A stretch of 64,000 bases of DNA from Streptomyces sp. Je 1-369. Its GTDB lineage: Bacteria > Actinomycetota > Actinomycetes > Streptomycetales > Streptomycetaceae. The notes beneath the pieces were generated by a model that was not told the DNA's origin, did not search any database, and was given only the letters and a program-made list of their open reading frames with translations. Position numbers and translations under genes: made by a program. The DNA lies in assembly GCF_026810505.1 (NCBI RefSeq), contig NZ_CP101750.1, positions 8,420,515 to 8,484,514 on the forward strand. Direction: 5' to 3'. This document shows positions 1-64,000 of this stretch, piece by piece; the stretch's first letter is position 1, and every line of letters begins with the position of its first letter.

Positions 1-1
1 G

Positions 2-370
2 TACCTCTCCGGCGGCAACCAGCAGAAGGTCGTCATCGCCAAATGGCTCGCCGCACGGCCCCGCGTGCTGCTCTTCGACGAGCCGACCCGCGGCGTCGAC
101 GTCGGCGCCAAAGCCGCCATCCACACCCTCGTCCGCGACCTGGCCCGCGAAGGCCTCGCCGTTCTCATCGTCTCCTCCGAACTGCCCGAACTCATCGGCA
201 TGAGCGACCGGATCCTCGTCATGGCCGACGGCCGCATCGCCGGTGAACTCCCGCCGGGCGCCGCCGAGGAGGACGTCATGCGCCTCGCCACCGGACACCC
301 CGCAGCGCGCCCGGCGCCGGACCCCGAACCATCGGCGCCCGGCAGACCCACAGAGGAAGGAGCCGCATGA
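2..370 (+). CDS. Sugar ABC transporter ATP-binding protein, C-terminal part
   Basis: Only the last ~122 residues are inside the window; the gene begins upstream. The fragment opens with the ABC signature [15 protein letters not shown]. It continues with the Walker B and D-loop region [15 protein letters not shown] and the H-loop area [18 protein letters not shown]. The NQQK form of the signature and the TRGVDVGAK box are typical of RbsA/XylG/MglA-type sugar importers, which carry two fused ATPase domains. This piece would be the second domain. The TGA stop overlaps the ATG of the first permease (ATGA), so the genes are translationally coupled. It should energise the importer formed with the two permeases and the binding lipoprotein downstream. 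The sugar cannot be read from this piece. Confidence 0.93.
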
Positions 371-1371
371 CCGGCACCGCCGTCGCGCCGCCGCCCACCG
401 TGAGAGAGAGCGCCCCGCACCGCCGCAACCGATTCACCGACCCCGCCGTCGGCATCTGGCTCGCGGCCGCCGCCGTCACCGCACTCGGCTGGATCGTCGT
501 CGCCGCCCGCGGCGGTGACTTCCTCACCCTCGCCAACGTCGTCGGCATCCTCCAGAACTGCGTCGCCCTCGGCCTCGTCGCCGTCGGCCAGACCGCCGTC
601 ATCCTCACCGGCTCCCTCGACCTGTCGGTGGCCTACCTCATCAGCCTCGGCACGCTCGTCGCCGCCACCACCATGGAGGACGGCGGCGTCGTCACCGCGA
701 TCCTCGCCGTCCTCGCGCTGTCGGCCGCCGTCGGCCTCGCCAACGGCCTCATCGTCACCGGACTCAAGGTCAACGCCTTCATCGCGACCCTCGGCACCGC
801 GTTCATCCTGCGCGGCTGGATCGAGGACAACTACACAGGCCCCGCGGGCAAGGTCACCGTCTCCTTCCAGCACCTCGGCTACGACCGCGTCGGCCCCTTC
901 CCGGTCTCCCTCTTCCTGCTCCTCGCCGTCGCCGCCGCGCTCTGGCTCATCACGCGCCGCACCCGCTTCGGCCACCACCTGTACGCCACCGGTGGCGACG
1001 AACACGCGGCCCGCCTCTCCGGCGTCCGCACCCGCCGCACCGTCATCGCCGCGCACGTCCTGTGCTCGCTGTGTGTGGGCGCCGCCGCCCTGTTCCTCGC
1101 CGCGCGCCTCGGCTCCGGCGCCCCCTGGGCCGGCACGGAGGCCCGCTACGACCTGGAGTCGATCGCCGCCGTCGTCCTCGGCGGTACGGCGCTCGCGGGC
1201 GGCCGTGGGGGAGTGGTCGGCACCCTCGGCGGCGTCCTCGTACTGGCCGTCCTCGACTCCGTCTTCAACCAGCTCGGCGTCGACCCGTTCTTCAAGAACG
1301 TCGTCCGCGGCGTCGTCATCATCGCCGCCGTCGCCCTCTACGCCCGGCGCGGCAGCAGGAGGCCCGCATGA
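367..1371 (+). CDS. Sugar ABC transporter permease 1 (RbsC-like)
   Basis: A 334-residue integral membrane protein of the BPD_transp_2 (RbsC/XylH) family. Hydrophobic segments begin at about residue 28 and recur to the C-terminus, fitting 9-10 helices. Family-typical stretches are [19 protein letters not shown] near residue 75 and [14 protein letters not shown] near 138. The late region [24 protein letters not shown] is the usual RbsC tail motif. The ATG overlaps the ATPase stop, and its own stop overlaps the next permease start. It should form half of the membrane channel, paired with the second permease rather than acting as a homodimer. Substrate unknown, presumably a monosaccharide or small polyol. 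Confidence 0.93.
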
Positions 1372-2378
1372 CCACGGCCACGGCGACCGGCGCGACGTAC
1401 CAGCGCGTGGTCCGCTCCCTGGGTACCGGCGCCCCGGTCTACGCGCTCCTCGCGGCGCTGCTCGTCCTCCTCGCCGTCACCGACATCGGCTTCTACGAAC
1501 CCGACCGCTTCCTCGCCTTCGTCAAACGGGCGGCGCCCCTCGTGATCCTCGCGGCAGGCCAGTACCTGGTCATCGTCTGCGGCGAGTTCGACCTGTCCGT
1601 GGGTGCGATCGTGACCGCCGGGGTCGTCGCGGCGGCCGAGGTGTACGGCTCGTTCCCGGACGCGCCCTGGCCGCTCATCGCCTCCGGACTGCTGCTCGCG
1701 GGAGCCCTCGCCGGAATGGTGAACGGCCTGATCACCACCTGGCTGCGCGTGCCGTCGTTCATCACCACCCTCGGCATGATGCTGATCCTCGAAGGAGCCG
1801 TCTTCTACTGGACGGGCGGCTCGCCGCACGGCCGACTCCCGCAGGACTTCCGGCAGCTGGGGCGCGGCACCGCGATGGGCTGGCTGCCCTGGGCCGTCGT
1901 CGCCTGTCTGGCCGCGGGCGCCCTCGCGGTCCTCCTGATGCGCTCCGACTTCGGCCGCACGCTCCTCGCCACCGGGGACAGTGAACGCACCGCCGCCCTG
2001 TCGGGGGTACGCGTGCACCGGGCGCGCGTCATCGCCTTCGTCCTGTCCGGGGTGGCCGCCGCGCTCGCCGCCGTCCTCGTCGGCGGCTTCTCCGGTGTGT
2101 CCGCGCAGGCCGGGCGGGGGTACGAGTTCGAGGCGATCACCGCCGTGGTCCTCGGCGGCGTCGTGCTCGGCGGCGGCCGGGGCAGCGTCGTCGCCGCGAT
2201 GGCCGGCGCGTTCTCCTTGCAGGCCCTGTTCACCCTGCTCAATCTGCGGGGCGTGTCCGGCGCCCTGGAGTCCACCGTCCAGGGCGTCATCGTCATCGCC
2301 GCCGTCGGCATCGGCGCCGCCGACTGGTCCCGGCTGCGCCGCCGGCGTACTCACCCCTCGGGAGGGACCCCCTCATGA
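1368..2378 (+). CDS. Sugar ABC transporter permease 2 (RbsC-like)
   Basis: A 336-residue paralogue of the preceding permease. I chose the ATG at 1368 because it overlaps the upstream stop (ATGA) and begins just before the first hydrophobic segment. An open frame reaches further upstream but lies inside the first permease. The motifs are AGQYLVIVCGEFDLSVGAIVTAG, FITTLGMMLILEG and ITAVVLGGVVLGGGRGSVV, again the RbsC pattern. Two different permeases in one operon imply a heterodimeric channel. The stop overlaps the lipoprotein start at 2375. Confidence 0.92.
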   Translation: MTTATATGATYQRVVRSLGTGAPVYALLAALLVLLAVTDIGFYEPDRFLAFVKRAAPLVILAAGQYLVIVCGEFDLSVGAIVTAGVVAAAEVYGSFPDAPWPLIASGLLLAGALAGMVNGLITTWLRVPSFITTLGMMLILEGAVFYWTGGSPHGRLPQDFRQLGRGTAMGWLPWAVVACLAAGALAVLLMRSDFGRTLLATGDSERTAALSGVRVHRARVIAFVLSGVAAALAAVLVGGFSGVSAQAGRGYEFEAITAVVLGGVVLGGGRGSVVAAMAGAFSLQALFTLLNLRGVSGALESTVQGVIVIAAVGIGAADWSRLRRRRTHPSGGTPS

Positions 2379-3607
2379 ACCCCCTCATGGACCCCCGCAC
2401 GGTCCGTAGACCCATGCTCGCGTCGGCCGCCGTCCTGCTGTCGGGCGTCCTGCTCGCCGCGTGCTCCAGCGACACCCCGCTCGACGCGCCCGCCGCGGCG
2501 AGCGGAAGCACGGACACGGACACGGGCGGCGACAAGCCGTCCAAGTTCTTCGAACGCTCCGAGTACAAAAGGCAGTTGGCGCTCGCCCGCGAGACCCCGA
2601 GGGGCCCGGCGGGCAAGCCCTGGGAGCAGATGCTCGAACCGCAGATGACCAGCACCGCCCAGTACGAGAAGAACGGCAAGGGCGGCGTCCACCTCTGCTT
2701 CTCCAACGCGGGGGTGTTCAACCCCTGGCGGCAGGTCGGCCTCAAGACCATGAAGGCCGAGGTGAAGCTGCACGGGAACATCTCCGACTTCACCGTCCTC
2801 GACGCGCAGGGCAAGGACGACAAGCAGATCTCCGACATCCAGGAGCTCGCGGGGAACAAGGACTGCGACGCCCTCATCGTCTCCCCGAACACCACCGCCA
2901 CCCTCACCCCCGCCGTGAAGGAGGCCTGCGGCAAGCTGCCCGTCATCGTCTTCGACCGCGGTGTCGAGACGGACTGCGCGGTCACCTTCGTCAACCCGAT
3001 CGGCGGGTACGGCTACGGCGCGGTCGCCGCCGACTTCCTCGTCGACGAGGTCGAGCCCAAGGGCAAGATCCTCGCCCTGCGGATCTCGCCGGGCGTCGAC
3101 GTCCTGGAGACCCGCTGGTCGGCGGCGAAGCTCGCCTTCGACAGGAGTCGACTCGACGTCGCCGACGTGAAGTTCACCGACGGCGACCCCGCCAAGACCA
3201 AGTCCATCGTCGCCGACGCCATCTCCCGGCACGGCTCCATCGACGGCGTGTGGATGGACTCCGGCGCCACCGCGGTCGCCGCCGTCGAGGCCTTCGAGGA
3301 CGCGGGTGTCGACGTACCGCCCATCACCGGCGAGGACCAGCAGGACTTCCTGGAGGCCTGGAAGGACAAGAAGCTCACCGCGATCGCCCCCACCTATCCG
3401 ACCTTCCAGTGGCGTACGCCGGTCATCGCGGCCCTGCGCGTCCTGGGCGGCAAGCCGGTCCCCAAGGAGTGGAAGCTGCCGCAGCCCACCGTCACGCAGG
3501 CCAACCTCGACGAGTACCTCCGCGACGGCATGCCGCCGCTGCACTACGCCATGTGCGGCTGCCAGAAACTGCCCGGCTACCCCGGGGACTGGGGAGGCGA
3601 GAAGTGA
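2375..3607 (+). CDS. Sugar-binding lipoprotein of the ABC importer
   Basis: A 410-residue periplasmic-binding-protein-like (RbsB type, PBP1 fold) receptor. The N-terminus is a lipoprotein signal: basic start, hydrophobic core AVLLSGVLL and lipobox LLAAC with the acylated Cys near residue 30. It should therefore be tethered outside the membrane. The mature part has the PBP1 features VHLCFSNAGVFNPWRQVG, CDALIVSPNTTATLTP, VIVFDRGVETDCAVTFV and a late D-G-VWMDSGATAVAAVEAF segment. The C-terminus carries a CxCQK motif (MCGCQKLPG) that is not usual for the family. It binds the substrate and delivers it to the paired permeases. Translationally coupled on both sides. Confidence 0.9.
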   Translation: MNPLMDPRTVRRPMLASAAVLLSGVLLAACSSDTPLDAPAAASGSTDTDTGGDKPSKFFERSEYKRQLALARETPRGPAGKPWEQMLEPQMTSTAQYEKNGKGGVHLCFSNAGVFNPWRQVGLKTMKAEVKLHGNISDFTVLDAQGKDDKQISDIQELAGNKDCDALIVSPNTTATLTPAVKEACGKLPVIVFDRGVETDCAVTFVNPIGGYGYGAVAADFLVDEVEPKGKILALRISPGVDVLETRWSAAKLAFDRSRLDVADVKFTDGDPAKTKSIVADAISRHGSIDGVWMDSGATAVAAVEAFEDAGVDVPPITGEDQQDFLEAWKDKKLTAIAPTYPTFQWRTPVIAALRVLGGKPVPKEWKLPQPTVTQANLDEYLRDGMPPLHYAMCGCQKLPGYPGDWGGEK

Positions 3608-4500
3608 CACCGACGGACAGGCCTCAACACATCGACCCAACATGGCAGTTGGGCGCCAACCCCTGGATCTGGCACTCGCCGGTGACCACCGACGCCCTCG
3701 CCGCGACCCTGCCCCGCCTCGCCGACTGGGGCTTCGACTGCGCGGAACTCCCCCTGGAGAACCCCGACGACTGGAACGCGGCGGCCGTCACCAAGGTCCT
3801 CGACGCCACCGGCATCTCCCCGGCCGCCGTCGTCGCGGTCATGTCCGACGGCCGCAACCTCGTCCGGGCCGACCCGGTCACCGCCCGCACCACCCAGGAC
3901 TACCTCCGCCGCTGCGTCGACGCGGCACACGCGGTGGGCGCCCCCGTGGTGGCCGGGCCCGTGTACGCGCCGGTCGGCCGCACCTGGCGCATGGACCACG
4001 CCGTGCGCAGGGACGCGTACGAGGAATGGCGGGCCAACATCGCCCCGGTCGTCGCCTACGCGGCCCGCGCCGGAGTACACATCGCCGTCGAGCCCCTCAA
4101 CCGGTACGAGACGAGCCTGCTCAACACCGTCGCCCAGACCCTCGACGCCCTCGAAGGCCTCCCCGAGGACGCCATCGGCATCGCCCTGGACACGTACCAC
4201 CAGAACATCGAGGAGCACTCCCTGCCCGAGGCCGTGGCCGTCGCGGCGGGGCGCATCGCCCACGTCCAGGTGTGCGCCAACGACCGCGGCGCGCCCGGCG
4301 CCGACCACCTCGACTGGCCCGGCTTCCTCTCCGCGCTGCGGGCGGCGGAGTACCGGGGCCCCCTGTGCGTCGAGTCGTTCACGGCCCACAACGACGCCAT
4401 CGCGGTCGCCGCGTCCGTCTGGCGGCCGCTGGCCCGCAGCCAGGACGCGCTCGCCACGGACGGCCTCGGCTTCCTGCGCCGGACCCTCGCGGCCCTCTGA
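3604..4500 (+). CDS. Sugar phosphate isomerase/epimerase family protein (AP_endonuc_2 TIM barrel)
   Basis: A 298-residue TIM-barrel protein similar to D-psicose/D-tagatose 3-epimerases and IolE/IolI-type enzymes. I used the GTG at 3604 because it overlaps the lipoprotein stop; the frame remains open upstream inside that gene. Likely metal ligands sit in VEPLNRYE (Glu), ALDTYHQN (Asp), AHVQVCAND (His) and CVESF (Glu), the usual divalent-metal set of the family. It is cytoplasmic and probably isomerises or epimerises the imported sugar or its 3-keto derivative. Coupling to the transporter supports a catabolic role. Exact substrate unknown. Confidence 0.85.
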   Translation: MTPTDRPQHIDPTWQLGANPWIWHSPVTTDALAATLPRLADWGFDCAELPLENPDDWNAAAVTKVLDATGISPAAVVAVMSDGRNLVRADPVTARTTQDYLRRCVDAAHAVGAPVVAGPVYAPVGRTWRMDHAVRRDAYEEWRANIAPVVAYAARAGVHIAVEPLNRYETSLLNTVAQTLDALEGLPEDAIGIALDTYHQNIEEHSLPEAVAVAAGRIAHVQVCANDRGAPGADHLDWPGFLSALRAAEYRGPLCVESFTAHNDAIAVAASVWRPLARSQDALATDGLGFLRRTLAAL

Positions 4501-4513
4501 GTCTTCTGAGACT

Positions 4514-4534
4514 TCCGGCATCCGGCATCCGGCA
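4514..4534. repeat. Intergenic heptamer repeat, 3 x TCCGGCA
   Basis: Three perfect tandem copies of TCCGGCA lie in the 77-bp gap between the isomerase stop and the ThuA-protein start, just before that gene's ribosome site. They are non-coding in the chosen annotation. Other heptamer runs with different sequences occur at 16565 and 18335. Confidence 0.85.
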
Positions 4535-4577
4535 TCCCCGCCCCGTCCTGTCCCGTCCATATAGAGAGGACCAGCTC

Positions 4578-7500
4578 ATGAGCTGTCATGCTCGTGACAT
4601 CACCGGTCTCCGAGGCCTACGAAGAGCGTTCGTCGCCCTGACCGCCGCCCTGCTCCTCACCGTGGCCTTCCTGCCCGGCACCGGAGCCACGGCGGCCGAC
4701 AAGACCCCCGCCTTCCGCGCCCTGCTCTTCACCAAGGCCGTCGGTTACGTCCACGACTCCATCCCCGTCGGCGTGAAAATGGTCCAGGAACAGGCCGCCG
4801 CGGAGAACTTCGAGGTCGTCCGGACCGACGACGCCACCGTCTTCGACGACGCCAAGCTCAAGGACTTCGACGTCATCATCATGCTGCAGAACTCCGGCAT
4901 GGTCTGGGACACCGAGGCGCAGCGCGACGCCATGAAGAAGTACGTGAAGAGCGGCAAGGGCGTCGTCGCGCTGCACAACACCCTCGACATGGGCGTCGAG
5001 GACTCCTTCCCCTGGTGGGACGAGCTCATCAACGCCGGTGCCCACATGCCCGCCCACTCCCCGGGCGTCCTCAAGGGCACCGCCAAGGTCGCCGACCGCG
5101 CCCACCCCTCCACCAAGGGCCTCCCGGAGCGCTGGGAGCGCCCGGAGGAGTGGTACAACTTCGACAAGAACCCCCGCGGCGACGTCCACGTCCTGGTCAC
5201 CGCCGACGAGACCACGTACGACCCGGGCGGCTCCGCGATGGGCGCCGACCACCCCATCTCCTGGTGCCGCAACGCCGAGGGCGGCAAGGTGTGGGCCACC
5301 GCCATGGGCCACGACAAGGCCTCCTACACCGAGCCCGCCTTCCGTGAGCACGTACTCGGCGGCATCAAATGGGCCGCGGGCAACGCACCCGGCGACTGCG
5401 GCGGCACCGTCTGGTCCGGCTACGAGAAGACCGCACTCGACGACAACACCGCCGACCCCATGGAGCTCGACGTCGCCAAGGACGGCAAGGTCTTCTACGT
5501 CCAGCGCAGCGGCGAGGTGAAGATCTTCGACCCGAAGACCCACGCCACGAGCACCGCGGGCAAGCTCGACGTGTACACGGGCGGCGAGGACGGCCTGGTC
5601 GGCATGGAGCTCGACCCCAAGTTCGCCACCAACCGCTGGATCTACCTCTACTACGCGCCCGCCAAGGCCACCGACGACGTCAACCGGCTCTCGCGCTTCA
5701 CGGTCAAGACGGACAACACCCTCGACCTCGCAAGCGAGAAGAGGCTCCTCGACGTCCCCGCCTACCGCGACCGCACCTTCCCCGAACCCGGCCACACCGG
5801 CGGCGCCGTCGAGTTCGGCCCCGACCGCACCCTCTACCTCGGTGTCGGCGACGACACCCCGCCCAACCTCGACCCCGCCTGGCAGGGCTACGCCCCGCTC
5901 GACTGGCGCCCCGGCAAGCAGATGCTGGACGCCGCCCGCACCGCGGGCAGCACCAACGACCTGCGCGGCAAGATCCTGCGCATCAAGCCCAAGGACAAGG
6001 GCGGCTACACCATCCCCAAGGGCAACCTCTTCAAGCCGGGCACGGCCAAGACCCGCCCCGAGATCTACGCCATGGGCTTCCGCAACCCGTTCCGCTTCAC
6101 CGTCGACCCCAGGACGGGGCATGTGCACGCCTCCGACTACGGCCCCGACCGCGGCGGCCCCACCACGGAACGCGGCCCCGAGGGCCTGGTCGAGTACAAC
6201 GTCATCAAGAAGGCGGGCAACTTCGGCTGGCCCTTCTGCCACGGCAACAACCAGGCCTACGCGCCGTACGACCCCGACACCCAGAAGACGGGCACCAAGT
6301 TCGACTGCGCCAAGCCCGTCAACCCGTCACCCAACAACACGGGCCTCAAGGACCTGCCGCCGCTGGAGCAGCCCGAGATCTGGTACGGCTACGGCACCTC
6401 CAAGGAGTTCCCCGAAATGGGCTCCGGCGGCTCCGCGCCCATGAGCGGCCCGGTCTACCACTACGACGCGAGGAACCCCTCCACGACGAAGTTCCCCGCC
6501 TACTTCGACGGCGCGAACTTCTTCTACGAGTGGGCGCGCGACTCCGTGAAGGAGATCCGCTTCGACAAGGACGGTAAACTCCTCAAGATCAACGACTTCC
6601 TCAAGTCGGCGAAGTTCGCCAAGCCCATGGACATGACCTTCGGGCCCGACGGATCGCTCTACGTCCTGGAGTGGGGCAGCGAGTTCGGCGGCGGCAACAA
6701 CGACTCCGGCCTCTACCGCATCGACTACGCCCAAGGTCAGCGCATCCCACTCGCCAAGGCCAAAGCGTCCGCCACCAACGGCCCCGTCCCGCTGAAGGTC
6801 GACTTCTCCAGCACCGGCAGCTCCGACCCCGACGGCGACACCCTCAGCCACGCCTGGGACTTCGACGGCGACGGCACCTACGACTCGACCGACGCCAACC
6901 CCTCCCACACCTACACCGCCAAGGGCGACTTCAACGCACAGCTCAAGGTCACCGACTCCACGGGCAAGTCCGGCTACGCCAACGTCCCCGTCACCGCGGG
7001 CAACACCGCACCCAAGGTGACGATCGAGACGCCCGTCGACGGCAAGCTCATCGACTTCGGCGACGAGATCCCGTACAAGGTCACCGTGACCGACCCGGAG
7101 GACGGCACCGTCGACTGCTCCAAGGTGACCGTCAACCCGGCACTCGGCCACGACGACCACGAGCACCCCACGACCGACATCCCCGGCTGCGAGGGCACCG
7201 TCGACACCGGTGACCTCGGCGGACACCCCGAGGGGGCCGACCTCACGTACGTCCTCAACGCCAAGTACACGGACAAGGGCGGCGACGGCGTCAGTGCCCT
7301 GACCGGGTACGGACGTTCGGTGCTGCAGCCCAAGCACAAGCAGGCCGAGTACCGCGACGACCAGTCGGGGACGCGCATCGTGTCGCAGGCTGGAGCCGAG
7401 AACGGCAAACGCGTCGGCGACATCAGCGACGGCGACTGGATCGCCTTCGACCCGATGAGTGTGGAGGGCATCGACAAGGTCGCGTACAAGCTGTCCTCGC

Positions 7501-7718
7501 CGTACGGCCTCGGCTCCATCGAGCTGCGCGCCGACGCACCCGACGGCAAGCTCCTCGCCACGACACCCGTCCCCGACACGGGAGGCTGGGACACCTACCG
7601 GTCGACACCCGCCGTCCCGGTCGAGGCCCTGACCGGCACGCACAAGCTGTACCTGGTCTTCAAGTCGCCCCAGGACAACTCCTTCGACGTGGACGCGGTG
7701 CAGTTCTCGGCGCCATAA
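4578..7718 (+). CDS. Secreted ThuA / PQQ-type sugar dehydrogenase / PKD / CBM6-like multidomain protein
   Basis: 1046 residues. The ATG at 4578 follows a GAGAGGA ribosome site and precedes a signal peptide (residues ~18-41, ending ATA-AD). The domains in order are as follows. A ThuA-like, glutamine-amidotransferase-like fold (~45-270) has FRALLFTKAVGYVHDSI and the conserved GADHPISWCR. A beta-propeller of the PQQ-dependent glucose/sorbosone dehydrogenase type (~290-715) has GLVGMELDP, GHTGGAVEFGPD, DLRGKILRI and FRNPFRF. A PKD domain (~725-810) has DFSSTGSSDPDGD. An Ig-like spacer follows, and a C-terminal CBM6-like jelly roll (~920-1046) has GDWIAFDPMSVEGIDKVAYKL. It probably oxidises or cleaves sugars outside the cell and feeds the importer. 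ThuA proteins are linked to trehalose and 3-keto-sugar metabolism; the reaction here is inferred. Confidence 0.88.
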   Translation: MSCHARDITGLRGLRRAFVALTAALLLTVAFLPGTGATAADKTPAFRALLFTKAVGYVHDSIPVGVKMVQEQAAAENFEVVRTDDATVFDDAKLKDFDVIIMLQNSGMVWDTEAQRDAMKKYVKSGKGVVALHNTLDMGVEDSFPWWDELINAGAHMPAHSPGVLKGTAKVADRAHPSTKGLPERWERPEEWYNFDKNPRGDVHVLVTADETTYDPGGSAMGADHPISWCRNAEGGKVWATAMGHDKASYTEPAFREHVLGGIKWAAGNAPGDCGGTVWSGYEKTALDDNTADPMELDVAKDGKVFYVQRSGEVKIFDPKTHATSTAGKLDVYTGGEDGLVGMELDPKFATNRWIYLYYAPAKATDDVNRLSRFTVKTDNTLDLASEKRLLDVPAYRDRTFPEPGHTGGAVEFGPDRTLYLGVGDDTPPNLDPAWQGYAPLDWRPGKQMLDAARTAGSTNDLRGKILRIKPKDKGGYTIPKGNLFKPGTAKTRPEIYAMGFRNPFRFTVDPRTGHVHASDYGPDRGGPTTERGPEGLVEYNVIKKAGNFGWPFCHGNNQAYAPYDPDTQKTGTKFDCAKPVNPSPNNTGLKDLPPLEQPEIWYGYGTSKEFPEMGSGGSAPMSGPVYHYDARNPSTTKFPAYFDGANFFYEWARDSVKEIRFDKDGKLLKINDFLKSAKFAKPMDMTFGPDGSLYVLEWGSEFGGGNNDSGLYRIDYAQGQRIPLAKAKASATNGPVPLKVDFSSTGSSDPDGDTLSHAWDFDGDGTYDSTDANPSHTYTAKGDFNAQLKVTDSTGKSGYANVPVTAGNTAPKVTIETPVDGKLIDFGDEIPYKVTVTDPEDGTVDCSKVTVNPALGHDDHEHPTTDIPGCEGTVDTGDLGGHPEGADLTYVLNAKYTDKGGDGVSALTGYGRSVLQPKHKQAEYRDDQSGTRIVSQAGAENGKRVGDISDGDWIAFDPMSVEGIDKVAYKLSSPYGLGSIELRADAPDGKLLATTPVPDTGGWDTYRSTPAVPVEALTGTHKLYLVFKSPQDNSFDVDAVQFSAP

Positions 7719-7729
7719 CCGCATACGAA

Positions 7730-7770
7730 AGGTCCGCGGTGCGCCCCTGTCCAAAGCGCACCGCGGACCT
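7730..7770. terminator. 15-bp perfect hairpin, bidirectional terminator
   Basis: AGGTCCGCGGTGCGC (7730-7744) and its exact complement (7756-7770) flank an 11-nt loop. The hairpin sits 12 bp after the ThuA-protein stop and 10 bp from the stop of the convergent kinase gene, so it can end both transcripts. There is no long T-run, which is common for streptomycete terminators. Confidence 0.9.
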
Positions 7771-7779
7771 GTCTCCCCG

Positions 7780-8967
7780 TCAGCGAGTGCCGACCGCCGC
7801 ACGCACGGCCCGGCGGGCCAGCTGGCAGTCGTCGTGCAGCCGCCTCAGCAGCAGCCGCTGTTCCTCGCCGGACGGCGCAGCACCGGGATGGGCCGGGCCC
7901 GGTGCCGCCGGGGCCGCGTCGTGCATCGAACGCTGCACGGCCGTTTCGTACGTACGGATCTCGCGGGTCAGTACCAGCATCAGGTTCACCAGGAACGCGT
8001 CGCGCGCCGCCGGACCCGCGGCCTGCGCCAGCTGACTGATCTCGCGCCGCGCCACGGGGGCGTCACCGAGCACCGACCACAGGGTCGCCAGGTCGTACCC
8101 GGGCAGGTACCAGCCGGCGTGCTCCCAGTCGACGAGGACGGGCCCCGGAGGCGAGAGAAGGATGTTCGACAGCAGGGCGTCACCGTGGCAGAACTGCCAC
8201 ATCGACTGGTGGCCGTTGCCCTGGTGTGCGACGGAGTGCGCGATGCCGTGCAGCAGCTTCTGCAGGTCGCCCATGTCGCGGTCCGTCAGCAGGCCCAGCT
8301 CGTGGAAGCGGGTGATGCGCTTGCCGTAGTCCATCGGCTTGCCGAACATCTCGGTCGGCGGTCGCCACTGGTTGAGGCGGCAGATGGAGCTCAGCGCCGC
8401 CCGGATGTCCGGGCGCGGCGGGGACTCGATGGGGTGCCGGTGCAGTGCCGCCACCCGTCCGGGCATCCGCTCGATCACCAGCGTGCAGTCGTCCGGATCG
8501 GCTGCGATGAGCCGCGGCGCCCGGACCGGCGGGCGGTGCCGGACGAACGAGCGGTATACCGCTATTTCGTGCCTGATCCGCTCCGCCCAGCCGGGTGACC
8601 GGTCCAGCAGACACTTGGCGACGGCGGTGCTGCGGCCCGTCGTGCCGACGAGCAGCACGGTGCGACCACTTCTGCGGAGCACCTGCACCGGATTGAACTC
8701 GGGGCAGATGCGGTGCACCGAAGCAATCGCGGTGCGCAGTTGCGCCCCCTGGGGGCCGGACAAGTCGAGTCTCCCGCTGAGCGTTTGCGTGCCGGCCCCC
8801 GGCGTACGGGGCGTGCGGCCGACGCCCAGCGGCGCGCCCGCGGGGCGCACCGGCTCCAGATAGGGGCCGTTCCCCGACGACGGGGTCACCTCGCGGCTCC
8901 GGGGGACCGGAGGGCGCGGGTGCAGCGGCCGGGGCGGGGCGGACACGGAGGACGATGCTGCGTACAT
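7780..8967 (-). CDS. Aminoglycoside-phosphotransferase-family (APH/choline-kinase-like) protein
   Basis: 395 residues. The ATG at 8967 is preceded by a GAAGGGA ribosome site. A proline-rich, low-complexity N-terminus (~70 residues) precedes the kinase-like fold. [15 protein letters not shown] supplies the likely ATP-binding Lys. The catalytic Brenner motif [12 protein letters not shown] and the metal-binding LVDWEHAGW follow near residues 265-290. The family phosphorylates small hydroxylated compounds or metabolites; the substrate is not evident and antibiotic resistance should not be assumed. It is divergent from the NsdA-like regulator, with 235 bp between the starts. Confidence 0.85.
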
Positions 8968-9202
8968 GGGCGATACAGATCCCTTCGTGTGCCTGCGAAT
9001 TGCGTGCGCCTCCCGGCCCGATCACTTTCGGGTGCACCCTGGGGAGTGCCTTGCGGCGACCGGGTCGGGGTGGCGCACTCCTACCTGACACCCGCCGTCC
9101 CCTGGCACACCATGTGGCGCACCCTGGCGAACCCTGGCGAATAGTCGCTCAGCAACTGACAGAGGGTTACTGTCAACTCAGCCGAGAACCTGGGGGCTTG
9201 AC

Positions 9203-10690
9203 GTGAACGGACAACCCAACACCCGCCTGTCGGACCTGTTCGGCCTGGCCGGCTGGTCGAAGGGGGAGCTCGCGAGACTGGTGAACCGGCAGGCGGCGGC
9301 CATGGGCCACCCCCAGCTGGCCACCGACACCTCGCGGGTGCGGCGGTGGATCGACATGGGAGAGATCCCGCGCGATCCGGTGCCACGGGTGCTGGCTGTT
9401 CTGTTCACCGAGCGTCTCGGCCGTGTCGTGACCACTGAGGATCTGGGTCTGGTCCGGCACGGGCGCGTAGGGAAGCGGCGCGGCGACGGGAGTGTGGAGC
9501 ACCCCGACGGCGTGCCGTGGGCGCCCGAGCGGACGGCCGCGGTCCTCACCGAATTCACGGGAATGGACCTCATGCTCAACCGACGCGGCTTGGTGGGCGC
9601 GGGCGCTGCGCTTGCCGCAGGCTCCGCACTCAGCAGCGCCATGCACGACTGGCTGCACACCGATCCGACCCTCAAGGCGGACGCCCCCCGTATCGCAGAT
9701 CCCCTGCACGTCGACCCCGCGGGGCTCGATCGCTACGAGGCCGCTCCCATCGGGTCCCAGGAGATCGAGGAACTGGAGCGCTCCGTCGAAGTGTTCCGCG
9801 CCTGGGACGCGGCCCGCGGGGGCGGGCTGCAGCGCAAGGCCGTGGTGGGTCAGCTCAATGAAGTGGGCGGCATGCTCGCCTACCGGCACCCCGATCACCT
9901 CCAGCGTCGCCTGTGGGGCGTCGCCGCCAACCTGGCCGTGCTCGCGGGCTGGATGTCGCACGACGTCGGCCTGGAGCCCACGGCGCAGAAGTACTTCGTC
10001 ATCGCGGCGCACGCCGCTCGCGAGGGCGGCGACCGCCCGCGCGCCGGTGAAGCACTGTCGCGGGCCGCGCGTCAGATGGTGCACCTCGGCAAACCGGACG
10101 ACGCCCTGGACCTGATGAAGCTCGCCCAGTCGGGCGCGGGCGAGGAGGCCCTGCCCCGCACTCGGGCGATGCTGTACACCATCGAGGCCTGGGCCCACGC
10201 GTCGATGGGGCGCGGCCAGGCGATGCGGCGCACGCTCGGCCTCGCCGAGGACCTCTTCGTGTCCGACAAGGGGGACGTGCCGACGCCGAGCTGGATGCAG
10301 ATGTTCGACGAGGCGGATCTGCACGGCATGCAGGCCCTGGCCTATCGCACCCTCGCCGAGCATGAGGCGTCCGCGGCGAGCGCCGCACAGCGGCACGCGA
10401 AGGAGGCGATCGAGCTGCGGGCCAAGAACCGCGACCGTTCGCAGATCTTCGACTACATCTCCCTCGCCTCGGCCTGCTTCATCGCCGACGACCCCGAGCA
10501 GGCCGACCGGTACGCGCGGTTGGCGCTGGTCTCGATGCGGGCGAACTCCTCGCACCGCACCTGGGACCGGCTGCGTGAGATGTACCGGCTGACCGCGCAG
10601 TACGCGGGCTACCCGAAGATCCAGGACCTGCGCGAGGAGATCAAGTTCGCCCTGCCGAAGGGCGCCAGGGGGAGGACGGCGAGGGCGTAG
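9203..10690 (+). CDS. NsdA-like TPR transcriptional/developmental regulator
   Basis: 495 residues from a GTG start. The N-terminus LSDLFGLAGWSKGELARLVN followed by DTSRVRRWIDMGEIPRDPVP looks like a winged/HTH DNA-binding region. The rest is alpha-helical with TPR-like repeats (for example DHLQRRLWGVAANLAVLAGW and RPRAGEALSRAARQMVHLGK). This arrangement and the RRWIDMGE box match my memory of NsdA/NsdB of Streptomyces coelicolor, which repress sporulation and antibiotic production. A hydrophobic Gly/Ala segment near residues 130-150 is part of the family. No strong ribosome site precedes the GTG. Probably a pleiotropic repressor of development; whether it is the NsdA orthologue or a paralogue cannot be decided here. 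Confidence 0.8.
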   Translation: MNGQPNTRLSDLFGLAGWSKGELARLVNRQAAAMGHPQLATDTSRVRRWIDMGEIPRDPVPRVLAVLFTERLGRVVTTEDLGLVRHGRVGKRRGDGSVEHPDGVPWAPERTAAVLTEFTGMDLMLNRRGLVGAGAALAAGSALSSAMHDWLHTDPTLKADAPRIADPLHVDPAGLDRYEAAPIGSQEIEELERSVEVFRAWDAARGGGLQRKAVVGQLNEVGGMLAYRHPDHLQRRLWGVAANLAVLAGWMSHDVGLEPTAQKYFVIAAHAAREGGDRPRAGEALSRAARQMVHLGKPDDALDLMKLAQSGAGEEALPRTRAMLYTIEAWAHASMGRGQAMRRTLGLAEDLFVSDKGDVPTPSWMQMFDEADLHGMQALAYRTLAEHEASAASAAQRHAKEAIELRAKNRDRSQIFDYISLASACFIADDPEQADRYARLALVSMRANSSHRTWDRLREMYRLTAQYAGYPKIQDLREEIKFALPKGARGRTARA

Positions 10691-10736
10691 CTCAACGGAG
10701 CGGATAAGACATCGCGCGGCCGAAGGGTCCGGGACC

Positions 10737-12173
10737 TCAGACCCGCGCGACCAACAGGCAGGCGTCGTCCTCACGAGGTGCCGCGCCGAATTCCTCGACG
10801 ACGGTCCGCACGCAGTCCTGTGCCGTACGCGCCTTGGCGAAACGGGGCGCGAGGGAGAGCAGCAGGCCCGTCGCCGTGTCCCTGTCGCGCCGCGGCACCA
10901 GGCCGTCGGTGTGCAGCAGCAACAGGTCTCCGGGCCGCAGTTGCTCATCGGCCTGCTCGTACTTCGCGCCGGAGGTCGCGCCCAGGAGCACGCCGTGCGG
11001 TGGCGTCAGTGTGCGCCCTGTCCCGTCGCGGAACAGCAGCGGGGCGGGGTGCCCGGCCTGCGCCCAGGTGAGTACGTGCGTGGCGGGATCGAAACGGCAA
11101 CAGACGGCGCTGCCGAGGGCGGGCTGAACCGTGGCATCCAGCAGCTGGTTCAGCCAGCCCATGATCTGGCCGGGCTGTGCGAGGTGGCCGGGCTGCGCAC
11201 CGGCGACCGCCATGCCGCGCAGCGCGCCGAGCAGCATCGCCATGCCGGAGGTAACGGCGACGCCGTGCCCGGTGAGGTCGCCGACGCTCAGCAGGGCGTC
11301 GCCGCAGGGCAGTTCCATCGCGTCGTACCAGTCTCCGCCGATGAGCGCGCTGGTCGCGGAAGGGAGGTACTGAGCGGCGAGGTCGAGCCGTCCCGGCCCG
11401 CCGTGCGGCAGGCGCAGGGAGCCGCGCCAGGGCGGCAGGACCGCTTCTTGCAGGGCTACGGCGAGGCGGTGCTCGGTCTGCGCGATGTCGTGGTGGCGCT
11501 GGAGCGAGTCGCGGCTCTCCCGCACGACGCGCTGGCTGCGGCGCAGTTCGCTGACGTCCCGCAGGACGGCCCACATGGATGCGGTGGAGCCGTCGGCGGC
11601 CAGCACGGGTTCGCCCATCATGTGCACCTGGCGCTCCCGGCCGTCGGAGCGCAGGATGCGGAACTCGCCGTCGATGGGTTTTCCGTCGATGAGGCAGTCC
11701 GTGACCATCGAGGTCAGCAGGGGCTGGTCGTCGGGGTGGACGAGGGACGGGAACTCGTCGAGGGAGAGCGGGGGAGCGGCGGGGTCGCGGCCGAGGATGT
11801 CGTAGAGCTCCCCGGACCAGGTCGCCTCGTCGGTGAGGAGGTTCCACTCGGCGCTGCCCACCCGGCTCAGGAGGGAACCCCGGCCCGGCTCTGCGGACTC
11901 CGGGACGACCGGCGCCACGGGCTCCCCGCCCGTTCGCGGCGGGCCGTCGCGCAGCTGGGCCAGATGATCGTCGAGGTCGTTGAGCTGATGGACCGCCAGG
12001 TCGCACAGGGCCCGCTGCCAGCGCCCCGCCGGGTCCCCGCGGTCCGTCACGGCGTCGCGTCGCACGGCGTCGACCTCGCCGCGGAGCCGGCGCGTCTGCG
12101 AGATCAGCGCATCGACCGTGCCGCGCTCGGGCGGTTGGGCGGCTGCGTGGTCCGCAAAGACATGGGACGGCAT
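10737..12173 (-). CDS. PAS-domain PP2C/SpoIIE-type serine phosphatase
   Basis: 478 residues from the ATG at 12173, which has a GGAG site 8 nt upstream; the frame is open to 12296 but that start lacks support. An N-terminal helical region (~1-80) precedes a PAS fold (~95-215) with TWSGELYDILGRDPAAPPLS, HPDDQPLL and DGRERQVHMMGEPV. A SpoIIE/PP2C domain (~245-478) contains LIGGDWYDAMELPCG, VGDLTGHGVAVTSGMAMLLG and the C-terminal REDDACLLVARV. The Asp residues in GGDWYD, GDLTGHG and EDDACLL should bind the two metals. Such proteins dephosphorylate anti-anti-sigma factors in partner-switching stress pathways. No partner gene is adjacent. It is cytoplasmic, with no membrane segment. Confidence 0.88.
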   Translation of the reverse strand: MPSHVFADHAAAQPPERGTVDALISQTRRLRGEVDAVRRDAVTDRGDPAGRWQRALCDLAVHQLNDLDDHLAQLRDGPPRTGGEPVAPVVPESAEPGRGSLLSRVGSAEWNLLTDEATWSGELYDILGRDPAAPPLSLDEFPSLVHPDDQPLLTSMVTDCLIDGKPIDGEFRILRSDGRERQVHMMGEPVLAADGSTASMWAVLRDVSELRRSQRVVRESRDSLQRHHDIAQTEHRLAVALQEAVLPPWRGSLRLPHGGPGRLDLAAQYLPSATSALIGGDWYDAMELPCGDALLSVGDLTGHGVAVTSGMAMLLGALRGMAVAGAQPGHLAQPGQIMGWLNQLLDATVQPALGSAVCCRFDPATHVLTWAQAGHPAPLLFRDGTGRTLTPPHGVLLGATSGAKYEQADEQLRPGDLLLLHTDGLVPRRDRDTATGLLLSLAPRFAKARTAQDCVRTVVEEFGAAPREDDACLLVARV

Positions 12174-12180
12174 GAGGTGC

Positions 12181-12222
12181 TCCGTTGAGGTGCGGTGCGA
12201 CTCCGTGGAGGTGCGGTGCGAC
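12181..12222. repeat. 21-bp direct repeat, two copies
   Basis: TCCGTTGAGGTGCGGTGCGAC (12181-12201) is followed directly by the same unit with one change, T to G at position 6 (12202-12222). It lies immediately upstream of the phosphatase start on its leader side, so it may duplicate an operator or leader element. Confidence 0.85.
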
Positions 12223-12332
12223 CAGCTTGACGGGTGGTGGACCGCTAATGACTTTCGCACAGCAGGGGGTGGGCCGTAAGGGATTTGGCAACACACGATG
12301 CGGTGGTGCTTCTGGCATATGCCTATGTCCTG

Positions 12333-12348
12333 CGGATACGTGTATCCG
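12333..12348. promoter_or_regulatory. Palindrome CGGATAC-GT-GTATCCG
   Basis: Perfect 7-bp arms around a 2-bp centre, in the intergenic region between the phosphatase and the flavodoxin. Its size and symmetry suit a dimeric regulator site. No regulator is identified, and it could also be chance. Confidence 0.45.
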
Positions 12349-12762
12349 GGTGCGGAAGTCTAGAGGGAAAGGGTGAAGACGGTGTAGAAGTACGACGCGG
12401 AATATGGGGCTCCGGTGGCGGGTGCAGGTGTGTGCGGGGGCGAGTGGTGCCCGTGCGGCCCGAGGTGACTCCGTGGCGCGGGCCCGTCGACGCCCTCGCA
12501 CCGCGTGCGAGGTGAACTCCCGTACGCAGAGGACGTGTTGGACGTACCAGAACGGCGCGATTCGACCCCTCGGCGGTGACCGCGGACAGGCTGCGTGGCG
12601 TCAACGCAACTCATTCAACCGCAGCATGGGCAACCGGGTCCGCAACCTCCTGGAGGCCGTTCTGTCGGTCGGGCGGGAGTTGGATCTTCCGCAGGTGTTT
12701 CCTCCGGGCCATGAGGCTGATACGTAACCCCCGACACGGGAACGTGGAAGGAGACCGCCGTC

Positions 12763-13299
12763 ATGCTCAGCAAGGTGCTGGTCGCCTACGGGACGACCAA
12801 TGGTTCGACCGCGCGGATAGCCGAAGCCATCGCCGACGTGCTGCGCCGGAACGGACTCGATGCCGATGCGCTCCCGGCCGGGTCCGTGGCCGACGTGGAT
12901 TCCTACGACGCCGTGGTGCTGGGCGGCGCGCTCTATGCCGACCGCTGGCACAAGGACGCCCGTCGGTTCGCCCGCCGGCACCGCCGCGCGCTGGCCACGC
13001 GGCCGTTGTGGCTCTTCAGCAGCGGCCCGCTCGACGCCGCGGCAGCACAGCACGAGATACCGCCCGTGCGGGGAGCGAAGGCAGTGCTGTTCCGGTTCGA
13101 CGCGGAGGAGCACCGCACCTTCGGCGGATGCCTGGAAGAAGGCGCCAAAGGGTTCATCGCGCGAAAGATCGTGGCGGCCGGCAAGGGCGGGGACTTCCGG
13201 GACTTCGCGCAGATCGAGGCGTGGGCGCAACGCATCGCTGACGCGGTGTCCGGCATTCGTCCTGCGGTGAGTTCCGAAGAACGTACGGAGAGGGGCTGA
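12763..13299 (+). CDS. Flavodoxin-domain protein (HemG-like fold)
   Basis: 178 residues. The ATG at 12763 has a strong GGAAGGAG site upstream. The FMN phosphate loop is YGTTNGSTARIAEAIA (residues ~9-24). The further flavodoxin strands are YDAVVLGGALYADRWHKDA and RPLWLFSSGPLD, the last being typical of the flavodoxin_5/protoporphyrinogen-oxidase-like family. It should be a soluble FMN electron carrier or oxidoreductase. It sits among stress-type genes, so a redox-stress role is possible. It is convergent with the Gmad2-LysM gene. No haem genes are nearby, so haem synthesis is not implied. Confidence 0.85.
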   Translation: MLSKVLVAYGTTNGSTARIAEAIADVLRRNGLDADALPAGSVADVDSYDAVVLGGALYADRWHKDARRFARRHRRALATRPLWLFSSGPLDAAAAQHEIPPVRGAKAVLFRFDAEEHRTFGGCLEEGAKGFIARKIVAAGKGGDFRDFAQIEAWAQRIADAVSGIRPAVSSEERTERG

Positions 13300-13369
13300 G
13301 CACGGCATCAGAGGAGACGAGGAGGGCGATTCAGCGGACCTCGGCCCATGCGGCGGCCCGGCCGTGCGC

Positions 13370-13864
13370 TCACTTGCGTCCGATGGGTATGCGCAGCACC
13401 TGCCCCGGCGTGATCTTGTTCGGGTCGGTGATCTGGTCGGGGTTGGCGCGGACGATGTACTGGAAGAGGGAGGCGTCTCCGTAGTAGGTCTTCGCCAGTC
13501 CGGAGAGTGTGTCGCCCCTGACGACCTTGTGCTCCCGGTAGCCGTAGTAACCCGGCTTGATGCGCGGGCCGTAGATGACCGGGAGGGTGACGACGTGGAC
13601 CTCGCTGCCGTCCTTGGGGCTGACCTCGAAGACCTGGACCAGGAGCTGGTCGGACTTGAACGCCGCGTGTGCGACGTCGACGGCGACGTGGAACTGGCCG
13701 TGCTCACCGGTGCCGCCGCCCACCTGGAAGTGCCCCGTCACCTCGTCGTGGCCGTCCCCGACGCGGTAGTTGAGCGTGGCCTCATAGCCGGTGCCCATGC
13801 CGCCCAGGTGGATCGGGTTCCCCACCAGGTCGAGTTTGCGCGGCTGGTCGATGCGGTTCGTCAT
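13370..13864 (-). CDS. Gmad2 (Ig-like) plus LysM domain protein
   Basis: 164 residues from the ATG at 13864, which has a CAGGAGAG ribosome site; an in-frame start at 13909 lacks one. The N-terminal ~105 residues fit the Gmad2 Ig-like fold, with GTGEHGQFHVAVDV and the hallmark VFEVSPKDGSEVHVVTLPV. The C-terminal LysM (~112-164) reads HKVVRGDTLSGLAKTYYGD through NKITPGQVLRIPIG. There is no signal peptide, although LysM normally binds peptidoglycan. It may be exported by a non-classical route or act inside, as some LysM proteins do. The gene is monocistronic. Confidence 0.85.
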   Translation of the reverse strand: MTNRIDQPRKLDLVGNPIHLGGMGTGYEATLNYRVGDGHDEVTGHFQVGGGTGEHGQFHVAVDVAHAAFKSDQLLVQVFEVSPKDGSEVHVVTLPVIYGPRIKPGYYGYREHKVVRGDTLSGLAKTYYGDASLFQYIVRANPDQITDPNKITPGQVLRIPIGRK

Positions 13865-13967
13865 CGGTCTCTCCTGACCACGAGGGACGTGCTGCTCCTG
13901 TCCACTCAACTCCCGTCACGGCGGCGGGCAAGCCCAGCTTTCGGTCACGGCGTCGTTCGGCCGGATG

Positions 13968-15041
13968 TCAGCGTGGGCGACTCGGCAGGAGCCGGGCGAC
14001 GCGGGCGAGCAGGCGGACGCGGCGCCGGACGGCTCTCCGGCCCAGGCGGCGCAGGCGGCTCGGGCGGACCACGTGGCTCAGGCGGCGCAAGCGGTCCAGG
14101 TGGCGGCCGCAGCGGCCCGGGTGAGCCGGTCGGCTGACGCGTGACCGTCCCTCCGGGTGCGCATACGTGCCCGTCCGCGGCACGGCGATGACCGGACACC
14201 GGGCTCGGGGGAGGGCACGGATGACGACCGAGCCGGCCGGCAGGCGGGACGCACCGCCGCGTCTGCGGATGCCCACGATCAGCCCGAGCGACCGCGCGGA
14301 TTCCTCGGTCAGTACCTCCGCCACCGGGCCGCGGAGAACCGCGTGCCGCACGTGCACCGCCGGGTGCAGGGTCTGCAGGCCCGCCACGGTGTCCGCCAGC
14401 ATGCGGCGGCACTCCCGCAGGGCCGCCCGTTCGTCCAGAACGCCGAGGACAGGGGGATGCCACACGTGCAGGACCCGCAACTCCGCGTCCTGCCGCGCGG
14501 CCCTCTCGAAGGCGTGATGGAGTGCGGCCGCGGAGTGCCGGCGACCGTCCCGGTCGAGGTCCGCACCGACGACGAAGTACGGCCGCCCGCGGTCACCTTC
14601 GGGCACCGGCAGGACCACCACGGGACACTTGGCGTGCGCGAAGACGGAGAACCGCACGGTGCTGCCGGTGAACAGCGCCGTCCTCCTGTTCGCTCGCCGC
14701 GAGTCGAAGACCAGGGTGGCGGCCGTGCGGGCCTGCTCGCCCAGCACCGGGGCCAGGTCGTCCGGGGCGAGCCGTGCGGAGACCTCCAGGTGGGGGAGGC
14801 GGGTCTTGACGAAGGCGAGGGCCTGACCGACGGGCACCTCCGGGGGGTCCTGGGCCCGGCGTCCCGCGCGCGGGCGCGGAGACGCGGGCGGGGAGCGGCG
14901 GGCCGGATGCCCCAGGGCGACGATGACGCGAAGCGGCAGGCTGAGCCGGTCGGCCTCGTCGGCGCCCCACGCCAAGGCGCCCTCACAGGACGTATCGGCG
15001 CCGATACCGACCACGACGGGCGCGCGCGGGGCTGCTGGCAT
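13968..15041 (-). CDS. Tandem universal stress protein with Arg-rich C-terminal extension
   Basis: 357 residues from the ATG at 15041 (GGAGAAG upstream). Two Usp folds are visible. The first (~1-145) begins APVVVGIGADTSCEGALAWGADEA and ends ...VRFSVFAHAKCPVVVLPV. The second (~155-290) begins YFVVGADLDRDGRRHSAAALHHAFERAA and ends with IRALPRARCPVIAVPR. Members usually stop shortly after this last strand. Here about 65 further residues follow, very rich in Arg, Leu and Pro (HLDRLRRLSHVVRPSRLRRL). Usp proteins bind nucleotides and help cells survive redox, hypoxic or stationary stress. The tail may bind nucleic acid or membrane, or be a readthrough artefact. Confidence 0.85.
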   Translation of the reverse strand: MPAAPRAPVVVGIGADTSCEGALAWGADEADRLSLPLRVIVALGHPARRSPPASPRPRAGRRAQDPPEVPVGQALAFVKTRLPHLEVSARLAPDDLAPVLGEQARTAATLVFDSRRANRRTALFTGSTVRFSVFAHAKCPVVVLPVPEGDRGRPYFVVGADLDRDGRRHSAAALHHAFERAARQDAELRVLHVWHPPVLGVLDERAALRECRRMLADTVAGLQTLHPAVHVRHAVLRGPVAEVLTEESARSLGLIVGIRRRGGASRLPAGSVVIRALPRARCPVIAVPRTGTYAHPEGRSRVSRPAHPGRCGRHLDRLRRLSHVVRPSRLRRLGRRAVRRRVRLLARVARLLPSRPR

Positions 15042-15272
15042 CGGCTTCTCCGTCGCCGTCTCAGGGACTCGGAGCGTTGCCACGACGGTAGGGCGGGCCG
15101 GTCGGCCCGGCCAGTCCCGTTCTCGGTCAGTCGGTTCTGACCTCGGAGATCGACCAGGGCGTCGAACTCGTAGGCATGCACGGGGCTTCGGGTCACGGCG
15201 CCGAGTGGTCCGACTCATGTGCGAGGACGATCCGGCCCTCGGCGCGGTCGTCGCCCAGGACGACCGGTGGCC

Positions 15273-16538
15273 TCAGCCGTGCAGTCGTACGGGCAGCCGT
15301 CGCACGCTGTTGCCCACGAACGAGGCGTGGCGCGCCAGTTCCGCGTCCGGGACGGCGAGGTCCAGTCGGGGGAAGCGGGTGAAGAGTCGCTCGAGGGCGA
15401 CGGTGGCCTCCAGGCGGGCCAGCGGGGCGCCCAGGCAGTAGTGCGCGCCGTGGCCGAGGGAGAGGTGGCGGGCGGAGACGGTACGGGTGAGGGTGAAGTC
15501 GTCGGCGTCGGGGCCGTGGGTCTTGGGGTCGCGGCCCGCGGCGGAGTATCCGGCCAGCACCGGGGTGCCCTTGGGGATGACGGTGCCGTCCAGCGTCAGG
15601 TCCCGGGTCGGGTAGCGGAAGGGGAAGTAGCTGACGGGGCTGTCCCAGCGCAGCGTCTCCTCGACCACGTCCGCCCAGCTCGCCCGGCCCGACGTGACCA
15701 GGTCGAGCTGGTCACGGTGCGTGCACAGGGCGCGTACCGCATTCGTGATCAGGTTCAGCGTCGTCTCGTGACCAGCGATGATCATGAGCATCAGGGTGCC
15801 GAGCAGTTCGTGCGGGCCGAGCCGGTCGCCGTTCTCCTCGCGGGCGGCGATCAGGGCGGACGTGAGGTCGTCGCGGGGGTTCTTCCTGCGGACGGCCACG
15901 ATGTCGGCCAGCACGTCCACCATCTCGTGGTTGGCGGCCGATGCCTGCTCGGGGCCGATGTCCGTCGCGACGATCTGGTCGGAGAGGTGGTGCAGACGGT
16001 CCTGGTGGCCGGCGTCCACGCCGAACAGTTCGCAGATGACGCCCATCGGCAGCGGCAGCGCGAAGTGCGTGCGCAGGTCCGCGACTCCGTCGCCCTCGGC
16101 GGCCGCCCGATCGAGGCCGTCGAGCAGCTCGGAGGTCAACTCCTCGATGCGCGGTCCCAGTTCCGCCACGCGGCGCGCGGTGAACGCCCGGCTCACCAGG
16201 GAGCGCAGGCGCTTGTGGTCGGCACCGTCCGCCGTGGTCATGCCCGGCACCGTGGCGAAGGTCTTGAGCGGCCAGGCGGCCGGTACCCCTCCCGTCTGCA
16301 ACGCGGTGAAGTGCAGCGCGTTCTTGGCGACGTCGGGGTGGGCGAGGAACTCCCGCAGCGCGTCGTGTCCGAGCACCGCCATGCCCGCGACCTCGCCGGG
16401 CAGGACCACCGGAGCGACCGCGCCCCGGGCGAGCAGCCGGGCGTTGTCCGCGTGCGGGCAGCCGCCGGTCGGGTTCATGCGGTGTGCCGGTACGGGCGGT
16501 TGGTCGGACGGGCCGTTGCTCGGCGGTGTGGTGTCCAA
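15273..16538 (-). CDS. Cytochrome P450
   Basis: 421 residues from a TTG start at 16538, chosen because GGAG lies 8 nt upstream. An ATG at 16478 is the alternative. Longer frames would run through the heptamer repeat. P450 landmarks are the I-helix oxygen motif MIIAGHETTLN (~res 245), the ExxR pair in VVEETLRWD and the haem loop SLGHGAHYCLGAPLAR, whose Cys ligates iron. The usual Phe before the loop Gly is Leu here. It is a soluble bacterial class I enzyme needing ferredoxin and reductase, neither of which is encoded nearby. Substrate unknown; a role with the SGNH hydrolase upstream on the same strand is possible. Confidence 0.92.
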   Translation of the reverse strand: MDTTPPSNGPSDQPPVPAHRMNPTGGCPHADNARLLARGAVAPVVLPGEVAGMAVLGHDALREFLAHPDVAKNALHFTALQTGGVPAAWPLKTFATVPGMTTADGADHKRLRSLVSRAFTARRVAELGPRIEELTSELLDGLDRAAAEGDGVADLRTHFALPLPMGVICELFGVDAGHQDRLHHLSDQIVATDIGPEQASAANHEMVDVLADIVAVRRKNPRDDLTSALIAAREENGDRLGPHELLGTLMLMIIAGHETTLNLITNAVRALCTHRDQLDLVTSGRASWADVVEETLRWDSPVSYFPFRYPTRDLTLDGTVIPKGTPVLAGYSAAGRDPKTHGPDADDFTLTRTVSARHLSLGHGAHYCLGAPLARLEATVALERLFTRFPRLDLAVPDAELARHASFVGNSVRRLPVRLHG

Positions 16539-16564
16539 CGGGGTTCTCCAAGGGGAGATGCGTC

Positions 16565-16620
16565 GGGTGACGGGTGACGGGTGACGGGTGACGGGTGTCG
16601 GGTTTCGGGTGTCGGGTGGG
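16565..16620. repeat. Heptamer tandem repeat, 8 units of GGGTGAC type
   Basis: Four perfect GGGTGAC units are followed by GGGTGTC, GGGTTTC, GGGTGTC and GGGTGGG, 56 bp without a break. The run lies just upstream of the P450 ribosome site, in the 134-bp gap to the SGNH hydrolase gene. It is on the transcribed leader side of the P450, so copy-number change could affect expression. Confidence 0.92.
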
Positions 16621-16672
16621 TGCGACGGCATGCCGTCGTCGCCGTCGGATCGGCGACGAACCCTGTGCCCTA

Positions 16673-18226
16673 TTAGAAACCGACGAATACGCGCCGGAAC
16701 AGGTCCAGGGCCTCATCGGCCCAGCCGATGACGCGGAGTGTCGAGTCCAGGTTTCCCGGCGGCCGGTTGACCAGCGTGTCCTTGCGGATGAGACGCTCGA
16801 AGTCGACGTGCACCGGGTCCTCGCGGGGCGTCTCTCCGTCGGGGCGGAAGAACTGGACGCCCGCCAGCCGCATCACATCGATCAGTTCCTGGGCGAGGAT
16901 GCCGTACCCCACCGTCGTCGGGTGGACTCCGTCGAGCGAGAACAGGCCGCCGTCGGTGCGCTGTTCCGCCTCACCGGCGAGGAAGCGGGAGTTCGGGGGC
17001 GGTGTCAGCGCCTCCAGAGCCGGCGGCAGGTCGTAGGGCCGCCACCACCCCGGCTGAGCCGCCGCGTCCTCGGCGTACCGGCGGGAAGCGAGCCGGTCCA
17101 GCAAGCCGCAGGTCTCCAGCAGGTACCAGTCCATACCCGATCGCCGGGCGTCGCGGACCTCCGCCGTGATCGCGTCGTTGTACTCGTCGATGGCGTCGTC
17201 GACCCGCCGCGCCTCGTCAGCTGTGATCTTCGGGTCACGGTGAGGGTCGAAGGCGTCGTTGCCGATCCACGGGCGGGTGTAATACGGGTAGTACCTCGAA
17301 CCCCTCTCGACCTTGTCGTCGACGCCGCGCGCCACCGGCGCGATGGTGACGTGCGGGACCGTGCACCATATGACGTGCCGCGCCTTGATCCCGGCGACCT
17401 CGGCGGCCACCTGGCGCAGTTCGGCCGCGAAGTGCTGTGGCTGCCAGACGGTGAAGTCTCCTTTGCGGGACAGATCGTCGTAGCCGTCCGCACTCCAGAC
17501 CACTTTGAGCTCGGTCACGGCCTTCAGCGCGTTGTTCGCGCCGAGGAAGACGACCAGCGTCTCGATCCCGTGCTCCGAACCGGTCCCGTCGGTCTCCTTC
17601 CCGAGCTCCGCCGCGGCGCCCAGTTGGGTCAGCGCCCCGGCCGCCGGGGGCTGCGTGGGCAGGACCCGGAGGGCGGCGCGCTCGCACGCGTTCTGGACGA
17701 GCTGCATGATCGGGTCGTCTTCGGGGGCCTTGATCCGAGCGAGGCACTCGTCCGCCGACTTCGAGAGCGCGTCCCGCAAGTCCCATCCGAAGACTGCGAG
17801 GTTGTGCATGATGGCCGTCGTCGACGGCACCGCCAGCCCAGGCCCCCGCTCCCAATAATCCTCCACCCGGTCCATGAGACTCCGGGCCCGGAACAGCGCG
17901 AACGGTGCCTCCCGCAGGTCCACGGTCCGCCCGTAACGCGCTTCCAGGTCGCGCAGGAGCAGCTCGATGTTGAAGGGCAGCCCGCCGAGGCCCTCGTAGC
18001 GGGGGTACCGGAACCGTTCGGCGCACCCCAGCTCGTGGGCGACGATCGCCGGATACGACAGTCCCGTGTTGAACACCGCCAGGCTCTGGAACCCCTGCGT
18101 CAGAGAATCCCCGATCGCGACCAGCCGGTGCCTCGGCTCTCCCTGCCGGTCGACGTCCACCGTGACCCCCACTGTGGGGTCGGTCTCGGGTACCCGTGGC
18201 TCCCGACGGCGTACGGAACCGTCCAT
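16673..18226 (-). CDS. SGNH/GDSL-family hydrolase
   Basis: 517 residues from the ATG at 18226 (GGGGGA upstream). The GDSL block I is LVAIGDSLTQGFQS near residue 38, with the nucleophile Ser. Block III is FLGANNALKAV near residue 220. Block V with the Asp-His pair is SLDGVHPTTVGYG near residue 445. There is no signal peptide, so it is probably cytoplasmic. It is about twice the size of a minimal GDSL esterase, with a long insertion between blocks I and III. It should hydrolyse an ester or acyl group; substrate unknown. It precedes the P450 on the same strand but is separated from it by a repeat-bearing gap. Confidence 0.85.
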   Translation of the reverse strand: MDGSVRRREPRVPETDPTVGVTVDVDRQGEPRHRLVAIGDSLTQGFQSLAVFNTGLSYPAIVAHELGCAERFRYPRYEGLGGLPFNIELLLRDLEARYGRTVDLREAPFALFRARSLMDRVEDYWERGPGLAVPSTTAIMHNLAVFGWDLRDALSKSADECLARIKAPEDDPIMQLVQNACERAALRVLPTQPPAAGALTQLGAAAELGKETDGTGSEHGIETLVVFLGANNALKAVTELKVVWSADGYDDLSRKGDFTVWQPQHFAAELRQVAAEVAGIKARHVIWCTVPHVTIAPVARGVDDKVERGSRYYPYYTRPWIGNDAFDPHRDPKITADEARRVDDAIDEYNDAITAEVRDARRSGMDWYLLETCGLLDRLASRRYAEDAAAQPGWWRPYDLPPALEALTPPPNSRFLAGEAEQRTDGGLFSLDGVHPTTVGYGILAQELIDVMRLAGVQFFRPDGETPREDPVHVDFERLIRKDTLVNRPPGNLDSTLRVIGWADEALDLFRRVFVGF

Positions 18227-18334
18227 GATGTCCCCCCGGCCCGTCACGGCGCACCGGCTGTGCCCTCGTGGGGCCAGTTCCTGCATACGCAGCCCGGCGG
18301 GGAGCGGGACTTCGCGGACGGGGGATACGTAAAA

Positions 18335-18369
18335 CTCGGTGCTCGGTGCTCGGTGCTCGGTGCTCGGCG
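18335..18369. repeat. Heptamer tandem repeat, 5 units of CTCGGTG type
   Basis: Four perfect CTCGGTG units and one CTCGGCG lie between the TetR gene stop and the SGNH hydrolase start. On the minus strand this is the region upstream of the hydrolase. It is unrelated in sequence to the repeats at 4514 and 16565 but has the same 7-bp period. Confidence 0.9.
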
Positions 18370-18415
18370 CGGCGGAGGGCGGGTGGCGGGGGATGGGTGG
18401 GGTGATACGGGGGTC

Positions 18416-19180
18416 TTACGGCAGCTGGAACGCGTCGGCCAGCATGTCGACCTGTGCGGCGAGCAGCGTCGCGGGCCGGTGCCCCATGCCGGCGAACTGA
18501 CCGGCCGCTTCCAGGCCGACGGTGCCGTGCAGTTGGGGCCAGGCGGTGAGGGCGCCGGTCAACGCGACAGCGGCCGCGGGCTCATCGGGTGGCAGCCCGG
18601 TCCACTGCTCGACCCACGCGGCCACCGCCGTGTCGTCCCGCAGCCAGCGGCTGAACTCGGCCACGAGCGGTTCGACGGAGCTCGACGGCCGCCCCTCGGC
18701 GAAGACGGGGAGGAAGGGGCCCAGGACGGCGCGGGCATGCGCCACGGTCTCGTCCGGCGGACGGAAGCCGGGGACCGGGGTGCCCTGGATGAGCAGGTAG
18801 AGGTGCGGTTGCGCCACGGCCCAGTCCCGGAAGGCCGTCGCCAGCGCGTGCAGTGCCGTTCGCCCGCCGGGCGAGTTGTCGCCGACCGAGGTGCCGACGT
18901 CCGAGATGTCGACGGCCTGGATGTCGGCGGCGACCGACTGGTAGGCGTCGACGACCAGCTCGGTGAGCAGGTCGTCGCGGCTGGCGAAGTAGCGGTAGAG
19001 AGCCGGTCCGGACATGCCGATTTCCTTGGCGATCCGCAGTAGCGCCACGCCCTCCACACCGCCGGTGGCGAGCTGGCCCACGGCGATCTGCTTGATCTCC
19101 GCGCGTGTCTGCTCGCGGTACCGCTCCCGTGGGGTGCGGGCCCGTGATGTCGGATTCGGTGTCGAGCTCGATGTCGTCAT
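18416..19180 (-). CDS. TetR/AcrR-family transcriptional regulator
   Basis: 254 residues from the ATG at 19180, which has a strong GGAGG site. The N-terminal HTH (~20-70) reads RAEIKQIAVGQLATGGVEGVALLRIAKEIGMSGPALYRYFASRDDLL, with the recognition helix SGPALYRYF typical of the family. The C-terminal ligand domain has a WHG-like region with HLYLLIQGTPVPGF. It is divergent from the NAD(P)-binding reductase/epimerase gene, so it probably represses it and itself. A dyad overlapping the -10 box of that gene (19255-19269) is the likely operator. The inducer is unknown. Confidence 0.92.
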   Translation of the reverse strand: MTTSSSTPNPTSRARTPRERYREQTRAEIKQIAVGQLATGGVEGVALLRIAKEIGMSGPALYRYFASRDDLLTELVVDAYQSVAADIQAVDISDVGTSVGDNSPGGRTALHALATAFRDWAVAQPHLYLLIQGTPVPGFRPPDETVAHARAVLGPFLPVFAEGRPSSSVEPLVAEFSRWLRDDTAVAAWVEQWTGLPPDEPAAAVALTGALTAWPQLHGTVGLEAAGQFAGMGHRPATLLAAQVDMLADAFQLP

Positions 19181-19233
19181 GCGGCCTACCTCCATTAACG
19201 GAGGTTACATGCTGTCGCGCTCACGACTCAGTC

Positions 19234-19269
19234 TTGCACCACACAATCGCAAAAGTTATAGTGTGTAAC
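19234..19269 (+). promoter_or_regulatory. Promoter TTGCAC-N17-TATAGT with overlapping dyad operator
   Basis: The -35 box TTGCAC (19234-19239) and the -10 box TATAGT (19257-19262) are 17 bp apart. The imperfect dyad GTTATA-GTG-TGTAAC (19255-19269) covers the -10 box. That position would let the divergently encoded TetR protein block the reductase/epimerase promoter. An extra short dyad TAAC-GGAG-GTTA lies at 19196-19207. Confidence 0.65.
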
Positions 19270-19328
19270 CAGTCGAGCCAGTCGCATCGAACTCAACTGC
19301 TCGTGAAGCTTCAGAAGGGGCGTTGATC

Positions 19329-20282
19329 ATGACCACCACAGCATCTGACCTGCACATAGTCCTAGGCGCAGGCCCGGCGGGTACGACGCTGGCGGGCGAG
19401 CTGGCCCGCCGCGGGCACGAGGTCCGCCTCGTCGACCGCTCCGGCGACGGCCCCGCTCCCGAGGGCGTCACCCGCCTCAAGGGCGACGTGGGCACTGTCG
19501 ACGGCGCCAGGGCCGCGATCAAGGATGCCGCCGTCGTCTACCACTGCGTCAACGTGGCCTACCACCTCCAAGTCGACGTCATGCCCGGCATCCAGGACGC
19601 GGTGCTCGGTGCCGTCGAGGCCGAGGGCGCCCGCCTGGTCGTCCTCGACACCCTCTATCCGTACGGCGAGACCCACGGACGGGTGATGACCGAGGACACC
19701 GCCTGGCAGGCGGTCGGCGCGAAGGGCCGGATGCGTGCCGCGATGGACGAGAAGTACCTGGCGGCACATCAGGAGGGCCGAGCCCGCGTCGTCCTGGGCC
19801 GCTCGGCCGACTTCGTGGGCCCCAACGTCCTCAACTCCACCCTCGGCGGCGCCGTCTTCCCCGGCGCGCTGACGGGCACCGAGGTGTACGGCCTGGGCGA
19901 CATCGACCTGCCGCACAGCTACACCGACATCCGCGACGTGGCCGCGGGCCTGGCCACCCTGGGCGAGCACCCGGACGGCGACGGCCGCGTCTGGCACCTG
20001 CCCACCGCCCCGGCCCGTACCACCCGGGAGGTCCTCCAGCTGATCGAGAAGAAGGTCGGGCAGCCGCTGAACACGGTCGTCAAGCCGAAGCCGGTGCCCT
20101 TCGGCCCGTTCGACCAGGTCTTCATGGACTCCTACGCCGAGCTGTTCTACCAGCACATCGAACCGCAGATCATGGACTCATCGGCGATCCAGGAGGCGTT
20201 CGGCCTCGAGCCCATCGACCTCGACACCACGCTCGACGACACCATCACCTGGTACCGCGACTTCCTCGCCGCGCGACGCTGA
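19329..20282 (+). CDS. NAD(P)-dependent epimerase/dehydratase-family protein (extended SDR)
   Basis: 317 residues from the ATG at 19329 (GAAGGGG 8 nt upstream); a TTG two codons earlier is possible. The Rossmann motif is IVLGAGPAGTTLAGELARRG at residues ~10-30, with VDRSG ending the second strand. The body resembles atypical SDR/epimerase proteins (VVYHCVNVAYHLQ, LVVLDTLYPYGE, DIRDVAAGLATL). The classical YxxxK active site is not clear; VGAKGRMRAAMDEKYLAA takes its place. It probably reduces or isomerises a small carbonyl compound under control of the divergent TetR regulator. Confidence 0.85.
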   Translation: MTTTASDLHIVLGAGPAGTTLAGELARRGHEVRLVDRSGDGPAPEGVTRLKGDVGTVDGARAAIKDAAVVYHCVNVAYHLQVDVMPGIQDAVLGAVEAEGARLVVLDTLYPYGETHGRVMTEDTAWQAVGAKGRMRAAMDEKYLAAHQEGRARVVLGRSADFVGPNVLNSTLGGAVFPGALTGTEVYGLGDIDLPHSYTDIRDVAAGLATLGEHPDGDGRVWHLPTAPARTTREVLQLIEKKVGQPLNTVVKPKPVPFGPFDQVFMDSYAELFYQHIEPQIMDSSAIQEAFGLEPIDLDTTLDDTITWYRDFLAARR

Positions 20283-20767
20283 CCTCAGCCCGTGTCCTGT
20301 CCAGGCACCAGTGGACGACGCGTCCCGGTCGTACGACAATCGCGCGCCCGTCCGGATCCGCCCATGTAGGAAAGGCGGAGCAGCCGCTGGACGAAGATCT
20401 CCTGGACGACGGGCCCGCGCCGACGCCCACTTGGCTCTCGCCCTGACCGGCCGCGGCACCACCCCCGCGCACGCCGGCCATCAGCCGCGACACGGGCAAT
20501 CGGCGAGTACCGCGTCACCCGTGCGTTCCGCGGCCGTGCGCTGGGCAGCCCCGATCTCGCCGAGGTCGCCCGTACGACCGCCGCGGAACTCCGCGCGCAG
20601 CTCGCGCAGGCGGTCACCAACGGCAAGGAGTGCGGTGAGGTCGAACCGGACGTCGTGGCGTGAGGTCGGCCCCTCTCCGCCCTCATTGCGTTCGCAACCA
20701 TTCACTCCGGTCGGTGAAAACCGTCGCAGGATGCTTGCCGACCGTACCCGCGACGCATGCTCGGTAC
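20283..20767. other. 485-bp gap holding a probable gene remnant
   Basis: It lies between the reductase/epimerase and terpene synthase genes. No complete gene is convincing. The segment 20499-20663 has coding-like composition (listed separately). I saw no clear terminator after the reductase/epimerase and no clear promoter for the terpene synthase. Confidence 0.5.
20499..20663 (+). pseudogene. Truncated C-terminal gene fragment
   Basis: A 54-codon frame ending in TGA reads IGEYRVTRAFRGRALGSPDL... and ends in a helical ELRAQLAQAVTNGKECGEVEP. About nine in ten third positions are G or C, as in real genes of this window. There is no start codon or ribosome site, and upstream the frame loses its protein-like character before a stop at 20367. 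It looks like the surviving 3' end of a gene, perhaps a regulator; the family is not certain. Confidence 0.35.
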
Positions 20768-21775
20768 ATGGTCACGCCATCGTCGTTTCACGTCACCCCC
20801 GGGTCCCGCTTCCACCTGGGCGAGGTCACCTGTACCCCGCAGGCACGCATCCACCCGGAGTACCCCACGATCTACGAGCGCAGCACCCTGTGGACCGGTG
20901 AGTACTTGCCCATGGCCGACGAACGGGCGCGGCGGCGCCTGCTGGAGAACGACTACCCGGCATGGGACGCGATGATCTTTCCTGCGCCGGCGAGGGCCGA
21001 GCGCGTGTTCCACACGAGCAGGATCACCGCCCTGCTCTTCGAGGTGGATGACCTCTCGCTGCTGCACAACGGCTTGTTCGGCGACATCGTCACCGAATGG
21101 CGGGCCTCCAGCCACCCCTACGGCCGGGCGTTCGCCGACCTCTTCGACACCTTCGAGCGCAACATGCCGCCCCGCGTCTACGACCGCTTCCTGGCCGCGT
21201 GGCAGACGTGGTTCGAGGCCACCCTGGAGGAGTTGGAGTACCGCAAGAGCCTCCAAGTCCCGGACCTGGACAGCTACCTGCGGGCACGCAGTTACACCAT
21301 CGCCATGCGCGTCTACCAGATCGCCGTCGAGTACGTCCTTGACCTGGACCTCACCGACCTCCTCGACGCCGACCCCGACTTCACCACCGCCCGCGAGGCG
21401 GCCATCCGCCACATCATGCTGGTCAACGACCTGTTCTCGCTGCGCACCGAGGCCTTCGGCGGCGAGATCTTCAACGCCGTGATGATCATCAGGTATCGCA
21501 ACGGCGGCCGTCTGCCCGAGGCCGTCGACGACGTCCGCCGACTGATTGCGGAGGCCGACGACGCGTTCGCGCAGGTATCGGGCAGACTGCGCGACCGCTA
21601 CCCCGACCCCGACGTCCACCGCTACCTCGACACCCTGGGCACCATGTGTTCGGGCAACCTGCGCTGGAGCCGCACCACCACCCGCTACAACGGCAGCGCC
21701 ACCGCCTGGAACGGCCGGAGCACCGGCACCGTCACCCTCCACCACGACCGCACCACCATCGGCCCGGCCTCCTGA
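20768..21775 (+). CDS. Terpene synthase family protein (class I cyclase)
   Basis: 335 residues from the ATG at 20768; the ribosome site is weak and a slightly earlier start is possible. The metal-binding NSE triad is clear as NDLFSLRTE near residue 220. The C-terminal Arg-Tyr pair appears as RWSRTTTRY near residue 310. The first acidic motif near residue 94 is EVDDLSLLHN, which lacks the third acidic residue of the canonical DDxxD/E. The size fits bacterial sesquiterpene cyclases, which ionise farnesyl diphosphate using three Mg ions. No prenyl-diphosphate synthase or tailoring enzyme is adjacent. Product unknown, and reduced activity is possible. Confidence 0.85.
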   Translation: MVTPSSFHVTPGSRFHLGEVTCTPQARIHPEYPTIYERSTLWTGEYLPMADERARRRLLENDYPAWDAMIFPAPARAERVFHTSRITALLFEVDDLSLLHNGLFGDIVTEWRASSHPYGRAFADLFDTFERNMPPRVYDRFLAAWQTWFEATLEELEYRKSLQVPDLDSYLRARSYTIAMRVYQIAVEYVLDLDLTDLLDADPDFTTAREAAIRHIMLVNDLFSLRTEAFGGEIFNAVMIIRYRNGGRLPEAVDDVRRLIAEADDAFAQVSGRLRDRYPDPDVHRYLDTLGTMCSGNLRWSRTTTRYNGSATAWNGRSTGTVTLHHDRTTIGPAS

Positions 21776-21813
21776 GAAACTTTGCGACCGGAACCTTCCT
21801 TGCGGCGCGCAGA

Positions 21814-23055
21814 TCAGCCCGTGGCCGCCGAAAGGCCCGGGCGGCGTGCAGTCCCGGTTCCCCGGGCTCTCAACTCCAGCGCGCGCAGCACGAGTTCCGT
21901 GGCGAAGCGGTGGTCCGGGGAGGCCAGGAGGTCGCCGAAGGCCTTCTCAAGGTTGCGGAGGCGGTAGCGGACCGTCTGGGGGTGCAGGTGGAGGAGTTCT
22001 GCCATCTGTACGACGTTGCCGCGGGTGTCCAGCCACGCGCGCAGGGTGTAGATGAGGCGGTCGCGCTGGTTGGCCGTGAGGTCGGCGAGGGGGGCCAGCT
22101 GCCGCTTGGCGAGGGCCGTGATCAGGCCGGGGTCGGCGAAGAGGGAGAGGGCCACCAAGTGGTCCTCGCAGTGGATGTACGCGTCGCCCTCCAGGACACC
22201 CGCCTCGGCGAGGCTCAGGGCTCTTCGGGCCCAGCGCAGGGACTCCGCCGCGTCCGCGAGCGGCACGGTGAGGCCGACGGCCGCGCGGGTGGTGTGCGGG
22301 GCCGCGCGCATGAACGCGCGGCGGTGCTCGTCGACGGGGCCGGGGATCAGGGCGCGCGGGTGCGGGGCGGCGAGGTCGACCAGGACGTCCTCGGAGATCG
22401 CGCCCCGCTCCGGTTTGCCGTCCGCGCTGAACGCGATGGGCGTGACCTCGTCGGGCAGCTGCCACTTGGCGCGCTCGGCGAGTTCGACGAGGGTGGCCCG
22501 AGGGGCGGCCACGTCCGACAGCAGATGCTCTAGGAGCCGTTGGCGCTGGATGTCCTGGCCCTGCTCCATCTCCGCGCGGGCCTGCTGGTAGCCCTCGCGG
22601 GAGACCTCGATCAGCTTGTCCACGTACGCCAGCAGGGCGTCGGCGAAGGAGAGCATCAGGCCCGCCGGGAGGTTGAGCCGCCGCAGCACCCGCTTGGCGC
22701 GGTGGAGGGCGAGCCGGGCGCCGAGCCGGAAAATCGCCTGCATCGTGTCCAGGCTGCGGCCCTCGTACGCCTCGAAGCGCCCGAACATGCGGCACACCTT
22801 GTCGCGTTGCACGGTGGAGGCGCCCGGGGCGGCGACCTGGTCCACGAAGTTCGTCAGGTTGTGCTCGACGATCAGATGCACGGCACGGGAATACGGGCCG
22901 TCGAGGACTTCCGCGTACTCGGGATAGGAGCGGCGGATCTCGTCGATGACTTCCTGGATGAGTCCGGGGAGTTCGGGCCGCAGCACCGCGGCGAACTCGC
23001 GTGGGAGAACGGACACCGGATGCCCCGCGTCCACCGCCTTGACTGTCGCTGCCAT
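21814..23055 (-). CDS. PucR/CdaR-type helix-turn-helix transcriptional regulator
   Basis: 413 residues from the ATG at 23055 (AAGGGGAG upstream); longer in-frame starts lack a site. The N-terminal half is helical (RLGARLALHRAKRVLRRLNL). A central GGDEF-like regulatory region (~215-310) follows. The C-terminal PucR HTH (~345-395) reads LRAWLDTRGNVVQMAELLHLHPQTVRYRLRNLEKAFGD, the diagnostic box. Such proteins usually activate catabolic or transport genes. It is divergent from the DUF6801-MCE operon across a 606-bp gap, so it is the natural candidate to control that operon. Confidence 0.9.
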   Translation of the reverse strand: MAATVKAVDAGHPVSVLPREFAAVLRPELPGLIQEVIDEIRRSYPEYAEVLDGPYSRAVHLIVEHNLTNFVDQVAAPGASTVQRDKVCRMFGRFEAYEGRSLDTMQAIFRLGARLALHRAKRVLRRLNLPAGLMLSFADALLAYVDKLIEVSREGYQQARAEMEQGQDIQRQRLLEHLLSDVAAPRATLVELAERAKWQLPDEVTPIAFSADGKPERGAISEDVLVDLAAPHPRALIPGPVDEHRRAFMRAAPHTTRAAVGLTVPLADAAESLRWARRALSLAEAGVLEGDAYIHCEDHLVALSLFADPGLITALAKRQLAPLADLTANQRDRLIYTLRAWLDTRGNVVQMAELLHLHPQTVRYRLRNLEKAFGDLLASPDHRFATELVLRALELRARGTGTARRPGLSAATG

Positions 23056-23661
23056 GGAACTCCCCTTACTCCGCCCGTGATCGAAACCGCTGACCGGTGA
23101 TGGTGGGGGACGAAACCGGTCCTGGGCGACCTCGGTGATCGCCGTCTGACGGCAGGTCATAAGAGATCTTGGCGCCTTGGAACCCCTGGCACGGTAGAGC
23201 ATGGACAGTCCGTGTGCACCCTGCTCAGCACTCTCATTCGGTCAACCTCGTTCCTCTGGTGACGAGTTCAGGGCGCCCTGCTCGCGCGCGGTCCGTCAAG
23301 AGGCCGGCGGCGGAGTGCTCACCGTCGGATGAATGTCCGCCCGGAATTACTGCCCGTGGGATGAGGAACGGGCAGGTGGGATCGGCCCGGCACGCATTTC
23401 CAATTCGGCCGTTGCGTCGCCCGGTTACTCGTGCGTAAGGTCCGAATCGTTGGCTGAACAAGAAGCAGGGCGGGCCTTTCCGGACGATTGGACGATTGCC
23501 GGTCGGAAGGCACGGCCCGGGGCCTGCTTCGGCTCTCCGGCGCGGATCCCCCTTCGCGCACGTGGTCCCGGCACCCCCCCCGGGCCATGGGAGAGCCCCC
23601 TCCCTCGGACCCTGCGGCGGCCCCCCTGCCGCGGGGTCCGCCCTTTGATCGGAGAGCAGCG
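23056..23661. other. 606-bp divergent regulatory region of the MCE operon
   Basis: It lies between the PucR-type regulator and the first gene of the MCE operon. It contains a candidate promoter with a palindrome-like spacer (23412-23441) and a GGAG ribosome site just before 23662. Open frames on both strands are short shadows without ribosome sites. The untranslated leader would be about 210 nt if the promoter call is right. Confidence 0.55.
23412..23441 (+). promoter_or_regulatory. Candidate MCE-operon promoter with regulon-like element
   Basis: The -35 box TTGCGT (23412-23417), an 18-bp spacer and the -10 box TAAGGT (23436-23441). The spacer holds GCCC and TTACT-CGTG-CGTAA (23425-23438). 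It matches the DUF6801 promoters at 45956 and 42179 in GCCC, TACTCGT and GTA. It is the weakest member of the set. Confidence 0.4.
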
Positions 23662-25149
23662 ATGACTGGTGCCCTGAGCGGCGGGCGCACCGCACGGCTG
23701 GCCGTGGCCGCCGCCGTGGCCTGCGTGGCCGGTCTGCTGCCCGGCTCGGGCTCCGCCGCGCGGGATCAGCGGGAGGCCCGGCTCACGGTCACGTATGACT
23801 GCGGGCTGCCCTCCGGAGACCGGCACGTCGATGTCGCCTTCGACGCCACGTTTCCCGGGCGTGGTGCCGTCGGGAAGCCGATCAGGCCGGTGGGCGTGCG
23901 GGTGCGGGTGAGTCTGTCGCGGACTGTCGTGGCTGAACTGATGCCCGAGGGGACGACGTCGGTCGGGGGAACGGCCGCGGTCGCCACGACCGTCGCGCAG
24001 GGGCGTGAGCGGGCGCGGGCCGAGTGGGCGGAGCTGGCCTCCCCAGAGGTACGGCTGCCCGCGCGCGGTGCCGTCGAGGTCGGCTTCGGCGGCGACGTAC
24101 CGCAGGTGACGGTCGGGGCCGAGGGCGATGTCACGTTCACGGTCGGGCGACTGGACCTCGTGCTCGACCCCGAACTGCGCGATACGGGCGCCCAGCCCGC
24201 CCCGGCCGCCCGCCTGTCCTGCACCCCGGCCCGAGGCGCGGACACCCTGCTCGCCACCGTCCCGGTCGGGGCCGACCCCACCGGGACATCCCCGGCGCCG
24301 GGCACCGGCTCCGCCGATCCGGACGACGGCACCTCCGACGGCACCTCCTCCGACGGAACCCCGAACGACCCCCGAAGCGGCACCCCGAAAGGCATCGACG
24401 CGGGCCCCCAGCCCCGGGCCACCACCGACAAGTGCCCCCTCGACCCGCCCAAGGGCGAGCTCGACCCGAAGCGGCTGCCGTCGCCGCCGCCCGGCGCGGA
24501 GGTCAGCAAGCTGGAGCCGACCTCGATGTGCGCCGTACCGGTGGGCTTCGCCACCCTGCGCAAGCTGAAGAGCTCGGCCATCGTCAACGACCCACGCGGC
24601 AGCGGAAGCGGGGCCCGCGCCGGTCGGCCCGGACTCATGCATCTCGCCATGCGCATGCGCGAGGTCAGGGCTCCCGACTACGTCGAGTACGACCACCTCG
24701 GCCTCATGCAACTCCCGGACGCCGAGGGTACGTTCCTCACCTTCGGGTTCCAGCCGACCACCGCCAAGGTCCGCTTCGAACCCGAGCCCGCGACCATCGT
24801 CAACGTGATCCGGCCGGGCAAGCCTCCCGTGACCAGGGTCGGCTACCGCCAGCATCTGCGCCTGTACGACGTGCGCGTCAACGGGGTGCCCCTCGACGTA
24901 GGGCCCCGCTGCCGCACTTCACGCCCCGTCGACACGGTCCTCACCGGCAACTACCCGGTGAGCGAGGGCGGACTGCTCCAGGGCGAACTCGACATTCCGG
25001 CGCTCGCGGGCTGCGGCGCCCGCGGCGAGGACTTCGACGTGCTGCTCTCCGGCGCGGTCTCCGGACCCGGTAACGCGCTCAGGATCCGCCAAGGGCGCGT
25101 CTGCGGCGCAGGCTCTCCCTGCAACGTCCCGGAGCTGCCCGCCCTTTGA
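23662..25149 (+). CDS. Secreted DUF6801-domain protein, first gene of the MCE operon
   Basis: 495 residues from the ATG at 23662 (GGAG upstream). The signal peptide is ARLAVAAAVACVAGLLPGSGSAA. The DUF6801-like N-terminal domain (~40-190) begins RLTVTYDCGLPSGDRHVDVAF, parallel to KYTCKFPI...EV in the paralogues. A Thr/Asp/Pro/Ser-rich linker (~205-260) follows. The C-terminal domain (~310-490) aligns by eye with those of two other paralogues: FQPTTAKVRFE, VNGVPLDVGPRC, LDIPALAGCG and AVSGPGNALRI. Cysteines near the ends of both domains suggest disulfides. The function is unknown. Leading an MCE operon suggests an extracellular partner for the transporter, perhaps in substrate capture or cell-wall passage. 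Confidence 0.8.
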   Translation: MTGALSGGRTARLAVAAAVACVAGLLPGSGSAARDQREARLTVTYDCGLPSGDRHVDVAFDATFPGRGAVGKPIRPVGVRVRVSLSRTVVAELMPEGTTSVGGTAAVATTVAQGRERARAEWAELASPEVRLPARGAVEVGFGGDVPQVTVGAEGDVTFTVGRLDLVLDPELRDTGAQPAPAARLSCTPARGADTLLATVPVGADPTGTSPAPGTGSADPDDGTSDGTSSDGTPNDPRSGTPKGIDAGPQPRATTDKCPLDPPKGELDPKRLPSPPPGAEVSKLEPTSMCAVPVGFATLRKLKSSAIVNDPRGSGSGARAGRPGLMHLAMRMREVRAPDYVEYDHLGLMQLPDAEGTFLTFGFQPTTAKVRFEPEPATIVNVIRPGKPPVTRVGYRQHLRLYDVRVNGVPLDVGPRCRTSRPVDTVLTGNYPVSEGGLLQGELDIPALAGCGARGEDFDVLLSGAVSGPGNALRIRQGRVCGAGSPCNVPELPAL

Positions 25150-25202
25150 CCGATGGGCCGACCGAACTGTGCGCAACCCCGAAGTACGAGCAAGGAGGTG
25201 CG

Positions 25203-26219
25203 ATGGGAGTCGAAGTGGTCGTCGAAGGGCTGACCAAGTCGTTCGGAAAGCAGAACATCTGGCAGAACGTGACGCTCACCCTGCCGCGCGGCGAGGTCAG
25301 CGTGATGCTCGGCCCGTCCGGTACCGGCAAGACGGTCTTCCTGAAGTCGATCGTCGGCCTGGTCCGCCCCGAACGAGGACACGTCCACATCGACGGTGTG
25401 GACATGGTCAACAGCCGTGAACGGGACGTGTACGAGGCCCGCAAGCTGTTCGGCCTGATGTTCCAGGACGGCGCGCTCTTCGGCTCGCTCAGCCTCTTCG
25501 ACAACGTCGCGTTCCCGCTGCGCGAGCACACCCGCAAGAAGGAGGCGGAGATCCGCCGCATCGTCATGGAGCGGCTCGATCTGGTCGGCCTCGCCGGTGC
25601 CGAGAAGAAGCTGCCCGGCGAGATATCGGGCGGCATGCGCAAACGCGTGGGCCTGGCCAGGGCGCTCGTGCTCGACCCGCAGATCATCCTCTGTGACGAG
25701 CCGGACTCGGGGCTCGACCCGGTGCGCACCTCGTACCTCTCGCAGCTCCTCATCGACATCAACGCGGAGATCGACGCGACGATGCTCATCGTCACCCATA
25801 ACCTCGACATCGCGGCGACCGTCCCGGACAACATGGGGATGCTGTTCCGCCGCAACCTCGTGACGTTCGGGCCCCGCGAAGTGCTCCTCACCAGCGAGGA
25901 ACCGGTGGTCGAGCAGTTCCTCAACGCCCGCCGGGCCGGACCCATCGGCATGTCCGAGGAGAAGGACCAGGCAACCCTGGACCTGGAGGCGGCCCACGGC
26001 ATCGTCGCCGGGCCCCCCACGGAGCGGACCATCGTGCCGCAGCTGGCGCCCACGCCCGGGCTGCCGGAGCGGCGGGCGGTCCGCCGCCGCCAGGAGCGGG
26101 TCAAGGGCATGCTGCACGAGCTGCCGCCCGCGGCCCGCCGCGCCATCGAGGCGAGCCTGCGGGGTGACGACGCGCCCACGCTGGTCGCGCCCCGCGTGAG
26201 CAGAGGAGCGGGCGCATGA
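25203..26219 (+). CDS. MCE-system ABC ATPase (MlaF/Mkl-like)
   Basis: 338 residues. The ATG at 25203 follows an ideal AAGGAGG site; an in-frame upstream start is not needed. Walker A is GPSGTGKT at residues 37-44, the signature ISGGMRKRVGLARAL and Walker B IILCDEPDSGLDP, followed by the H-loop VTHNLD. About 85 residues beyond the ATPase core, rich in Arg and Ala, form the C-terminal extension seen in actinobacterial Mkl proteins. It drives lipid or sterol import by the MCE complex on the inner side of the membrane. Its stop overlaps the first YrbE start (ATGA). Confidence 0.95.
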   Translation: MGVEVVVEGLTKSFGKQNIWQNVTLTLPRGEVSVMLGPSGTGKTVFLKSIVGLVRPERGHVHIDGVDMVNSRERDVYEARKLFGLMFQDGALFGSLSLFDNVAFPLREHTRKKEAEIRRIVMERLDLVGLAGAEKKLPGEISGGMRKRVGLARALVLDPQIILCDEPDSGLDPVRTSYLSQLLIDINAEIDATMLIVTHNLDIAATVPDNMGMLFRRNLVTFGPREVLLTSEEPVVEQFLNARRAGPIGMSEEKDQATLDLEAAHGIVAGPPTERTIVPQLAPTPGLPERRAVRRRQERVKGMLHELPPAARRAIEASLRGDDAPTLVAPRVSRGAGA

Positions 26220-27013
26220 CAGCTCCTCCCGCCGCGCGTCCGCCCCTGCCCGGCCTCGGCGTGCTGCGCGAGATCGGCCACATGTTCGCGCTCGCGGTGA
26301 GCGTGGTCCGCCTGACCTTCAAACGGCCCTTCCAATGGCGGGAGTTCGTCGAGCAGTTCTGGTTCATCGCGAGCGTCACCATCCTGCCCGCCATCCTCGT
26401 GACCATCCCGTTCGGGGCGGTGATCGCCCTCCAAGTCGGCTCACTCATCGAGCAGTTCGGCGCCCAGTCCTTCACCGGCGGCGCCAGCGTCCTCGTCATC
26501 ATCCAGCAGGCGAGCCCGCTGATCGTGTCGCTGCTCATCTCCGGCGTCGCGGGATCCGCGATCTGCGCGGACCTCGCCTCGCGCACCATCCGCGAGGAGC
26601 TCGACGCCATGCGCGTCATGGGCGTCTCGCCCGTCCAGCGCCTCGTCGTCCCCCGGGTGCTCGCCGTTACCCTGGTGGGGCTGCTGCTCAACGGCCTCGT
26701 CTCGGTGGTCGGCACCCTCGGCGGCTATTTCTTCAACGTCATCATGCAGAACGGCACCCCGGGCGCGTACGTCGCGAGCTTCTCCGCGCTCGCCCAACTG
26801 CCCGACCTCTACATCAGCGAGCTGAAAGCGCTGATCTTCGGCTTCATCGCCGGTGTCGTCGCCGCGTACCGCGGACTCCATCCCAAGGGCGGACCGAAGG
26901 GCGTCGGCGACGTGGTGAACCAGTCCGTCGTCTTCACCTTCCTCATCCTCTTCTTCGTCAACACGGTCCTGACGGGCATCTATCTGCAACTCGTCCCCTC
27001 GAAGGGGCTGTGA
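26216..27013 (+). CDS. MlaE/YrbE-family permease A
   Basis: 265 residues with about five or six hydrophobic segments. MlaE family features are QFWFIASVTILPAILVTIPFGAVIALQ and the strongly conserved EELDAMRVMGVSPVQRLVVPRVLAV, which contacts the ATPase. It forms one half of the membrane part of the MCE transporter, with permease B. It is translationally coupled to the ATPase and 3 bp from the next gene. Confidence 0.95.
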   Translation: MTAPPAARPPLPGLGVLREIGHMFALAVSVVRLTFKRPFQWREFVEQFWFIASVTILPAILVTIPFGAVIALQVGSLIEQFGAQSFTGGASVLVIIQQASPLIVSLLISGVAGSAICADLASRTIREELDAMRVMGVSPVQRLVVPRVLAVTLVGLLLNGLVSVVGTLGGYFFNVIMQNGTPGAYVASFSALAQLPDLYISELKALIFGFIAGVVAAYRGLHPKGGPKGVGDVVNQSVVFTFLILFFVNTVLTGIYLQLVPSKGL

Positions 27014-27016
27014 CCC

Positions 27017-27847
27017 ATGGCCCTGACCGAACGCCGCGGCAAGAGCCGCACCTTCGCCTGGCTGGACCGTCCGGGCGACGAACTCCTCTTCTACGTCCGC
27101 GCGTTGGTCTGGATCCCGCGCGCCGTGCGCCGCTACCCCAAGGAGATCCAGCGGCTCCTCGCCGAGGTCGCCTTCGGCAGCGGCGGGCTCGGGGTGATCG
27201 GCGGCACCGTCGGCGTGATGATCGGCATCACCGTCTTCACCGGCACCGTCGTCGGCCTCCAGGGGTACGCGGCCCTCAGCCAGATCGGCACCGACGCGTT
27301 CACCGGATTCGTCTCCGCCTACTTCAACACCCGCGAGATCGGCCCGCTCGTCGCCGCCCTCTCCCTGTCCACCACGGTCGGCGCGGGCTTCACCGCCCAG
27401 CTCGGCGCGATGCGCATCAACGAAGAGGTCGACGCCCTGGAGAGCATGGGGGTCCGCTCCACGCCGTTCCTCGTCAGCACCCGCATTGTGGCCGGTGTGC
27501 TCGCCATCATCCCGCTGTACAGCATCGGACTGGTCGGCTCCTACCTGGCCTCACGGGCGACGACCGTGCTGTTCAACTCCCAGTCCACCGGCACGTACGA
27601 CCACTACTTCCACCTCTTCCTCGTCCCGACGGACGTGCTCCTCTCCTTCCTCAAAGTGATCGTCTTCAGCGTGCTCGTGATCCTCGCGCACTGCTACTAC
27701 GGCTTCCGCGCATCGGGCGGACCCGCCGGAGTCGGGGTGGCCGTCGGCCGCTCGGTGCGGACCGCGATCGTCCTCATCAGCGTCACCGACTTCTTCCTCA
27801 GCCTGGCGCTCTGGGGCGCCACGACCACGGTGAAGGTGGCCGGATGA
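27017..27847 (+). CDS. MlaE/YrbE-family permease B
   Basis: 276 residues, a paralogue of permease A. It has an N-terminal amphipathic part (DELLFYVRALVWIPRAVRRYPKEI) and the MlaE core: GGTVGVMIGITVFTGTVVGLQGY, GFTAQLGAMRINEEVDALESMGV and HCYYGFRASGGPAGVG. The EEVDALESMGV coupling loop matches permease A. The stop overlaps the start of the first MCE protein (ATGA). Together they form the heterodimeric channel typical of actinobacterial mce loci. Confidence 0.95.
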   Translation: MALTERRGKSRTFAWLDRPGDELLFYVRALVWIPRAVRRYPKEIQRLLAEVAFGSGGLGVIGGTVGVMIGITVFTGTVVGLQGYAALSQIGTDAFTGFVSAYFNTREIGPLVAALSLSTTVGAGFTAQLGAMRINEEVDALESMGVRSTPFLVSTRIVAGVLAIIPLYSIGLVGSYLASRATTVLFNSQSTGTYDHYFHLFLVPTDVLLSFLKVIVFSVLVILAHCYYGFRASGGPAGVGVAVGRSVRTAIVLISVTDFFLSLALWGATTTVKVAG

Positions 27848-29175
27848 GCGCCCCGCCGGACACGCGAAAGCCCCCGCCCCGCCCGTCGCCCGGGCCGGCG
27901 CCGCGCACACGCCCCACGGAGGGCGCCGTCGCCCGCCGCAGACGTCTCGCCGGAGTGGTGTACCTCGTCGTGCCCGCCCTGCTGGTCTGGCTGTCGATCG
28001 CCGTGTACGAGAAGAAGTTCGTGGACTCCGCGTCCGTCGTCGTCGAGACGGGGCGGGCCGGCAGCGAGATGCGCCCGAGCGCCGAGGTCAAACTGCGGGG
28101 CGTCGTCGTCGGCGAGGTCGAGCGGATCGACACCGACGGCCGCACCGCACGCCTCACCCTCGCCCTGCAACCGGACAAGATCGGCCGGGTCCCGTCCGAC
28201 GTCCGCGCCCAGCTGCTGCCGACCACCCTCTTCGGACAGCGGTACGTCGCCCTCGTACCCCCCGAACGTCCCTCCGCGCACCCGCTGACCGCGGGCAGCG
28301 TCATCCCGCAGGACCGCAGCCGCAGCGCCGTCGAGCTGGACCAGGTGCTCGACAACCTGCTGCCGCTGCTCACCGCCGTACAACCGCAGAAGCTGTCGGC
28401 CACGCTGTCGGCGCTGGCCCAGGCCCTCGAAGGGCGGGGCGAGAAGCTCGGCACGTCGATGGTGGCCCTGGACGGCTACCTGAAGGACTTCAATCCCCAC
28501 CTGCCGTCCCTCAACCAGGACATCAAAGAGCTCGTCGAGCTCAGCGACACCTACGCCGACGCGGCCCCCGACCTCGTCGACGCGCTGCACGACGCCACCA
28601 CCACGAGCGCCACCATCGCCGAGCGGCGCGCCGGACTGTCCTCGCTGTACGCCTCCGTCACCAGCAGCTCACAGGAGCTCGGCAGCTGGCTGCGGAGCAA
28701 CCGGGCCAACCTCATCCGGCTGACCGCGACTGCCCGCCCGACGCTGCGGATCCTCGCGGAGTACGCGCCCGCCTTCCCCTGCACCCTGAGCACGGTCGCC
28801 GACTTCGTGCCGGTGATGGACGCGGCCCTCGGCAAGGGCACGGACCGGCCGGGACTGAGCGTCGACGTGCACGTCGTTCCCTCGCGCGGCGCGTACGTGC
28901 CGGGCCGGGACACGCCCCGCTACACCGCGGGCGGCGGGCCGCGCTGCTACCCCGTCCCCTACACCGGCGGCTCGTACACGGCGCGGAAGGCGAGCACGGC
29001 CACCGCGTTGAGCGGGGTGTCCGGCGGTCTCGGCGTGGCCAACTCGCCGCAGGAGAACAGCCTTGTCACCGAACTCCTCGCCGCACAGGACCGGTCGCGG
29101 CGCGGCCCGCTGCCCGACTGGTCGAGCGTGCTCGCAGGACCGGCCTTCCGCGGGGCGGAGGTGAAGCTGAAGTGA
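27844..29175 (+). CDS. MCE-family protein, position A
   Basis: 443 residues. A Pro/Arg-rich cytoplasmic start (~40 residues) is followed by a membrane helix (LAGVVYLVVPALLVWLSIAVY). The MCE domain (~65-145) has MRPSAEVKLRGVVVGEVERI and TTLFGQRYVALVPP. A long helical region (~165-330) and a C-terminal tail with FPCTLS and GPRCYPVP follow. MCE subunits assemble into a hexameric tube that guides lipids across the envelope. I used the ATG at 27844 that overlaps permease B. Confidence 0.93.
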   Translation: MSAPPDTRKPPPRPSPGPAPRTRPTEGAVARRRRLAGVVYLVVPALLVWLSIAVYEKKFVDSASVVVETGRAGSEMRPSAEVKLRGVVVGEVERIDTDGRTARLTLALQPDKIGRVPSDVRAQLLPTTLFGQRYVALVPPERPSAHPLTAGSVIPQDRSRSAVELDQVLDNLLPLLTAVQPQKLSATLSALAQALEGRGEKLGTSMVALDGYLKDFNPHLPSLNQDIKELVELSDTYADAAPDLVDALHDATTTSATIAERRAGLSSLYASVTSSSQELGSWLRSNRANLIRLTATARPTLRILAEYAPAFPCTLSTVADFVPVMDAALGKGTDRPGLSVDVHVVPSRGAYVPGRDTPRYTAGGGPRCYPVPYTGGSYTARKASTATALSGVSGGLGVANSPQENSLVTELLAAQDRSRRGPLPDWSSVLAGPAFRGAEVKLK

Positions 29176-30206
29176 GCGGACAGCGCAGCCTGACCGGGCC
29201 CGCCGTCAAGTCCCTGATCTTCATCGTGGTGACCGCCCTGGCCACCACCGTGCTCGCCGTGAGCGTCGCGGGCACCGATGTCGGCCGTACCCGTACCTAC
29301 AAGGCCTGGTTCACCGACGCCACCGGCCTGAACGAGGGCGACTCGGTGCGCGTCGCCGGGGTGGAGGTGGGCCAGGTGTCGTCCATCGAGATCGTCCAAC
29401 GGCGGTACGCGGAGGTCGAGTTCGCGCTCGACGAGGACCGTCGGATGCCTGCCTCCGCGACGGCCTCCATCAAGTACCTCAACATGATCGGGCAGCGCTT
29501 CGTCGATGTGCGGCGGGGCGCGGGTCCGGTCGGCCGCGCCCTGGAACCCGGGCAGACCATCCCGCTGAGCCGCACCTCCCCGGCGCTCGACCTGACCCAG
29601 CTCTTCAACGGATTCCAGCCGCTGATGCAGGGACTCTCCCCGCGGGACACCAATGAGCTCGCCGCGTCCATCGTGCAGGTGCTCCAGGGCGAGGGCGGCA
29701 CGGTCGAGAGTCTCCTGCGGACCATCGGGTCGCTGACCACGACGGTCGCCGCCAAAGACCGGGTGATCGGGGAGGTCATCACGAACCTCAACCGGGTCCT
29801 CAAGGCCGTCAACACCCGGCAGAAGGGCTTCACCGAACTCATCGGCACGGTGGAGGAACTGGTCTCCGGGTTCGCGGACGACCGCAAGACCGTCGGCCGG
29901 TCCGTCGACTCGCTCGCCAAGCTCAGCGTCAGCACGGCGGACCTGTTCGGGCAGAGCCGGGCACCCCTGAAGGACGGCATACGCGACCTCGGGCGGCTGT
30001 CGAAGACCCTCGACGACCACGCGCCGCTGGTCGAGAACTTCCTGGAGAAGACGCCGCGGAAGATGGCGGCCGTCTCCCGCGTCGCGTCGTACGGCTCCTG
30101 GCTGAACCTGTATCTCTGCGAGGCGAAACTCAGCGGGGTCTCCACCTACGACGGCAGTCCGCCGCCGACCGGACTCGCCATCAAGGCTGCGAGGTGCCGG
30201 GCATGA
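29172..30206 (+). CDS. MCE-family protein, position B
   Basis: 344 residues, GTG start overlapping the previous stop. An N-terminal membrane helix (KSLIFIVVTALATTVLAVSVA) precedes the MCE domain (~40-125): ATGLNEGDSVRVAGVEVGQVSSIEI and TASIKYLNMIGQRFVDVRRG. A coiled-coil-like helical region (~135-310) follows. It has the short C-terminus usual for MceB. The stop overlaps the ATG of the next MCE gene. Confidence 0.93.
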   Translation: MSGQRSLTGPAVKSLIFIVVTALATTVLAVSVAGTDVGRTRTYKAWFTDATGLNEGDSVRVAGVEVGQVSSIEIVQRRYAEVEFALDEDRRMPASATASIKYLNMIGQRFVDVRRGAGPVGRALEPGQTIPLSRTSPALDLTQLFNGFQPLMQGLSPRDTNELAASIVQVLQGEGGTVESLLRTIGSLTTTVAAKDRVIGEVITNLNRVLKAVNTRQKGFTELIGTVEELVSGFADDRKTVGRSVDSLAKLSVSTADLFGQSRAPLKDGIRDLGRLSKTLDDHAPLVENFLEKTPRKMAAVSRVASYGSWLNLYLCEAKLSGVSTYDGSPPPTGLAIKAARCRA

Positions 30207-31282
30207 AGCGACTCCAACGCCTGCGGCGCCCCAGGCGACTCAAGCCCATCGGCGAGCGCAACCCGGTGGCCGTCGCCCTGGCCGGACTGCTGGCCATGAC
30301 CGTCGTCGGACTGCTCGCCTACAACGCCGAATCACTGCCCGTCATCGGCGGCGGCACGCACTACACCGCCGACTTCAAGGACTCGGTCGGCCTCAAGGCC
30401 GGTGACGAGGTCCGGATCGCCGGAGTACGGGTCGGGAAGGTGGAGGACGTCGCGCTGGACGGCCCGAAGGTGAAAGTGACCTTCGAGGTCAAGGACGCCT
30501 GGATCGGCGACCGCAGCACCGTCGGCATCGCCATCAAGACCCTCCTCGGCGCCAAGTACCTGGCGGTGGACCCGCTCGGCAGCCGCACGCAGGACCCCGG
30601 CAAGCGCATCCCGGTGGCCCGCACCACCTCCCCGTACGACGTGATGGAGGCCTTCAACGGCCTGAGCCGCACGAGCGGCGAGCTCGACGAGGACCGGCTC
30701 GCCAAGAGCTTCGAGGCCGTCTCCGGGGCCTTCAAGAACACCCCGCCACACGTCAGGAAGGCCATGAAGGGACTCTCCAAGCTCTCCCGCACCATCTCCA
30801 CGCGCAACGACGAACTGTCCGAACTCCTCGAAGGTTCAGCCGACTTCACCACGTCTCTGAACAGTACGAAGACGGAGTTCGAGCGGCTGCTCGACAACGG
30901 CAACCTGCTGCTCGAAGAGGTACGGCACCGCCGGAAGGCCATCCACGGACTGCTCACCGGTGCCCGTGACCTCGGTACCGAGATCAGCGGTCTCGTCGAC
31001 GACAACGAACGGCAGCTCGGACCCACGCTCGCCGCCCTCGACCGGGTCACCGGCACCCTCAGCAAGAACAAGAAGAACCTCGACAAGGCGCTCGCCGCCG
31101 CGGGGCCGTACTACCGGCTCGTCGGCAACACGCTGGGCAACGGGCGCTGGATGGACGGGTACCTGTGCGGTCTCGTCCCGGAGGACTACCTGCCCGCGGG
31201 GACGGCCTCGGGGACGGCCTCGGGTGCGGGCGCGGGTGCGGACGGCGGATGCATGCCGCCGAGACCCGGAGGTGGACGCTGA
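30203..31282 (+). CDS. MCE-family protein, position C
   Basis: 359 residues. I chose the ATG at 30203 because it forms an ATGA overlap; a GTG three codons earlier is also open. A basic start and a membrane helix (VALAGLLAMTVVGLLAYNA) come first. The MCE domain has FKDSVGLKAGDEVRIAGVRVGKVEDV and GIAIKTLLGAKYLAVDP. Long helices and a low-complexity Gly/Ala tail encoded by short DNA repeats (SGTASGAGAGADGG) follow. The TGA shares bases with the ATG of the next gene. Confidence 0.93.
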   Translation: MKRLQRLRRPRRLKPIGERNPVAVALAGLLAMTVVGLLAYNAESLPVIGGGTHYTADFKDSVGLKAGDEVRIAGVRVGKVEDVALDGPKVKVTFEVKDAWIGDRSTVGIAIKTLLGAKYLAVDPLGSRTQDPGKRIPVARTTSPYDVMEAFNGLSRTSGELDEDRLAKSFEAVSGAFKNTPPHVRKAMKGLSKLSRTISTRNDELSELLEGSADFTTSLNSTKTEFERLLDNGNLLLEEVRHRRKAIHGLLTGARDLGTEISGLVDDNERQLGPTLAALDRVTGTLSKNKKNLDKALAAAGPYYRLVGNTLGNGRWMDGYLCGLVPEDYLPAGTASGTASGAGAGADGGCMPPRPGGGR

Positions 31283-32445
31283 TGGCCCGCACACCTCGCA
31301 CACCCCGCACACCTCGCACACCTCGCACACAAGGACGACTGCGCCCCCGGCTCGGCGAACGCATCGCGGACGCGACCGGCGGACTGTGGGGCGGGCGGCT
31401 CGTCGTCATCCTCGTCGTCCTCGTCCTGATCGTCGCGGGCGGGATCGTCGGCGTGACGGCCCTCGCCCGCGCCGGGGACGGCAAGCACATCACCGCCTAC
31501 TTCGACCGTGCCGTCGCCGTGCACGAAGGGTCCGACCTGCGGGTGCTCGGCGTCCGCGTCGGCAGTGTCGACGACATCCGGCCCGAGGGCAGACGGGTAC
31601 GGGTGCGGCTCACCCTCGACGAAGGGGTGAAGGTGCCCGCGCAGGTCCAGGCCGTCGTGGTCGCCCCCAGCGTGGTGTCGGGGCGGTTCGTGCAGCTCGC
31701 CCCCGCCTACAGCAGCGGCCCGCAGATCCGCGACGGCGCGGTGATCAGCGCGGAGCACACGGCGACGCCCGTCGAAGTCGACGAACTCCTCAAGAGCGTC
31801 ACCGACTTGAGCGACGCCCTCGGACCCGACGGCGCGAACAAGGACGGCGCCCTCGCCGGACTCGTCGAGGCCGGGGCGGAGAACCTCGACGGCAACGGCA
31901 AGGCCATCGGCGACACGATCCACCAGCTCGGCGGCGCCTCCGCCGTACTCAATGGGAACAGCGGCGACGTCGTACGGACCGTCGAGCAGCTCCAGGAGTT
32001 CATCACCCTCCTCAAGCGCAAGGACGGGCAGGTGCGGCGCGCCGAGACCCAGCTGTCCGAGGTCGCGGGTTTCCTCGCCGAGGACAAGGACGACCTCGCC
32101 GCCGCCCTCAAGGACCTCGGCACGGCGCTCGGCCAGGTCAAGGGCTTCATCAGCGACAACCGGAGCCGCCTCAAGTCGAACGTCGACAAGCTCGCGGGCC
32201 TCACCCGGTCCGTCGTCGACCAGCGGGCGTCGGTGGCCGAGGCACTGGACGCGCTGCCGCTGGCCGCCGCGAACCTCGAACGGGCCTACAACCCGCGCAC
32301 CCGCACGATCGACGGCCGCGCCGACATCAACGAACTGGCGGGCACGCGGGGCGGCAGGAGCAAGGCCCTGCCCGCCCTGCCGCTGCCGCCGGTCGGCACC
32401 GCGTACGGCACGACGGCCCGTGCCGGGGGAGGCCGCCGGTCATGA
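31282..32445 (+). CDS. MCE-family protein, position D, with RTP-repeat N-terminus
   Basis: 387 residues. The ATG at 31282 overlaps the stop of position C. The first 16 residues are a run of R-T-P units from a 9-bp DNA repeat. A membrane helix follows (LVVILVVLVLIVAGGIVGVTAL). The MCE domain (~65-155) has VAVHEGSDLRVLGVRVGSVDDI and VVVAPSVVSGRFVQLAP. The helical region continues to ~330, and the C-terminus is short and basic. The R-T-P run would lie on the cytoplasmic side and may vary in copy number. Confidence 0.92.
   Translation: MARTPRTPRTPRTPRTQGRLRPRLGERIADATGGLWGGRLVVILVVLVLIVAGGIVGVTALARAGDGKHITAYFDRAVAVHEGSDLRVLGVRVGSVDDIRPEGRRVRVRLTLDEGVKVPAQVQAVVVAPSVVSGRFVQLAPAYSSGPQIRDGAVISAEHTATPVEVDELLKSVTDLSDALGPDGANKDGALAGLVEAGAENLDGNGKAIGDTIHQLGGASAVLNGNSGDVVRTVEQLQEFITLLKRKDGQVRRAETQLSEVAGFLAEDKDDLAAALKDLGTALGQVKGFISDNRSRLKSNVDKLAGLTRSVVDQRASVAEALDALPLAAANLERAYNPRTRTIDGRADINELAGTRGGRSKALPALPLPPVGTAYGTTARAGGGRRS
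31288..31323 (+). repeat. 9-bp coding repeat, 4 x CGCACACCT type
   Basis: Four tandem CGCACACC(T/C) units encode RTPRTPRTPRTP at the very start of the fourth MCE protein. Loss or gain of units keeps the reading frame. Confidence 0.9.
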
Positions 32446-33593
32446 AGCGCCGCACCGCCCGCATCGCGATGGGCCTCTGCCTCACCGTGTCCCTCGTGGG
32501 GCTCGCCCTCGGCGCCGGAGGGTTGCCCGACTTCGACGGTCTTGAGGACCTGCCGCTGCCCGGCGGAGCCGACCTCGGTGACCATCCGTACGAGGTCACC
32601 GCCGAGTTCCGGGACGTCGTCAGTCTCTTCCCGCACTCCGCGGTCAAGGTCAACGACGTCGAGGTCGGCCGCGTGACCCGGATATCCCTCGCCGCCGACG
32701 GCTGGGCCGCCCGGGTCACCCTCAAGGTCAACGGCGACGTACGACTGCCCGCCAACGCCTACGCCAACCTCGAACAGTCCAGCGTCCTCGGCGAGAAGTA
32801 CGTCCAGCTCGTCGCCCCCGACGACATGCGCGCCCGCCCCGACCTCCAGGACACCAGGACCGGCACCGAAGCGGCGTACGCGCACGACCGGGGCCGCCTG
32901 CGCGACGGGGCGGTCATCCCGGTCGCCCGCACCAACCGCAACCCCGAGATCGAGGAGGTCTTCGGCGCCCTGTCCATGGTGCTCAGCGGCGGCGGCGTAC
33001 AGCGGATCCGTACCATCACCGGCGAACTCAACAAGGCACTCGGCGGCAACGAAGGCGAAGTCCGCTCCCTGCTGCGGCAGATCGACACCACCGCGAAGAG
33101 CCTCGACAAGAACAAGAAGCACATCACCGCCGCCCTCGACGGCATGAACCGGCTCTCCACCACCCTCGCGACCCGCGACCGCAAGATCGGCGAGATCCTG
33201 CGGGACCTGCCGCCCGGCTTGAAGGTCCTCAGCGAACAGCGCACCTCCCTCGTCTCCATGCTGCGCGCCCTGGACTCCCTCTCCGCGGTCGCCGTCGACA
33301 CCGTCGACCGTACGAAGAACGACCTCGTGGCCGACCTCGAAGCCCTCGCCCCGGTCCTGAAGAACCTCGCCGACGCGGGCGCCGACCTGCCCGAATCGCT
33401 ACAGGCGATGTTCACCTATCCCTTCACGGACGAGGTGCTCACCGGAGTGAAGGGCGACTACCTCAACGTCTATCTGAGGATCGCAGCGGCCCCCGGCACC
33501 GAGATCGTGCCGCCGGTCCGCGGGGGCGGCGCCGCGCCGCGCTCCTCCTTGCCGCTGCCCGCGGTCACCGGAACGTCAGGAGGCGGCTCCTAG
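32442..33593 (+). CDS. MCE-family protein, position E, without lipobox Cys
   Basis: 383 residues, ATG at 32442 overlapping the previous stop. The fifth MCE protein of actinobacterial operons is normally a lipoprotein (LprK/MceE type) with a Cys just before a GLxxLPLPG stretch. Here the signal-like helix MGLCLTVSLVGLALGAGGLP runs into DFDGLEDLPLPGGADLGDH with no Cys at the lipobox; the only Cys is inside the helix at residue ~13. The MCE domain (~50-145) is intact: FPHSAVKVNDVEVGRVTRI and ANLEQSSVLGEKYVQLVAP. It is therefore probably anchored by an uncleaved helix rather than by lipid. Confidence 0.92.
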   Translation: MKRRTARIAMGLCLTVSLVGLALGAGGLPDFDGLEDLPLPGGADLGDHPYEVTAEFRDVVSLFPHSAVKVNDVEVGRVTRISLAADGWAARVTLKVNGDVRLPANAYANLEQSSVLGEKYVQLVAPDDMRARPDLQDTRTGTEAAYAHDRGRLRDGAVIPVARTNRNPEIEEVFGALSMVLSGGGVQRIRTITGELNKALGGNEGEVRSLLRQIDTTAKSLDKNKKHITAALDGMNRLSTTLATRDRKIGEILRDLPPGLKVLSEQRTSLVSMLRALDSLSAVAVDTVDRTKNDLVADLEALAPVLKNLADAGADLPESLQAMFTYPFTDEVLTGVKGDYLNVYLRIAAAPGTEIVPPVRGGGAAPRSSLPLPAVTGTSGGGS

Positions 33594-34804
33594 TGCTGAC
33601 CCTCTCCACCCACGTGAAGAACATCGCCTTCCTCGTCCTCGGCGTGTTCGTCCTCGTCCACATCGCGACGACCTACGCGGACCTCGGACGGTACGTGGGA
33701 GCCCGCGACTACTACACGGTCACAGTTCAACTCGCCGAAACCGGCGGCCTGTTCACCCACGGCAACGTCACCTACCGGGGCGTCGACGTCGGCCGCGTGG
33801 AAGCCGTCGACCTGACCGGCGACGGCGTCGAGGCCCGCGTCCGCATCAAGGAATCGGCGCCGAGCATCCCCAGTGACCTGGAGGCGAAGGTCGCCAACCT
33901 GTCGGCGGTCGGTGAGCAGTACCTCGACCTGAGCCCGCGCACCGACGAAGGACCCTACCTCGCCGAGGGGTCGGTGGTTCCCCGCGGATCCACGGGGACT
34001 CCGGCGCCGGTCACCGACGTACTCACCAGCGTCGACCGGCTCGCCTCCTCCGTGGACACCGCCGCACTGCGCACCCTCGTCGACGAGCTCGGCAAGAGCT
34101 TCGAGGGGCGCGGACAGGACCTGCAGATCCTCATCGACACCAGCAGCGAGTTCATCCGGGCCGCCGACAAGGCGCTGCCCGCGACCACCCGGCTCCTCGT
34201 CGACGCCAAGACGGTCCTGCGCACCCAGAACGAACAGTCCGACGCCCTGAAGTCCTTCGCGAGCGGCACCGCCGAACTGGCCGACCAGCTCAAGAAGTCC
34301 GACCCCGACCTGCGCCGGCTCATCGCCACGACGCCGGACGCGGCGACCCAGTTCACCGGGCTGCTGCGGGACACCGACCCCGCGTTCGGCGTCCTGCTCG
34401 CCAACCTCGTCACCACCTCCGAGCTCCTGGTCACCCGCCAGCGCGGCACCCGCGAACTCATGGTGCGCCTGCCGCGGGTCGCCGCCACCGGAGCCACCGC
34501 CATCGGCCCCGACGGAGTCCGCTTCGGCATGATCACCAGCTTCTTCAAGCCGCTGCCCTGCACCGCGGGATACGGCGGCACGACGTACCGCGACGGCCTC
34601 GACACCTCACCGGCCCCCACCAACACCGACGCGGCCTGCACCGCGAGCCCCGGCAGCGGCCAGAACGTACGCGGCTCCGCCAACGCACCGCGCGGTGGCG
34701 TGCCCGACCCGGCCCGGCCCGGATCGCTGGGCCTCGGGCGGAGCGGGACGCGGTCCAACAGCCCGGCCGACCTGGGCGGACTCCTCGGAATGGGGGCGTC
34801 GTGA
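33593..34804 (+). CDS. MCE-family protein, position F
   Basis: 403 residues from a GTG at 33593 that overlaps the preceding TAG. An N-terminal helix (IAFLVLGVFVLVHIATTYA) precedes the MCE domain with LAETGGLFTHGNVTYRGVDVGRVEAV and AKVANLSAVGEQYLDLSP. The helical region extends to ~330. A C-terminal Gly/Pro/Ser/Asn-rich tail follows, with Cys pairs (KPLPCTAGYGG, TDAACTASPGSG) that may form a disulfide outside the cell. It completes the six-subunit set. Its stop overlaps the GTG of the first Mce-associated gene. Confidence 0.93.
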   Translation: MLTLSTHVKNIAFLVLGVFVLVHIATTYADLGRYVGARDYYTVTVQLAETGGLFTHGNVTYRGVDVGRVEAVDLTGDGVEARVRIKESAPSIPSDLEAKVANLSAVGEQYLDLSPRTDEGPYLAEGSVVPRGSTGTPAPVTDVLTSVDRLASSVDTAALRTLVDELGKSFEGRGQDLQILIDTSSEFIRAADKALPATTRLLVDAKTVLRTQNEQSDALKSFASGTAELADQLKKSDPDLRRLIATTPDAATQFTGLLRDTDPAFGVLLANLVTTSELLVTRQRGTRELMVRLPRVAATGATAIGPDGVRFGMITSFFKPLPCTAGYGGTTYRDGLDTSPAPTNTDAACTASPGSGQNVRGSANAPRGGVPDPARPGSLGLGRSGTRSNSPADLGGLLGMGAS

Positions 34805-35322
34805 GGCGCCGGAGAACGGTGTGGCGGGCGTGGTCGGTCGCGCTGGTGCTGGGGGCGCTGTTCTGCGGCTTCTCGGGATGGACGTACGCGCAGACGCGTG
34901 CCGACGCGGATCTGGCGTACGCCCGCGACCGTGACGGCGCCCTGGACGCCGCCCGCAGACACATCGCCGTACTCAACACCATGGACGGCAAGGACGTGCG
35001 GGGCTCGCTGCGGGCCTGGGCGCAGGCCGCGGACGGGCCGCTCGCGGACGAGCTGCGGCGCACGGGCGACGCCGGCGCCGGGGCCCTCGAACAGGAGGGC
35101 ACCACGACGCGTGCCACGGTCACCGACGCGGCGGTCGTCGCCCTCGACACGCGGGCGGGCACGGCGAAGGTCATCGCCTCGGTCCGCGTCGAGGTCGCCG
35201 AACGCACCGGCAAGTCGACCACCGACCGCAAACGCTTCGAGGCGGGCCTCGACCGCAAGGAGGCGGGCTGGAAACTCGGCTCGCTGACGGCGGTGCCGGT
35301 CGGGACGGTCGGGACGGGATGA
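34801..35322 (+). CDS. Mce-associated membrane protein, type 1 copy 1
   Basis: 173 residues from a GTG overlapping the MCE F stop. One membrane helix (AWSVALVLGALFCGFSGWTYA) is followed by an extracellular Mas/VirB8-like domain. It resembles the protein at 36022: helix ending GFxGW, then a helical part with VLNTMDGKDV versus MNTLDHRDL, and strands VKVIASVRVEV versus VLIAIRITV. Mce-associated proteins stabilise the MCE complex in mycobacteria. This copy pairs with the next gene. Confidence 0.8.
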   Translation: MRRRRTVWRAWSVALVLGALFCGFSGWTYAQTRADADLAYARDRDGALDAARRHIAVLNTMDGKDVRGSLRAWAQAADGPLADELRRTGDAGAGALEQEGTTTRATVTDAAVVALDTRAGTAKVIASVRVEVAERTGKSTTDRKRFEAGLDRKEAGWKLGSLTAVPVGTVGTG

Positions 35323-35332
35323 GGGGGCGCAG

Positions 35333-36010
35333 ATGAGTACTGGACCGCGGATGAGCACCGGGCAGAGGCCACGGCGTGCGGCGGCAGCCCGTTCGACTGA
35401 AACGGACACGGCCGACACGGACACGGCCGACACCGACGCTGCCGACGGAGGTATCGACGGAGATGTGGAGGCACGGCCGTCGCGTCGGCGCCGCGGAAGC
35501 CGACCCCGGACCGTCCAGACCGTCCAGACCGTCCTCGCCCTCGTCCTCGCGGCCCTCCTGCTTACCGGTGGCACGCTCCTCGTCCTCACCGCCCGGGCCA
35601 CGGACACCTCGGCCGCCGACAACCACGCGCTGACCGACAGCGAACTGACCCGCCGGGTCGTCGCGGACGTCAGCGACGCACTCGCCGGGATCTTCACCTA
35701 CGCCCCCGACGAGCTGGCCGCCACCGAGCGGCGCGCGCACGACGTGCTGCGCGGAAAGGCCGCCAAGGACTACCGGGTCCTGTTCGGCAAGCTCCGCCGA
35801 CAGGTCGGGCAGCAGGAGTTGTCGCTCACGACCCAGGTGGTACGGGCCGGAACCGTCGAACTCGCCGGAGACAGCGCACGGCTCCTGGTCTTCCTCGACC
35901 AGCGGGCCAAGCGCAAGGGAGCCAAGGCGACCACGGCGGCCGCCCAGCTCTCGGTCACCGCGCGCCTGGACGAAGGCCGCTGGACGATCACTGACATCAA
36001 GGCCCGTTAG
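35333..36010 (+). CDS. Mce-associated membrane protein, type 2 copy 1
   Basis: 225 residues. The cytoplasmic N-terminus (~65 residues) is rich in Thr, Asp and Arg and contains a T-A-D-T-D repeat from short DNA repeats. The membrane helix is VLALVLAALLLTGGTLLVLTA. The outer domain has ALTDSELTRRVVADVSDALAGIFTYAPDELAATE and LSLTTQVVRAGTVEL, ending DEGRWTITDIKAR. It is paralogous to the protein at 36585 (VDAVFSYDHTD, LTTTVTHSGVEV, GGSWRIANIDTF). The start at 35333 is a GAT-GAG-spaced ATG shortly after the type 1 gene. Confidence 0.8.
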   Translation: MSTGPRMSTGQRPRRAAAARSTETDTADTDTADTDAADGGIDGDVEARPSRRRRGSRPRTVQTVQTVLALVLAALLLTGGTLLVLTARATDTSAADNHALTDSELTRRVVADVSDALAGIFTYAPDELAATERRAHDVLRGKAAKDYRVLFGKLRRQVGQQELSLTTQVVRAGTVELAGDSARLLVFLDQRAKRKGAKATTAAAQLSVTARLDEGRWTITDIKAR

Positions 36011-36021
36011 AGGAGGGGAAC

Positions 36022-36573
36022 ATGCGACGACGTACGACATCGCGGGACCGTACGGAACTCTCGATCGTCTGCACGGCGGCGGCCCTCGCCCTGGGCTTCG
36101 CCGGCTGGACGGGCTCGTCCTGGTACGCGGCGGCCCACGACGACTCCACGCGGTTCGCGGAAACCCGTGACGACGTCCTCGCGGCGGGCGAGCAGGCCGC
36201 GTTGAACATGAACACCCTCGACCACCGCGACCTGGAGCACGGACTCGACACCTGGGAGGAGTCCGCCACCGGCGAACTTCTCGACGAACTCCGCAAGGGG
36301 CGGCCCGAGTTCGAGAAGCAGGTACGCACCGCGCGCACGGCCACCACGGCCGAAGTGCTGTCCGGAGCCGTCACCGAACTGGACGATCGTGAGGGCAGGG
36401 CCGGAGTCCTGATCGCGATACGGATCACCGTCGACCCGCCGAAGAAGAAGCCGAGCACGAAGGAGAGCCGCCTGCTCGGCGAGCTGACCCGCACCGCCCA
36501 CGGCTGGAAGCTGAGCGGGCTCGGCCAGGCCCCCACGGGCGAAACGGCACCCACCGACAAGCCGACCGACTGA
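36022..36573 (+). CDS. Mce-associated membrane protein, type 1 copy 2
   Basis: 183 residues; the ATG follows GAGGAGGGG. One membrane helix (LSIVCTAAALALGFAGWTG) precedes an outer domain parallel to the protein at 34801 (MNTLDHRDLEHGLDTWEESATGELLDELRKG). The domain ends HGWKLSGLGQAP, as the first copy ends AGWKLGSLTAVP. It belongs to a duplicated type 1/type 2 gene pair. Confidence 0.8.
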   Translation: MRRRTTSRDRTELSIVCTAAALALGFAGWTGSSWYAAAHDDSTRFAETRDDVLAAGEQAALNMNTLDHRDLEHGLDTWEESATGELLDELRKGRPEFEKQVRTARTATTAEVLSGAVTELDDREGRAGVLIAIRITVDPPKKKPSTKESRLLGELTRTAHGWKLSGLGQAPTGETAPTDKPTD

Positions 36574-36584
36574 GGGGCTGCTCC

Positions 36585-37247
36585 ATGCCGACGACACGCC
36601 ATATGGTCAACCGGCAAAGGCGGTTGACCGCCTACGAGGGCCGAAGAACCGCCACACCCCCTCCCGCGCCGCCGCGCGTCCCGCGCCCTACGGCCCGGAA
36701 ACGTACGACCCGGGCGGCCGCCCGCAGGAGCATTCCGCGGCCGGTGCTGCTCGCCGTACTCACTCTCTTCGCCGTACTGGCCGGATGCTTCGCTGCCTAC
36801 GCGCACACGCGGGCCGGAGACCTGCGTGACGTACCCGCCGCGCGCAACGCGGCGCTCACCGACACGGCCCGCACCGGCGAGGTGAAGGGCACGGTCGGCC
36901 AGGCCGTCGACGCGGTCTTCTCCTACGACCACACGGACCCGGGCCGGACCGAGAAGGCCGCGGCCAAGTACCTGACCGGCAGAGCCGTCGGCCAGCACCG
37001 GGAGATGCTCGCTCAGGTCCGCGCCCAGGGCGAACGTCAGAAGCTCGTCCTGACCACCACCGTCACCCACAGCGGAGTCGAGGTCGTCGACGGCGACCGG
37101 GCCCGTGTCCTGGTCTTCGCCGACCAGAGCAACACCAGTACGGCCAAGGGAGGTTCGGCCACGCAGGCGGCAGCGATGTTCGCCGTGGACGTGGTCCAGC
37201 GGGGCGGGAGCTGGCGGATCGCGAACATCGACACCTTCAACAGATGA
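36585..37247 (+). CDS. Mce-associated membrane protein, type 2 copy 2
   Basis: 220 residues. A basic, proline-rich cytoplasmic start (~55 residues) is followed by the membrane helix RPVLLAVLTLFAVLAGCFAAYA. The outer Mas domain has NAALTDTARTGEVKGTVGQAVDAVFSYDHTD and GGSWRIANIDTFNR. It pairs in sequence with the protein at 35333. The gene is 11 bp after the type 1 copy 2 gene and 7 bp before the lipoprotein. Confidence 0.8.
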   Translation: MPTTRHMVNRQRRLTAYEGRRTATPPPAPPRVPRPTARKRTTRAAARRSIPRPVLLAVLTLFAVLAGCFAAYAHTRAGDLRDVPAARNAALTDTARTGEVKGTVGQAVDAVFSYDHTDPGRTEKAAAKYLTGRAVGQHREMLAQVRAQGERQKLVLTTTVTHSGVEVVDGDRARVLVFADQSNTSTAKGGSATQAAAMFAVDVVQRGGSWRIANIDTFNR

Positions 37248-37254
37248 GGCAGTC

Positions 37255-37881
37255 ATGCAGAGCTTGAGCAAGAGATTCCGCACGAACGCGGGTGTGCGAC
37301 GCAAGCGGCACACCGCCGGACTCCTCTCCGCATCCCTCGGGGTCGCGGCCGCGGTGGCGCTGTCCGGATGCAGTTCACGTGCCGACGACGCTCCGCAGGT
37401 CGACTGGGCCTCGGACGTCTGCGACAGCGTGCAGGACGTGGGATCGGAACTGACGCTCCCCGCCTCGAACGGCAAGGACGGCAAGGACCGCGAGGACGCC
37501 AAGAAGTACCACTCGGAGGTCGTCACCTTCATGGACGCGCTCGGCCGACGGCTCGGCGCGCTGGACAAGAAGATGCGGCACGAGGGCGCGCCGCCCGTCG
37601 ACGGCGGCGACGCCGCGTACGAGAAGGCGCTCGGCAACCTCCGCTCCGCTCGCAGCAGCCTCGCCGACACCACCGCCCGCCTCAAGAAGGCCGATGTGAC
37701 CGACGAGAAGTCCCTGGAGGCGGCGTTGAAGCAGGCGGGGGAGGGGCTGCGCAAGGCGAGCGCCTACCAGGGGCCCGCCCATGACTTCCGCGCCGACCCC
37801 GAGCTCGGGAAGGCCTTCGACAAGGCACCGGAGTGCGCGAACCTGCCGGGTGCGGGTTCCTCGGCAGCTCCGGCCGGATGA
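37255..37881 (+). CDS. Small lipoprotein of the MCE operon
   Basis: 208 residues from the ATG at 37255. A basic start, then the hydrophobic AGLLSASLGVAAAVAL and lipobox LSGC at about residue 40. The mature part is helical and charged (DAKKYHSEVVTFMDALGRRLGALDKKMRHE) with Cys residues near both ends (VCDSVQD, PECANLPG). I do not recognise the family. As the only lipoprotein in the operon it could stand in for the missing lipid anchor of the fifth MCE protein, although it has no MCE domain. Its stop overlaps the next start. Confidence 0.75.
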   Translation: MQSLSKRFRTNAGVRRKRHTAGLLSASLGVAAAVALSGCSSRADDAPQVDWASDVCDSVQDVGSELTLPASNGKDGKDREDAKKYHSEVVTFMDALGRRLGALDKKMRHEGAPPVDGGDAAYEKALGNLRSARSSLADTTARLKKADVTDEKSLEAALKQAGEGLRKASAYQGPAHDFRADPELGKAFDKAPECANLPGAGSSAAPAG

Positions 37882-38519
37882 GACGGGGCGTCCCCTGTGA
37901 GCCCTCCGCCTCCCGCGACCCCCTAGCCCCGCAGGGCACCCCGCTCCCCGCCCCGTTCCGGACAGCGGTACGGGGCGCCGCCCTGCTGGTCGTGCTCGCC
38001 GCGCTGACCCACGTGGCGCTGCTCGTCCTGTACCTGAGCCCCGGGCCCCCTCAGGCCAAGGCCCGCTCGGCGCAGGTCGACGGATGGCTGCGGCCGCTCT
38101 TCCCGCAGGACTGGAACATCTTCGCGCCGGACCCGCCCAGCGCCAACGTGCACCTGGAGGTGCGCAGCCGGTACGCGGACGGCCGGGACGCGGACCACGT
38201 CGGCCCGTGGATCGACCTCACCGCCCACGACGTCGCCGCGCACCGCGGCAACCCGCTGCCCAGCCGGGAGGACCAGACCGTGCTGCGCAAGGCGGTCAGC
38301 GCGCACCTCGCGGGCTCGCCGCACACCCAGCTCAGGGCGCCGCTGACGCCCGCGGCCCAGTACCTGCGCAACGTCGTCGTCGTACGTCTCGAAGACCTCG
38401 GCGAGCCCCGCCCCGACGCCGTCGAACTGCGCCTGCACACCCTGCCCATCGCTCCGCCAGGGCAGCCCGCCCCGGCCGGGAGCCGACAGCCCCTCGGCAC
38501 TTGGGAGATGCTCCCGTGA
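37878..38519 (+). CDS. DUF5819-family membrane protein
   Basis: 213 residues from the ATG at 37878, coupled to the lipoprotein (ATGA). One membrane helix (AVRGAALLVVLAALTHVALLVLYLS) is followed by an outer domain with the family motif LFPQDWNIFAPDPP at residues ~75-88. It ends in a Pro-rich stretch. In actinomycetes this family is normally found next to an HTTM/vitamin-K-carboxylase-like protein, as here. The function is unknown; the pair may modify secreted proteins or quinones. Its stop overlaps the HTTM start. Confidence 0.85.
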   Translation: MRRGVPCEPSASRDPLAPQGTPLPAPFRTAVRGAALLVVLAALTHVALLVLYLSPGPPQAKARSAQVDGWLRPLFPQDWNIFAPDPPSANVHLEVRSRYADGRDADHVGPWIDLTAHDVAAHRGNPLPSREDQTVLRKAVSAHLAGSPHTQLRAPLTPAAQYLRNVVVVRLEDLGEPRPDAVELRLHTLPIAPPGQPAPAGSRQPLGTWEMLP

Positions 38520-39502
38520 CCCTGCGACAGGCCGTCGGGACGGCGGCCCGCACCCCGTACGGGCTGTACGGCGCCGCGGTCGTCAGAATCGGCGTGTCGG
38601 GGCTGTTCCTGCTCAACCTGCTCCGCGAGGCGGGGCACGCGGACCGCCTCTGGGGCCCCGGCTCCCCGTACACCCCCGAACTCTTCCGCGCCTCGGTCGA
38701 GGCGCGCGGCGCCGACGACCGGCTGTCCTGGTGGTACACCTGGCTCGGCACGCAGAGCCCCGACCTCTTCTGGGCCGCCTATGTCCTGGCCGTCGCGGTC
38801 AGCGCGCTGTATCTGCTGGGCTGGCACACGCGGATCATGGCGGTCCTTTTCGCCTGCGTCGTCGCGGGCTTCTACATGCGCTCGTCGGTCGCCAACAGCG
38901 GTTTCGAGCTCCTGAGCCTGCTGTTCGCCAACTACCTCGTGCTGTGTGCTTCGGGCCGCCGCTGGTCACTCGACGCCCGCCGGGCGGCCCGACCGGCCCC
39001 CGTGCCCGTCGGGCCGCGCGAGGAGCTGCGCCGCCGTGTCGTGACCGTCCTGCACAACACGGGTCTCGCCCTGCTGGCCTTCCAGGTGATGGTGGTCTAC
39101 GGCACCGCGGCGCTGTACAAGATCCGCGGTACGTCGTGGCGGGACGGCACCGCGCTGCACTACGCCCTGCGCCTGGACGACTTCGCCACCTTCCCCGGGC
39201 TCTCCGACTGGCTGGCGGGGCACGGGGACTGGCTGGCTGTGCTCGCGTACGTCACCGTCTCCACCCAGTTGCTGTTCCCCGCGCTCGTGTTCAGCCCGCG
39301 GCTCAAGTACGCGCTGCTCGTGGTGATGCTCGGCACGCATCTCACGATCGGACTGCTGATGGCGCTGCCGATGTTCTCGGCGATCACGATCGTGGGGGAC
39401 CTGGTGTTCCTGCCCACGGCGTTCTGGGTGGGAGCGAGTACGGCTGTTACTGCTTTTCGTACGTCAGGTCCATGTCGATGGTGTTGCCGGGGCCCGTGGT
39501 GA
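38516..39502 (+). CDS. HTTM-domain (vitamin K-dependent carboxylase-like) membrane protein
   Basis: 328 residues from a GTG that overlaps the DUF5819 stop. About eight hydrophobic segments are present. HTTM features are GLYGAAVVRIGVSGLFLLNLLREA, the WWYTWLGTQSPDLFW and ALYKIRGTSWRDGTALHYALR stretches and the final FSAITIVGDLVFLP helix. The last ~23 residues (ending GPCRWCCRGPW) do not look like the family. They are read from DNA antisense to the 3' end of the DUF6801 gene at 39447, giving a 56-bp convergent overlap. It probably acts with the DUF5819 partner. Confidence 0.85.
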   Translation: MTLRQAVGTAARTPYGLYGAAVVRIGVSGLFLLNLLREAGHADRLWGPGSPYTPELFRASVEARGADDRLSWWYTWLGTQSPDLFWAAYVLAVAVSALYLLGWHTRIMAVLFACVVAGFYMRSSVANSGFELLSLLFANYLVLCASGRRWSLDARRAARPAPVPVGPREELRRRVVTVLHNTGLALLAFQVMVVYGTAALYKIRGTSWRDGTALHYALRLDDFATFPGLSDWLAGHGDWLAVLAYVTVSTQLLFPALVFSPRLKYALLVVMLGTHLTIGLLMALPMFSAITIVGDLVFLPTAFWVGASTAVTAFRTSGPCRWCCRGPW

Positions 39503-40625
39503 AAGCGCTGATCATGTCGTTGAGGGCGCCGCAGTCCTTGAGGCCGGGCAGGGTGTACGTGCCCTTGAGCCTGCCGCCCTTGTAGGGCTCGAAGCGGCCC
39601 TCGCCGACCAGGTCCATCTTCGCGGGTCCGACGGTTCCGCAGTCCGGCCCGCCGCCGATGGGCAGGCCGAACGTGCTCACGCCAGTGAGTTTCACGTACA
39701 TCTCGGCGTGCGCCTTGAGGCTGCCCGCCGTGTCGAGGGTCCCCGTCGTCCTTGCGGTCTGCTCGAAGGCGATGTCCGCGGTCGCGGGCAGGAGGCCGAG
39801 GAGGGTGAAGCGGCCGGTGGTCGGGTCGAGTTCCAGGTCGGCGTCGAAGGTTCCCTTGTCCAGGTCGTAGCGCGTGTCGATGCCGCCGAGCAGCGGCGCG
39901 CTGCCGTTGGCCGCCTTGATGAAGGAGCTGCCCTTGATGCCGAAGCTCAGCGGCACCGGCTCACCGCCCGGGTCCGTCGGGTCCGGCGGGTCCGGCGGGT
40001 CCGTCGGATCCGTCGCACCCGGCTCCACCTGGATGGTGTGGAGCGTCCTGTTCTGGTCCGCGGGATCGAGCGTGCACTCGGTCTCGAACGTGTCGAGGCC
40101 CGTCTTGGCACCGGCCGCGTCCCGCGGGGTTATCGTCAGGAGCAGGCTGTTGACGTCGATCTTCACGCTGCCGGGCTGCCGGAACGTCAGCGGCGGCGCC
40201 TGTCCGGTCGCCGTCACCTCGAAGTCGGCGGGCGGGTCCGGCAGAGGTGTCCTGGGGATGGTGTTGTCGAGCCCGATGTCCAGTGGGCCCTCCGGCGTAC
40301 GGACGGTGATGTCCGCCGTGGCGACCCCTTCGAGGGTAGTACCGCCGACCGTCCGCAGCGCGGTGGCGGCCGCCTTGCCGACCTTGGACACCGAGACGAC
40401 CCGGAACGCCGGTATCCGCTCGCCGACCTTCACCTTGGCCGGCAGGTCCGCCGTGATGTCGACCGTGAGCGGGTCCTCCTCCATGAGCGGGAACACACAC
40501 GTATACCTCTGCTTCAGCGTTACCGGGGCCGCGGTGGCCGGCGGCCCGGAGGTGAAGCCGGTCAGCACGGCGAGCAGAGCCCCGGCAGGGGCGATCCGCC
40601 GCGATAGGGCGCGCGATCTCAACAC
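39447..40625 (-). CDS. Secreted DUF6801-domain protein (paralogue 2)
   Basis: 392 residues from a GTG at 40625, chosen because GGAGAGG precedes it and it leads straight into the signal peptide. An ATG at 40697 would place a hairpin inside the gene. The DUF6801 domain starts LKQRYTCVFPLMEEDPLTVDI. The linker is Asp/Pro/Thr (DPTDPPDPPDPTDPGGE). The C-terminal domain (~230-392) is VPLSFGIKGSSFIKAANGS, GLPIGGGPDCG, TLPGLKDCGALND and TTGPGNTIDMDLTY. It is close to the protein at 40730. There is no anchor motif, so it is probably secreted. The gene ends inside the convergent HTTM gene. Confidence 0.82.
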   Translation of the reverse strand: MLRSRALSRRIAPAGALLAVLTGFTSGPPATAAPVTLKQRYTCVFPLMEEDPLTVDITADLPAKVKVGERIPAFRVVSVSKVGKAAATALRTVGGTTLEGVATADITVRTPEGPLDIGLDNTIPRTPLPDPPADFEVTATGQAPPLTFRQPGSVKIDVNSLLLTITPRDAAGAKTGLDTFETECTLDPADQNRTLHTIQVEPGATDPTDPPDPPDPTDPGGEPVPLSFGIKGSSFIKAANGSAPLLGGIDTRYDLDKGTFDADLELDPTTGRFTLLGLLPATADIAFEQTARTTGTLDTAGSLKAHAEMYVKLTGVSTFGLPIGGGPDCGTVGPAKMDLVGEGRFEPYKGGRLKGTYTLPGLKDCGALNDMISAFTTGPGNTIDMDLTYEKQ

Positions 40626-40653
40626 TGCCTCTCCAAGTCTTGAGGGGAACAGT

Positions 40654-40685
40654 CCGGCCCCCCGCCGGTAGGGGCGAGGGGCCGG
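40654..40685. terminator. Hairpin between two DUF6801 genes
   Basis: CCGGCCCC (40654-40661) and GGGGCCGG (40678-40685) form a perfect 8-bp stem. It lies between the stop of the gene at 40730 and the start at 40625 on the minus strand, so it may end or attenuate that transcript. Confidence 0.55.
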
Positions 40686-40729
40686 GTCGGTCGTCATGCG
40701 GTCTCACCGCTGGGGAGTCGCCGACGGTG

Positions 40730-42001
40730 CTACTGCTTGTAGGTGAGGTCCATGTCGATGGTGTTGCCGGGACCCGCGGTGAACGCGCTGATGATGTCGT
40801 TGAGGCCGCCGCAGCCCTTGAGCGCGGGCAGGGTGTACGTGCCCTTGAGCTTGCCGCCCTTGTAGGGCTGGAAGCGGCCCTCGCTGGCCAGGTCGACCTT
40901 GGCGGGCGTGCCGCTCTTGCAGTCGGGGCCGCCGCCGATCGGGATGCCGAAGACGTTGACGCTACCGAGCTTGACGAACATCTCGGACTGCGACTTCAGG
41001 GCTCCCGCCGTGTCCAGCGTTCCGGTGGTCTTGCCGGTCTGCTCGAAGGCGATGTCCGCGGTCGTGGGCAGGAAGCCCATGATGGTGAACTGGCCCTTGG
41101 TCGGGTTGAGCTTCAGGTCGGCGTCGAACGTGCCCTTGCTCAGGTCGTAGCGGGTGTCGATGCCGCCGGTGAGCGGGGTGCTGCCGTTGGCGGCCTTGAT
41201 GACCGACGTGCCCTTGATGTCGAAGTTGAGCTTCACTGGGTCATTGCCCGGCGGGTCGGTGGGAGGGTCGGTGGGCGGGTCCGTCGGAGGGTCCGTGGGC
41301 GGGTCGGTCGGGGGATCGGTGGGCGGATCGGTCGGCGGGTCCGTGGGATCGGTGCTGCCGCCGCCGATGGTCATCGTGTGGAGCGTGGTGGGCTGCCCCG
41401 CGTCCATGGTGCATTCGGCGGTGAATTCGTCGCCGTTCGGGGGGAGTTGGACGGGCTTGCCGTCCGCGTCCCGGGCGATCATGTTGTGCAGCTTCAGGCC
41501 CTTCACGTCGAACTTGGCGGTGCCCTCCTTCTCCCACGTCAGCAGGCCGCCGGGCGACTTGCCGCTGGCGATGACGTTGAACGCCGCCGCCGGGTTGGGG
41601 ATGTTCGCCTTGGCGACCGTGTTGACGACCTTGATGGGCAGGTTGCCGGTGCCGCCCGGCAGGGTCACGTTCACATCGGCGGTGGCCTTGCCCTCCAGCG
41701 TGACCGCCCCGAGCACGCCGAGACCTTGGGCCGCGCGCTGACTCACCTTGGTGACGGCCTTGATGTCGTACTCGGGGACCGTCTCTCCCACCTTCATGGT
41801 GGCGGGCATGTCGGCGCTGATCTCGACTTCGATCGGATCGTTGTTGATGATCGGGAACTTGCAGGTGTACTTCTGCGTGAGCTTCACCGGGTCGGCGGCG
41901 GCGGTGCCGCCGCCCAGACTGACCAGACCGGTGACGAGGCCGGCGGCCGCCACGGCGCTCAGGGCGGTGCGTGCCCTGACTTGTCTCTTGTGCGCTCCCA
42001 T
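40730..42001 (-). CDS. Secreted DUF6801-domain protein (paralogue 3)
   Basis: 423 residues from the ATG at 42001 (GAGAGGTAG upstream). The signal peptide ends GGTAAADP. The DUF6801 domain (~36-200) begins KLTQKYTCKFPIINNDPIEVEI and contains NIPNPAAAFNV and GLKLHNMIARDADG. The linker is eight or so DPPT repeats (~222-255). The C-terminal domain (~257-423) has FDIKGTSVIKAANGSTPL, FGIPIGGGPDCK, TLPALKGCGGLND and TAGPGNTIDMDL. The rigid DPPT linker suggests a stalk through the cell wall. It is expressed from a promoter with the shared palindrome (42179-42207). Confidence 0.85.
   Translation of the reverse strand: MGAHKRQVRARTALSAVAAAGLVTGLVSLGGGTAAADPVKLTQKYTCKFPIINNDPIEVEISADMPATMKVGETVPEYDIKAVTKVSQRAAQGLGVLGAVTLEGKATADVNVTLPGGTGNLPIKVVNTVAKANIPNPAAAFNVIASGKSPGGLLTWEKEGTAKFDVKGLKLHNMIARDADGKPVQLPPNGDEFTAECTMDAGQPTTLHTMTIGGGSTDPTDPPTDPPTDPPTDPPTDPPTDPPTDPPTDPPGNDPVKLNFDIKGTSVIKAANGSTPLTGGIDTRYDLSKGTFDADLKLNPTKGQFTIMGFLPTTADIAFEQTGKTTGTLDTAGALKSQSEMFVKLGSVNVFGIPIGGGPDCKSGTPAKVDLASEGRFQPYKGGKLKGTYTLPALKGCGGLNDIISAFTAGPGNTIDMDLTYKQ
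41240..41346 (-). repeat. Coding tandem repeat, DPPT linker
   Basis: Repeated 12-bp units encode D-P-P-T in the DUF6801 protein at 40730. A similar tract occurs in the sortase-anchored paralogue near 43102-43200. Copy number differs between the two genes. Confidence 0.85.
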
Positions 42002-42178
42002 GAGCTACCTCTCGGGCTACGTGAATGGGCACGAACGAACGTCGGTGCCACCTCTGCGATTCCGGACTCGCCGGCCCAGCCGTCCGGGAAGAACGAAGAG
42101 GCGAAATCTGCCGCCGTGAACGTGAGGGAGTGCGCCTGCCAATGTGCATCAGGCGATACGGCGGTGTTTCGGATACGC

Positions 42179-42207
42179 AAACTACTGGCGGGTAGTTGGG
42201 CGGTCAA
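42179..42207 (-). promoter_or_regulatory. DUF6801 promoter with spacer palindrome (site 1)
   Basis: Read on the minus strand: -35 TTGACC (42202-42207), 17-bp spacer, -10 TAGTTT (42179-42184). AACTACT-GGCG-GGTAGTT (42180-42197) is a near-perfect palindrome that overlaps the -10 box. It drives the gene ending at 42001. Confidence 0.7.
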
Positions 42208-42351
42208 GGTCTGCTCCAGCCTGATTCCCGCCCGGTGCGGGAAGGGAGTTGAAGGCCCGGGCTTTTGTGGCGGTGGTGAGTACGCGGTGGTGCGCGGATG
42301 ACAAATTGCGGACCTCGTGCCGTCGAACCGCACCGATCTGCGCCGATCAGG

Positions 42352-42380
42352 TTGACGGTCCCCCTACCTGTCAGTAGTCA
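42352..42380 (+). promoter_or_regulatory. DUF6801 promoter with spacer palindrome (site 2)
   Basis: -35 TTGACG (42352-42357), 17-bp spacer, -10-like TAGTCA (42375-42380). The spacer/-10 contains CTACC-TGTC-AGTAG (42364-42377). It is 40 bp upstream of the first ATG of the sortase-anchored DUF6801 gene. Confidence 0.6.
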
Positions 42381-42419
42381 TTGCTCGATTGTGCCGAATC
42401 TCGGAATCAGGGGCCACAT

Positions 42420-43448
42420 ATGGGAGATCGCATGGGAGACCGCATGGGAGAGCAGCCGGGAAAAGCGACGGTGCGACTGGCGCGGGGGTCCGCCCTGGCA
42501 GGGGTCTCCGCCGTACTGCTCGCGCTGACCGCCGGCGGTGGCAGCGCGTCGGCGGAGCCCGTGTCGCTCACGCAGAAGTACACCTGCAAGTTCCCGATCA
42601 TCAGCAATGACGCCATCGAAGCCGCGATCACCACGGACATGCCCGCCACCATGAAGGTCGGCGAGACGGTGCCCGAGTACGACATCAAGGCGGTCACCAA
42701 GGTCAGCGCGCGGGCCGCGCAGGGCCTAGGGGTGCTCGGGGCGGTCACGCTGGAGGGCAAGGCGACGGCCGACGTCGTGGTCACCCAGCCCGGCGGCGAC
42801 GGCACCCTGCCCATCAAGGTGGTCAACACGGTCGCCAAGGCGAACATCCCCAATCCGGCCGCGCCGTTCGAGGTGACGGCGACGGGCAAGTCGCCCGGCG
42901 GGCTGCTGACCTGGGGCAAGGCGGGTGAGGCGGCCTTCGACGTGAAGGGCCTGAAGCTGCACAACATGATCGCCCGGGACGCGGAGGGCAAGCCCGTACC
43001 GCTTCCGCCGAACGGCGACGAGTTCACCGCGGACTGCACCCTCGACGCTGGGCAGAAGACGCTCCTGCACAAGATGACGATCACGGGCGGCGGCGGTGGG
43101 GACCCGACGGACCCGCCCACGGATCCCCCGACCGACCCGCCCACGGACCCGCCCACCGACCCGCCGACCGATCCGCCCGCGGACCCGCCCGCGGACCCCG
43201 CCGACCCGACCGACCCGAGCGGCTCCGGCGGTCTCCCCGCGAGCGACGGCGGGACGACGACCGGCGGCTCCGGTTCCTCAGGCACCGACCTGAACACCGA
43301 GGTGACCGGCGGTTCGGGCGGTCTCGCGGCCACCGGCACGTCCGGCGTCGGCCTGATGCTGGCGGCGGCGGGCGGACTCGGCGCCGCGGGCATAGCGGCC
43401 TTCCACTACCTGCCGCAGCGCATCAGGAGGGGCGGGCAGGCGGTCTGA
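42420..43448 (+). CDS. DUF6801-domain surface protein with LAATG sortase anchor (paralogue 4)
   Basis: 342 residues if the first ATG (42420) is used. ATGs at 42432 and 42444 are equally supported because a 12-bp repeat places GGGAG before each. A signal peptide (ALAGVSAVLLALTAGGGSASA) and the DUF6801 domain (QKYTCKFPIISNDAIEAAI through LHKMTITGG) follow. A DPPT/DPPA stalk (~230-265) and a Gly/Ser-rich stretch come next. The C-terminal sorting signal is LAATG, a hydrophobic helix (VGLMLAAAGGLGAAGIAAFHYL) and the basic tail PQRIRRGG. LAxTG is the class E sortase motif of Streptomyces (as in long chaplins), so it should be covalently fixed to peptidoglycan. It lacks the C-terminal domain of the secreted paralogues. 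Confidence 0.88.
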   Translation: MGDRMGDRMGEQPGKATVRLARGSALAGVSAVLLALTAGGGSASAEPVSLTQKYTCKFPIISNDAIEAAITTDMPATMKVGETVPEYDIKAVTKVSARAAQGLGVLGAVTLEGKATADVVVTQPGGDGTLPIKVVNTVAKANIPNPAAPFEVTATGKSPGGLLTWGKAGEAAFDVKGLKLHNMIARDAEGKPVPLPPNGDEFTADCTLDAGQKTLLHKMTITGGGGGDPTDPPTDPPTDPPTDPPTDPPTDPPADPPADPADPTDPSGSGGLPASDGGTTTGGSGSSGTDLNTEVTGGSGGLAATGTSGVGLMLAAAGGLGAAGIAAFHYLPQRIRRGGQAV

Positions 43449-43497
43449 CGGTGGGTTGTTCGAGGGCGGGCGGGCGGTCTGGCGGCGGGTTCTTCGA

Positions 43498-43531
43498 CGG
43501 CAGGCCGCCCCGGCCTCCGGCCGCCCTGCCG
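43498..43531. terminator. GC-rich hairpin between convergent genes
   Basis: CGGCAGG (43498-43504) pairs with CCTGCCG (43525-43531), with a further GGCC/GGCC inner pairing. It is placed between the stop of the LAATG protein (43448) and that of the DUF916 protein (43534). Confidence 0.5.
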
Positions 43532-43533
43532 CG

Positions 43534-44529
43534 TCAACCTCGCGCGGTGGTGCGGGCCCTGCGACGCCGCACCACCACGCCGACGACCAGGAAGACCACC
43601 ACCAGGACGAGCGCCACGAGCACGCTCCAGTTCACCGTGCGATACCCCGTGCTTCCGCTCGCCACCAGCTCACCGGCCTTGTCGCTCGCGGTCAGCTCGA
43701 CGCTGCCCCAGTCCAGTGGAGGGGGTCCGGCCCACTTCTGGGTGATCCGCACGCGCTGGCCGGGCATCAGCTCGGCCGGCAGCTTGTTGCCCGCGCTGTC
43801 GAAGGACGTCCGGCCGAAAAGCCCCTTGGCCTTGAGGTCGACCCTCGGTTCGAGCATCACGTTCCCGCTGTTCACGAGGGTGTACGTGACGGTGGCGTCC
43901 TTGCCGAGGCCGGGCAGCGGCGGCACCTTGTAGTCGAAGCGCACGTCCCGCACACTCAGCCCCGGCGCCCGTTCGCCCTTCACCTGGAGGTAGACCCGCG
44001 CGCCGACCGCCTGCCGGACGCCGACGCCGGTGCCCTTGGCGCGGGCGACGCGTTTGTCCAGGGCGATGATGGCTCCGGGATGGTCGCCCGGCGGCGCGGT
44101 GCGCGGCAGGGCGAGGGTGAAGGGCACGGTCGCTCTGCCGCCCGCGGGAACGGTGACCTCCGACCGTGCGAGCCGCGCCCAGGCCCCGACGGACCGCTGC
44201 TTCTCGCTCCGCTCGCGTACCGCGAAGCCGCCGTCGCGCGGGGTGTTGTAGGCGTCGGCCGCGTAGAGCAGGAACGTCACCGGCTCCTTGGCGAGATTGG
44301 AGACGGTGACCTTGTCGCGCAGGGTGCGCCCGGGATCGGCCTGCATCCGGAAGTACGCCCGATGGTCGGCGCCTTTGCGGGCGGTGGGGAAGACGGACCA
44401 ACGGCCGTTGTCCGCAGCGTACGCGTCCGACGGCGGGCTCGCGGTGAGCAGACCGAGCGCCATGGCGAGCGCGGTGAGGAGCACGGCGGCGCGTCTGCGG
44501 TGCGTGGACTGCGTACGGACGACATTCAT
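43534..44529 (-). CDS. DUF916/WxL-interacting-type membrane protein
   Basis: 331 residues from the ATG at 44529. The signal peptide (VLLTALAMALGLLTASPPSDAYA) precedes an Ig-like outer domain. Its landmarks are GRWSVFPTARKGADHRAYFRMQADPGRTLRDKVTVSNLAKEPVTFLLYAADAY and VTVPAGGRATVPFTLALP, typical of DUF916. A second beta domain (DUF3324-like) has VTYTLVNSGNVMLEPRVDLK. A C-terminal membrane helix (VLVALVLVVVFLVVGVVV) and a basic tail end it. In Firmicutes such proteins bind WxL-domain surface proteins and peptidoglycan. The WxL-like DUF6801 protein just upstream (44711) fits that partnership. Confidence 0.82.
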   Translation of the reverse strand: MNVVRTQSTHRRRAAVLLTALAMALGLLTASPPSDAYAADNGRWSVFPTARKGADHRAYFRMQADPGRTLRDKVTVSNLAKEPVTFLLYAADAYNTPRDGGFAVRERSEKQRSVGAWARLARSEVTVPAGGRATVPFTLALPRTAPPGDHPGAIIALDKRVARAKGTGVGVRQAVGARVYLQVKGERAPGLSVRDVRFDYKVPPLPGLGKDATVTYTLVNSGNVMLEPRVDLKAKGLFGRTSFDSAGNKLPAELMPGQRVRITQKWAGPPPLDWGSVELTASDKAGELVASGSTGYRTVNWSVLVALVLVVVFLVVGVVVRRRRARTTARG

Positions 44530-44552
44530 GCGGCCCCCAGGGAGAGAAGAGA

Positions 44553-44586
44553 GGTGGACCGGCCGTCGCACAACGGCCGGTCCACC
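44553..44586. terminator. 14-bp perfect hairpin upstream of the DUF916 gene
   Basis: GGTGGACCGGCCGT (44553-44566) and its complement (44573-44586) flank a 6-nt loop. On the minus strand it sits 23 bp before the DUF916 ATG and after the WxL-like gene. It may terminate or attenuate between them, or be a leader hairpin. Confidence 0.65.
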
Positions 44587-44598
44587 GGGCACAGCGCT

Positions 44599-44703
44599 GG
44601 AGCAGGTGGAGCAGGTGGAGCAGGTGGAGCAGGTGGAGCGGGTAGGGCTGGTAAAGCGGGTGGAACAGGTGTGACTGGTAAAGCGGGTGGAACAGGTGTG
44701 ACT
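44599..44703. repeat. Tandem repeats: 9-bp units and a 27-bp duplication
   Basis: Four or more GGAGCAGGT-type 9-bp units (from ~44599) lead into a perfect 27-bp direct duplication (44650-44676 and 44677-44703). They are non-coding, between the WxL-like gene stop and the hairpin before the DUF916 gene. Confidence 0.88.
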
Positions 44704-44710
44704 GGTCAGG

Positions 44711-45856
44711 TCAGGTCAGCGTCAGCGTGAGCACGGACGCGTACTCACCCGCCGCCGCGGTCGCCGGTACGTCGAGCGCGAGGCCCGCGCCGACCGTGAA
44801 CTCGCCGCCGGTCTGCGCCGCGTCGGGCGCGCTCGCCAGCGTGGCGCCCGCCGTGCCGACCGGCCCCTGCGAGCCGGGCACACATGTGCTGGCCGAGCCG
44901 GCCGCCGTCGCGCAGGACGGCGTCCAGCCGAGCTTGTCCGCGCCGATGGCGCCGGCGCTGCCCGTGAAGTCGGTGACCTTCCCGGTGAGCGACCAGCCGG
45001 TGGCGCCGTTACGGGCGTCCTTGACGGTCACCTTCTGCAGGTCGCCGGTCGATTTACCGCCCGCGCCCTCCTCGACCGGTGACAGCGCGACGGTGTCGCC
45101 CGCCTGGGCCATGGTGAGCTGACCGCCGCCCTGCTCCGGCGTGACCTTGGTGTTCACGTTCTGCTTGCCGGTCGTGGGGTCGGGGCCGGGGTCCGGATCG
45201 GGGTCGGTGCCGCCGCCCTTGATCTCCATGGTGTGCAGGAGCGTCTTCTGGCCCGCGTCGAGCGTGCAGGCTGCGTCGAACTCGTCGCCGAACGGCGGGA
45301 GCTGGACCGGGGCGCCGGACGCGTCCCGGGCGATCATGTTGTGCAGCTTGAGGCCCGTGACGTCGAACTTGGCGGTGCCGGGCTTGGCCCAGGTCAGCAA
45401 GGAGCCGGGTGACTTGCCGGTCGCGTTGACCTCGAACGCGGCGGCGGGGTTGGGGATGTTCGCCTTGGCGACGTTGTTGACCACCTTGATCGGCAGGGTG
45501 CCCTCGCCGCCGGGCAGCGCGACGACCACGTCCGCCGTGGCCTTGCCCTCCAGGGTCACCGCGCCCATGACGCCGAGCCCTTGGGCGGCCCGCGCGCTGA
45601 CCTTGGTGAGGGCCTTGATGTCGTACTCGGGGACCGTCTCGCCGACGTTCATGGTGGCGGGCATGTCCGAGGAGATCTGGATCTCGATCGGGTCGTTGCT
45701 GATGATCGGGAACTTGCACGTGTACTTCTGGGCCAGCTGCACAGGGGCGGCAGTGGCGACGCCGGGTGTGAGCGTGACCAGACCGGCGACGAGTCCCGCG
45801 GTCGCGACGGTACACAGGATGCCGCGGACCCCGGTTCTTTTTCGATGAGCTCTCAT
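44711..45856 (-). CDS. DUF6801 protein with C-terminal WxL-like domain (paralogue 5)
   Basis: 381 residues from the ATG at 45856. The signal peptide ends GVATAAP. The DUF6801 domain (~38-215) begins QLAQKYTCKFPIISNDPIEIQI, with NIPNPAAAFEV and GLKLHNMIARDASG. A short DPDPDPGPDP linker follows. The C-terminal ~150 residues differ from those of the other paralogues and look like a WxL surface domain: VNTKVTPEQGGGQLTMA, TVKDARNGATGWSLTGKVTDFTG (the W-S-L motif) and LGWTPSCAT, ending ...GEYASVLTLTLT. WxL domains attach non-covalently to peptidoglycan. The next gene encodes a DUF916-type partner. The promoter carries the shared palindrome. Confidence 0.85.
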   Translation of the reverse strand: MRAHRKRTGVRGILCTVATAGLVAGLVTLTPGVATAAPVQLAQKYTCKFPIISNDPIEIQISSDMPATMNVGETVPEYDIKALTKVSARAAQGLGVMGAVTLEGKATADVVVALPGGEGTLPIKVVNNVAKANIPNPAAAFEVNATGKSPGSLLTWAKPGTAKFDVTGLKLHNMIARDASGAPVQLPPFGDEFDAACTLDAGQKTLLHTMEIKGGGTDPDPDPGPDPTTGKQNVNTKVTPEQGGGQLTMAQAGDTVALSPVEEGAGGKSTGDLQKVTVKDARNGATGWSLTGKVTDFTGSAGAIGADKLGWTPSCATAAGSASTCVPGSQGPVGTAGATLASAPDAAQTGGEFTVGAGLALDVPATAAAGEYASVLTLTLT

Positions 45857-45955
45857 GAGCTGCCTCTCGTACTGCGTGAAGGAGCAGAACGGGTGAAGGA
45901 AGAATGGCCGTACATGTCGTTATCTTCGCCAGATACGACTCTGTTTCGAATCGGT

Positions 45956-45984
45956 AAACTACTGACGAGTAGTTGGGCGGTCAA
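45956..45984 (-). promoter_or_regulatory. DUF6801 promoter with perfect palindrome (site 3)
   Basis: On the minus strand: -35 TTGACC (45979-45984), 17-bp spacer, -10 TAGTTT (45956-45961). AACTACT-GACG-AGTAGTT (45957-45974) has perfect 7-bp arms and overlaps the -10. It matches the site at 42179 in box sequences, spacing and most spacer bases. The leader is about 93 nt. Confidence 0.75.
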
Positions 45985-46165
45985 GATGTGGATTACCGGC
46001 AGAATTCAGTTGCCGGGTTTCGGGGGCGACTTCATCCTCACGTGAGCAAAAAACGCCTTGGGTTTGTGCGTGGCTGCCAAATTCTCGGAGGTGCGTCCAA
46101 GTGACAACTGAGCCCGGCCCCTTACTCACCGCGCAACAGATCTCCGGTACGTGGCGAAACAGCTC

Positions 46166-46195
46166 TTGACCTGCTTCTCGGGGCGCTACTAGCTT
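46166..46195 (+). promoter_or_regulatory. Candidate promoter of the lipid-synthase operon
   Basis: TTGACC (46166-46171), 18-bp spacer, TAGCTT (46190-46195), a HrdB-type pattern. A start near 46202 would leave a leader of about 57 nt before the ATG at 46259. No palindrome of the DUF6801 type is present. Confidence 0.5.
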
Positions 46196-46258
46196 CCGCA
46201 CTCGGCTCGATTGTCAATTCAACGTAATTGCCTGTGTCGACGAGCGGTCGGAGTGCGC

Positions 46259-49200
46259 ATGCTGTCTTCTGAGGAAATCCTGGACGCGGTCCTCGGGGTG
46301 AGCCCTTTCGGTCGCCCGGACGCCCGTCTGGTGAGCGCGGTGTGCCGGGCGGGCGGCCTCGGCGTGCTCGACCTCGGGACGGGTGACCGGCACGCACGCG
46401 AGGAACTCGCCCGGCTCTGCCGCTGGGAGCCGGAACGGTTCGGGGTGCGGGTGGGCGAGCGGTGCGCGTTGCGCCCCGCCGACCTGGACGCACTGCCGCC
46501 GGGTCGCCCGCACGCGGTGCTGCTGGGCCTGGGGTCCGCCTGGCCGGCCGGCGAACTCAGCGGCTACTACTGGGTGTTGGTCGAGGTCGCCAGCCGCGAG
46601 GAGGCTGTCCGGGCGGTGGCCGACGGGGCCGACGGCCTGGTCGTGTGTGGCAGCGAGGGTGGCGGCGAGAGCGGCGCTCGGGGTGCGGGAGGGCTGAGCG
46701 CGGGTGCCCCGCCTGTCGGTGGCCCGAGCACCTTCGTTCTTCTGCAGCAGATCCTCGCCGACCCCGACCTGCCGGTGCCCGTCTGGGCGTGCGGCGGCAT
46801 CGGCCCCCGTACCGCCGCGGCCGCCGTGATGGGCGGCGCGGCCGGTGTCGTCCTCGACACGCAGCTCGCCCTGCTCGCGGAATCCGGCCTGCCCGAACGC
46901 GAACGCGCCGTGCTCGCGACGATGGACGGGGTCGGGACCACCGCGGTCAACGGGGGACGGATCCCGCGCCGCGACCAGGCTCGGGCGGCGCTTCCCGTCG
47001 ACGGCGGACGGACGCCGCACCGCCCCCGAGACACGCCTCCGCGCCACCCGCGAGAGCCGCGCCATCCCCAAGAGCGCCCGCTTCCCGTCGGCGAGGACGG
47101 CTTCCTCGCCGCCCGGTTCGCCGCCCGCTGGGGCACCGCCGCGGAGGCGGTACGTGGAATACGTACCGCCATCGCCCAGGCAGCGGCGCCCCCCGCACCC
47201 CGCGCCCCCGGCACCGAACTCCCCGTGGCGCAGGGCCCGATGACCAGGGTCAGCGACTGCCCGGAGTTCGCCGCGGCCGTCGCCCACGAGGGCGGGCTGC
47301 CGTTCCTCGCGCTGGCACTCGCGGACGGCGAACAGTCCCGCGCCCTCCTCACCGCCACCCGCGCCGAGCTGCACGACCGCCCGTGGGGCGTCGGCATCCT
47401 CGGCTTCGCCGAAGAGGGAATCCGCGAGGCCCAGCTCGCGGCGGTACGGGAGGCCCGGCCCAGCCACGCCGTCATCGCGGGCGGCAGACCCGGACAGGCC
47501 GCCGAACTGGAGGCCGCCGGCATCCGGACCTTCCTGCACGTCCCGTCGGCCGTGCTGCTGCGGCAGTACCTGGACGCAGGAGCCCGCAGGTTCGTGTTCG
47601 AGGGCTCCGAGTGCGGCGGGCACGTCGGGCCGCTCGCCTCCTTCCCCCTGTGGGAGGCGCAGTTGGCCGTACTGGAGGAGTACGCGGACGCCGGTCCCGA
47701 GGTGCTCGCGCAGACCCAGGTGATGTTCGCCGGAGGCATCCACGACGCGCGGTCCTCCGCGATGGTCACGGCCCTCACCGCGCCGCTCGCCGCGCGGGGC
47801 ATGGCGGTCGGCGTCCTCATGGGCACCGCGTACCTCTTCACGCGGGAGGCGGTCGCCCTCGGCGCCGTACAGCCGGGCTTCCAGCGGCAGGTCGTCGCCG
47901 CGGAGTCGACGGCGCTCCTGCGTACCGCGCCCGGCCACGCCACCCGCTGCGTGCCGAGCCCCTTCACCGCGACGTTCGCCGTGGAGGAGGAGCGGCTGCG
48001 GGAGCAGGGCCTGGCGCCGGAGCGCAGATGGGCGGAGCTGGAGCGCCTGAACCTGGGGCGGCTGCGCATCGCCAGCAAGGGCGTGGAGCGGCGCGACGGC
48101 GAGCTGCTCACCGCCGACGAGCCGCGTCAGCTGGCCGCCGGGATGTTCATGGCGGGGCAGGTGTCGTTGCTGCGTACGCGACCGACCACGATCCGCGCGC
48201 TGCACACGGAGGTCGGGGCAGGGGCGGCGGACTTCCTGGCCGCGCGGCGGGCCGCTCTGCGCCCCCGCTTTCCGCTCCCGGAGCCGTCGCCGACCGAGGC
48301 CGCCATGGCGCCCGAGCCGCTGGACGTCGCCGTCGTCGGCATGGCCTGCATGTTCCCGCGGGCGGACGGCCTCGACGCCTACTGGGCGCAGATCCTCGAC
48401 GGTACCGACGCCGTCACCGAAGTCCCCGCCGACCGCTGGGACCCGGCGGTCCACTACGGCGCCGACAGCGGCCGCACCCCCTCACGCTGGGGCGGCTTCC
48501 TGCCCAGGATCCCCTTCGACCCGCTGTCCTACGGCATTCCGCCCGCCTCGCTCGGCGCCATCGAACCCGTCCAGCTCCTCGCCCTCGAAGCGGCCCGCCG
48601 CGCCCTCGACGACGCCGGGTACGCGGACCGCTCCTTCGACCGCTCCCGCGCCTCGGTCATCTTCGGCGCGGAGGCGGGCAGCGACCTCGCCCACGCCACC
48701 ACGCTGCGCACGGTCCTGCCCTCCTACGTCGACTCCGTGCCGGAGGCGCTGTCCGGGCAGCTGCCCCGCCTCACCGAGGACTCGTTCCCCGGCATGCTCG
48801 CCAACGTCATCTCCGGCCGCATCGCCAACCGCCTCGACCTCGGCGGCGCCAACTACACGGTCGACGCGGCCTGCGCCTCCTCGCTCGCCGCCGTCGACGC
48901 CGCCTGCAAGGAACTCGTCCACGGCACGAGTGACCTGGTGCTGTGCGGCGGCGCCGACCTGCACAACGGCATCAACGACTACCTGCTCTTCGCCTCCGTG
49001 GGCGCCATGTCCCCGACCGGCCGCTGCCGCACGTTCGACGCGGCCGCCGACGGCATCGCGCTCGGGGAGGGCGTGGCCTGCGTGGTGCTCAAGCGGCTCG
49101 CCGACGCCGAACGCGACGGCGACCGCGTCTACGCCGTGATCAGGGGAGTGGGCCGCTCCAGCGACGGTCGCTCCCTGGGCCTCACCGCGCCGGGCCCCGC

Positions 49201-52200
49201 GGGTCAGCGCGCCGCACTGGAACGCGCGTACGCCCAGGCCCGCATCTCGCCCGCCGAGGTCGGACTGGTCGAGGCGCACGGAACGGGTACGGTCGTCGGC
49301 GACCGTACCGAACTCGCGGTACTGACCCAGGTGTTCACGGAGGCCGGAGCCGGGACCGGCGACTGCGCGCTCGGCTCGGTCAAGTCCCAGATCGGCCACA
49401 CGAAGTGCGCGGCGGGCCTGGCGGGCCTCATCAAGACGTCCCTGGCCCTCCACACCGGGGTCCTGCCGCCGACTTGTCAACTGACCCGCCCCAACCCGGC
49501 CTGGGACCCGCACACCAGCCCCTTCTCCTTCCACACCGAGGCACGCCCGTGGGCGGCGGCACCCGCCGAACGCCGCGCCGGGGTCAGCGCGTTCGGCTTC
49601 GGCGGCACGAATTTCCACGTCGTCCTGCGCGCCCACGAAGGCGGAGCGCCCCCGTCGCACGGGCACGCCCACTGGCCCGCCGAGTTGTTCACGTTCCGCG
49701 GCGACGACCAGGAAGCGGCGGCCCGCGAGGTGCGGTGGCTGCTCGACCTCGTCGACCAGCTCGACCGCGGGCCGACCACGCCACGCCTGCGGGATGTAGC
49801 GGCCACGGCTGCCCGGCGTGCGGCGGGGCGTCCAGGGCCGGTACGCATCGCGGTCGTCGCCCGCGACGTGGACAGCCTGTCGGGGCTGCTGAGGCGAGCA
49901 TCGGCAGGCGAGGACGACCCGGCGGCCGGAATCTTCGTGGGAGGGGTAACGGGGAGCGGCACGTTCGGGGACGGCGGCCGCGTCGCCTTCCTCTTCCCCG
50001 GCCAGGGCAGCCAACGTCCCGGCATGAGCGGCGAACTGCTCATCGCCTTCCCCGAGACACAGCAACACCTGCGCCTCGGCTCCGCCTGCGCTCAGGCGCT
50101 CTACCCACCGGCCGACTTCATCCCCGACGCGGACGAACGCAGCCGCGCCGGCCTCACGGACACCCGCAATGCCCAACCGGCCCTGGGCATTGCGGGGCTG
50201 GCCACCGCCGACCTGCTCACCCGCGCGGGAGTACGCCCGGACATGGCCGCCGGGCACTCCTACGGCGAACTCGTGGCCCTCTGCGCGGCGGGCGCCTTCA
50301 CGCCGGACGACCTGCTCGCGCTGAGTACCCGCCGCGCCGAAGCCATCGTCGACGCGGCGGGCGAGGACGCGGGCGCCATGGCGGCGGTGGGGGCGGGGGA
50401 GGCCGCGACCCTGGCGGTACTGCGGGGGGCGGGGCAGGCGGACCAGGTGGTGCTGGCCAACCTCAACGCGCCGGACCAGTGCGTCATCTCGGGCTCGACC
50501 TCGGCGGTCCGGGCCGCGGTGGCCGCGCTGGGCGACGCGGGGCACGGCGCCAAGATGCTGCCGGTCGCCTGCGCCTTCCACAGCCCGCTCGTCGCGGGCG
50601 CGGGACCGGTGTTCGCCGAGGCCCTCGCGGAAGTGACCGTGCGGGAAACGGAGTTCCCGGTGTGGGCCAACGCCACCGCCGCGCCCTACCCGTACTCGCC
50701 CGAGGCCATCAGGGCCGGTCTCGCCGCGCAGATCGCGTCACCCGTCCGCTTCGCCGCGCAGATCGAGGCGATGTACGAGGCCGGGGCGAGGATCTTCGTC
50801 GAGGTGGGCCCCGGACGCGTGCTGAGCACGCTGGTCGGCCGCGTCCTCGGCGACGACCGTCCGCACCGGACGATTCCCACCGAACCGCACGCGGGCGCCG
50901 GACTGCCCGGCTTCCTCACCGCCCTCGCCCGCCTCGCGGTCGAAGGCGTGCCCGTGGACACGGGGTGGCTGTTCCACGGCCGCGCGACGACCGACCTGGC
51001 CGACCCTGAGGGGTCCGCGTCGGCAGGCGCGTCGCCGGGCTGGACTGTCGACGGCCACCTTGTCCGGGACGCCTCGGGCGAGCCGCTGCCGGGCGCGTTG
51101 CGCCCGGCCCGACGTATCACTCTGGAGGCGGATGTGTCCGATGCGGGGCGGCCGGACCGGGACGAGCTGCTGACCGAGTTCCTGCGAGGGACGCGGGAGG
51201 TGGTGGCGGCTCAGCGGGACGTTTTGATGGCGTACTTCGGGGGTTCGGCGCTGGCGGCGGCGGGGTCGGTGGAGGTGCCCCTGCCGGAGCAGGGGCAGGA
51301 AACGGAAACGGAGACGGCGTCCGTACGTGTGCCCGCCCCCGAGCCAGTGGCCGCGCCCGTGCCCGCGCCCCGGGAGCCCGCCACCGGCGCCGACCTGCTC
51401 GACGCCGTCCTGCGGATCATCAGCGGCCGCACGGGCTACCCGGCGGACATGATCGAGCCCGACCTCGACCTGGAGGCCGACCTTGGCATCGACTCCATCA
51501 AACGCACCGAGATCGCCGGGGAGCTGGCGGGGCTGCTGGGTGGGGGAGCGGACGCGATGGGACTCGGCGACACCGAACTCGAAGCGCTGTCCCGGGCGCG
51601 TACGGCGGAGGCGATCACGCAGTGGCTTACGGCGAGGCGGGTGGCGTCGACGGGGGTGGGCGCGTCCGAGGCCCGCCGGAACGAAACGCGGGATGACGTG
51701 CCGCTCGGGACGGCGCCCAAGCGGTACGTGGTGGGGCGGGTACCGCTGCCGCTGCCACCTGGGGCGGCGGACCTGGACCTGACCGGCAAACGGTTCGCGG
51801 TGCTGGGTGGCGCACCCTCGGGCGCCGGACCGTCGACGGCCATGAACGCGGAACGGGGCACCCCACGGACCGACCGCGCGGACAGGGTGGCGCGCTCGGT
51901 GACGGCCGAGCTACGGCAACGCGGGGCGGACGTCGTACTGCTCGACCGGGACCACGAACTGACCGATGCCTCCGCTGGGGCGGGCGGCGACCGATCGACA
52001 CCCAACCCCAACCCCAACGCCTCCAGGCCGCACGCCCCCCACCTCGACGGCGTCATCCACCTCGGTGCCCTGGCGGAGGGCGCCCCGCCCGCGCTCCCCA
52101 CCGGCTTCGCCGCCTACGTCGCCGTGCTGGCCCCGCGCCCGGCCTGGCTGATCGCCGCCTGCCCCGTCACCGGTGCCGCAGGAGCCGGTCTGCCCGGTCT

Positions 52201-53317
52201 GTTCCGTACCGTCGCGCACGAGTACCCCGCCACCAACAGCCGGTTGGTGCGCGTGGCCGAGTCGTCCGCGTGGCCTCCGGACGAGGAACTCGCCCGCGCG
52301 CTGGTGGCCGAACTGTCCGACCCGCAGCCCGAGCCCGTCGTCGACCACACGCCCGAAGGCCGTTTCGTGCCCCGCGCGGAGGCGGCCCCTCCGGGGCCGT
52401 CCGCACACCGTGGCGCGGGCCCCGCAGGGGGCGACGGCAGCGCCGAAGTGCTGGCCTGCGGGCTGACCCGCGAGTCGGTCGTGGTCCTCGCCGGGGGAGG
52501 CCGCGGCATCACCGCCCGCTTCGCCCTCGCCCTGGCCACCGCCGCGCGCTGCCGCGTCGAACTCCTGGGCCGTACGCCACTCCCCGACACCCCCGAAGGT
52601 CCGGAAACAGCCGCCGCGCGGGACCGTGCCGAGCTGCGGGCGGCCCTCGCCGCGCAGGGCGACCGGAACCCGGCCGAGGTCGACCGGACCGCCGGGCTCA
52701 TCCTCGCCCAGCGCGAAGTGGCCGCCACTCTGGCCGAGTTGGGACGACTGGGCAGCCCCGCCCGCTACCACGTCACCGATCTGCGCGACCCGGACGCCGT
52801 CGACCGCGCACTGAAGGAGGTCATGGCCGAGTACGGCCGGATCGACGGTGTCGTCGGCGGTGCGGGCGTCATCGAGGACCGGCTGATGGTCGACAAGGAC
52901 GCCGCCTCCTTCGCCCGCGTGTACGGCACCAAGGTGGACGGAGCGCGCCACCTCCTCGACGCGGCCGCCGCCCTCTACGACCCACAACACCCTCTGTTCG
53001 CCGTCCTGTTCGGCAGCGTCTCCGCCGTGCTCGGCAACCGCGGCCAGTGCGACTACGCCGCCGCCAACGACGCCCTGGAAAGCCTCGGCGCGGACTGGTC
53101 CGCCCGTACGGGCAACCGCGCGCTCACCGTCCACTGGGGCCCCTGGGCGCCGACGGGCGGCCACGCCGGGATGGTCACGCCGGAGCTCGGCCGCGACTAC
53201 GCACGCCGCGGCGTCCGCCTCATCGACCCCGACGAAGGCGTGCTCGCCCTGCTCCGCGAACTCGCCTGGGGCGACCCGGCCGCGACGTCCGTCGTCCTCA
53301 CCGCGTCAACCCTGTGA
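46259..53317 (+). CDS. Type I polyketide/lipid synthase: NMO-NMO-KS-AT-ACP-KR
   Basis: 2352 residues from the ATG at 46259 (GGAG upstream). The domains by eye are as follows. A first NMO/PfaD-like TIM barrel (~1-260) has VWACGGIGPRTAAAAVMGGAAGV. A second barrel (~315-640) has VAQGPMTRVSDCPEFAAAVA and FEGSECGGHVGPLASFPLWE, probably the flavin enoyl reductase. KS (~688-1125) has DAACASS (Cys ~872) and EAHGTG (His ~1007). AT (~1245-1530) has GHSYGEL (Ser ~1334). The ACP has LGIDSIKRTE (Ser ~1746). KR (~1850-2350) has VVVLAGGGRGITARF and GQCDYAAANDALE (Tyr ~2266). The order resembles PUFA/secondary-lipid synthases; DH and PPTase are in the next gene. It probably makes a reduced long acyl chain iteratively. 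Confidence 0.9.
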   Translation: MLSSEEILDAVLGVSPFGRPDARLVSAVCRAGGLGVLDLGTGDRHAREELARLCRWEPERFGVRVGERCALRPADLDALPPGRPHAVLLGLGSAWPAGELSGYYWVLVEVASREEAVRAVADGADGLVVCGSEGGGESGARGAGGLSAGAPPVGGPSTFVLLQQILADPDLPVPVWACGGIGPRTAAAAVMGGAAGVVLDTQLALLAESGLPERERAVLATMDGVGTTAVNGGRIPRRDQARAALPVDGGRTPHRPRDTPPRHPREPRHPQERPLPVGEDGFLAARFAARWGTAAEAVRGIRTAIAQAAAPPAPRAPGTELPVAQGPMTRVSDCPEFAAAVAHEGGLPFLALALADGEQSRALLTATRAELHDRPWGVGILGFAEEGIREAQLAAVREARPSHAVIAGGRPGQAAELEAAGIRTFLHVPSAVLLRQYLDAGARRFVFEGSECGGHVGPLASFPLWEAQLAVLEEYADAGPEVLAQTQVMFAGGIHDARSSAMVTALTAPLAARGMAVGVLMGTAYLFTREAVALGAVQPGFQRQVVAAESTALLRTAPGHATRCVPSPFTATFAVEEERLREQGLAPERRWAELERLNLGRLRIASKGVERRDGELLTADEPRQLAAGMFMAGQVSLLRTRPTTIRALHTEVGAGAADFLAARRAALRPRFPLPEPSPTEAAMAPEPLDVAVVGMACMFPRADGLDAYWAQILDGTDAVTEVPADRWDPAVHYGADSGRTPSRWGGFLPRIPFDPLSYGIPPASLGAIEPVQLLALEAARRALDDAGYADRSFDRSRASVIFGAEAGSDLAHATTLRTVLPSYVDSVPEALSGQLPRLTEDSFPGMLANVISGRIANRLDLGGANYTVDAACASSLAAVDAACKELVHGTSDLVLCGGADLHNGINDYLLFASVGAMSPTGRCRTFDAAADGIALGEGVACVVLKRLADAERDGDRVYAVIRGVGRSSDGRSLGLTAPGPAGQRAALERAYAQARISPAEVGLVEAHGTGTVVGDRTELAVLTQVFTEAGAGTGDCALGSVKSQIGHTKCAAGLAGLIKTSLALHTGVLPPTCQLTRPNPAWDPHTSPFSFHTEARPWAAAPAERRAGVSAFGFGGTNFHVVLRAHEGGAPPSHGHAHWPAELFTFRGDDQEAAAREVRWLLDLVDQLDRGPTTPRLRDVAATAARRAAGRPGPVRIAVVARDVDSLSGLLRRASAGEDDPAAGIFVGGVTGSGTFGDGGRVAFLFPGQGSQRPGMSGELLIAFPETQQHLRLGSACAQALYPPADFIPDADERSRAGLTDTRNAQPALGIAGLATADLLTRAGVRPDMAAGHSYGELVALCAAGAFTPDDLLALSTRRAEAIVDAAGEDAGAMAAVGAGEAATLAVLRGAGQADQVVLANLNAPDQCVISGSTSAVRAAVAALGDAGHGAKMLPVACAFHSPLVAGAGPVFAEALAEVTVRETEFPVWANATAAPYPYSPEAIRAGLAAQIASPVRFAAQIEAMYEAGARIFVEVGPGRVLSTLVGRVLGDDRPHRTIPTEPHAGAGLPGFLTALARLAVEGVPVDTGWLFHGRATTDLADPEGSASAGASPGWTVDGHLVRDASGEPLPGALRPARRITLEADVSDAGRPDRDELLTEFLRGTREVVAAQRDVLMAYFGGSALAAAGSVEVPLPEQGQETETETASVRVPAPEPVAAPVPAPREPATGADLLDAVLRIISGRTGYPADMIEPDLDLEADLGIDSIKRTEIAGELAGLLGGGADAMGLGDTELEALSRARTAEAITQWLTARRVASTGVGASEARRNETRDDVPLGTAPKRYVVGRVPLPLPPGAADLDLTGKRFAVLGGAPSGAGPSTAMNAERGTPRTDRADRVARSVTAELRQRGADVVLLDRDHELTDASAGAGGDRSTPNPNPNASRPHAPHLDGVIHLGALAEGAPPALPTGFAAYVAVLAPRPAWLIAACPVTGAAGAGLPGLFRTVAHEYPATNSRLVRVAESSAWPPDEELARALVAELSDPQPEPVVDHTPEGRFVPRAEAAPPGPSAHRGAGPAGGDGSAEVLACGLTRESVVVLAGGGRGITARFALALATAARCRVELLGRTPLPDTPEGPETAAARDRAELRAALAAQGDRNPAEVDRTAGLILAQREVAATLAELGRLGSPARYHVTDLRDPDAVDRALKEVMAEYGRIDGVVGGAGVIEDRLMVDKDAASFARVYGTKVDGARHLLDAAAALYDPQHPLFAVLFGSVSAVLGNRGQCDYAAANDALESLGADWSARTGNRALTVHWGPWAPTGGHAGMVTPELGRDYARRGVRLIDPDEGVLALLRELAWGDPAATSVVLTASTL

Positions 53318-53324
53318 GGCCGCG

Positions 53325-56300
53325 ATGACGACCTGCTACGGCGTGACGGATGCGCCAGCCACCAGCTACGCAGCCATCGTCGGCATGGCCGTCCTGTTGC
53401 CCGGCGCCCCCGACCTGGACACGTACTGGCAGAACCTCGTCTCGGGCGCCGACGCCATCACCGAGGTGCCGGGGCACCGCTGGGACGCCTCCCTCTACCC
53501 CGAGCGCATCTACTGCAGACGCGGTGGCTTCGTCGACGAGTTCGCCACCGTGGACGCCGCCGGGTTCGGCGTCATGCCGGACTCCGTACCCGGCACCGAA
53601 CCCGACCAGCTCATCGCCCTCCAGGTCGCCGCCCGCGCGATCGACGACGCGGGCGGCGAGGCGAGCCTCCCCGAGCGCGACCGCATCGGCGTGGTCCTCG
53701 GCCGAGGCGGCTACCTCACCCCGGCCCAGGCCCGGAACGACCAGCGCGTACGTACCGCACGCCAGCTCGTCCACACGCTCGCCGAGGTCCTCCCGGAGCT
53801 GGACGCGGCCCGGCTCGCCCGCATAGAGGACGCCTTCGCGCGGCAACTCGGCCCCGACCGCCCCGAGTCGGCCATCGGGCTCGTCCCCAACCTCGCCGCG
53901 TCGCGCATCGCCAACCGACTCGACCTGCGCGGCCCCGCGTACACGACGGACGCGGCCTGCGCCTCGTCACTCATCGCCGTCGACCAGGCGGTCGCCGAAC
54001 TCAGCACGGGGCGGTGCGACGTGATGCTCGCGGGCGGCGTCCACCACTGTCACGACGTCACACTGTGGAGCGTCTTCAGCCGCCTCGGCGCGCTGTCGCC
54101 GTCCGAGCGCAGTCGCCCCTTCCACACGAAGGCCGACGGCATCCTCATCGGCGAGGGCACCGGCATCGTCGTCCTCAAGCGCCTCGCCGACGCGACACGT
54201 GACGGCGACCGCGTCTACGCGGTCATCCGGGGTACGGGCGTCGCCGCCGACGGCCGTACCGCGAGTCTGGTCAGCCCCGATCCCGGCGGCCAGACCCGCG
54301 CCGTCCGCCAGGCCTGGCAGGCGGCGGGCATCGACCCGCGCGCGCCGGGCACCGTCGGCCTCCTCGAAGCGCACGGCACCGGGACCCCGGCCGGAGACGC
54401 GGCCGAACTCGCCACGCTGGCCGAGGTGTTCGGGCCACCGCACGGCTGCCCGCCGCACGGCTGCGCGCCGGACGACCCTCGGCGAGCAGTCATCGGCTCG
54501 GTGAAGTCGATGATCGGACACACCATGCCGGCCGCCGGAGTCGCGGGCCTGGTGAAGGCGGCGCTCGCCCTGCACCACGCGACGCTGCTGCCGACCCTGC
54601 ACTGCGAGGACCCGCACCCCGCCCTCGCGGGCACCCGCTTCCGGCCGCTCGGCACGGCCCAGCCGTGGGAGGCCGATGGACGTGACGTCCGCAGGGCCGC
54701 GGTGAACGCCTTCGGCTTCGGCGGCATCAACGCGCACGTCGTCCTGGAAGAGGCCCCACACTCCGCACGCGCACGGACCCGAACAGCTGTCACCACCGCT
54801 GCCGTCGTCCGGGAGCCGGAACCGGTGCTCCGCCTCACCGCCGACAGCCCGCAGCTCCTCGCCGACTGCCTGGACGCCCCCGATTCCGCGCTGCGGGCCC
54901 GCGCGGACACGGAGCCGCCCCCGGGCGGCCGGATGCGCCTCGCGATCGTGGCCCCCGACGCCAGACGCCTCGCCCTCGCCCGCCGCGCGGTGGCCAAAGG
55001 ACGCGCCTGGCGCGGCAGAGGCGACGTCTGGTTCGCCCCGAATCCCCTGCTCGCACCCGGTGCGGGCGGCAAGCTCGCCTTCGTGTTCCCCGGCCTGGAG
55101 GCCGAGTTCGCCCCGCGGGTGGGGGAAGTCGCCCAGCACTTCGGGCTGCCCATGCCGATGCCGCTGCCGACGGGAGCCGACGTGGTCGTCGGTGACGTCG
55201 GCCGCCACGGTGTCGGCGTGCTCGCCGTCGGCCGCGTACTGGACGGCGCCCTGCGGGCCCTCGGCGTCGCACCCGACGCGGTGGCCGGACACAGCATCGG
55301 AGAATGGTCCGCGATGCTCGCGGGCGGCCTGTACGACACGGCCACGGCGGACGCGCTGCTCGCCGACTTCGACCCCGACTCACTCCGCGTGCCCGGTGTC
55401 GCGTTCGCCGCGGTCGGCGCGTCCGCGGAGCAGGTCCTGGAGGTGCTCGGCTCCCGTACCGACGTGGTGCTCTCCCACGACAACGCCCCGACCCAGTCGA
55501 TGATCTGCGGCCCGGCAGACGCGGTCGACGCCCTCGTCCAGAACTTCCGCGAGCGGCGGACCGTCGCGCAGATCCTGCCGTTCCGCTCCGGCTTCCACAC
55601 CCCGATGCTGGCCCCCTACCTGAGCCCACTGACGGCCGACGTCCACCGCGCCCCCGTCCGCGCGGCGCACGTCCCCGTCTGGTCGGGCACCACGGCCTCC
55701 CCGTTCCCCCCGGCCCCGGACGAGGTACGGAACCTCTTCGTACGCCACCTGCTCGAACCCGTCCGCTTCCGGCCGCTCATCGACGCGATGTACGCCGCCG
55801 GGTTCCGGGCCTTCGTACAGGTGGGCACCGGCCGCCTGAGCTCCCTGATCGAGGCCACCCTGGCGGGCCGCGAGGGCCTGACCGTCGCCGCGGACACGCC
55901 CCGCTGCGGCGGGCTCGCCCAACTGCGTCGCGTCGTCGCCGCGCTGTGGACGGAGGGCAGCACCCGGGCGACGTTCACCCCACTGTCCCGCCGTACCACC
56001 GCGCGCCGACCGGTCCGCCTCGACCTGGGCGCAGCATCGGTGTCGCTCCCGCCCGACGCCCGCGCGGACCTCCGCGAGGCCTTGCTGACCGCCCTGAACC
56101 ACACCCCGCCCCCCGGCCCCAACCGCCTCGCCACCCTGGCCACGCTCTTCCCGGCGGCAGCGGAACTACGGTCCGCGCTCACGGAAACGGCGGACGCGGC
56201 GGTAACCCTGTTCGCCGGGTCGGTGGCGCGGCGCCGTTCCGAAGCCGACAAGCCAACCCCGCAGCCGCCACCTGCGAGACCGGTCACCGCCGCGACGTCG

Positions 56301-57941
56301 GAGGCGGGCGACGCGGGCCCCGGGGCCGCCCACCCCACCCCCCTGACCACCGACTCCCCCCTGACCACCGACTCCCCCCTGACCATCGACACCACCTCCA
56401 TGCCCCACCTCCTCGACCACTGCTTCATCCCGCAGCGCCCCGGCTGGCCCGATCTCTCCGATCGGCACCCCGTCGTCCCCGCGACCACCGTCGTCCACCA
56501 CATGACGCGGGCCGTCGAGCGGGCCCGCCCCGGGCAGCGAGTCGTCGCCGTGCACGACGTGCGGCTGGAGCAGTGGATCGTGGCCGAACCCGCCACCCAG
56601 GTCGAGGTCGTCGTGACGTCCGAGGCCGATGAGCGTCTCGTGCGCGTTGCGTTCGGGTCGTACGCGCGAGCCGTTCTCGAGGTCGCCGATGCCCACCCCG
56701 GCCGCCCGCCCGCCCGCTGGCGCCGTGACGCGGGCGAACGGCCCTGTTCCCTCACCGCCGAGGAGCTGTACCGGGACCGCTGGATGTTTCACGGGCCCGC
56801 CTACCAAGGGCTCACCGAACTCACCGCCATCGGTGACCGCCACGTCCGCGGGACCATCACCACACCCGCCGCCCCCGGCGCCCTGCTCGACAACGTCGGC
56901 CAGTTGCTCGGGCACTGGATCCTGGCCACGCACGCCGAGCGCAACGTCGTCTTCCCCGTACGCATGCACGCCTTCCGTTTCTTCGGCCCGCACCCGGCCC
57001 CCGGCACCCCCGTCGAATGCCACGCCAGAGTGGCCTCCCTGACCGGCACCGCCCTCACCGCCGACGTCCAACTGACCGTCGCAGGCACCGTCTGGGCCGA
57101 GATCACGGGATGGCAGGACCGCCGCTTCGACGTGCCGGGCGCCGACCGCCCCGGCGGCTACCCCGAGCGCCGCACCCTCTCCGAAGCGCGGCCCGGCGGC
57201 TGGACGCTGCTCACCGACGCCTGGCCCGACCTGGCGTCGCGCGACCTCGTGATGCGCACCCAACTCGGCGCCGCCGAACGGGCCGTGTACCTGACCCATC
57301 CGCCGCGTGGCCGCCGCCAGTGGCTGCTCGGCCGGATCGCCGCGAAGGACGCGGTGCGGCACTGGCTGTGGCAGCGGTCCCCGGACGCCGTGTACCCGGC
57401 CGAGATCGCCGTCCGCAACGACACCGCGGGACGCCCGTACGCCGTCGGTCTGCACGGCCGCGAGCTGCCCGCCCTCGACCTGTCGCTGGCCCACCGCGCG
57501 GAGACCGCCGTCGCCCTCGTACGACCGCACGCCGAACGGGAGCATCCCGACACCGGCGTCGGCATCGACGTCGAAGTCGTCGCCGACCGCGCCGAGGCCA
57601 CCTACCGCGCCGCCCTCGACGAACGCGAACGCGCACTGCTCGCCGGGCTCAACACCGCCGGTGGTGAACGCGAAGCCGTGTGGTTCACGCGGTTCTGGGC
57701 GGCCAAGGAAGCCGCCGCCAAGGCCGAGGGGTTCGGTCTGCGCGGCCGGCCCCGGGGGTTCGCCGTCCGTGCGGTACGCCCCCACGGACTGATCGTCGAG
57801 ACGGACCGTCAGCGCCACCACGTGCGCTGCGAACACCTGGCACCCGCACCCGCACCCCTACCTGAAGCACCTGACAACGTCCCCGCCGCACCGGTCAAGG
57901 ACCACATCGTGGCCTGGACAGTGAAGGAGTACGACCTGTGA
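53325..57941 (+). CDS. Type I polyketide/lipid synthase: KS-AT-DH-PPTase
   Basis: 1538 residues, ATG 8 bp after the first synthase. KS (~15-455) has DAACASS (Cys ~212), EAHGTGTPAGD (His ~350) and GSVKSMIGHTMPAAG, so it is a full condensing enzyme and not a chain-length factor. AT (~580-880) has GHSIGEWSA (Ser ~657). After a Pro/Thr linker with a TTDSPL repeat, a hot-dog dehydratase (~1025-1290) has RHPVVPATTVVHHM and the Asp-Gln helix LLDNVGQLLGHW. A C-terminal Sfp-type phosphopantetheinyl transferase (~1330-1538) has GIDVEVVADR and WFTRFWAAKEAAAKAEGFG. It contains no ACP of its own, so it must use the ACP of the first protein or the free ACP. The fused PPTase can activate both. Confidence 0.9.
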   Translation: MTTCYGVTDAPATSYAAIVGMAVLLPGAPDLDTYWQNLVSGADAITEVPGHRWDASLYPERIYCRRGGFVDEFATVDAAGFGVMPDSVPGTEPDQLIALQVAARAIDDAGGEASLPERDRIGVVLGRGGYLTPAQARNDQRVRTARQLVHTLAEVLPELDAARLARIEDAFARQLGPDRPESAIGLVPNLAASRIANRLDLRGPAYTTDAACASSLIAVDQAVAELSTGRCDVMLAGGVHHCHDVTLWSVFSRLGALSPSERSRPFHTKADGILIGEGTGIVVLKRLADATRDGDRVYAVIRGTGVAADGRTASLVSPDPGGQTRAVRQAWQAAGIDPRAPGTVGLLEAHGTGTPAGDAAELATLAEVFGPPHGCPPHGCAPDDPRRAVIGSVKSMIGHTMPAAGVAGLVKAALALHHATLLPTLHCEDPHPALAGTRFRPLGTAQPWEADGRDVRRAAVNAFGFGGINAHVVLEEAPHSARARTRTAVTTAAVVREPEPVLRLTADSPQLLADCLDAPDSALRARADTEPPPGGRMRLAIVAPDARRLALARRAVAKGRAWRGRGDVWFAPNPLLAPGAGGKLAFVFPGLEAEFAPRVGEVAQHFGLPMPMPLPTGADVVVGDVGRHGVGVLAVGRVLDGALRALGVAPDAVAGHSIGEWSAMLAGGLYDTATADALLADFDPDSLRVPGVAFAAVGASAEQVLEVLGSRTDVVLSHDNAPTQSMICGPADAVDALVQNFRERRTVAQILPFRSGFHTPMLAPYLSPLTADVHRAPVRAAHVPVWSGTTASPFPPAPDEVRNLFVRHLLEPVRFRPLIDAMYAAGFRAFVQVGTGRLSSLIEATLAGREGLTVAADTPRCGGLAQLRRVVAALWTEGSTRATFTPLSRRTTARRPVRLDLGAASVSLPPDARADLREALLTALNHTPPPGPNRLATLATLFPAAAELRSALTETADAAVTLFAGSVARRRSEADKPTPQPPPARPVTAATSEAGDAGPGAAHPTPLTTDSPLTTDSPLTIDTTSMPHLLDHCFIPQRPGWPDLSDRHPVVPATTVVHHMTRAVERARPGQRVVAVHDVRLEQWIVAEPATQVEVVVTSEADERLVRVAFGSYARAVLEVADAHPGRPPARWRRDAGERPCSLTAEELYRDRWMFHGPAYQGLTELTAIGDRHVRGTITTPAAPGALLDNVGQLLGHWILATHAERNVVFPVRMHAFRFFGPHPAPGTPVECHARVASLTGTALTADVQLTVAGTVWAEITGWQDRRFDVPGADRPGGYPERRTLSEARPGGWTLLTDAWPDLASRDLVMRTQLGAAERAVYLTHPPRGRRQWLLGRIAAKDAVRHWLWQRSPDAVYPAEIAVRNDTAGRPYAVGLHGRELPALDLSLAHRAETAVALVRPHAEREHPDTGVGIDVEVVADRAEATYRAALDERERALLAGLNTAGGEREAVWFTRFWAAKEAAAKAEGFGLRGRPRGFAVRAVRPHGLIVETDRQRHHVRCEHLAPAPAPLPEAPDNVPAAPVKDHIVAWTVKEYDL

Positions 57942-58246
57942 AGACGACCGTCGCGCCGGACGAGAGGCGGGTGCTCCGGGAGATCGCCGAGATGATCACC
58001 ACCGTGCTCGGCGACTACGCCCCGGACGCCGCCGACATCGGCATGGACGCCCGCTTCGGCGACGACCTGGAGATGGAGAGCATCGACCTGGTCACCCTCG
58101 CCGGACTGCTCGCCGACTGGTACGGGCCGGACGCCAACTTCGCCGCCTACCTCGCGAGCCTGGAACTCGACGAGATCATCGCCCTGACCGTGGGCGACCT
58201 CGTCGCGTACGTGTGCCGCGCCCTGCGGCCCGGCACGGGAGGCTGA
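57938..58246 (+). CDS. Free acyl carrier protein
   Basis: 102 residues from a GTG that overlaps the synthase stop. It is a four-helix ACP with the phosphopantetheine site DDLEMESIDLVTLAG; the Ser is near residue 50. An acidic helix 2 region and YLASLELDEIIALTVGDLVAYV follow. It resembles stand-alone ACPs of lipid or polyketide clusters. It may accept the finished chain for transfer to the sugar or release by the hydrolase, or act as a second carrier for the KS-AT-DH protein. The stop is 2 bp before the hydrolase start. Confidence 0.92.
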   Translation: MKTTVAPDERRVLREIAEMITTVLGDYAPDAADIGMDARFGDDLEMESIDLVTLAGLLADWYGPDANFAAYLASLELDEIIALTVGDLVAYVCRALRPGTGG

Positions 58247-58248
58247 CC

Positions 58249-59127
58249 GTGGCCAAGGTGCGGGCGAACGGCCTCCTCCACCACGTCCAGCGGCTCACGC
58301 ACAGCCCGATCCCGCACACACCGGCGCCGCACGCCCGAGTTCCCCTTCCGCACCCTCCAACCATCGTCCTCCTCCACGGCGCCTTCATCGACAGCCTCGC
58401 CAGCTTCTACTTCACCCTCGGACCGCACTTCGCGGACGCCGGCTTCGACGTCCTCATGTACGACCTGCGCGGGCACGGCCGCAGCGAGCGTCCGCCCACC
58501 GGCTACACCCTGGAAGACTTCACCGACGACCTCGCCGCCCTGCTCGACGCCCTCGACATCGACGGCCCCGTACACCTGCTCGGCAACTCCTTCGGCGGCA
58601 CCGTGGCCCTGGACTTCGCCGTGCACCATCCGGAACGTACGGCCTGCGTCACCGTCGTCGAGTCGGGGCCCGCGACGCGCGGCTGGGCGGCCACCATGTC
58701 CGGGGCCCTGCACCAGGCGACCGGATCGCGTACCGAGGAAGAAGCGCTCGCCTGGTTCGTCGCCGAGTACGGAGCGCTCGCCTCCACCCGGCAGGGCGAC
58801 GACCTGCACGACGCCCACATCGCACGCCTCGGCCGCGCCGCCGGACGGCTGATCGCCACCACCTCCATCGCTCAGGACATCCCGGGCGGCCGCACCCTCA
58901 CCGACGACCAGCTGCGCGCCCTGGACCGGCCGGTGCTCCTGATCAACGGCCAGGGCGGCCTCGTCGCCGAGGAGACCGCCCGCCTGGCGACACTGCTGCC
59001 CCATTGCGAGGTCTCCGTCGTTCCGGGACAGAAGCACTCGGTCCTCGTCGAGGACGCCGAAAGCGTCGGCGCCATCGCCCTGGACTGGGCGACGCGACGG
59101 CTGCCGTTCGCGGGAGGTGTCGTATGA
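58249..59127 (+). CDS. Alpha/beta-hydrolase
   Basis: 292 residues from a GTG at 58249 with GGAGG upstream; an in-frame start at 58213 is inside the ACP gene. Oxyanion region VLLHGAFID, nucleophile elbow GNSFGG (Ser ~118), acid in VLLINGQGG.. and the catalytic His in PGQKHSVLVED. A lid lies between ~150 and 215. In this operon it is likely a thioesterase-like release or editing enzyme for the acyl chain. There is no signal peptide, so it is cytoplasmic. Its stop overlaps the glycosyltransferase start. Confidence 0.88.
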   Translation: MAKVRANGLLHHVQRLTHSPIPHTPAPHARVPLPHPPTIVLLHGAFIDSLASFYFTLGPHFADAGFDVLMYDLRGHGRSERPPTGYTLEDFTDDLAALLDALDIDGPVHLLGNSFGGTVALDFAVHHPERTACVTVVESGPATRGWAATMSGALHQATGSRTEEEALAWFVAEYGALASTRQGDDLHDAHIARLGRAAGRLIATTSIAQDIPGGRTLTDDQLRALDRPVLLINGQGGLVAEETARLATLLPHCEVSVVPGQKHSVLVEDAESVGAIALDWATRRLPFAGGVV

Positions 59128-60329
59128 GCCGCTTCCTCTTCGTCGTTCCGCCGCTCGCCGGGCACGTCAACCCGGCCGCGGCCGTCGCCGCCGAACTCGC
59201 CGCCCGCGGGCACGCCGTGGCCTGGGCCGGGCAGCCCGCCGTCCTCACGGGCCGGGTCGCCCCCGACGCACCCGTCTTCCCCTGCGCGGGCGCGCCCGCC
59301 CTCGACGACCGGCCCCGCGACCTGCGCGGCGTGGCCGCCCTGAAGTTCCTGTGGGACGACTTCTTCGCGCCGCTCGCGTACGCCATGGCGCCCGGGGTGA
59401 CCACCGCCGTCATGGAGTTCGGGCCCGACCTGCTCGTCGTCGACCAGCAGACGGTCGCGGGCGCACTGGTCGCGGAGCGGCTCGGCGTCCCCTACGTCAC
59501 CTCGTCGACCACCTCCGCCGAACTCTCGGGCAGCCTCATCGGCATCCCGAAGGTCGACCTGTGGCTCACCGACCTCCTGGACGGCCTGCGGCTGCGCCTC
59601 GGCGACCCATCGGCCCGCTACGATCCGCGCTTCTCGCCCCGGCTCACCCTCGTCTTCTCGACCAGTGAGCTCGCGGGTCCCGCGGCACACGGCCGCGGGC
59701 CGGTGCGCTTCGTCGGTCCCGCGCTCGGCCCGCGCGCCGATGTCACCGGCTTCCCCTGGGAGTGGGTCGACCGGGACGACGGGGGCCGGGCGCTGGTCCT
59801 CGTCTCTCTCGGGACCGCCAACACCGCCGTGGGCGCCCGTTTCCTCGCCCAGTGCGTCGACGCCGTACGCGCCCGCTCCCGCGGCATGCGCGCCGTGGTC
59901 GTCGACCCGGGCGGACTCCTCGGACCCCCGCGCGGCGACGACGACGTCCTGATACGCCCCGCCGTTCCGCAACTCGCCCTGCTCGCCCGCACCGACGCCG
60001 TCGTCTGCCACGCCGGGCACAACACCGTCACCGAGGCCCTGTGGCACGGCGTCCCCCTCGTCGTCGCCCCGATCCGCGACGACCAGCCCGTGGTCGCCGC
60101 CCAGGTCACCGACGCGGGCGCGGGCGTACGCGTGCGGTTCGGCAGGGCCGACGCCAGAGCCGTCGGATCCGCTCTGGACGACGTGCTCGGCAGACCCCGA
60201 TTCGCCGCGGCCGCCCGCCGCATCGCCCACTCCTTCCGCGAAGCGGGCGGAGCGCCCGCCGCGGCCGCCCATCTCGAAGAGCTCGCCATCGAAGAGCAGG
60301 AGAACCCGTGGCACGGACTGCAGATATAG
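59124..60329 (+). CDS. MGT-type glycosyltransferase (GT1 fold)
   Basis: 401 residues from the ATG at 59124 (GGGAGG upstream, ATGA overlap). The N-terminal acceptor half starts FLFVVPPLAGHVNPAAAVAAELAARGH. The C-terminal donor half has ALVLVSLGTANT and the nucleotide-sugar motif CHAGHNTVTEALWHGVPLVVAPIRDDQPVVAAQV. The GHNT/DDQP form is typical of the MGT and rhamnosyl/macrolide transferases that modify lipids and polyketides. It probably attaches a sugar to the acyl product. No sugar-nucleotide genes are nearby, so a housekeeping donor is likely. Confidence 0.9.
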   Translation: MSRFLFVVPPLAGHVNPAAAVAAELAARGHAVAWAGQPAVLTGRVAPDAPVFPCAGAPALDDRPRDLRGVAALKFLWDDFFAPLAYAMAPGVTTAVMEFGPDLLVVDQQTVAGALVAERLGVPYVTSSTTSAELSGSLIGIPKVDLWLTDLLDGLRLRLGDPSARYDPRFSPRLTLVFSTSELAGPAAHGRGPVRFVGPALGPRADVTGFPWEWVDRDDGGRALVLVSLGTANTAVGARFLAQCVDAVRARSRGMRAVVVDPGGLLGPPRGDDDVLIRPAVPQLALLARTDAVVCHAGHNTVTEALWHGVPLVVAPIRDDQPVVAAQVTDAGAGVRVRFGRADARAVGSALDDVLGRPRFAAAARRIAHSFREAGGAPAAAAHLEELAIEEQENPWHGLQI

Positions 60330-61396
60330 CCGAGCGCAGGCCCCACTACCGGCGGCTGCTGGCCGGGGGAGTGGACCGGTTCTTCCAGCCCCGGCGCACC
60401 ACCTGCCCCTGGTGCACCTCCGAACGCCTCCGCCACCGGCTGCGCAGCCGGGACCATGTCCAGAACAAGCCCGGCACCTTCGTCCTCGACGAGTGCCGGG
60501 ACTGCGGGCACATCTTCCAGAACCCGCAACTGACCGCCGAGGGCCTCGGCTTCTACTACGGGGACTTCTACGACGGCCTCGGCGAGGAGTCCACGGCCAA
60601 GATGTTCGCCGGACGCGGCAGCGCGAAGCGGTTCCGGCACAGCGCCCGCGCCCTGCGCGCCCATGCGCGGCCGCGCCGCTGGCTGGACGTCGGCACCTCG
60701 CACGGCCACTTCTGCGCCACGGCCAAGGAGGAGCTTCCGGATACCGAGTTCGACGGCCTCGACATGGGGGAGAGCGTCGAACTCGCCGTGAAGGAGGGGC
60801 GGATAGCCGCCGCCTATCGTGGACAACTGACCGGACTGGCAACGGAGTTGGCCGGGCGCTACGACACCGTCAGCATGTTCCACTACCTGGAGCACACGCT
60901 GATGCCGCGCAGCGAGCTCGCCGCCGCCCGCACCGCGCTCCGGCCCGGCGGGCACCTCCTCATCGAGGTCCCCAACCCCGAATCACCCCTCGGCAGGCTC
61001 TTCCGCGGCCGCTGGATGCCCTGGTTCCAGCCCCAGCACCTGCACTTCGTCCCGATCGGTAACCTCTGCCGTGAACTGGAACGCATCGGCTTCACCATCG
61101 TCTCCGCCCACCGCAGCGGCAACCAGCACATCCCGGTCGACCTCGCCTGCGCCACCTGGTTCTGGGCGGCCCGCGCCATGCCCAAGGAGGACGCGCCCTG
61201 GCTCGCCCGGCGTCCGGGGCGGGCCGCGGTCACCGTCCGCTGGGCCGTGGCGCTCGCCGCACTGCCGCTGGTCCTCGTCGCGTACGGCCTCGACCTGCTG
61301 CTCGCACCCGCCGTCCGGCGGACCCCGCTGAGCAACGCCTACCGGGTGATCGCCCGCCTCGGCCCGACCAACGCTTCCGACCTCCGGGGGAACTGA
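60308..61396 (+). CDS. SAM methyltransferase with N-terminal zinc-binding motif and C-terminal membrane helix
   Basis: 362 residues from a GTG at 60308 with CAGGAG upstream; it overlaps the glycosyltransferase by 22 bp. The N-terminus has CPWC (~30) and CRDCGH (~62), a probable zinc knuckle of the sugar- or lipid-modifying Methyltransf_23 group. The SAM motif is WLDVGTSHGHF, with YDTVSMFHYLEHTLMPRSEL and GHLLIEVPNPESPLGRLF. A C-terminal hydrophobic segment (VALAALPLVLVAYGLDLLLAPAV) should place it on the membrane. It probably methylates the glycolipid head or chain. Confidence 0.87.
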   Translation: MARTADIAERRPHYRRLLAGGVDRFFQPRRTTCPWCTSERLRHRLRSRDHVQNKPGTFVLDECRDCGHIFQNPQLTAEGLGFYYGDFYDGLGEESTAKMFAGRGSAKRFRHSARALRAHARPRRWLDVGTSHGHFCATAKEELPDTEFDGLDMGESVELAVKEGRIAAAYRGQLTGLATELAGRYDTVSMFHYLEHTLMPRSELAAARTALRPGGHLLIEVPNPESPLGRLFRGRWMPWFQPQHLHFVPIGNLCRELERIGFTIVSAHRSGNQHIPVDLACATWFWAARAMPKEDAPWLARRPGRAAVTVRWAVALAALPLVLVAYGLDLLLAPAVRRTPLSNAYRVIARLGPTNASDLRGN

Positions 61397-61397
61397 C

Positions 61398-62654
61398 ATG
61401 CCGGTACGCACCTCCCCACCGGCGGGGCGGCTCACCGTCGCCCTCGCCCTGACCTTCGCGGCCTGCACGCTCTCCGCGGGCCCGGCGGACAGCACCCCTC
61501 GCCCGGCCCCGGCGCACACCACCGCGGCCCTGCCGCCCGACGACTTCTACGTACCGCCCGCCACCCTTCCCGAAGGCAGGCCCGGCGACGTCATCCGCTC
61601 CCGCAAGGTCGACCCCGGCACCCCGACGCCGCGCGCCCTCGCCGATACCTGGCAGGTGATGTACCGGTCCACCGACGCCCTCGGCGGACCGCACGCCGTC
61701 ACCGCCACCGTCCTGGTGCCCAAGGGCGGCAGCCCCGCGTCACGGCCGATCGTCGGCTGGGGCCCCGGCACCCAGGGCCCCGCCTTCCGCTGCACCCCCT
61801 CCCGGATGATCGCCAAGGGCGCCCTGTACGAACAGTGGGTCATCAACGCCATGCTCAAGGCGGGATACGCGGTCGCCGTCCCCGACTACGAGGGCTACCG
61901 GCCGGGACCGAAGACGACGTACATGGTCGGCAAGTCACTCGGACCCGCCCTGATCGACGCGGTCCGCGCGGCCCAGCGGCTGCCCGCCGCGGGACTCTCC
62001 GCCGACGCACCCGTCGCCTTCCGCGGCTACTCGCAGGGCGGCGGCGCCGCGCTGTGGGCGGGGGAGTCCACGGCCGACTACGCGCCCGAGCTCAACCTCA
62101 AGGGCATCGTCGCGGGCGGCGTCCCCGGCAACCTCATGGAGGTCGCCCTGCCGCTCAACGGCCGCCCCGGCTCCGGCTTCCTCTTCTACGCCCTCATCGG
62201 CCTCGACCACGCCTACCCCGAGCTCAAGTTCGGCGGCGTGCTCAACGACGCGGGACGCGCCATGGTCGCCGACCTGGAAGCGGGCGGCTGCGCCCTCGAA
62301 ATGATCAACAAGTACGGCAACAAGTCGCTGTCCGCGTACGTCACCCGCAGCCCGCTCGTCGACGCACCCTGGGTCGCCCGCTACACCGAGAACACCCTCG
62401 GCGCCGCCTCGAAGATCAAGGTGCCGGTATTCCAGTACCACGCGACGCAGGACGCCCTCGTCGAACCCAACCAGGCCGACGCCCTGCACAAGGCGTACTG
62501 CGCGCAGGGCGTGCCGCTGACCTGGAAGACGTACGACACCACGGGCCGCCCGCCGATCAGCGACCACCTCTGGCCGATCCAGGCGGCGAACGCCGAGGCC
62601 ATGACGTATCTCGCCGACCGTTTCGCGAACCGGCCCGCCGCCCCCGACTGCTGA
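61398..62654 (+). CDS. Secretory lipase (LIP family)
   Basis: 418 residues; the ATG is 1 bp after the methyltransferase stop. The signal peptide is LTVALALTFAACTLSAGPAD. LIP-family features are LPDDFYVPP-like start, YRSTDALGGPHAVTATVLVPKGG, the nucleophile FRGYSQGGGAALW, and VPVFQYHATQDALVEPNQAD with the Asp followed by the C-terminal His in ISDHLWP. Cys pairs are GGCALE and AYCAQG. It should hydrolyse esters outside the cell. The tight spacing suggests co-transcription with the synthase operon, perhaps to recycle its lipid, but this is inferred. Confidence 0.88.
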   Translation: MPVRTSPPAGRLTVALALTFAACTLSAGPADSTPRPAPAHTTAALPPDDFYVPPATLPEGRPGDVIRSRKVDPGTPTPRALADTWQVMYRSTDALGGPHAVTATVLVPKGGSPASRPIVGWGPGTQGPAFRCTPSRMIAKGALYEQWVINAMLKAGYAVAVPDYEGYRPGPKTTYMVGKSLGPALIDAVRAAQRLPAAGLSADAPVAFRGYSQGGGAALWAGESTADYAPELNLKGIVAGGVPGNLMEVALPLNGRPGSGFLFYALIGLDHAYPELKFGGVLNDAGRAMVADLEAGGCALEMINKYGNKSLSAYVTRSPLVDAPWVARYTENTLGAASKIKVPVFQYHATQDALVEPNQADALHKAYCAQGVPLTWKTYDTTGRPPISDHLWPIQAANAEAMTYLADRFANRPAAPDC

Positions 62655-62682
62655 GCAGCGCCGCAACCCCAAGAGGTGAGTG

Positions 62683-63942
62683 ATGGCAACGAGCACCAGG
62701 CACCGGAACAACAGGCACCGCAAGAAGGGCGGCCTCCGTATCCGCCGCGGCATGTCGGGCACGGTCGTCGCGGCCCTCGCGATGGCCGGGCTCACCGCGT
62801 CGGCCGCGCCCGGCAGCCCCCTGGCCCCGGCCCGCCACGGCTCCGCCCCCGACAACGAACCGGAGGCCGACGGCTGGTTCCCGCCCGCCGGGCCCTCGGC
62901 CGACGTCTACCACACCGAACTCCCGCCCCTGCGCGTCCGGAACGGGGCACCCGAAGGTGGCGGCGGCAGCCGGAGCGCCGCCGTAGGGACCCAGTCCGGC
63001 ATCCCGTCCACCGTCCTCACCGCCTACCGGCGCGCCGAGACCGCCCTCGCCACCACCGACCCCGGCTGCCGACTGCCCTGGCAACTCCTCGCCGCCATCG
63101 GCAAGGTGGAGTCCGGCCATGCGCGTGGCGGCCGCGTCGACGCCGACGGCACGACCCGTACGCCCATCCTCGGCCCCGTCCTCAACGGCGGCGGCTTCGC
63201 CCGGATCTCCGACACGGACGACGGGGCGTACGACGGCGACGCGACCTACGACCGGGCGGTGGGACCGATGCAGTTCATCCCCTCCACGTGGGCGAGTTGG
63301 GGCGCGGACGGCAACGACGACGGCCGCGCCGACCCGAACAACATCCACGACGCGGCACTCGCCGCGGGCCGCTACCTGTGCGCGGGCGACCGCGACCTCG
63401 CCACGCGGGCAGGCCTGGACCGGGCGGTCCTCAGCTACAACCACTCCACGGCCTACCTGCGCACGGTCCTGGCCTGGCTGGACTTCTACCGGCGCGGCGT
63501 GCACGCGGTCCCCGACGGCCGCGGCCCCCTGCCGACCAGCCCCGGGCCGGGCGGCAGGACCCCGGCGGACCGGCCGGTCGGCGGCGGCGTGGTCGTCGGC
63601 CCCCAGCCGTCGCACCCGCCCCGCCCGCGACCCGGCGACTCAGCCTCCCCACGACCGACCCATCCCGGCCCGCGCCCCTCCACCCCCGGCACGACCCCAC
63701 GCCCCTCGGAGCCGGGCCCTTCCCACCCAGGCCCCTCCCACCCCGGCCCCACCCCACCCGGCTGCCCCACCCCGTCCCCCTCCGACACCCCGCCCCCGTC
63801 GAACGACCCCTCACCCTCCGACACCCTGCCCCCCTCGGAAACCCCGCTCCCCTCGCCCTCCCGGACCAGCACACCTCCGGCACCCTCCCCCTCCGGCCCC
63901 AGCCCCTCCGACGACTGCCCGGCGCGCGACGAGCAGCCCTGA
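62683..63942 (+). CDS. Secreted lytic transglycosylase with Pro/Ser-rich tail
   Basis: 419 residues from the ATG at 62683 (GAGGTGAG upstream); the GTG just before it is the alternative. A very basic start and a signal peptide (VVAALAMAGLTASAA) come first. The SLT-type domain (~110-265) has LPWQLLAAIGKVESGH (catalytic Glu), AVGPMQFIPSTWASWGADGN, DPNNIHDAALAAGRYLCAG and AVLSYNHSTAYLRTVLAWLDFY. The last ~150 residues are Pro, Ser and Thr with no fold, a likely cell-wall spacer. It cleaves peptidoglycan glycan strands. It is 28 bp after the lipase and may be in the same operon. Confidence 0.9.
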   Translation: MATSTRHRNNRHRKKGGLRIRRGMSGTVVAALAMAGLTASAAPGSPLAPARHGSAPDNEPEADGWFPPAGPSADVYHTELPPLRVRNGAPEGGGGSRSAAVGTQSGIPSTVLTAYRRAETALATTDPGCRLPWQLLAAIGKVESGHARGGRVDADGTTRTPILGPVLNGGGFARISDTDDGAYDGDATYDRAVGPMQFIPSTWASWGADGNDDGRADPNNIHDAALAAGRYLCAGDRDLATRAGLDRAVLSYNHSTAYLRTVLAWLDFYRRGVHAVPDGRGPLPTSPGPGGRTPADRPVGGGVVVGPQPSHPPRPRPGDSASPRPTHPGPRPSTPGTTPRPSEPGPSHPGPSHPGPTPPGCPTPSPSDTPPPSNDPSPSDTLPPSETPLPSPSRTSTPPAPSPSGPSPSDDCPARDEQP

Positions 63943-64000
63943 GTCCGATTCCCCTCATGACCCCCTGGCCAGGCCGACGCCCGCGCGGTACACCACGAAC

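What the first reader, a model, noticed from the sequence alone, without database searches (positions are those of the whole stretch)
23412..45984. Shared palindrome-in-spacer promoter links the DUF6801 genes and possibly the MCE operon
Three DUF6801 promoters have the form TTGAC(C/G), 17-bp spacer, TAGT(T/C)(T/A), with a palindrome between and over the boxes: AACTACT-GACG-AGTAGTT (45957), AACTACT-GGCG-GGTAGTT (42180) and CTACC-TGTC-AGTAG (42364). The MCE promoter at 23412 shows a weaker match (GCCC, TACTCGT, GTA in register). A repressor or spacer-binding activator could bind one face and control all of them. This suggests one regulon for a surface lipid system. The regulator may be the PucR-type protein at 21814 or a distant TetR.
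Basis: partly seen in the sequence, partly recalled or inferred. Interest (0 to 1): 0.8.

Follow-up and report, generated by a model that had tools for sequence, protein, structure and literature searches.

The report
Shared operator in Streptomyces lipid-locus promoters
Several Streptomyces promoters that drive a lipid transporter and a family of secreted proteins of unknown function carry the same mirror-image DNA switch, conserved across many species, so these genes are probably controlled together by one regulator that still has to be proved.

Summary
The three DUF6801 promoters (TTGAC-N17-TAGTYW, with a TAC-N6-GTA palindrome running into the -10 box) hold the only exact copies of the core in the 8.8-Mb genome. 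A matrix from this species and S. boncukensis finds the element at 10 of 12 orthologous promoters in four other Streptomyces species, while flanks are about 30% identical. In 392 Streptomyces genomes 11 of 15 hits are at DUF6801 genes, reversed control 0.

The MCE match is also real: the same palindrome, in the same register to the -10 box, is conserved in five species, in 31 of 35 MCE promoters of the PucR-associated type, and in 0 of 19 of a second type. Six other genomes carry the MCE form at both MCE and DUF6801 operons, though 21 of 29 DUF6801-side regions lack the full element.

Best reading: an operator of a dimeric repressor co-controlling both gene sets. The regulator is open: the linked PucR, or a FasR/FadR-like TetR with a near-identical presumed operator at fatty-acid genes. 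Binding and expression are untested.

The parts
45956..45984 (-). promoter-operator element of DUF6801 gene C: -35 TTGACC (45979-45984), 17-bp spacer, -10 TAGTTT (45956-45961); palindrome 45957-45974
   Evidence: strong at the orthologous gene in 6 of 6 species
42179..42207 (-). promoter-operator element of DUF6801 operon A: -35 TTGACC, 17-bp spacer, -10 TAGTTT; palindrome 42180-42197
   Evidence: strong in 6 of 6 species
42352..42380 (+). promoter-operator element of DUF6801 gene B: -35 TTGACG, 17-bp spacer, -10 TAGTCA; palindrome 42364-42377
   Evidence: strong in 4 of 6 species, palindrome degenerate in S. melanogenes and S. sp. CBMA152
23412..23441 (+). MCE-form element: -35 TTGCGT, 18-bp spacer, -10 TAAGGT; palindrome TTAC-N6-GTAA 23425-23438
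45943..45949 (-). TCGAAAC box just downstream of the C -10 box (CCGAAAC at the A promoter, 42166-42172 minus)
   Evidence: conserved in most, not all, A and C promoters of the six species; role unknown
44711..45856 (-). DUF6801 gene C
   Evidence: Pfam PF20611, 2.9e-20
43534..44592 (-). WxLIP-like gene, probably second gene of the C operon (118-bp gap)
   Evidence: Pfam PF06030, 2.9e-8; conserved next to C in relatives
42420..43448 (+). DUF6801 gene B
   Evidence: Pfam PF20611, 2.1e-20
40730..42001 (-). DUF6801 gene A2, first gene behind the A element
   Evidence: Pfam PF20611, 5.9e-22
39447..40697 (-). DUF6801 gene A1, 32 bp behind A2, probably same operon
   Evidence: Pfam PF20611, 3.2e-29; no element of its own
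23662..25149 (+). DUF6801 gene heading the MCE operon
   Evidence: Pfam PF20611 on the ORF 23488-25149, 2.7e-23; start at 23662 by inspection
25146..37247 (+). MCE operon: ABC ATPase, two MlaE permeases, Mce proteins, accessory proteins
   Evidence: Pfam; counterparts in five relatives
21814..23055 (-). PucR-type regulator, divergent from the MCE operon; candidate regulator
   Evidence: Pfam HTH_30, 5.6e-17 (on 21814-23202); counterparts at the locus in four relatives; co-occurs with this MCE type; start at 23055 by inspection

Best explanation
The four promoters carry variants of one operator, a TAC-N6-GTA palindrome (DUF6801 form YTACYNNNMAGTANTTT, MCE form GTTACYNNNNCGTARSGT), whose right arm overlaps the first two bases of the -10 box of a sigma-70-type promoter (HrdB-like; the sigma factor is recalled, not tested). 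A dimeric regulator bound there would most likely repress by blocking RNA polymerase, and would release DUF6801 operons and the MCE transporter together in response to a lipid-type signal. Shown: sequence, register, conservation, near-confinement, and sharing of the element by MCE and DUF6801 operons in other species. Inferred: binding, repression, ligand. Leading but unproved regulator: the divergent PucR-type protein 21814-23055, about 0.4.
For: A matrix from two species recovers 10 of 12 orthologous DUF6801 promoters in four others. Mean pairwise identity of C promoters is 1.0 in the -35 box, 0.80 in the 11 palindrome-side spacer bases, 0.90 in the -10 box, against 0.32 upstream and 0.34 further downstream. 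In 392 genomes 11 of 15 hits are at DUF6801 genes, reversed control 0. MCE form: 43 hits in 36 of 121 genomes, reversed control 1; 35 of 43 lie at the PucR/DUF6801/MCE locus (positions held; loci). In 700 bp upstream of first-type MCE operons 31 of 35, shuffles 0; second type 0 of 19. Six genomes (G023, G059, G075, G103, G105, G116) carry the element at both the MCE and the DUF6801 operon. PucR at 47% identity or more in 33 of the 34 genomes with this MCE type and in none of the other 87 at E 1e-60.
Against: No binding, start-site or expression data. DUF6801 and MCE forms differ (17 against 18-bp spacer; A against C at the first base of the right arm), so one regulator for both is inferred. 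The cluster promoters and the MCE lead gene may share ancestry through gene duplication. The palindrome is lost at gene B in two species. On the DUF6801 side of other species only 8 of 29 loci have the full element. Off-locus matches lie at acyl-CoA genes, two of them in genomes without the linked PucR. Two Actinomadura loci with PucR near DUF6801 lack the palindrome.
Confidence: 0.6

Rival explanations
1. The palindrome is an operator of a fatty-acid regulator of the TetR family (a relative of mycobacterial FasR and of FadR) encoded elsewhere in the genome, which also covers acyl-CoA genes; MCE and DUF6801 genes are members of that regulon.
For: TTACYN4RGTAA has 6 sites in this genome and 9, 13 and 13 in three others, against 1 or 2 for the reversed control. 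In this genome and S. longisporoflavus two adjacent copies lie between a TetR gene and an SCP2 gene, the latter followed by an acyl-CoA dehydrogenase in S. longisporoflavus; single or partly doubled copies precede an acyl-CoA dehydrogenase and a short-chain reductase. That TetR scores best against the NCBIfam FasR and FadR models, below their cut-offs, and its best named relatives in the PDB are TetR regulators. Off-locus matches to the promoter elements lie at a lipase, a thiolase, an enoyl-CoA hydratase and an acyl-CoA dehydrogenase.
Against: Second-type MCE promoters of the same genus have no such palindrome (0 of 19). MCE sites have C, not A or G, at the first base of the right arm; DUF6801 outer bases are often C and G, not T and A. 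Of the 8 further sites looked at, several lie at genes with no evident lipid role, dnaK among them. The TetR was not surveyed across the genus, and no TetR stands at this locus with conservation.
Confidence: 0.3
2. PucR does control the locus, but as an activator from another site, and the spacer palindrome belongs to a different, unidentified repressor.
For: PucR regulators named in PMC7652997 are activators except one dual one, and GabR binds between -87 and -23; FasR of S. coelicolor and MabR bind at about -67, -87 and -147 (PMC5541348). PucR is conserved at the locus.
Against: Apart from the promoter copies I saw no other clearly conserved block in the five-species alignment of the pucR-mce region, but that region aligns poorly and no formal search was made.
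Confidence: 0.18
3. The conserved sequence is only a core promoter: the spacer is kept for RNA polymerase or a particular sigma factor, without an operator.
For: Both boxes are conserved along with the spacer, and the palindrome overlaps the -10 box.
Against: The element is symmetric; in two species gene B keeps the -35 box and a -10-like box but not the palindrome; second-type MCE promoters do without it; both 17- and 18-bp spacers occur.
Confidence: 0.1
4. The similarity reflects promoter duplication along with DUF6801 gene duplication, with no common regulator today.
For: All these promoters in the window drive DUF6801 genes, including the MCE lead gene.
Against: Flanks have diverged to about 30% identity while the element is kept; in most other species the MCE element lies directly ahead of the ATPase gene, with the DUF6801 gene elsewhere at the locus.
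Confidence: 0.08

Closest known systems
PucR-class lipid regulators MabR (Rv2242) of Mycobacterium tuberculosis and FasR (SCO2386) of Streptomyces coelicolor
   Same: PucR-type C-terminal helix-turn-helix (MabR), regulation of lipid genes, inverted-repeat sites (PMC5541348, PMC11617747, passages). The window PucR matches the solved MabR C-terminal part 9f80 at 3.8e-6.
   Different: Their reported sites lie well upstream of the promoter and they activate; here the palindrome is inside the promoter. The match to MabR covers residues 252-375 only.
TetR-type regulators of lipid uptake and breakdown (KstR, Mce3R, FasR Rv3208, FadR)
   Same: TetR proteins with palindromic operators are known at such genes (KstR, KstR2 and Mce3R at carbon-use genes, PMC4482099 passages; the rest recalled); a FasR/FadR-like TetR with a near-identical presumed operator is present in this genome.
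   Different: No such gene stands at this locus with conservation; the outer bases of the DUF6801 palindrome and the right arm of the MCE one differ from TTACYN4RGTAA.
Streptomyces mce6-type operon
   Same: ATPase gene upstream of the yrbE genes (PMC1810536, passages).
   Different: The word 'promoter' does not occur in that paper's text and the passages seen describe no Streptomyces mce regulator; here there are two MCE types among Streptomyces and only one carries the element.

Membership tests
One regulon with a shared operator | Same palindrome at several transcription units, in one register to the promoter | tested here: met
   Three DUF6801 promoters and the MCE promoter; TA of GTA is the start of the -10 box in all
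One regulon with a shared operator | Conserved at orthologous genes while flanks diverge | tested here: met
   16 of 18 DUF6801 promoters of six species
One regulon with a shared operator | Sites confined to functionally related genes | tested here: met
   DUF6801 form: 11 of 15 hits at DUF6801 genes in 392 genomes. MCE form: 35 of 43 hits at the locus in 121 genomes. Of the 12 others, 7 precede acyl-CoA dehydrogenase or enoyl-CoA hydratase genes (Pfam for 4 of the 7; the rest by eye), 1 lies by a lipoyl synthase gene, 4 have no clear target or were not looked at
One regulon with a shared operator | One protein binds all sites | not testable with these tools
   needs binding assays
PucR regulon | PucR-type gene at the target locus | tested here: met
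   in G017 and G073 on another contig than MCE, so linkage not seen there
PucR regulon | Site upstream of the -35 box, activation | tested here: not met
   palindrome lies between -35 and -10; activation itself not testable
PucR regulon | Element absent where this PucR is absent | tested here: inconclusive
   0 of 19 second-type MCE promoters, but a like element at acyl-CoA dehydrogenase genes in G089 and G120, which lack PucR at 47% identity
FasR/FadR-like TetR regulon | Operator TTACYN4RGTAA | tested here: inconclusive
   one S. boncukensis site (TTACTCGTAAGTAA) fits fully; the window's sites differ at an outer base or at the right arm
FasR/FadR-like TetR regulon | Regulator gene present in genomes with the element | tested here: inconclusive
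   found in this genome and S. longisporoflavus; not surveyed further

The most novel reading that the evidence does not exclude
In the Streptomyces species that have this MCE type, one lipid-sensing regulator, a PucR protein working as a repressor from inside the core promoter, couples an MCE lipid transporter to a family of secreted surface proteins of unknown function (DUF6801), and in some species to a neighbouring polyunsaturated-fatty-acid-synthase-like polyketide synthase, forming one envelope-lipid system.
Probability: 0.3. Interest if true: 0.68.

Novelty: new member of a known kind. Interest (0 to 1): 0.52.

Why it matters
DUF6801 is a family of unknown function by its Pfam name, and a search of the held library for that name found 0 papers. 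A conserved shared operator ties the family to MCE lipid transport in many Streptomyces species, gives a short list of two candidate regulators, and makes the question testable with a few gel shifts and two deletion strains. It also separates two kinds of Streptomyces MCE operon by their promoters.

Tried and rejected
Chance match: rejected. A motif search by EM on stretches upstream of DUF6801 genes picked up coding repeats of the upstream gene, not a promoter motif; I then scanned the loci for the palindrome. A first idea that the MCE likeness was a coincidence of a GTGCGTA box was dropped after the five-species comparison. The palindrome TACCSGYCGGTA, or a close form of it, upstream of DUF6801 genes in seven loci has the core but no -35 box in register; I do not count it as the full element. 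TetR 18416: no counterpart in the relatives' loci. The SCO3201 operator differs (passages of PMC7324645). The polyketide synthase promoters in four species show no second palindrome. No element at a matrix score of 14 or more in the Actinosynnema, two Actinomadura, Patulibacter and Alcanivorax loci; a looser look at Actinomadura and Actinosynnema gave one palindrome, in Actinosynnema, without boxes in register. The count of promoter-like sites is biased, because the DNA came from these loci, and is not used as a test.

Limits of the counts. (six genomes, up to 2 mismatches): 26 matches, 16 at DUF6801 promoters, 3 at a lipase, 4 at a thiolase gene, 3 not looked at (G121 C8 and C45, G124 C33); reversed control 2, both in G124; hits G032 and G048 not looked at; G065 (second) and G084 looked at without a clear target. 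One search scored at most 15 candidates in a genome. One search left out the window/S. longisporoflavus pair but kept the other close pair, S. melanogenes/CBMA152. One search used 35 first-type loci: 31 of the 34 genomes (without G050, G073, G102) plus four named relatives; six loci whose operon starts with DUF6801 were measured upstream of that gene; its shuffle keeps dinucleotides only approximately. It used 19 of the 20 second-type loci (G099 not fetched); no PucR was found in the roughly 3 kb upstream read there, but one of those genomes, G006, has PucR at its first-type locus; the genes at most sites of G029 and all of G125 were not looked at.

Papers: only passages found by term were seen for PMC11617747, PMC1810536, PMC5539140, PMC7324645, PMC5541348, PMC7652997, PMC3511530 and PMC4482099; all others only in search listings. 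The listings showed no report of this element; that is not proof of absence. Recalled, from no call: HrdB as the sigma factor, MerR long-spacer activation, KstR and Mce3R operator details.
Full report
What was claimed and what is there. Three DUF6801 promoters were said to share a palindrome inside a TTGAC-N17-TAGT promoter, with a weaker copy at the MCE operon. The letters and positions are right. The window lies at 8420515-8484514 of an 8.82-Mb chromosome. Its genus is Streptomyces: genome G073, listed as same genus, has a 30,174-base contig with the DUF6801 cluster that is S. boncukensis in the named collection.

Uniqueness in the genome. The 15-base core has three exact matches in the chromosome, all here; the fuller pattern likewise. 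The genome has five DUF6801 genes, all in the window. Three head transcription units with this element; 39447-40697 lies directly behind 40730-42001; the fifth heads the MCE operon.

Conservation of the DUF6801 form. S. boncukensis carries the element at three DUF6801 promoters. A matrix from these six sites was run on ten named loci found by protein, one of them S. boncukensis itself. In S. longisporoflavus, S. melanogenes, S. sp. CBMA152 and S. gossypii, which did not train it, 10 of 12 orthologous promoters score 33.8 or more. The two exceptions are gene B in S. melanogenes (18.6) and CBMA152 (20.6), where the -35 box is kept and the palindrome is damaged. The five loci from Actinosynnema, Actinomadura (two), Patulibacter and Alcanivorax have nothing at 14 or more. 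Over all six species, mean pairwise identity of C promoters is 1.0 for the -35 box, 0.36 for the first six spacer bases, 0.80 for the 11 palindrome-side bases, 0.90 for the -10 box, 0.68 for the next 16 bases, and 0.32 and 0.34 for the outer flanks; A promoters behave alike (1.0, 0.54, 0.69, 0.94, 0.50; flanks 0.32 and 0.30), B promoters less strongly (0.90, 0.38, 0.58, 0.62, 0.28; flanks 0.28 and 0.30).

Confinement. In 392 Streptomyces genomes the pattern TTGACN7YTACYN3MAGTANTTT with one mismatch allowed has 15 hits in 10 genomes; the reversed control has none. Eleven are at DUF6801 genes: all nine exact ones (two by identity of contig coordinates with S. longisporoflavus) plus G236 and G126. 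Three precede an enoyl-CoA hydratase gene (Pfam on one) and one lies beyond the 3' end of a lipoyl synthase gene. Gene B of the window has two mismatches to this pattern and is not among the hits.

The MCE form. PucR, the MCE operon and the DUF6801 cluster stand together in S. longisporoflavus, S. melanogenes, CBMA152 and S. gossypii; in S. boncukensis they are on separate contigs. PucR is the only transcription factor recognised among the conserved genes. The pucR-mce regions of five species share TTGCG-N7-GTTAC-N6-GTAASGT: -35 TTGCG, 18-bp spacer, -10 TAASGT, with the TA of GTA again the start of the -10 box. S. boncukensis has a like site about 500 bp upstream of its pucR. In 121 genomes the pattern TTGCN8GTTACN5CGTARSGT with one mismatch allowed has 43 hits in 36 genomes against 1 for the reversed control. 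Held against the positions of DUF6801, PucR and MlaE genes, 35 of 43 lie at that locus; four precede an acyl-CoA dehydrogenase gene (G073, G088, G089, G120; Pfam on three); four are elsewhere.

Two kinds of MCE operon. A permease of the operon is found in 53 of 121 genomes: 34 have a match at 79% identity or more, 20 one at 65-68%, one genome having both. PucR at 47% or more occurs in 33 of the 34 (G088 by a partial match) and, at E 1e-60, in none of the other 87; the 34th, G050, is a fragmentary assembly with a partial PucR at a contig end. Within 700 bp upstream, 31 of 35 first-type promoters carry the full element (none in 200 shuffles) and 0 of 19 second-type promoters do. In the four misses the DUF6801 gene stands ahead of mce; G006 and G088 carry the element further upstream, ahead of that gene, and G056 and G005 have only a palindrome TACCGGTCGGTA there.

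MCE and DUF6801 operons share the element elsewhere too. In G023, G059, G075, G103, G105 and G116 one copy lies upstream of the MCE ATPase gene and another upstream of the DUF6801 operon, both in the MCE form with a 17- or 18-bp spacer. On the DUF6801 side 8 of 29 loci have the full element within 2 kb and 21 do not. The six genomes are the best evidence that the two units are controlled together.

Mechanism. If the start lies 7 bp after the -10 box (assumed), the palindrome spans -22 to -11. Such a place favours a repressor that blocks RNA polymerase. MerR-like distortion of long spacers (recalled) does not fit 17-18 bp. Near-consensus boxes at the DUF6801 promoters fit a need for repression. 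None of this is shown by experiment.

Which regulator. For PucR: presence at the locus and co-occurrence, an invariant stretch in the helix-turn-helix part among 14 homologues, and relatedness of its C-terminal part to the lipid regulator MabR. Against: known PucR proteins mostly activate, and lipid-regulating ones bind upstream of the promoter (passages); like elements stand before acyl-CoA dehydrogenase genes in two genomes without this PucR; in two Actinomadura loci PucR stands near DUF6801 without the palindrome. For a TetR: the near-identical palindrome TTACYN4RGTAA is enriched over its reversed control, lies in two adjacent copies between an SCP2 gene and a FasR/FadR-like TetR gene in this genome and S. 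longisporoflavus, and acyl-CoA and lipase genes recur among off-locus matches. Against: second-type MCE promoters lack it, and the sites differ in detail. I put PucR at about 0.4 and this TetR at about 0.3.

Verdict. It is a new regulon of a familiar kind.

Noticed in passing
46211-58246 +: Large polyketide/polyunsaturated-fatty-acid-synthase-like genes (best NCBIfam model for the first is PfaA, below its cut-off) stand beside the DUF6801 cluster; counterparts in three relatives, none in the stretches read in S. longisporoflavus and S. gossypii.
   Followed up: partly
L227 2227-2256; L232 2282-2311; L071 11462-11491: Two adjacent TTACYN4RGTAA palindromes ahead of SCP2 genes (followed by an acyl-CoA dehydrogenase in L232 and L071), with a divergent FasR/FadR-like TetR gene in L227 and L232: probably the operator of a fatty-acid regulon.
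   Followed up: partly
window 45943-45949 and 42166-42172, minus: CGAAAC box just downstream of the -10 box in most A and C promoters of the six species; might be a second protein site or an early-transcript signal.
   Followed up: no
L240-L258: Second-type MCE promoters share their own strongly conserved block (CGACGGA ... CGTAGAGCAG) upstream of the ATPase gene, with no TAC-N6-GTA palindrome.
   Followed up: no
L170 (S. sp. CBMA152) and L168 (S. melanogenes), pucR-mce intergenic: A second, degenerate copy of the MCE-form promoter lies some hundred bases upstream of the first.
   Followed up: no
L071 10990, L072 815, L084 9967, L088 127: Palindrome TTACC-N4-RGTAAGTTGA close to the 3' end of pucR, ahead of a small gene of about 88 residues where that was translated.
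   Followed up: no
L115 10001-10552: A DUF6801-like protein is encoded in Alcanivorax hongdengensis, outside the Actinobacteria (32% identity).
   Followed up: no
L184, L185, L186, L187: Acyl-CoA dehydrogenase promoters carry an MCE-form element in four genomes, two of which (G089, G120) lack this PucR and this MCE type.
   Followed up: partly
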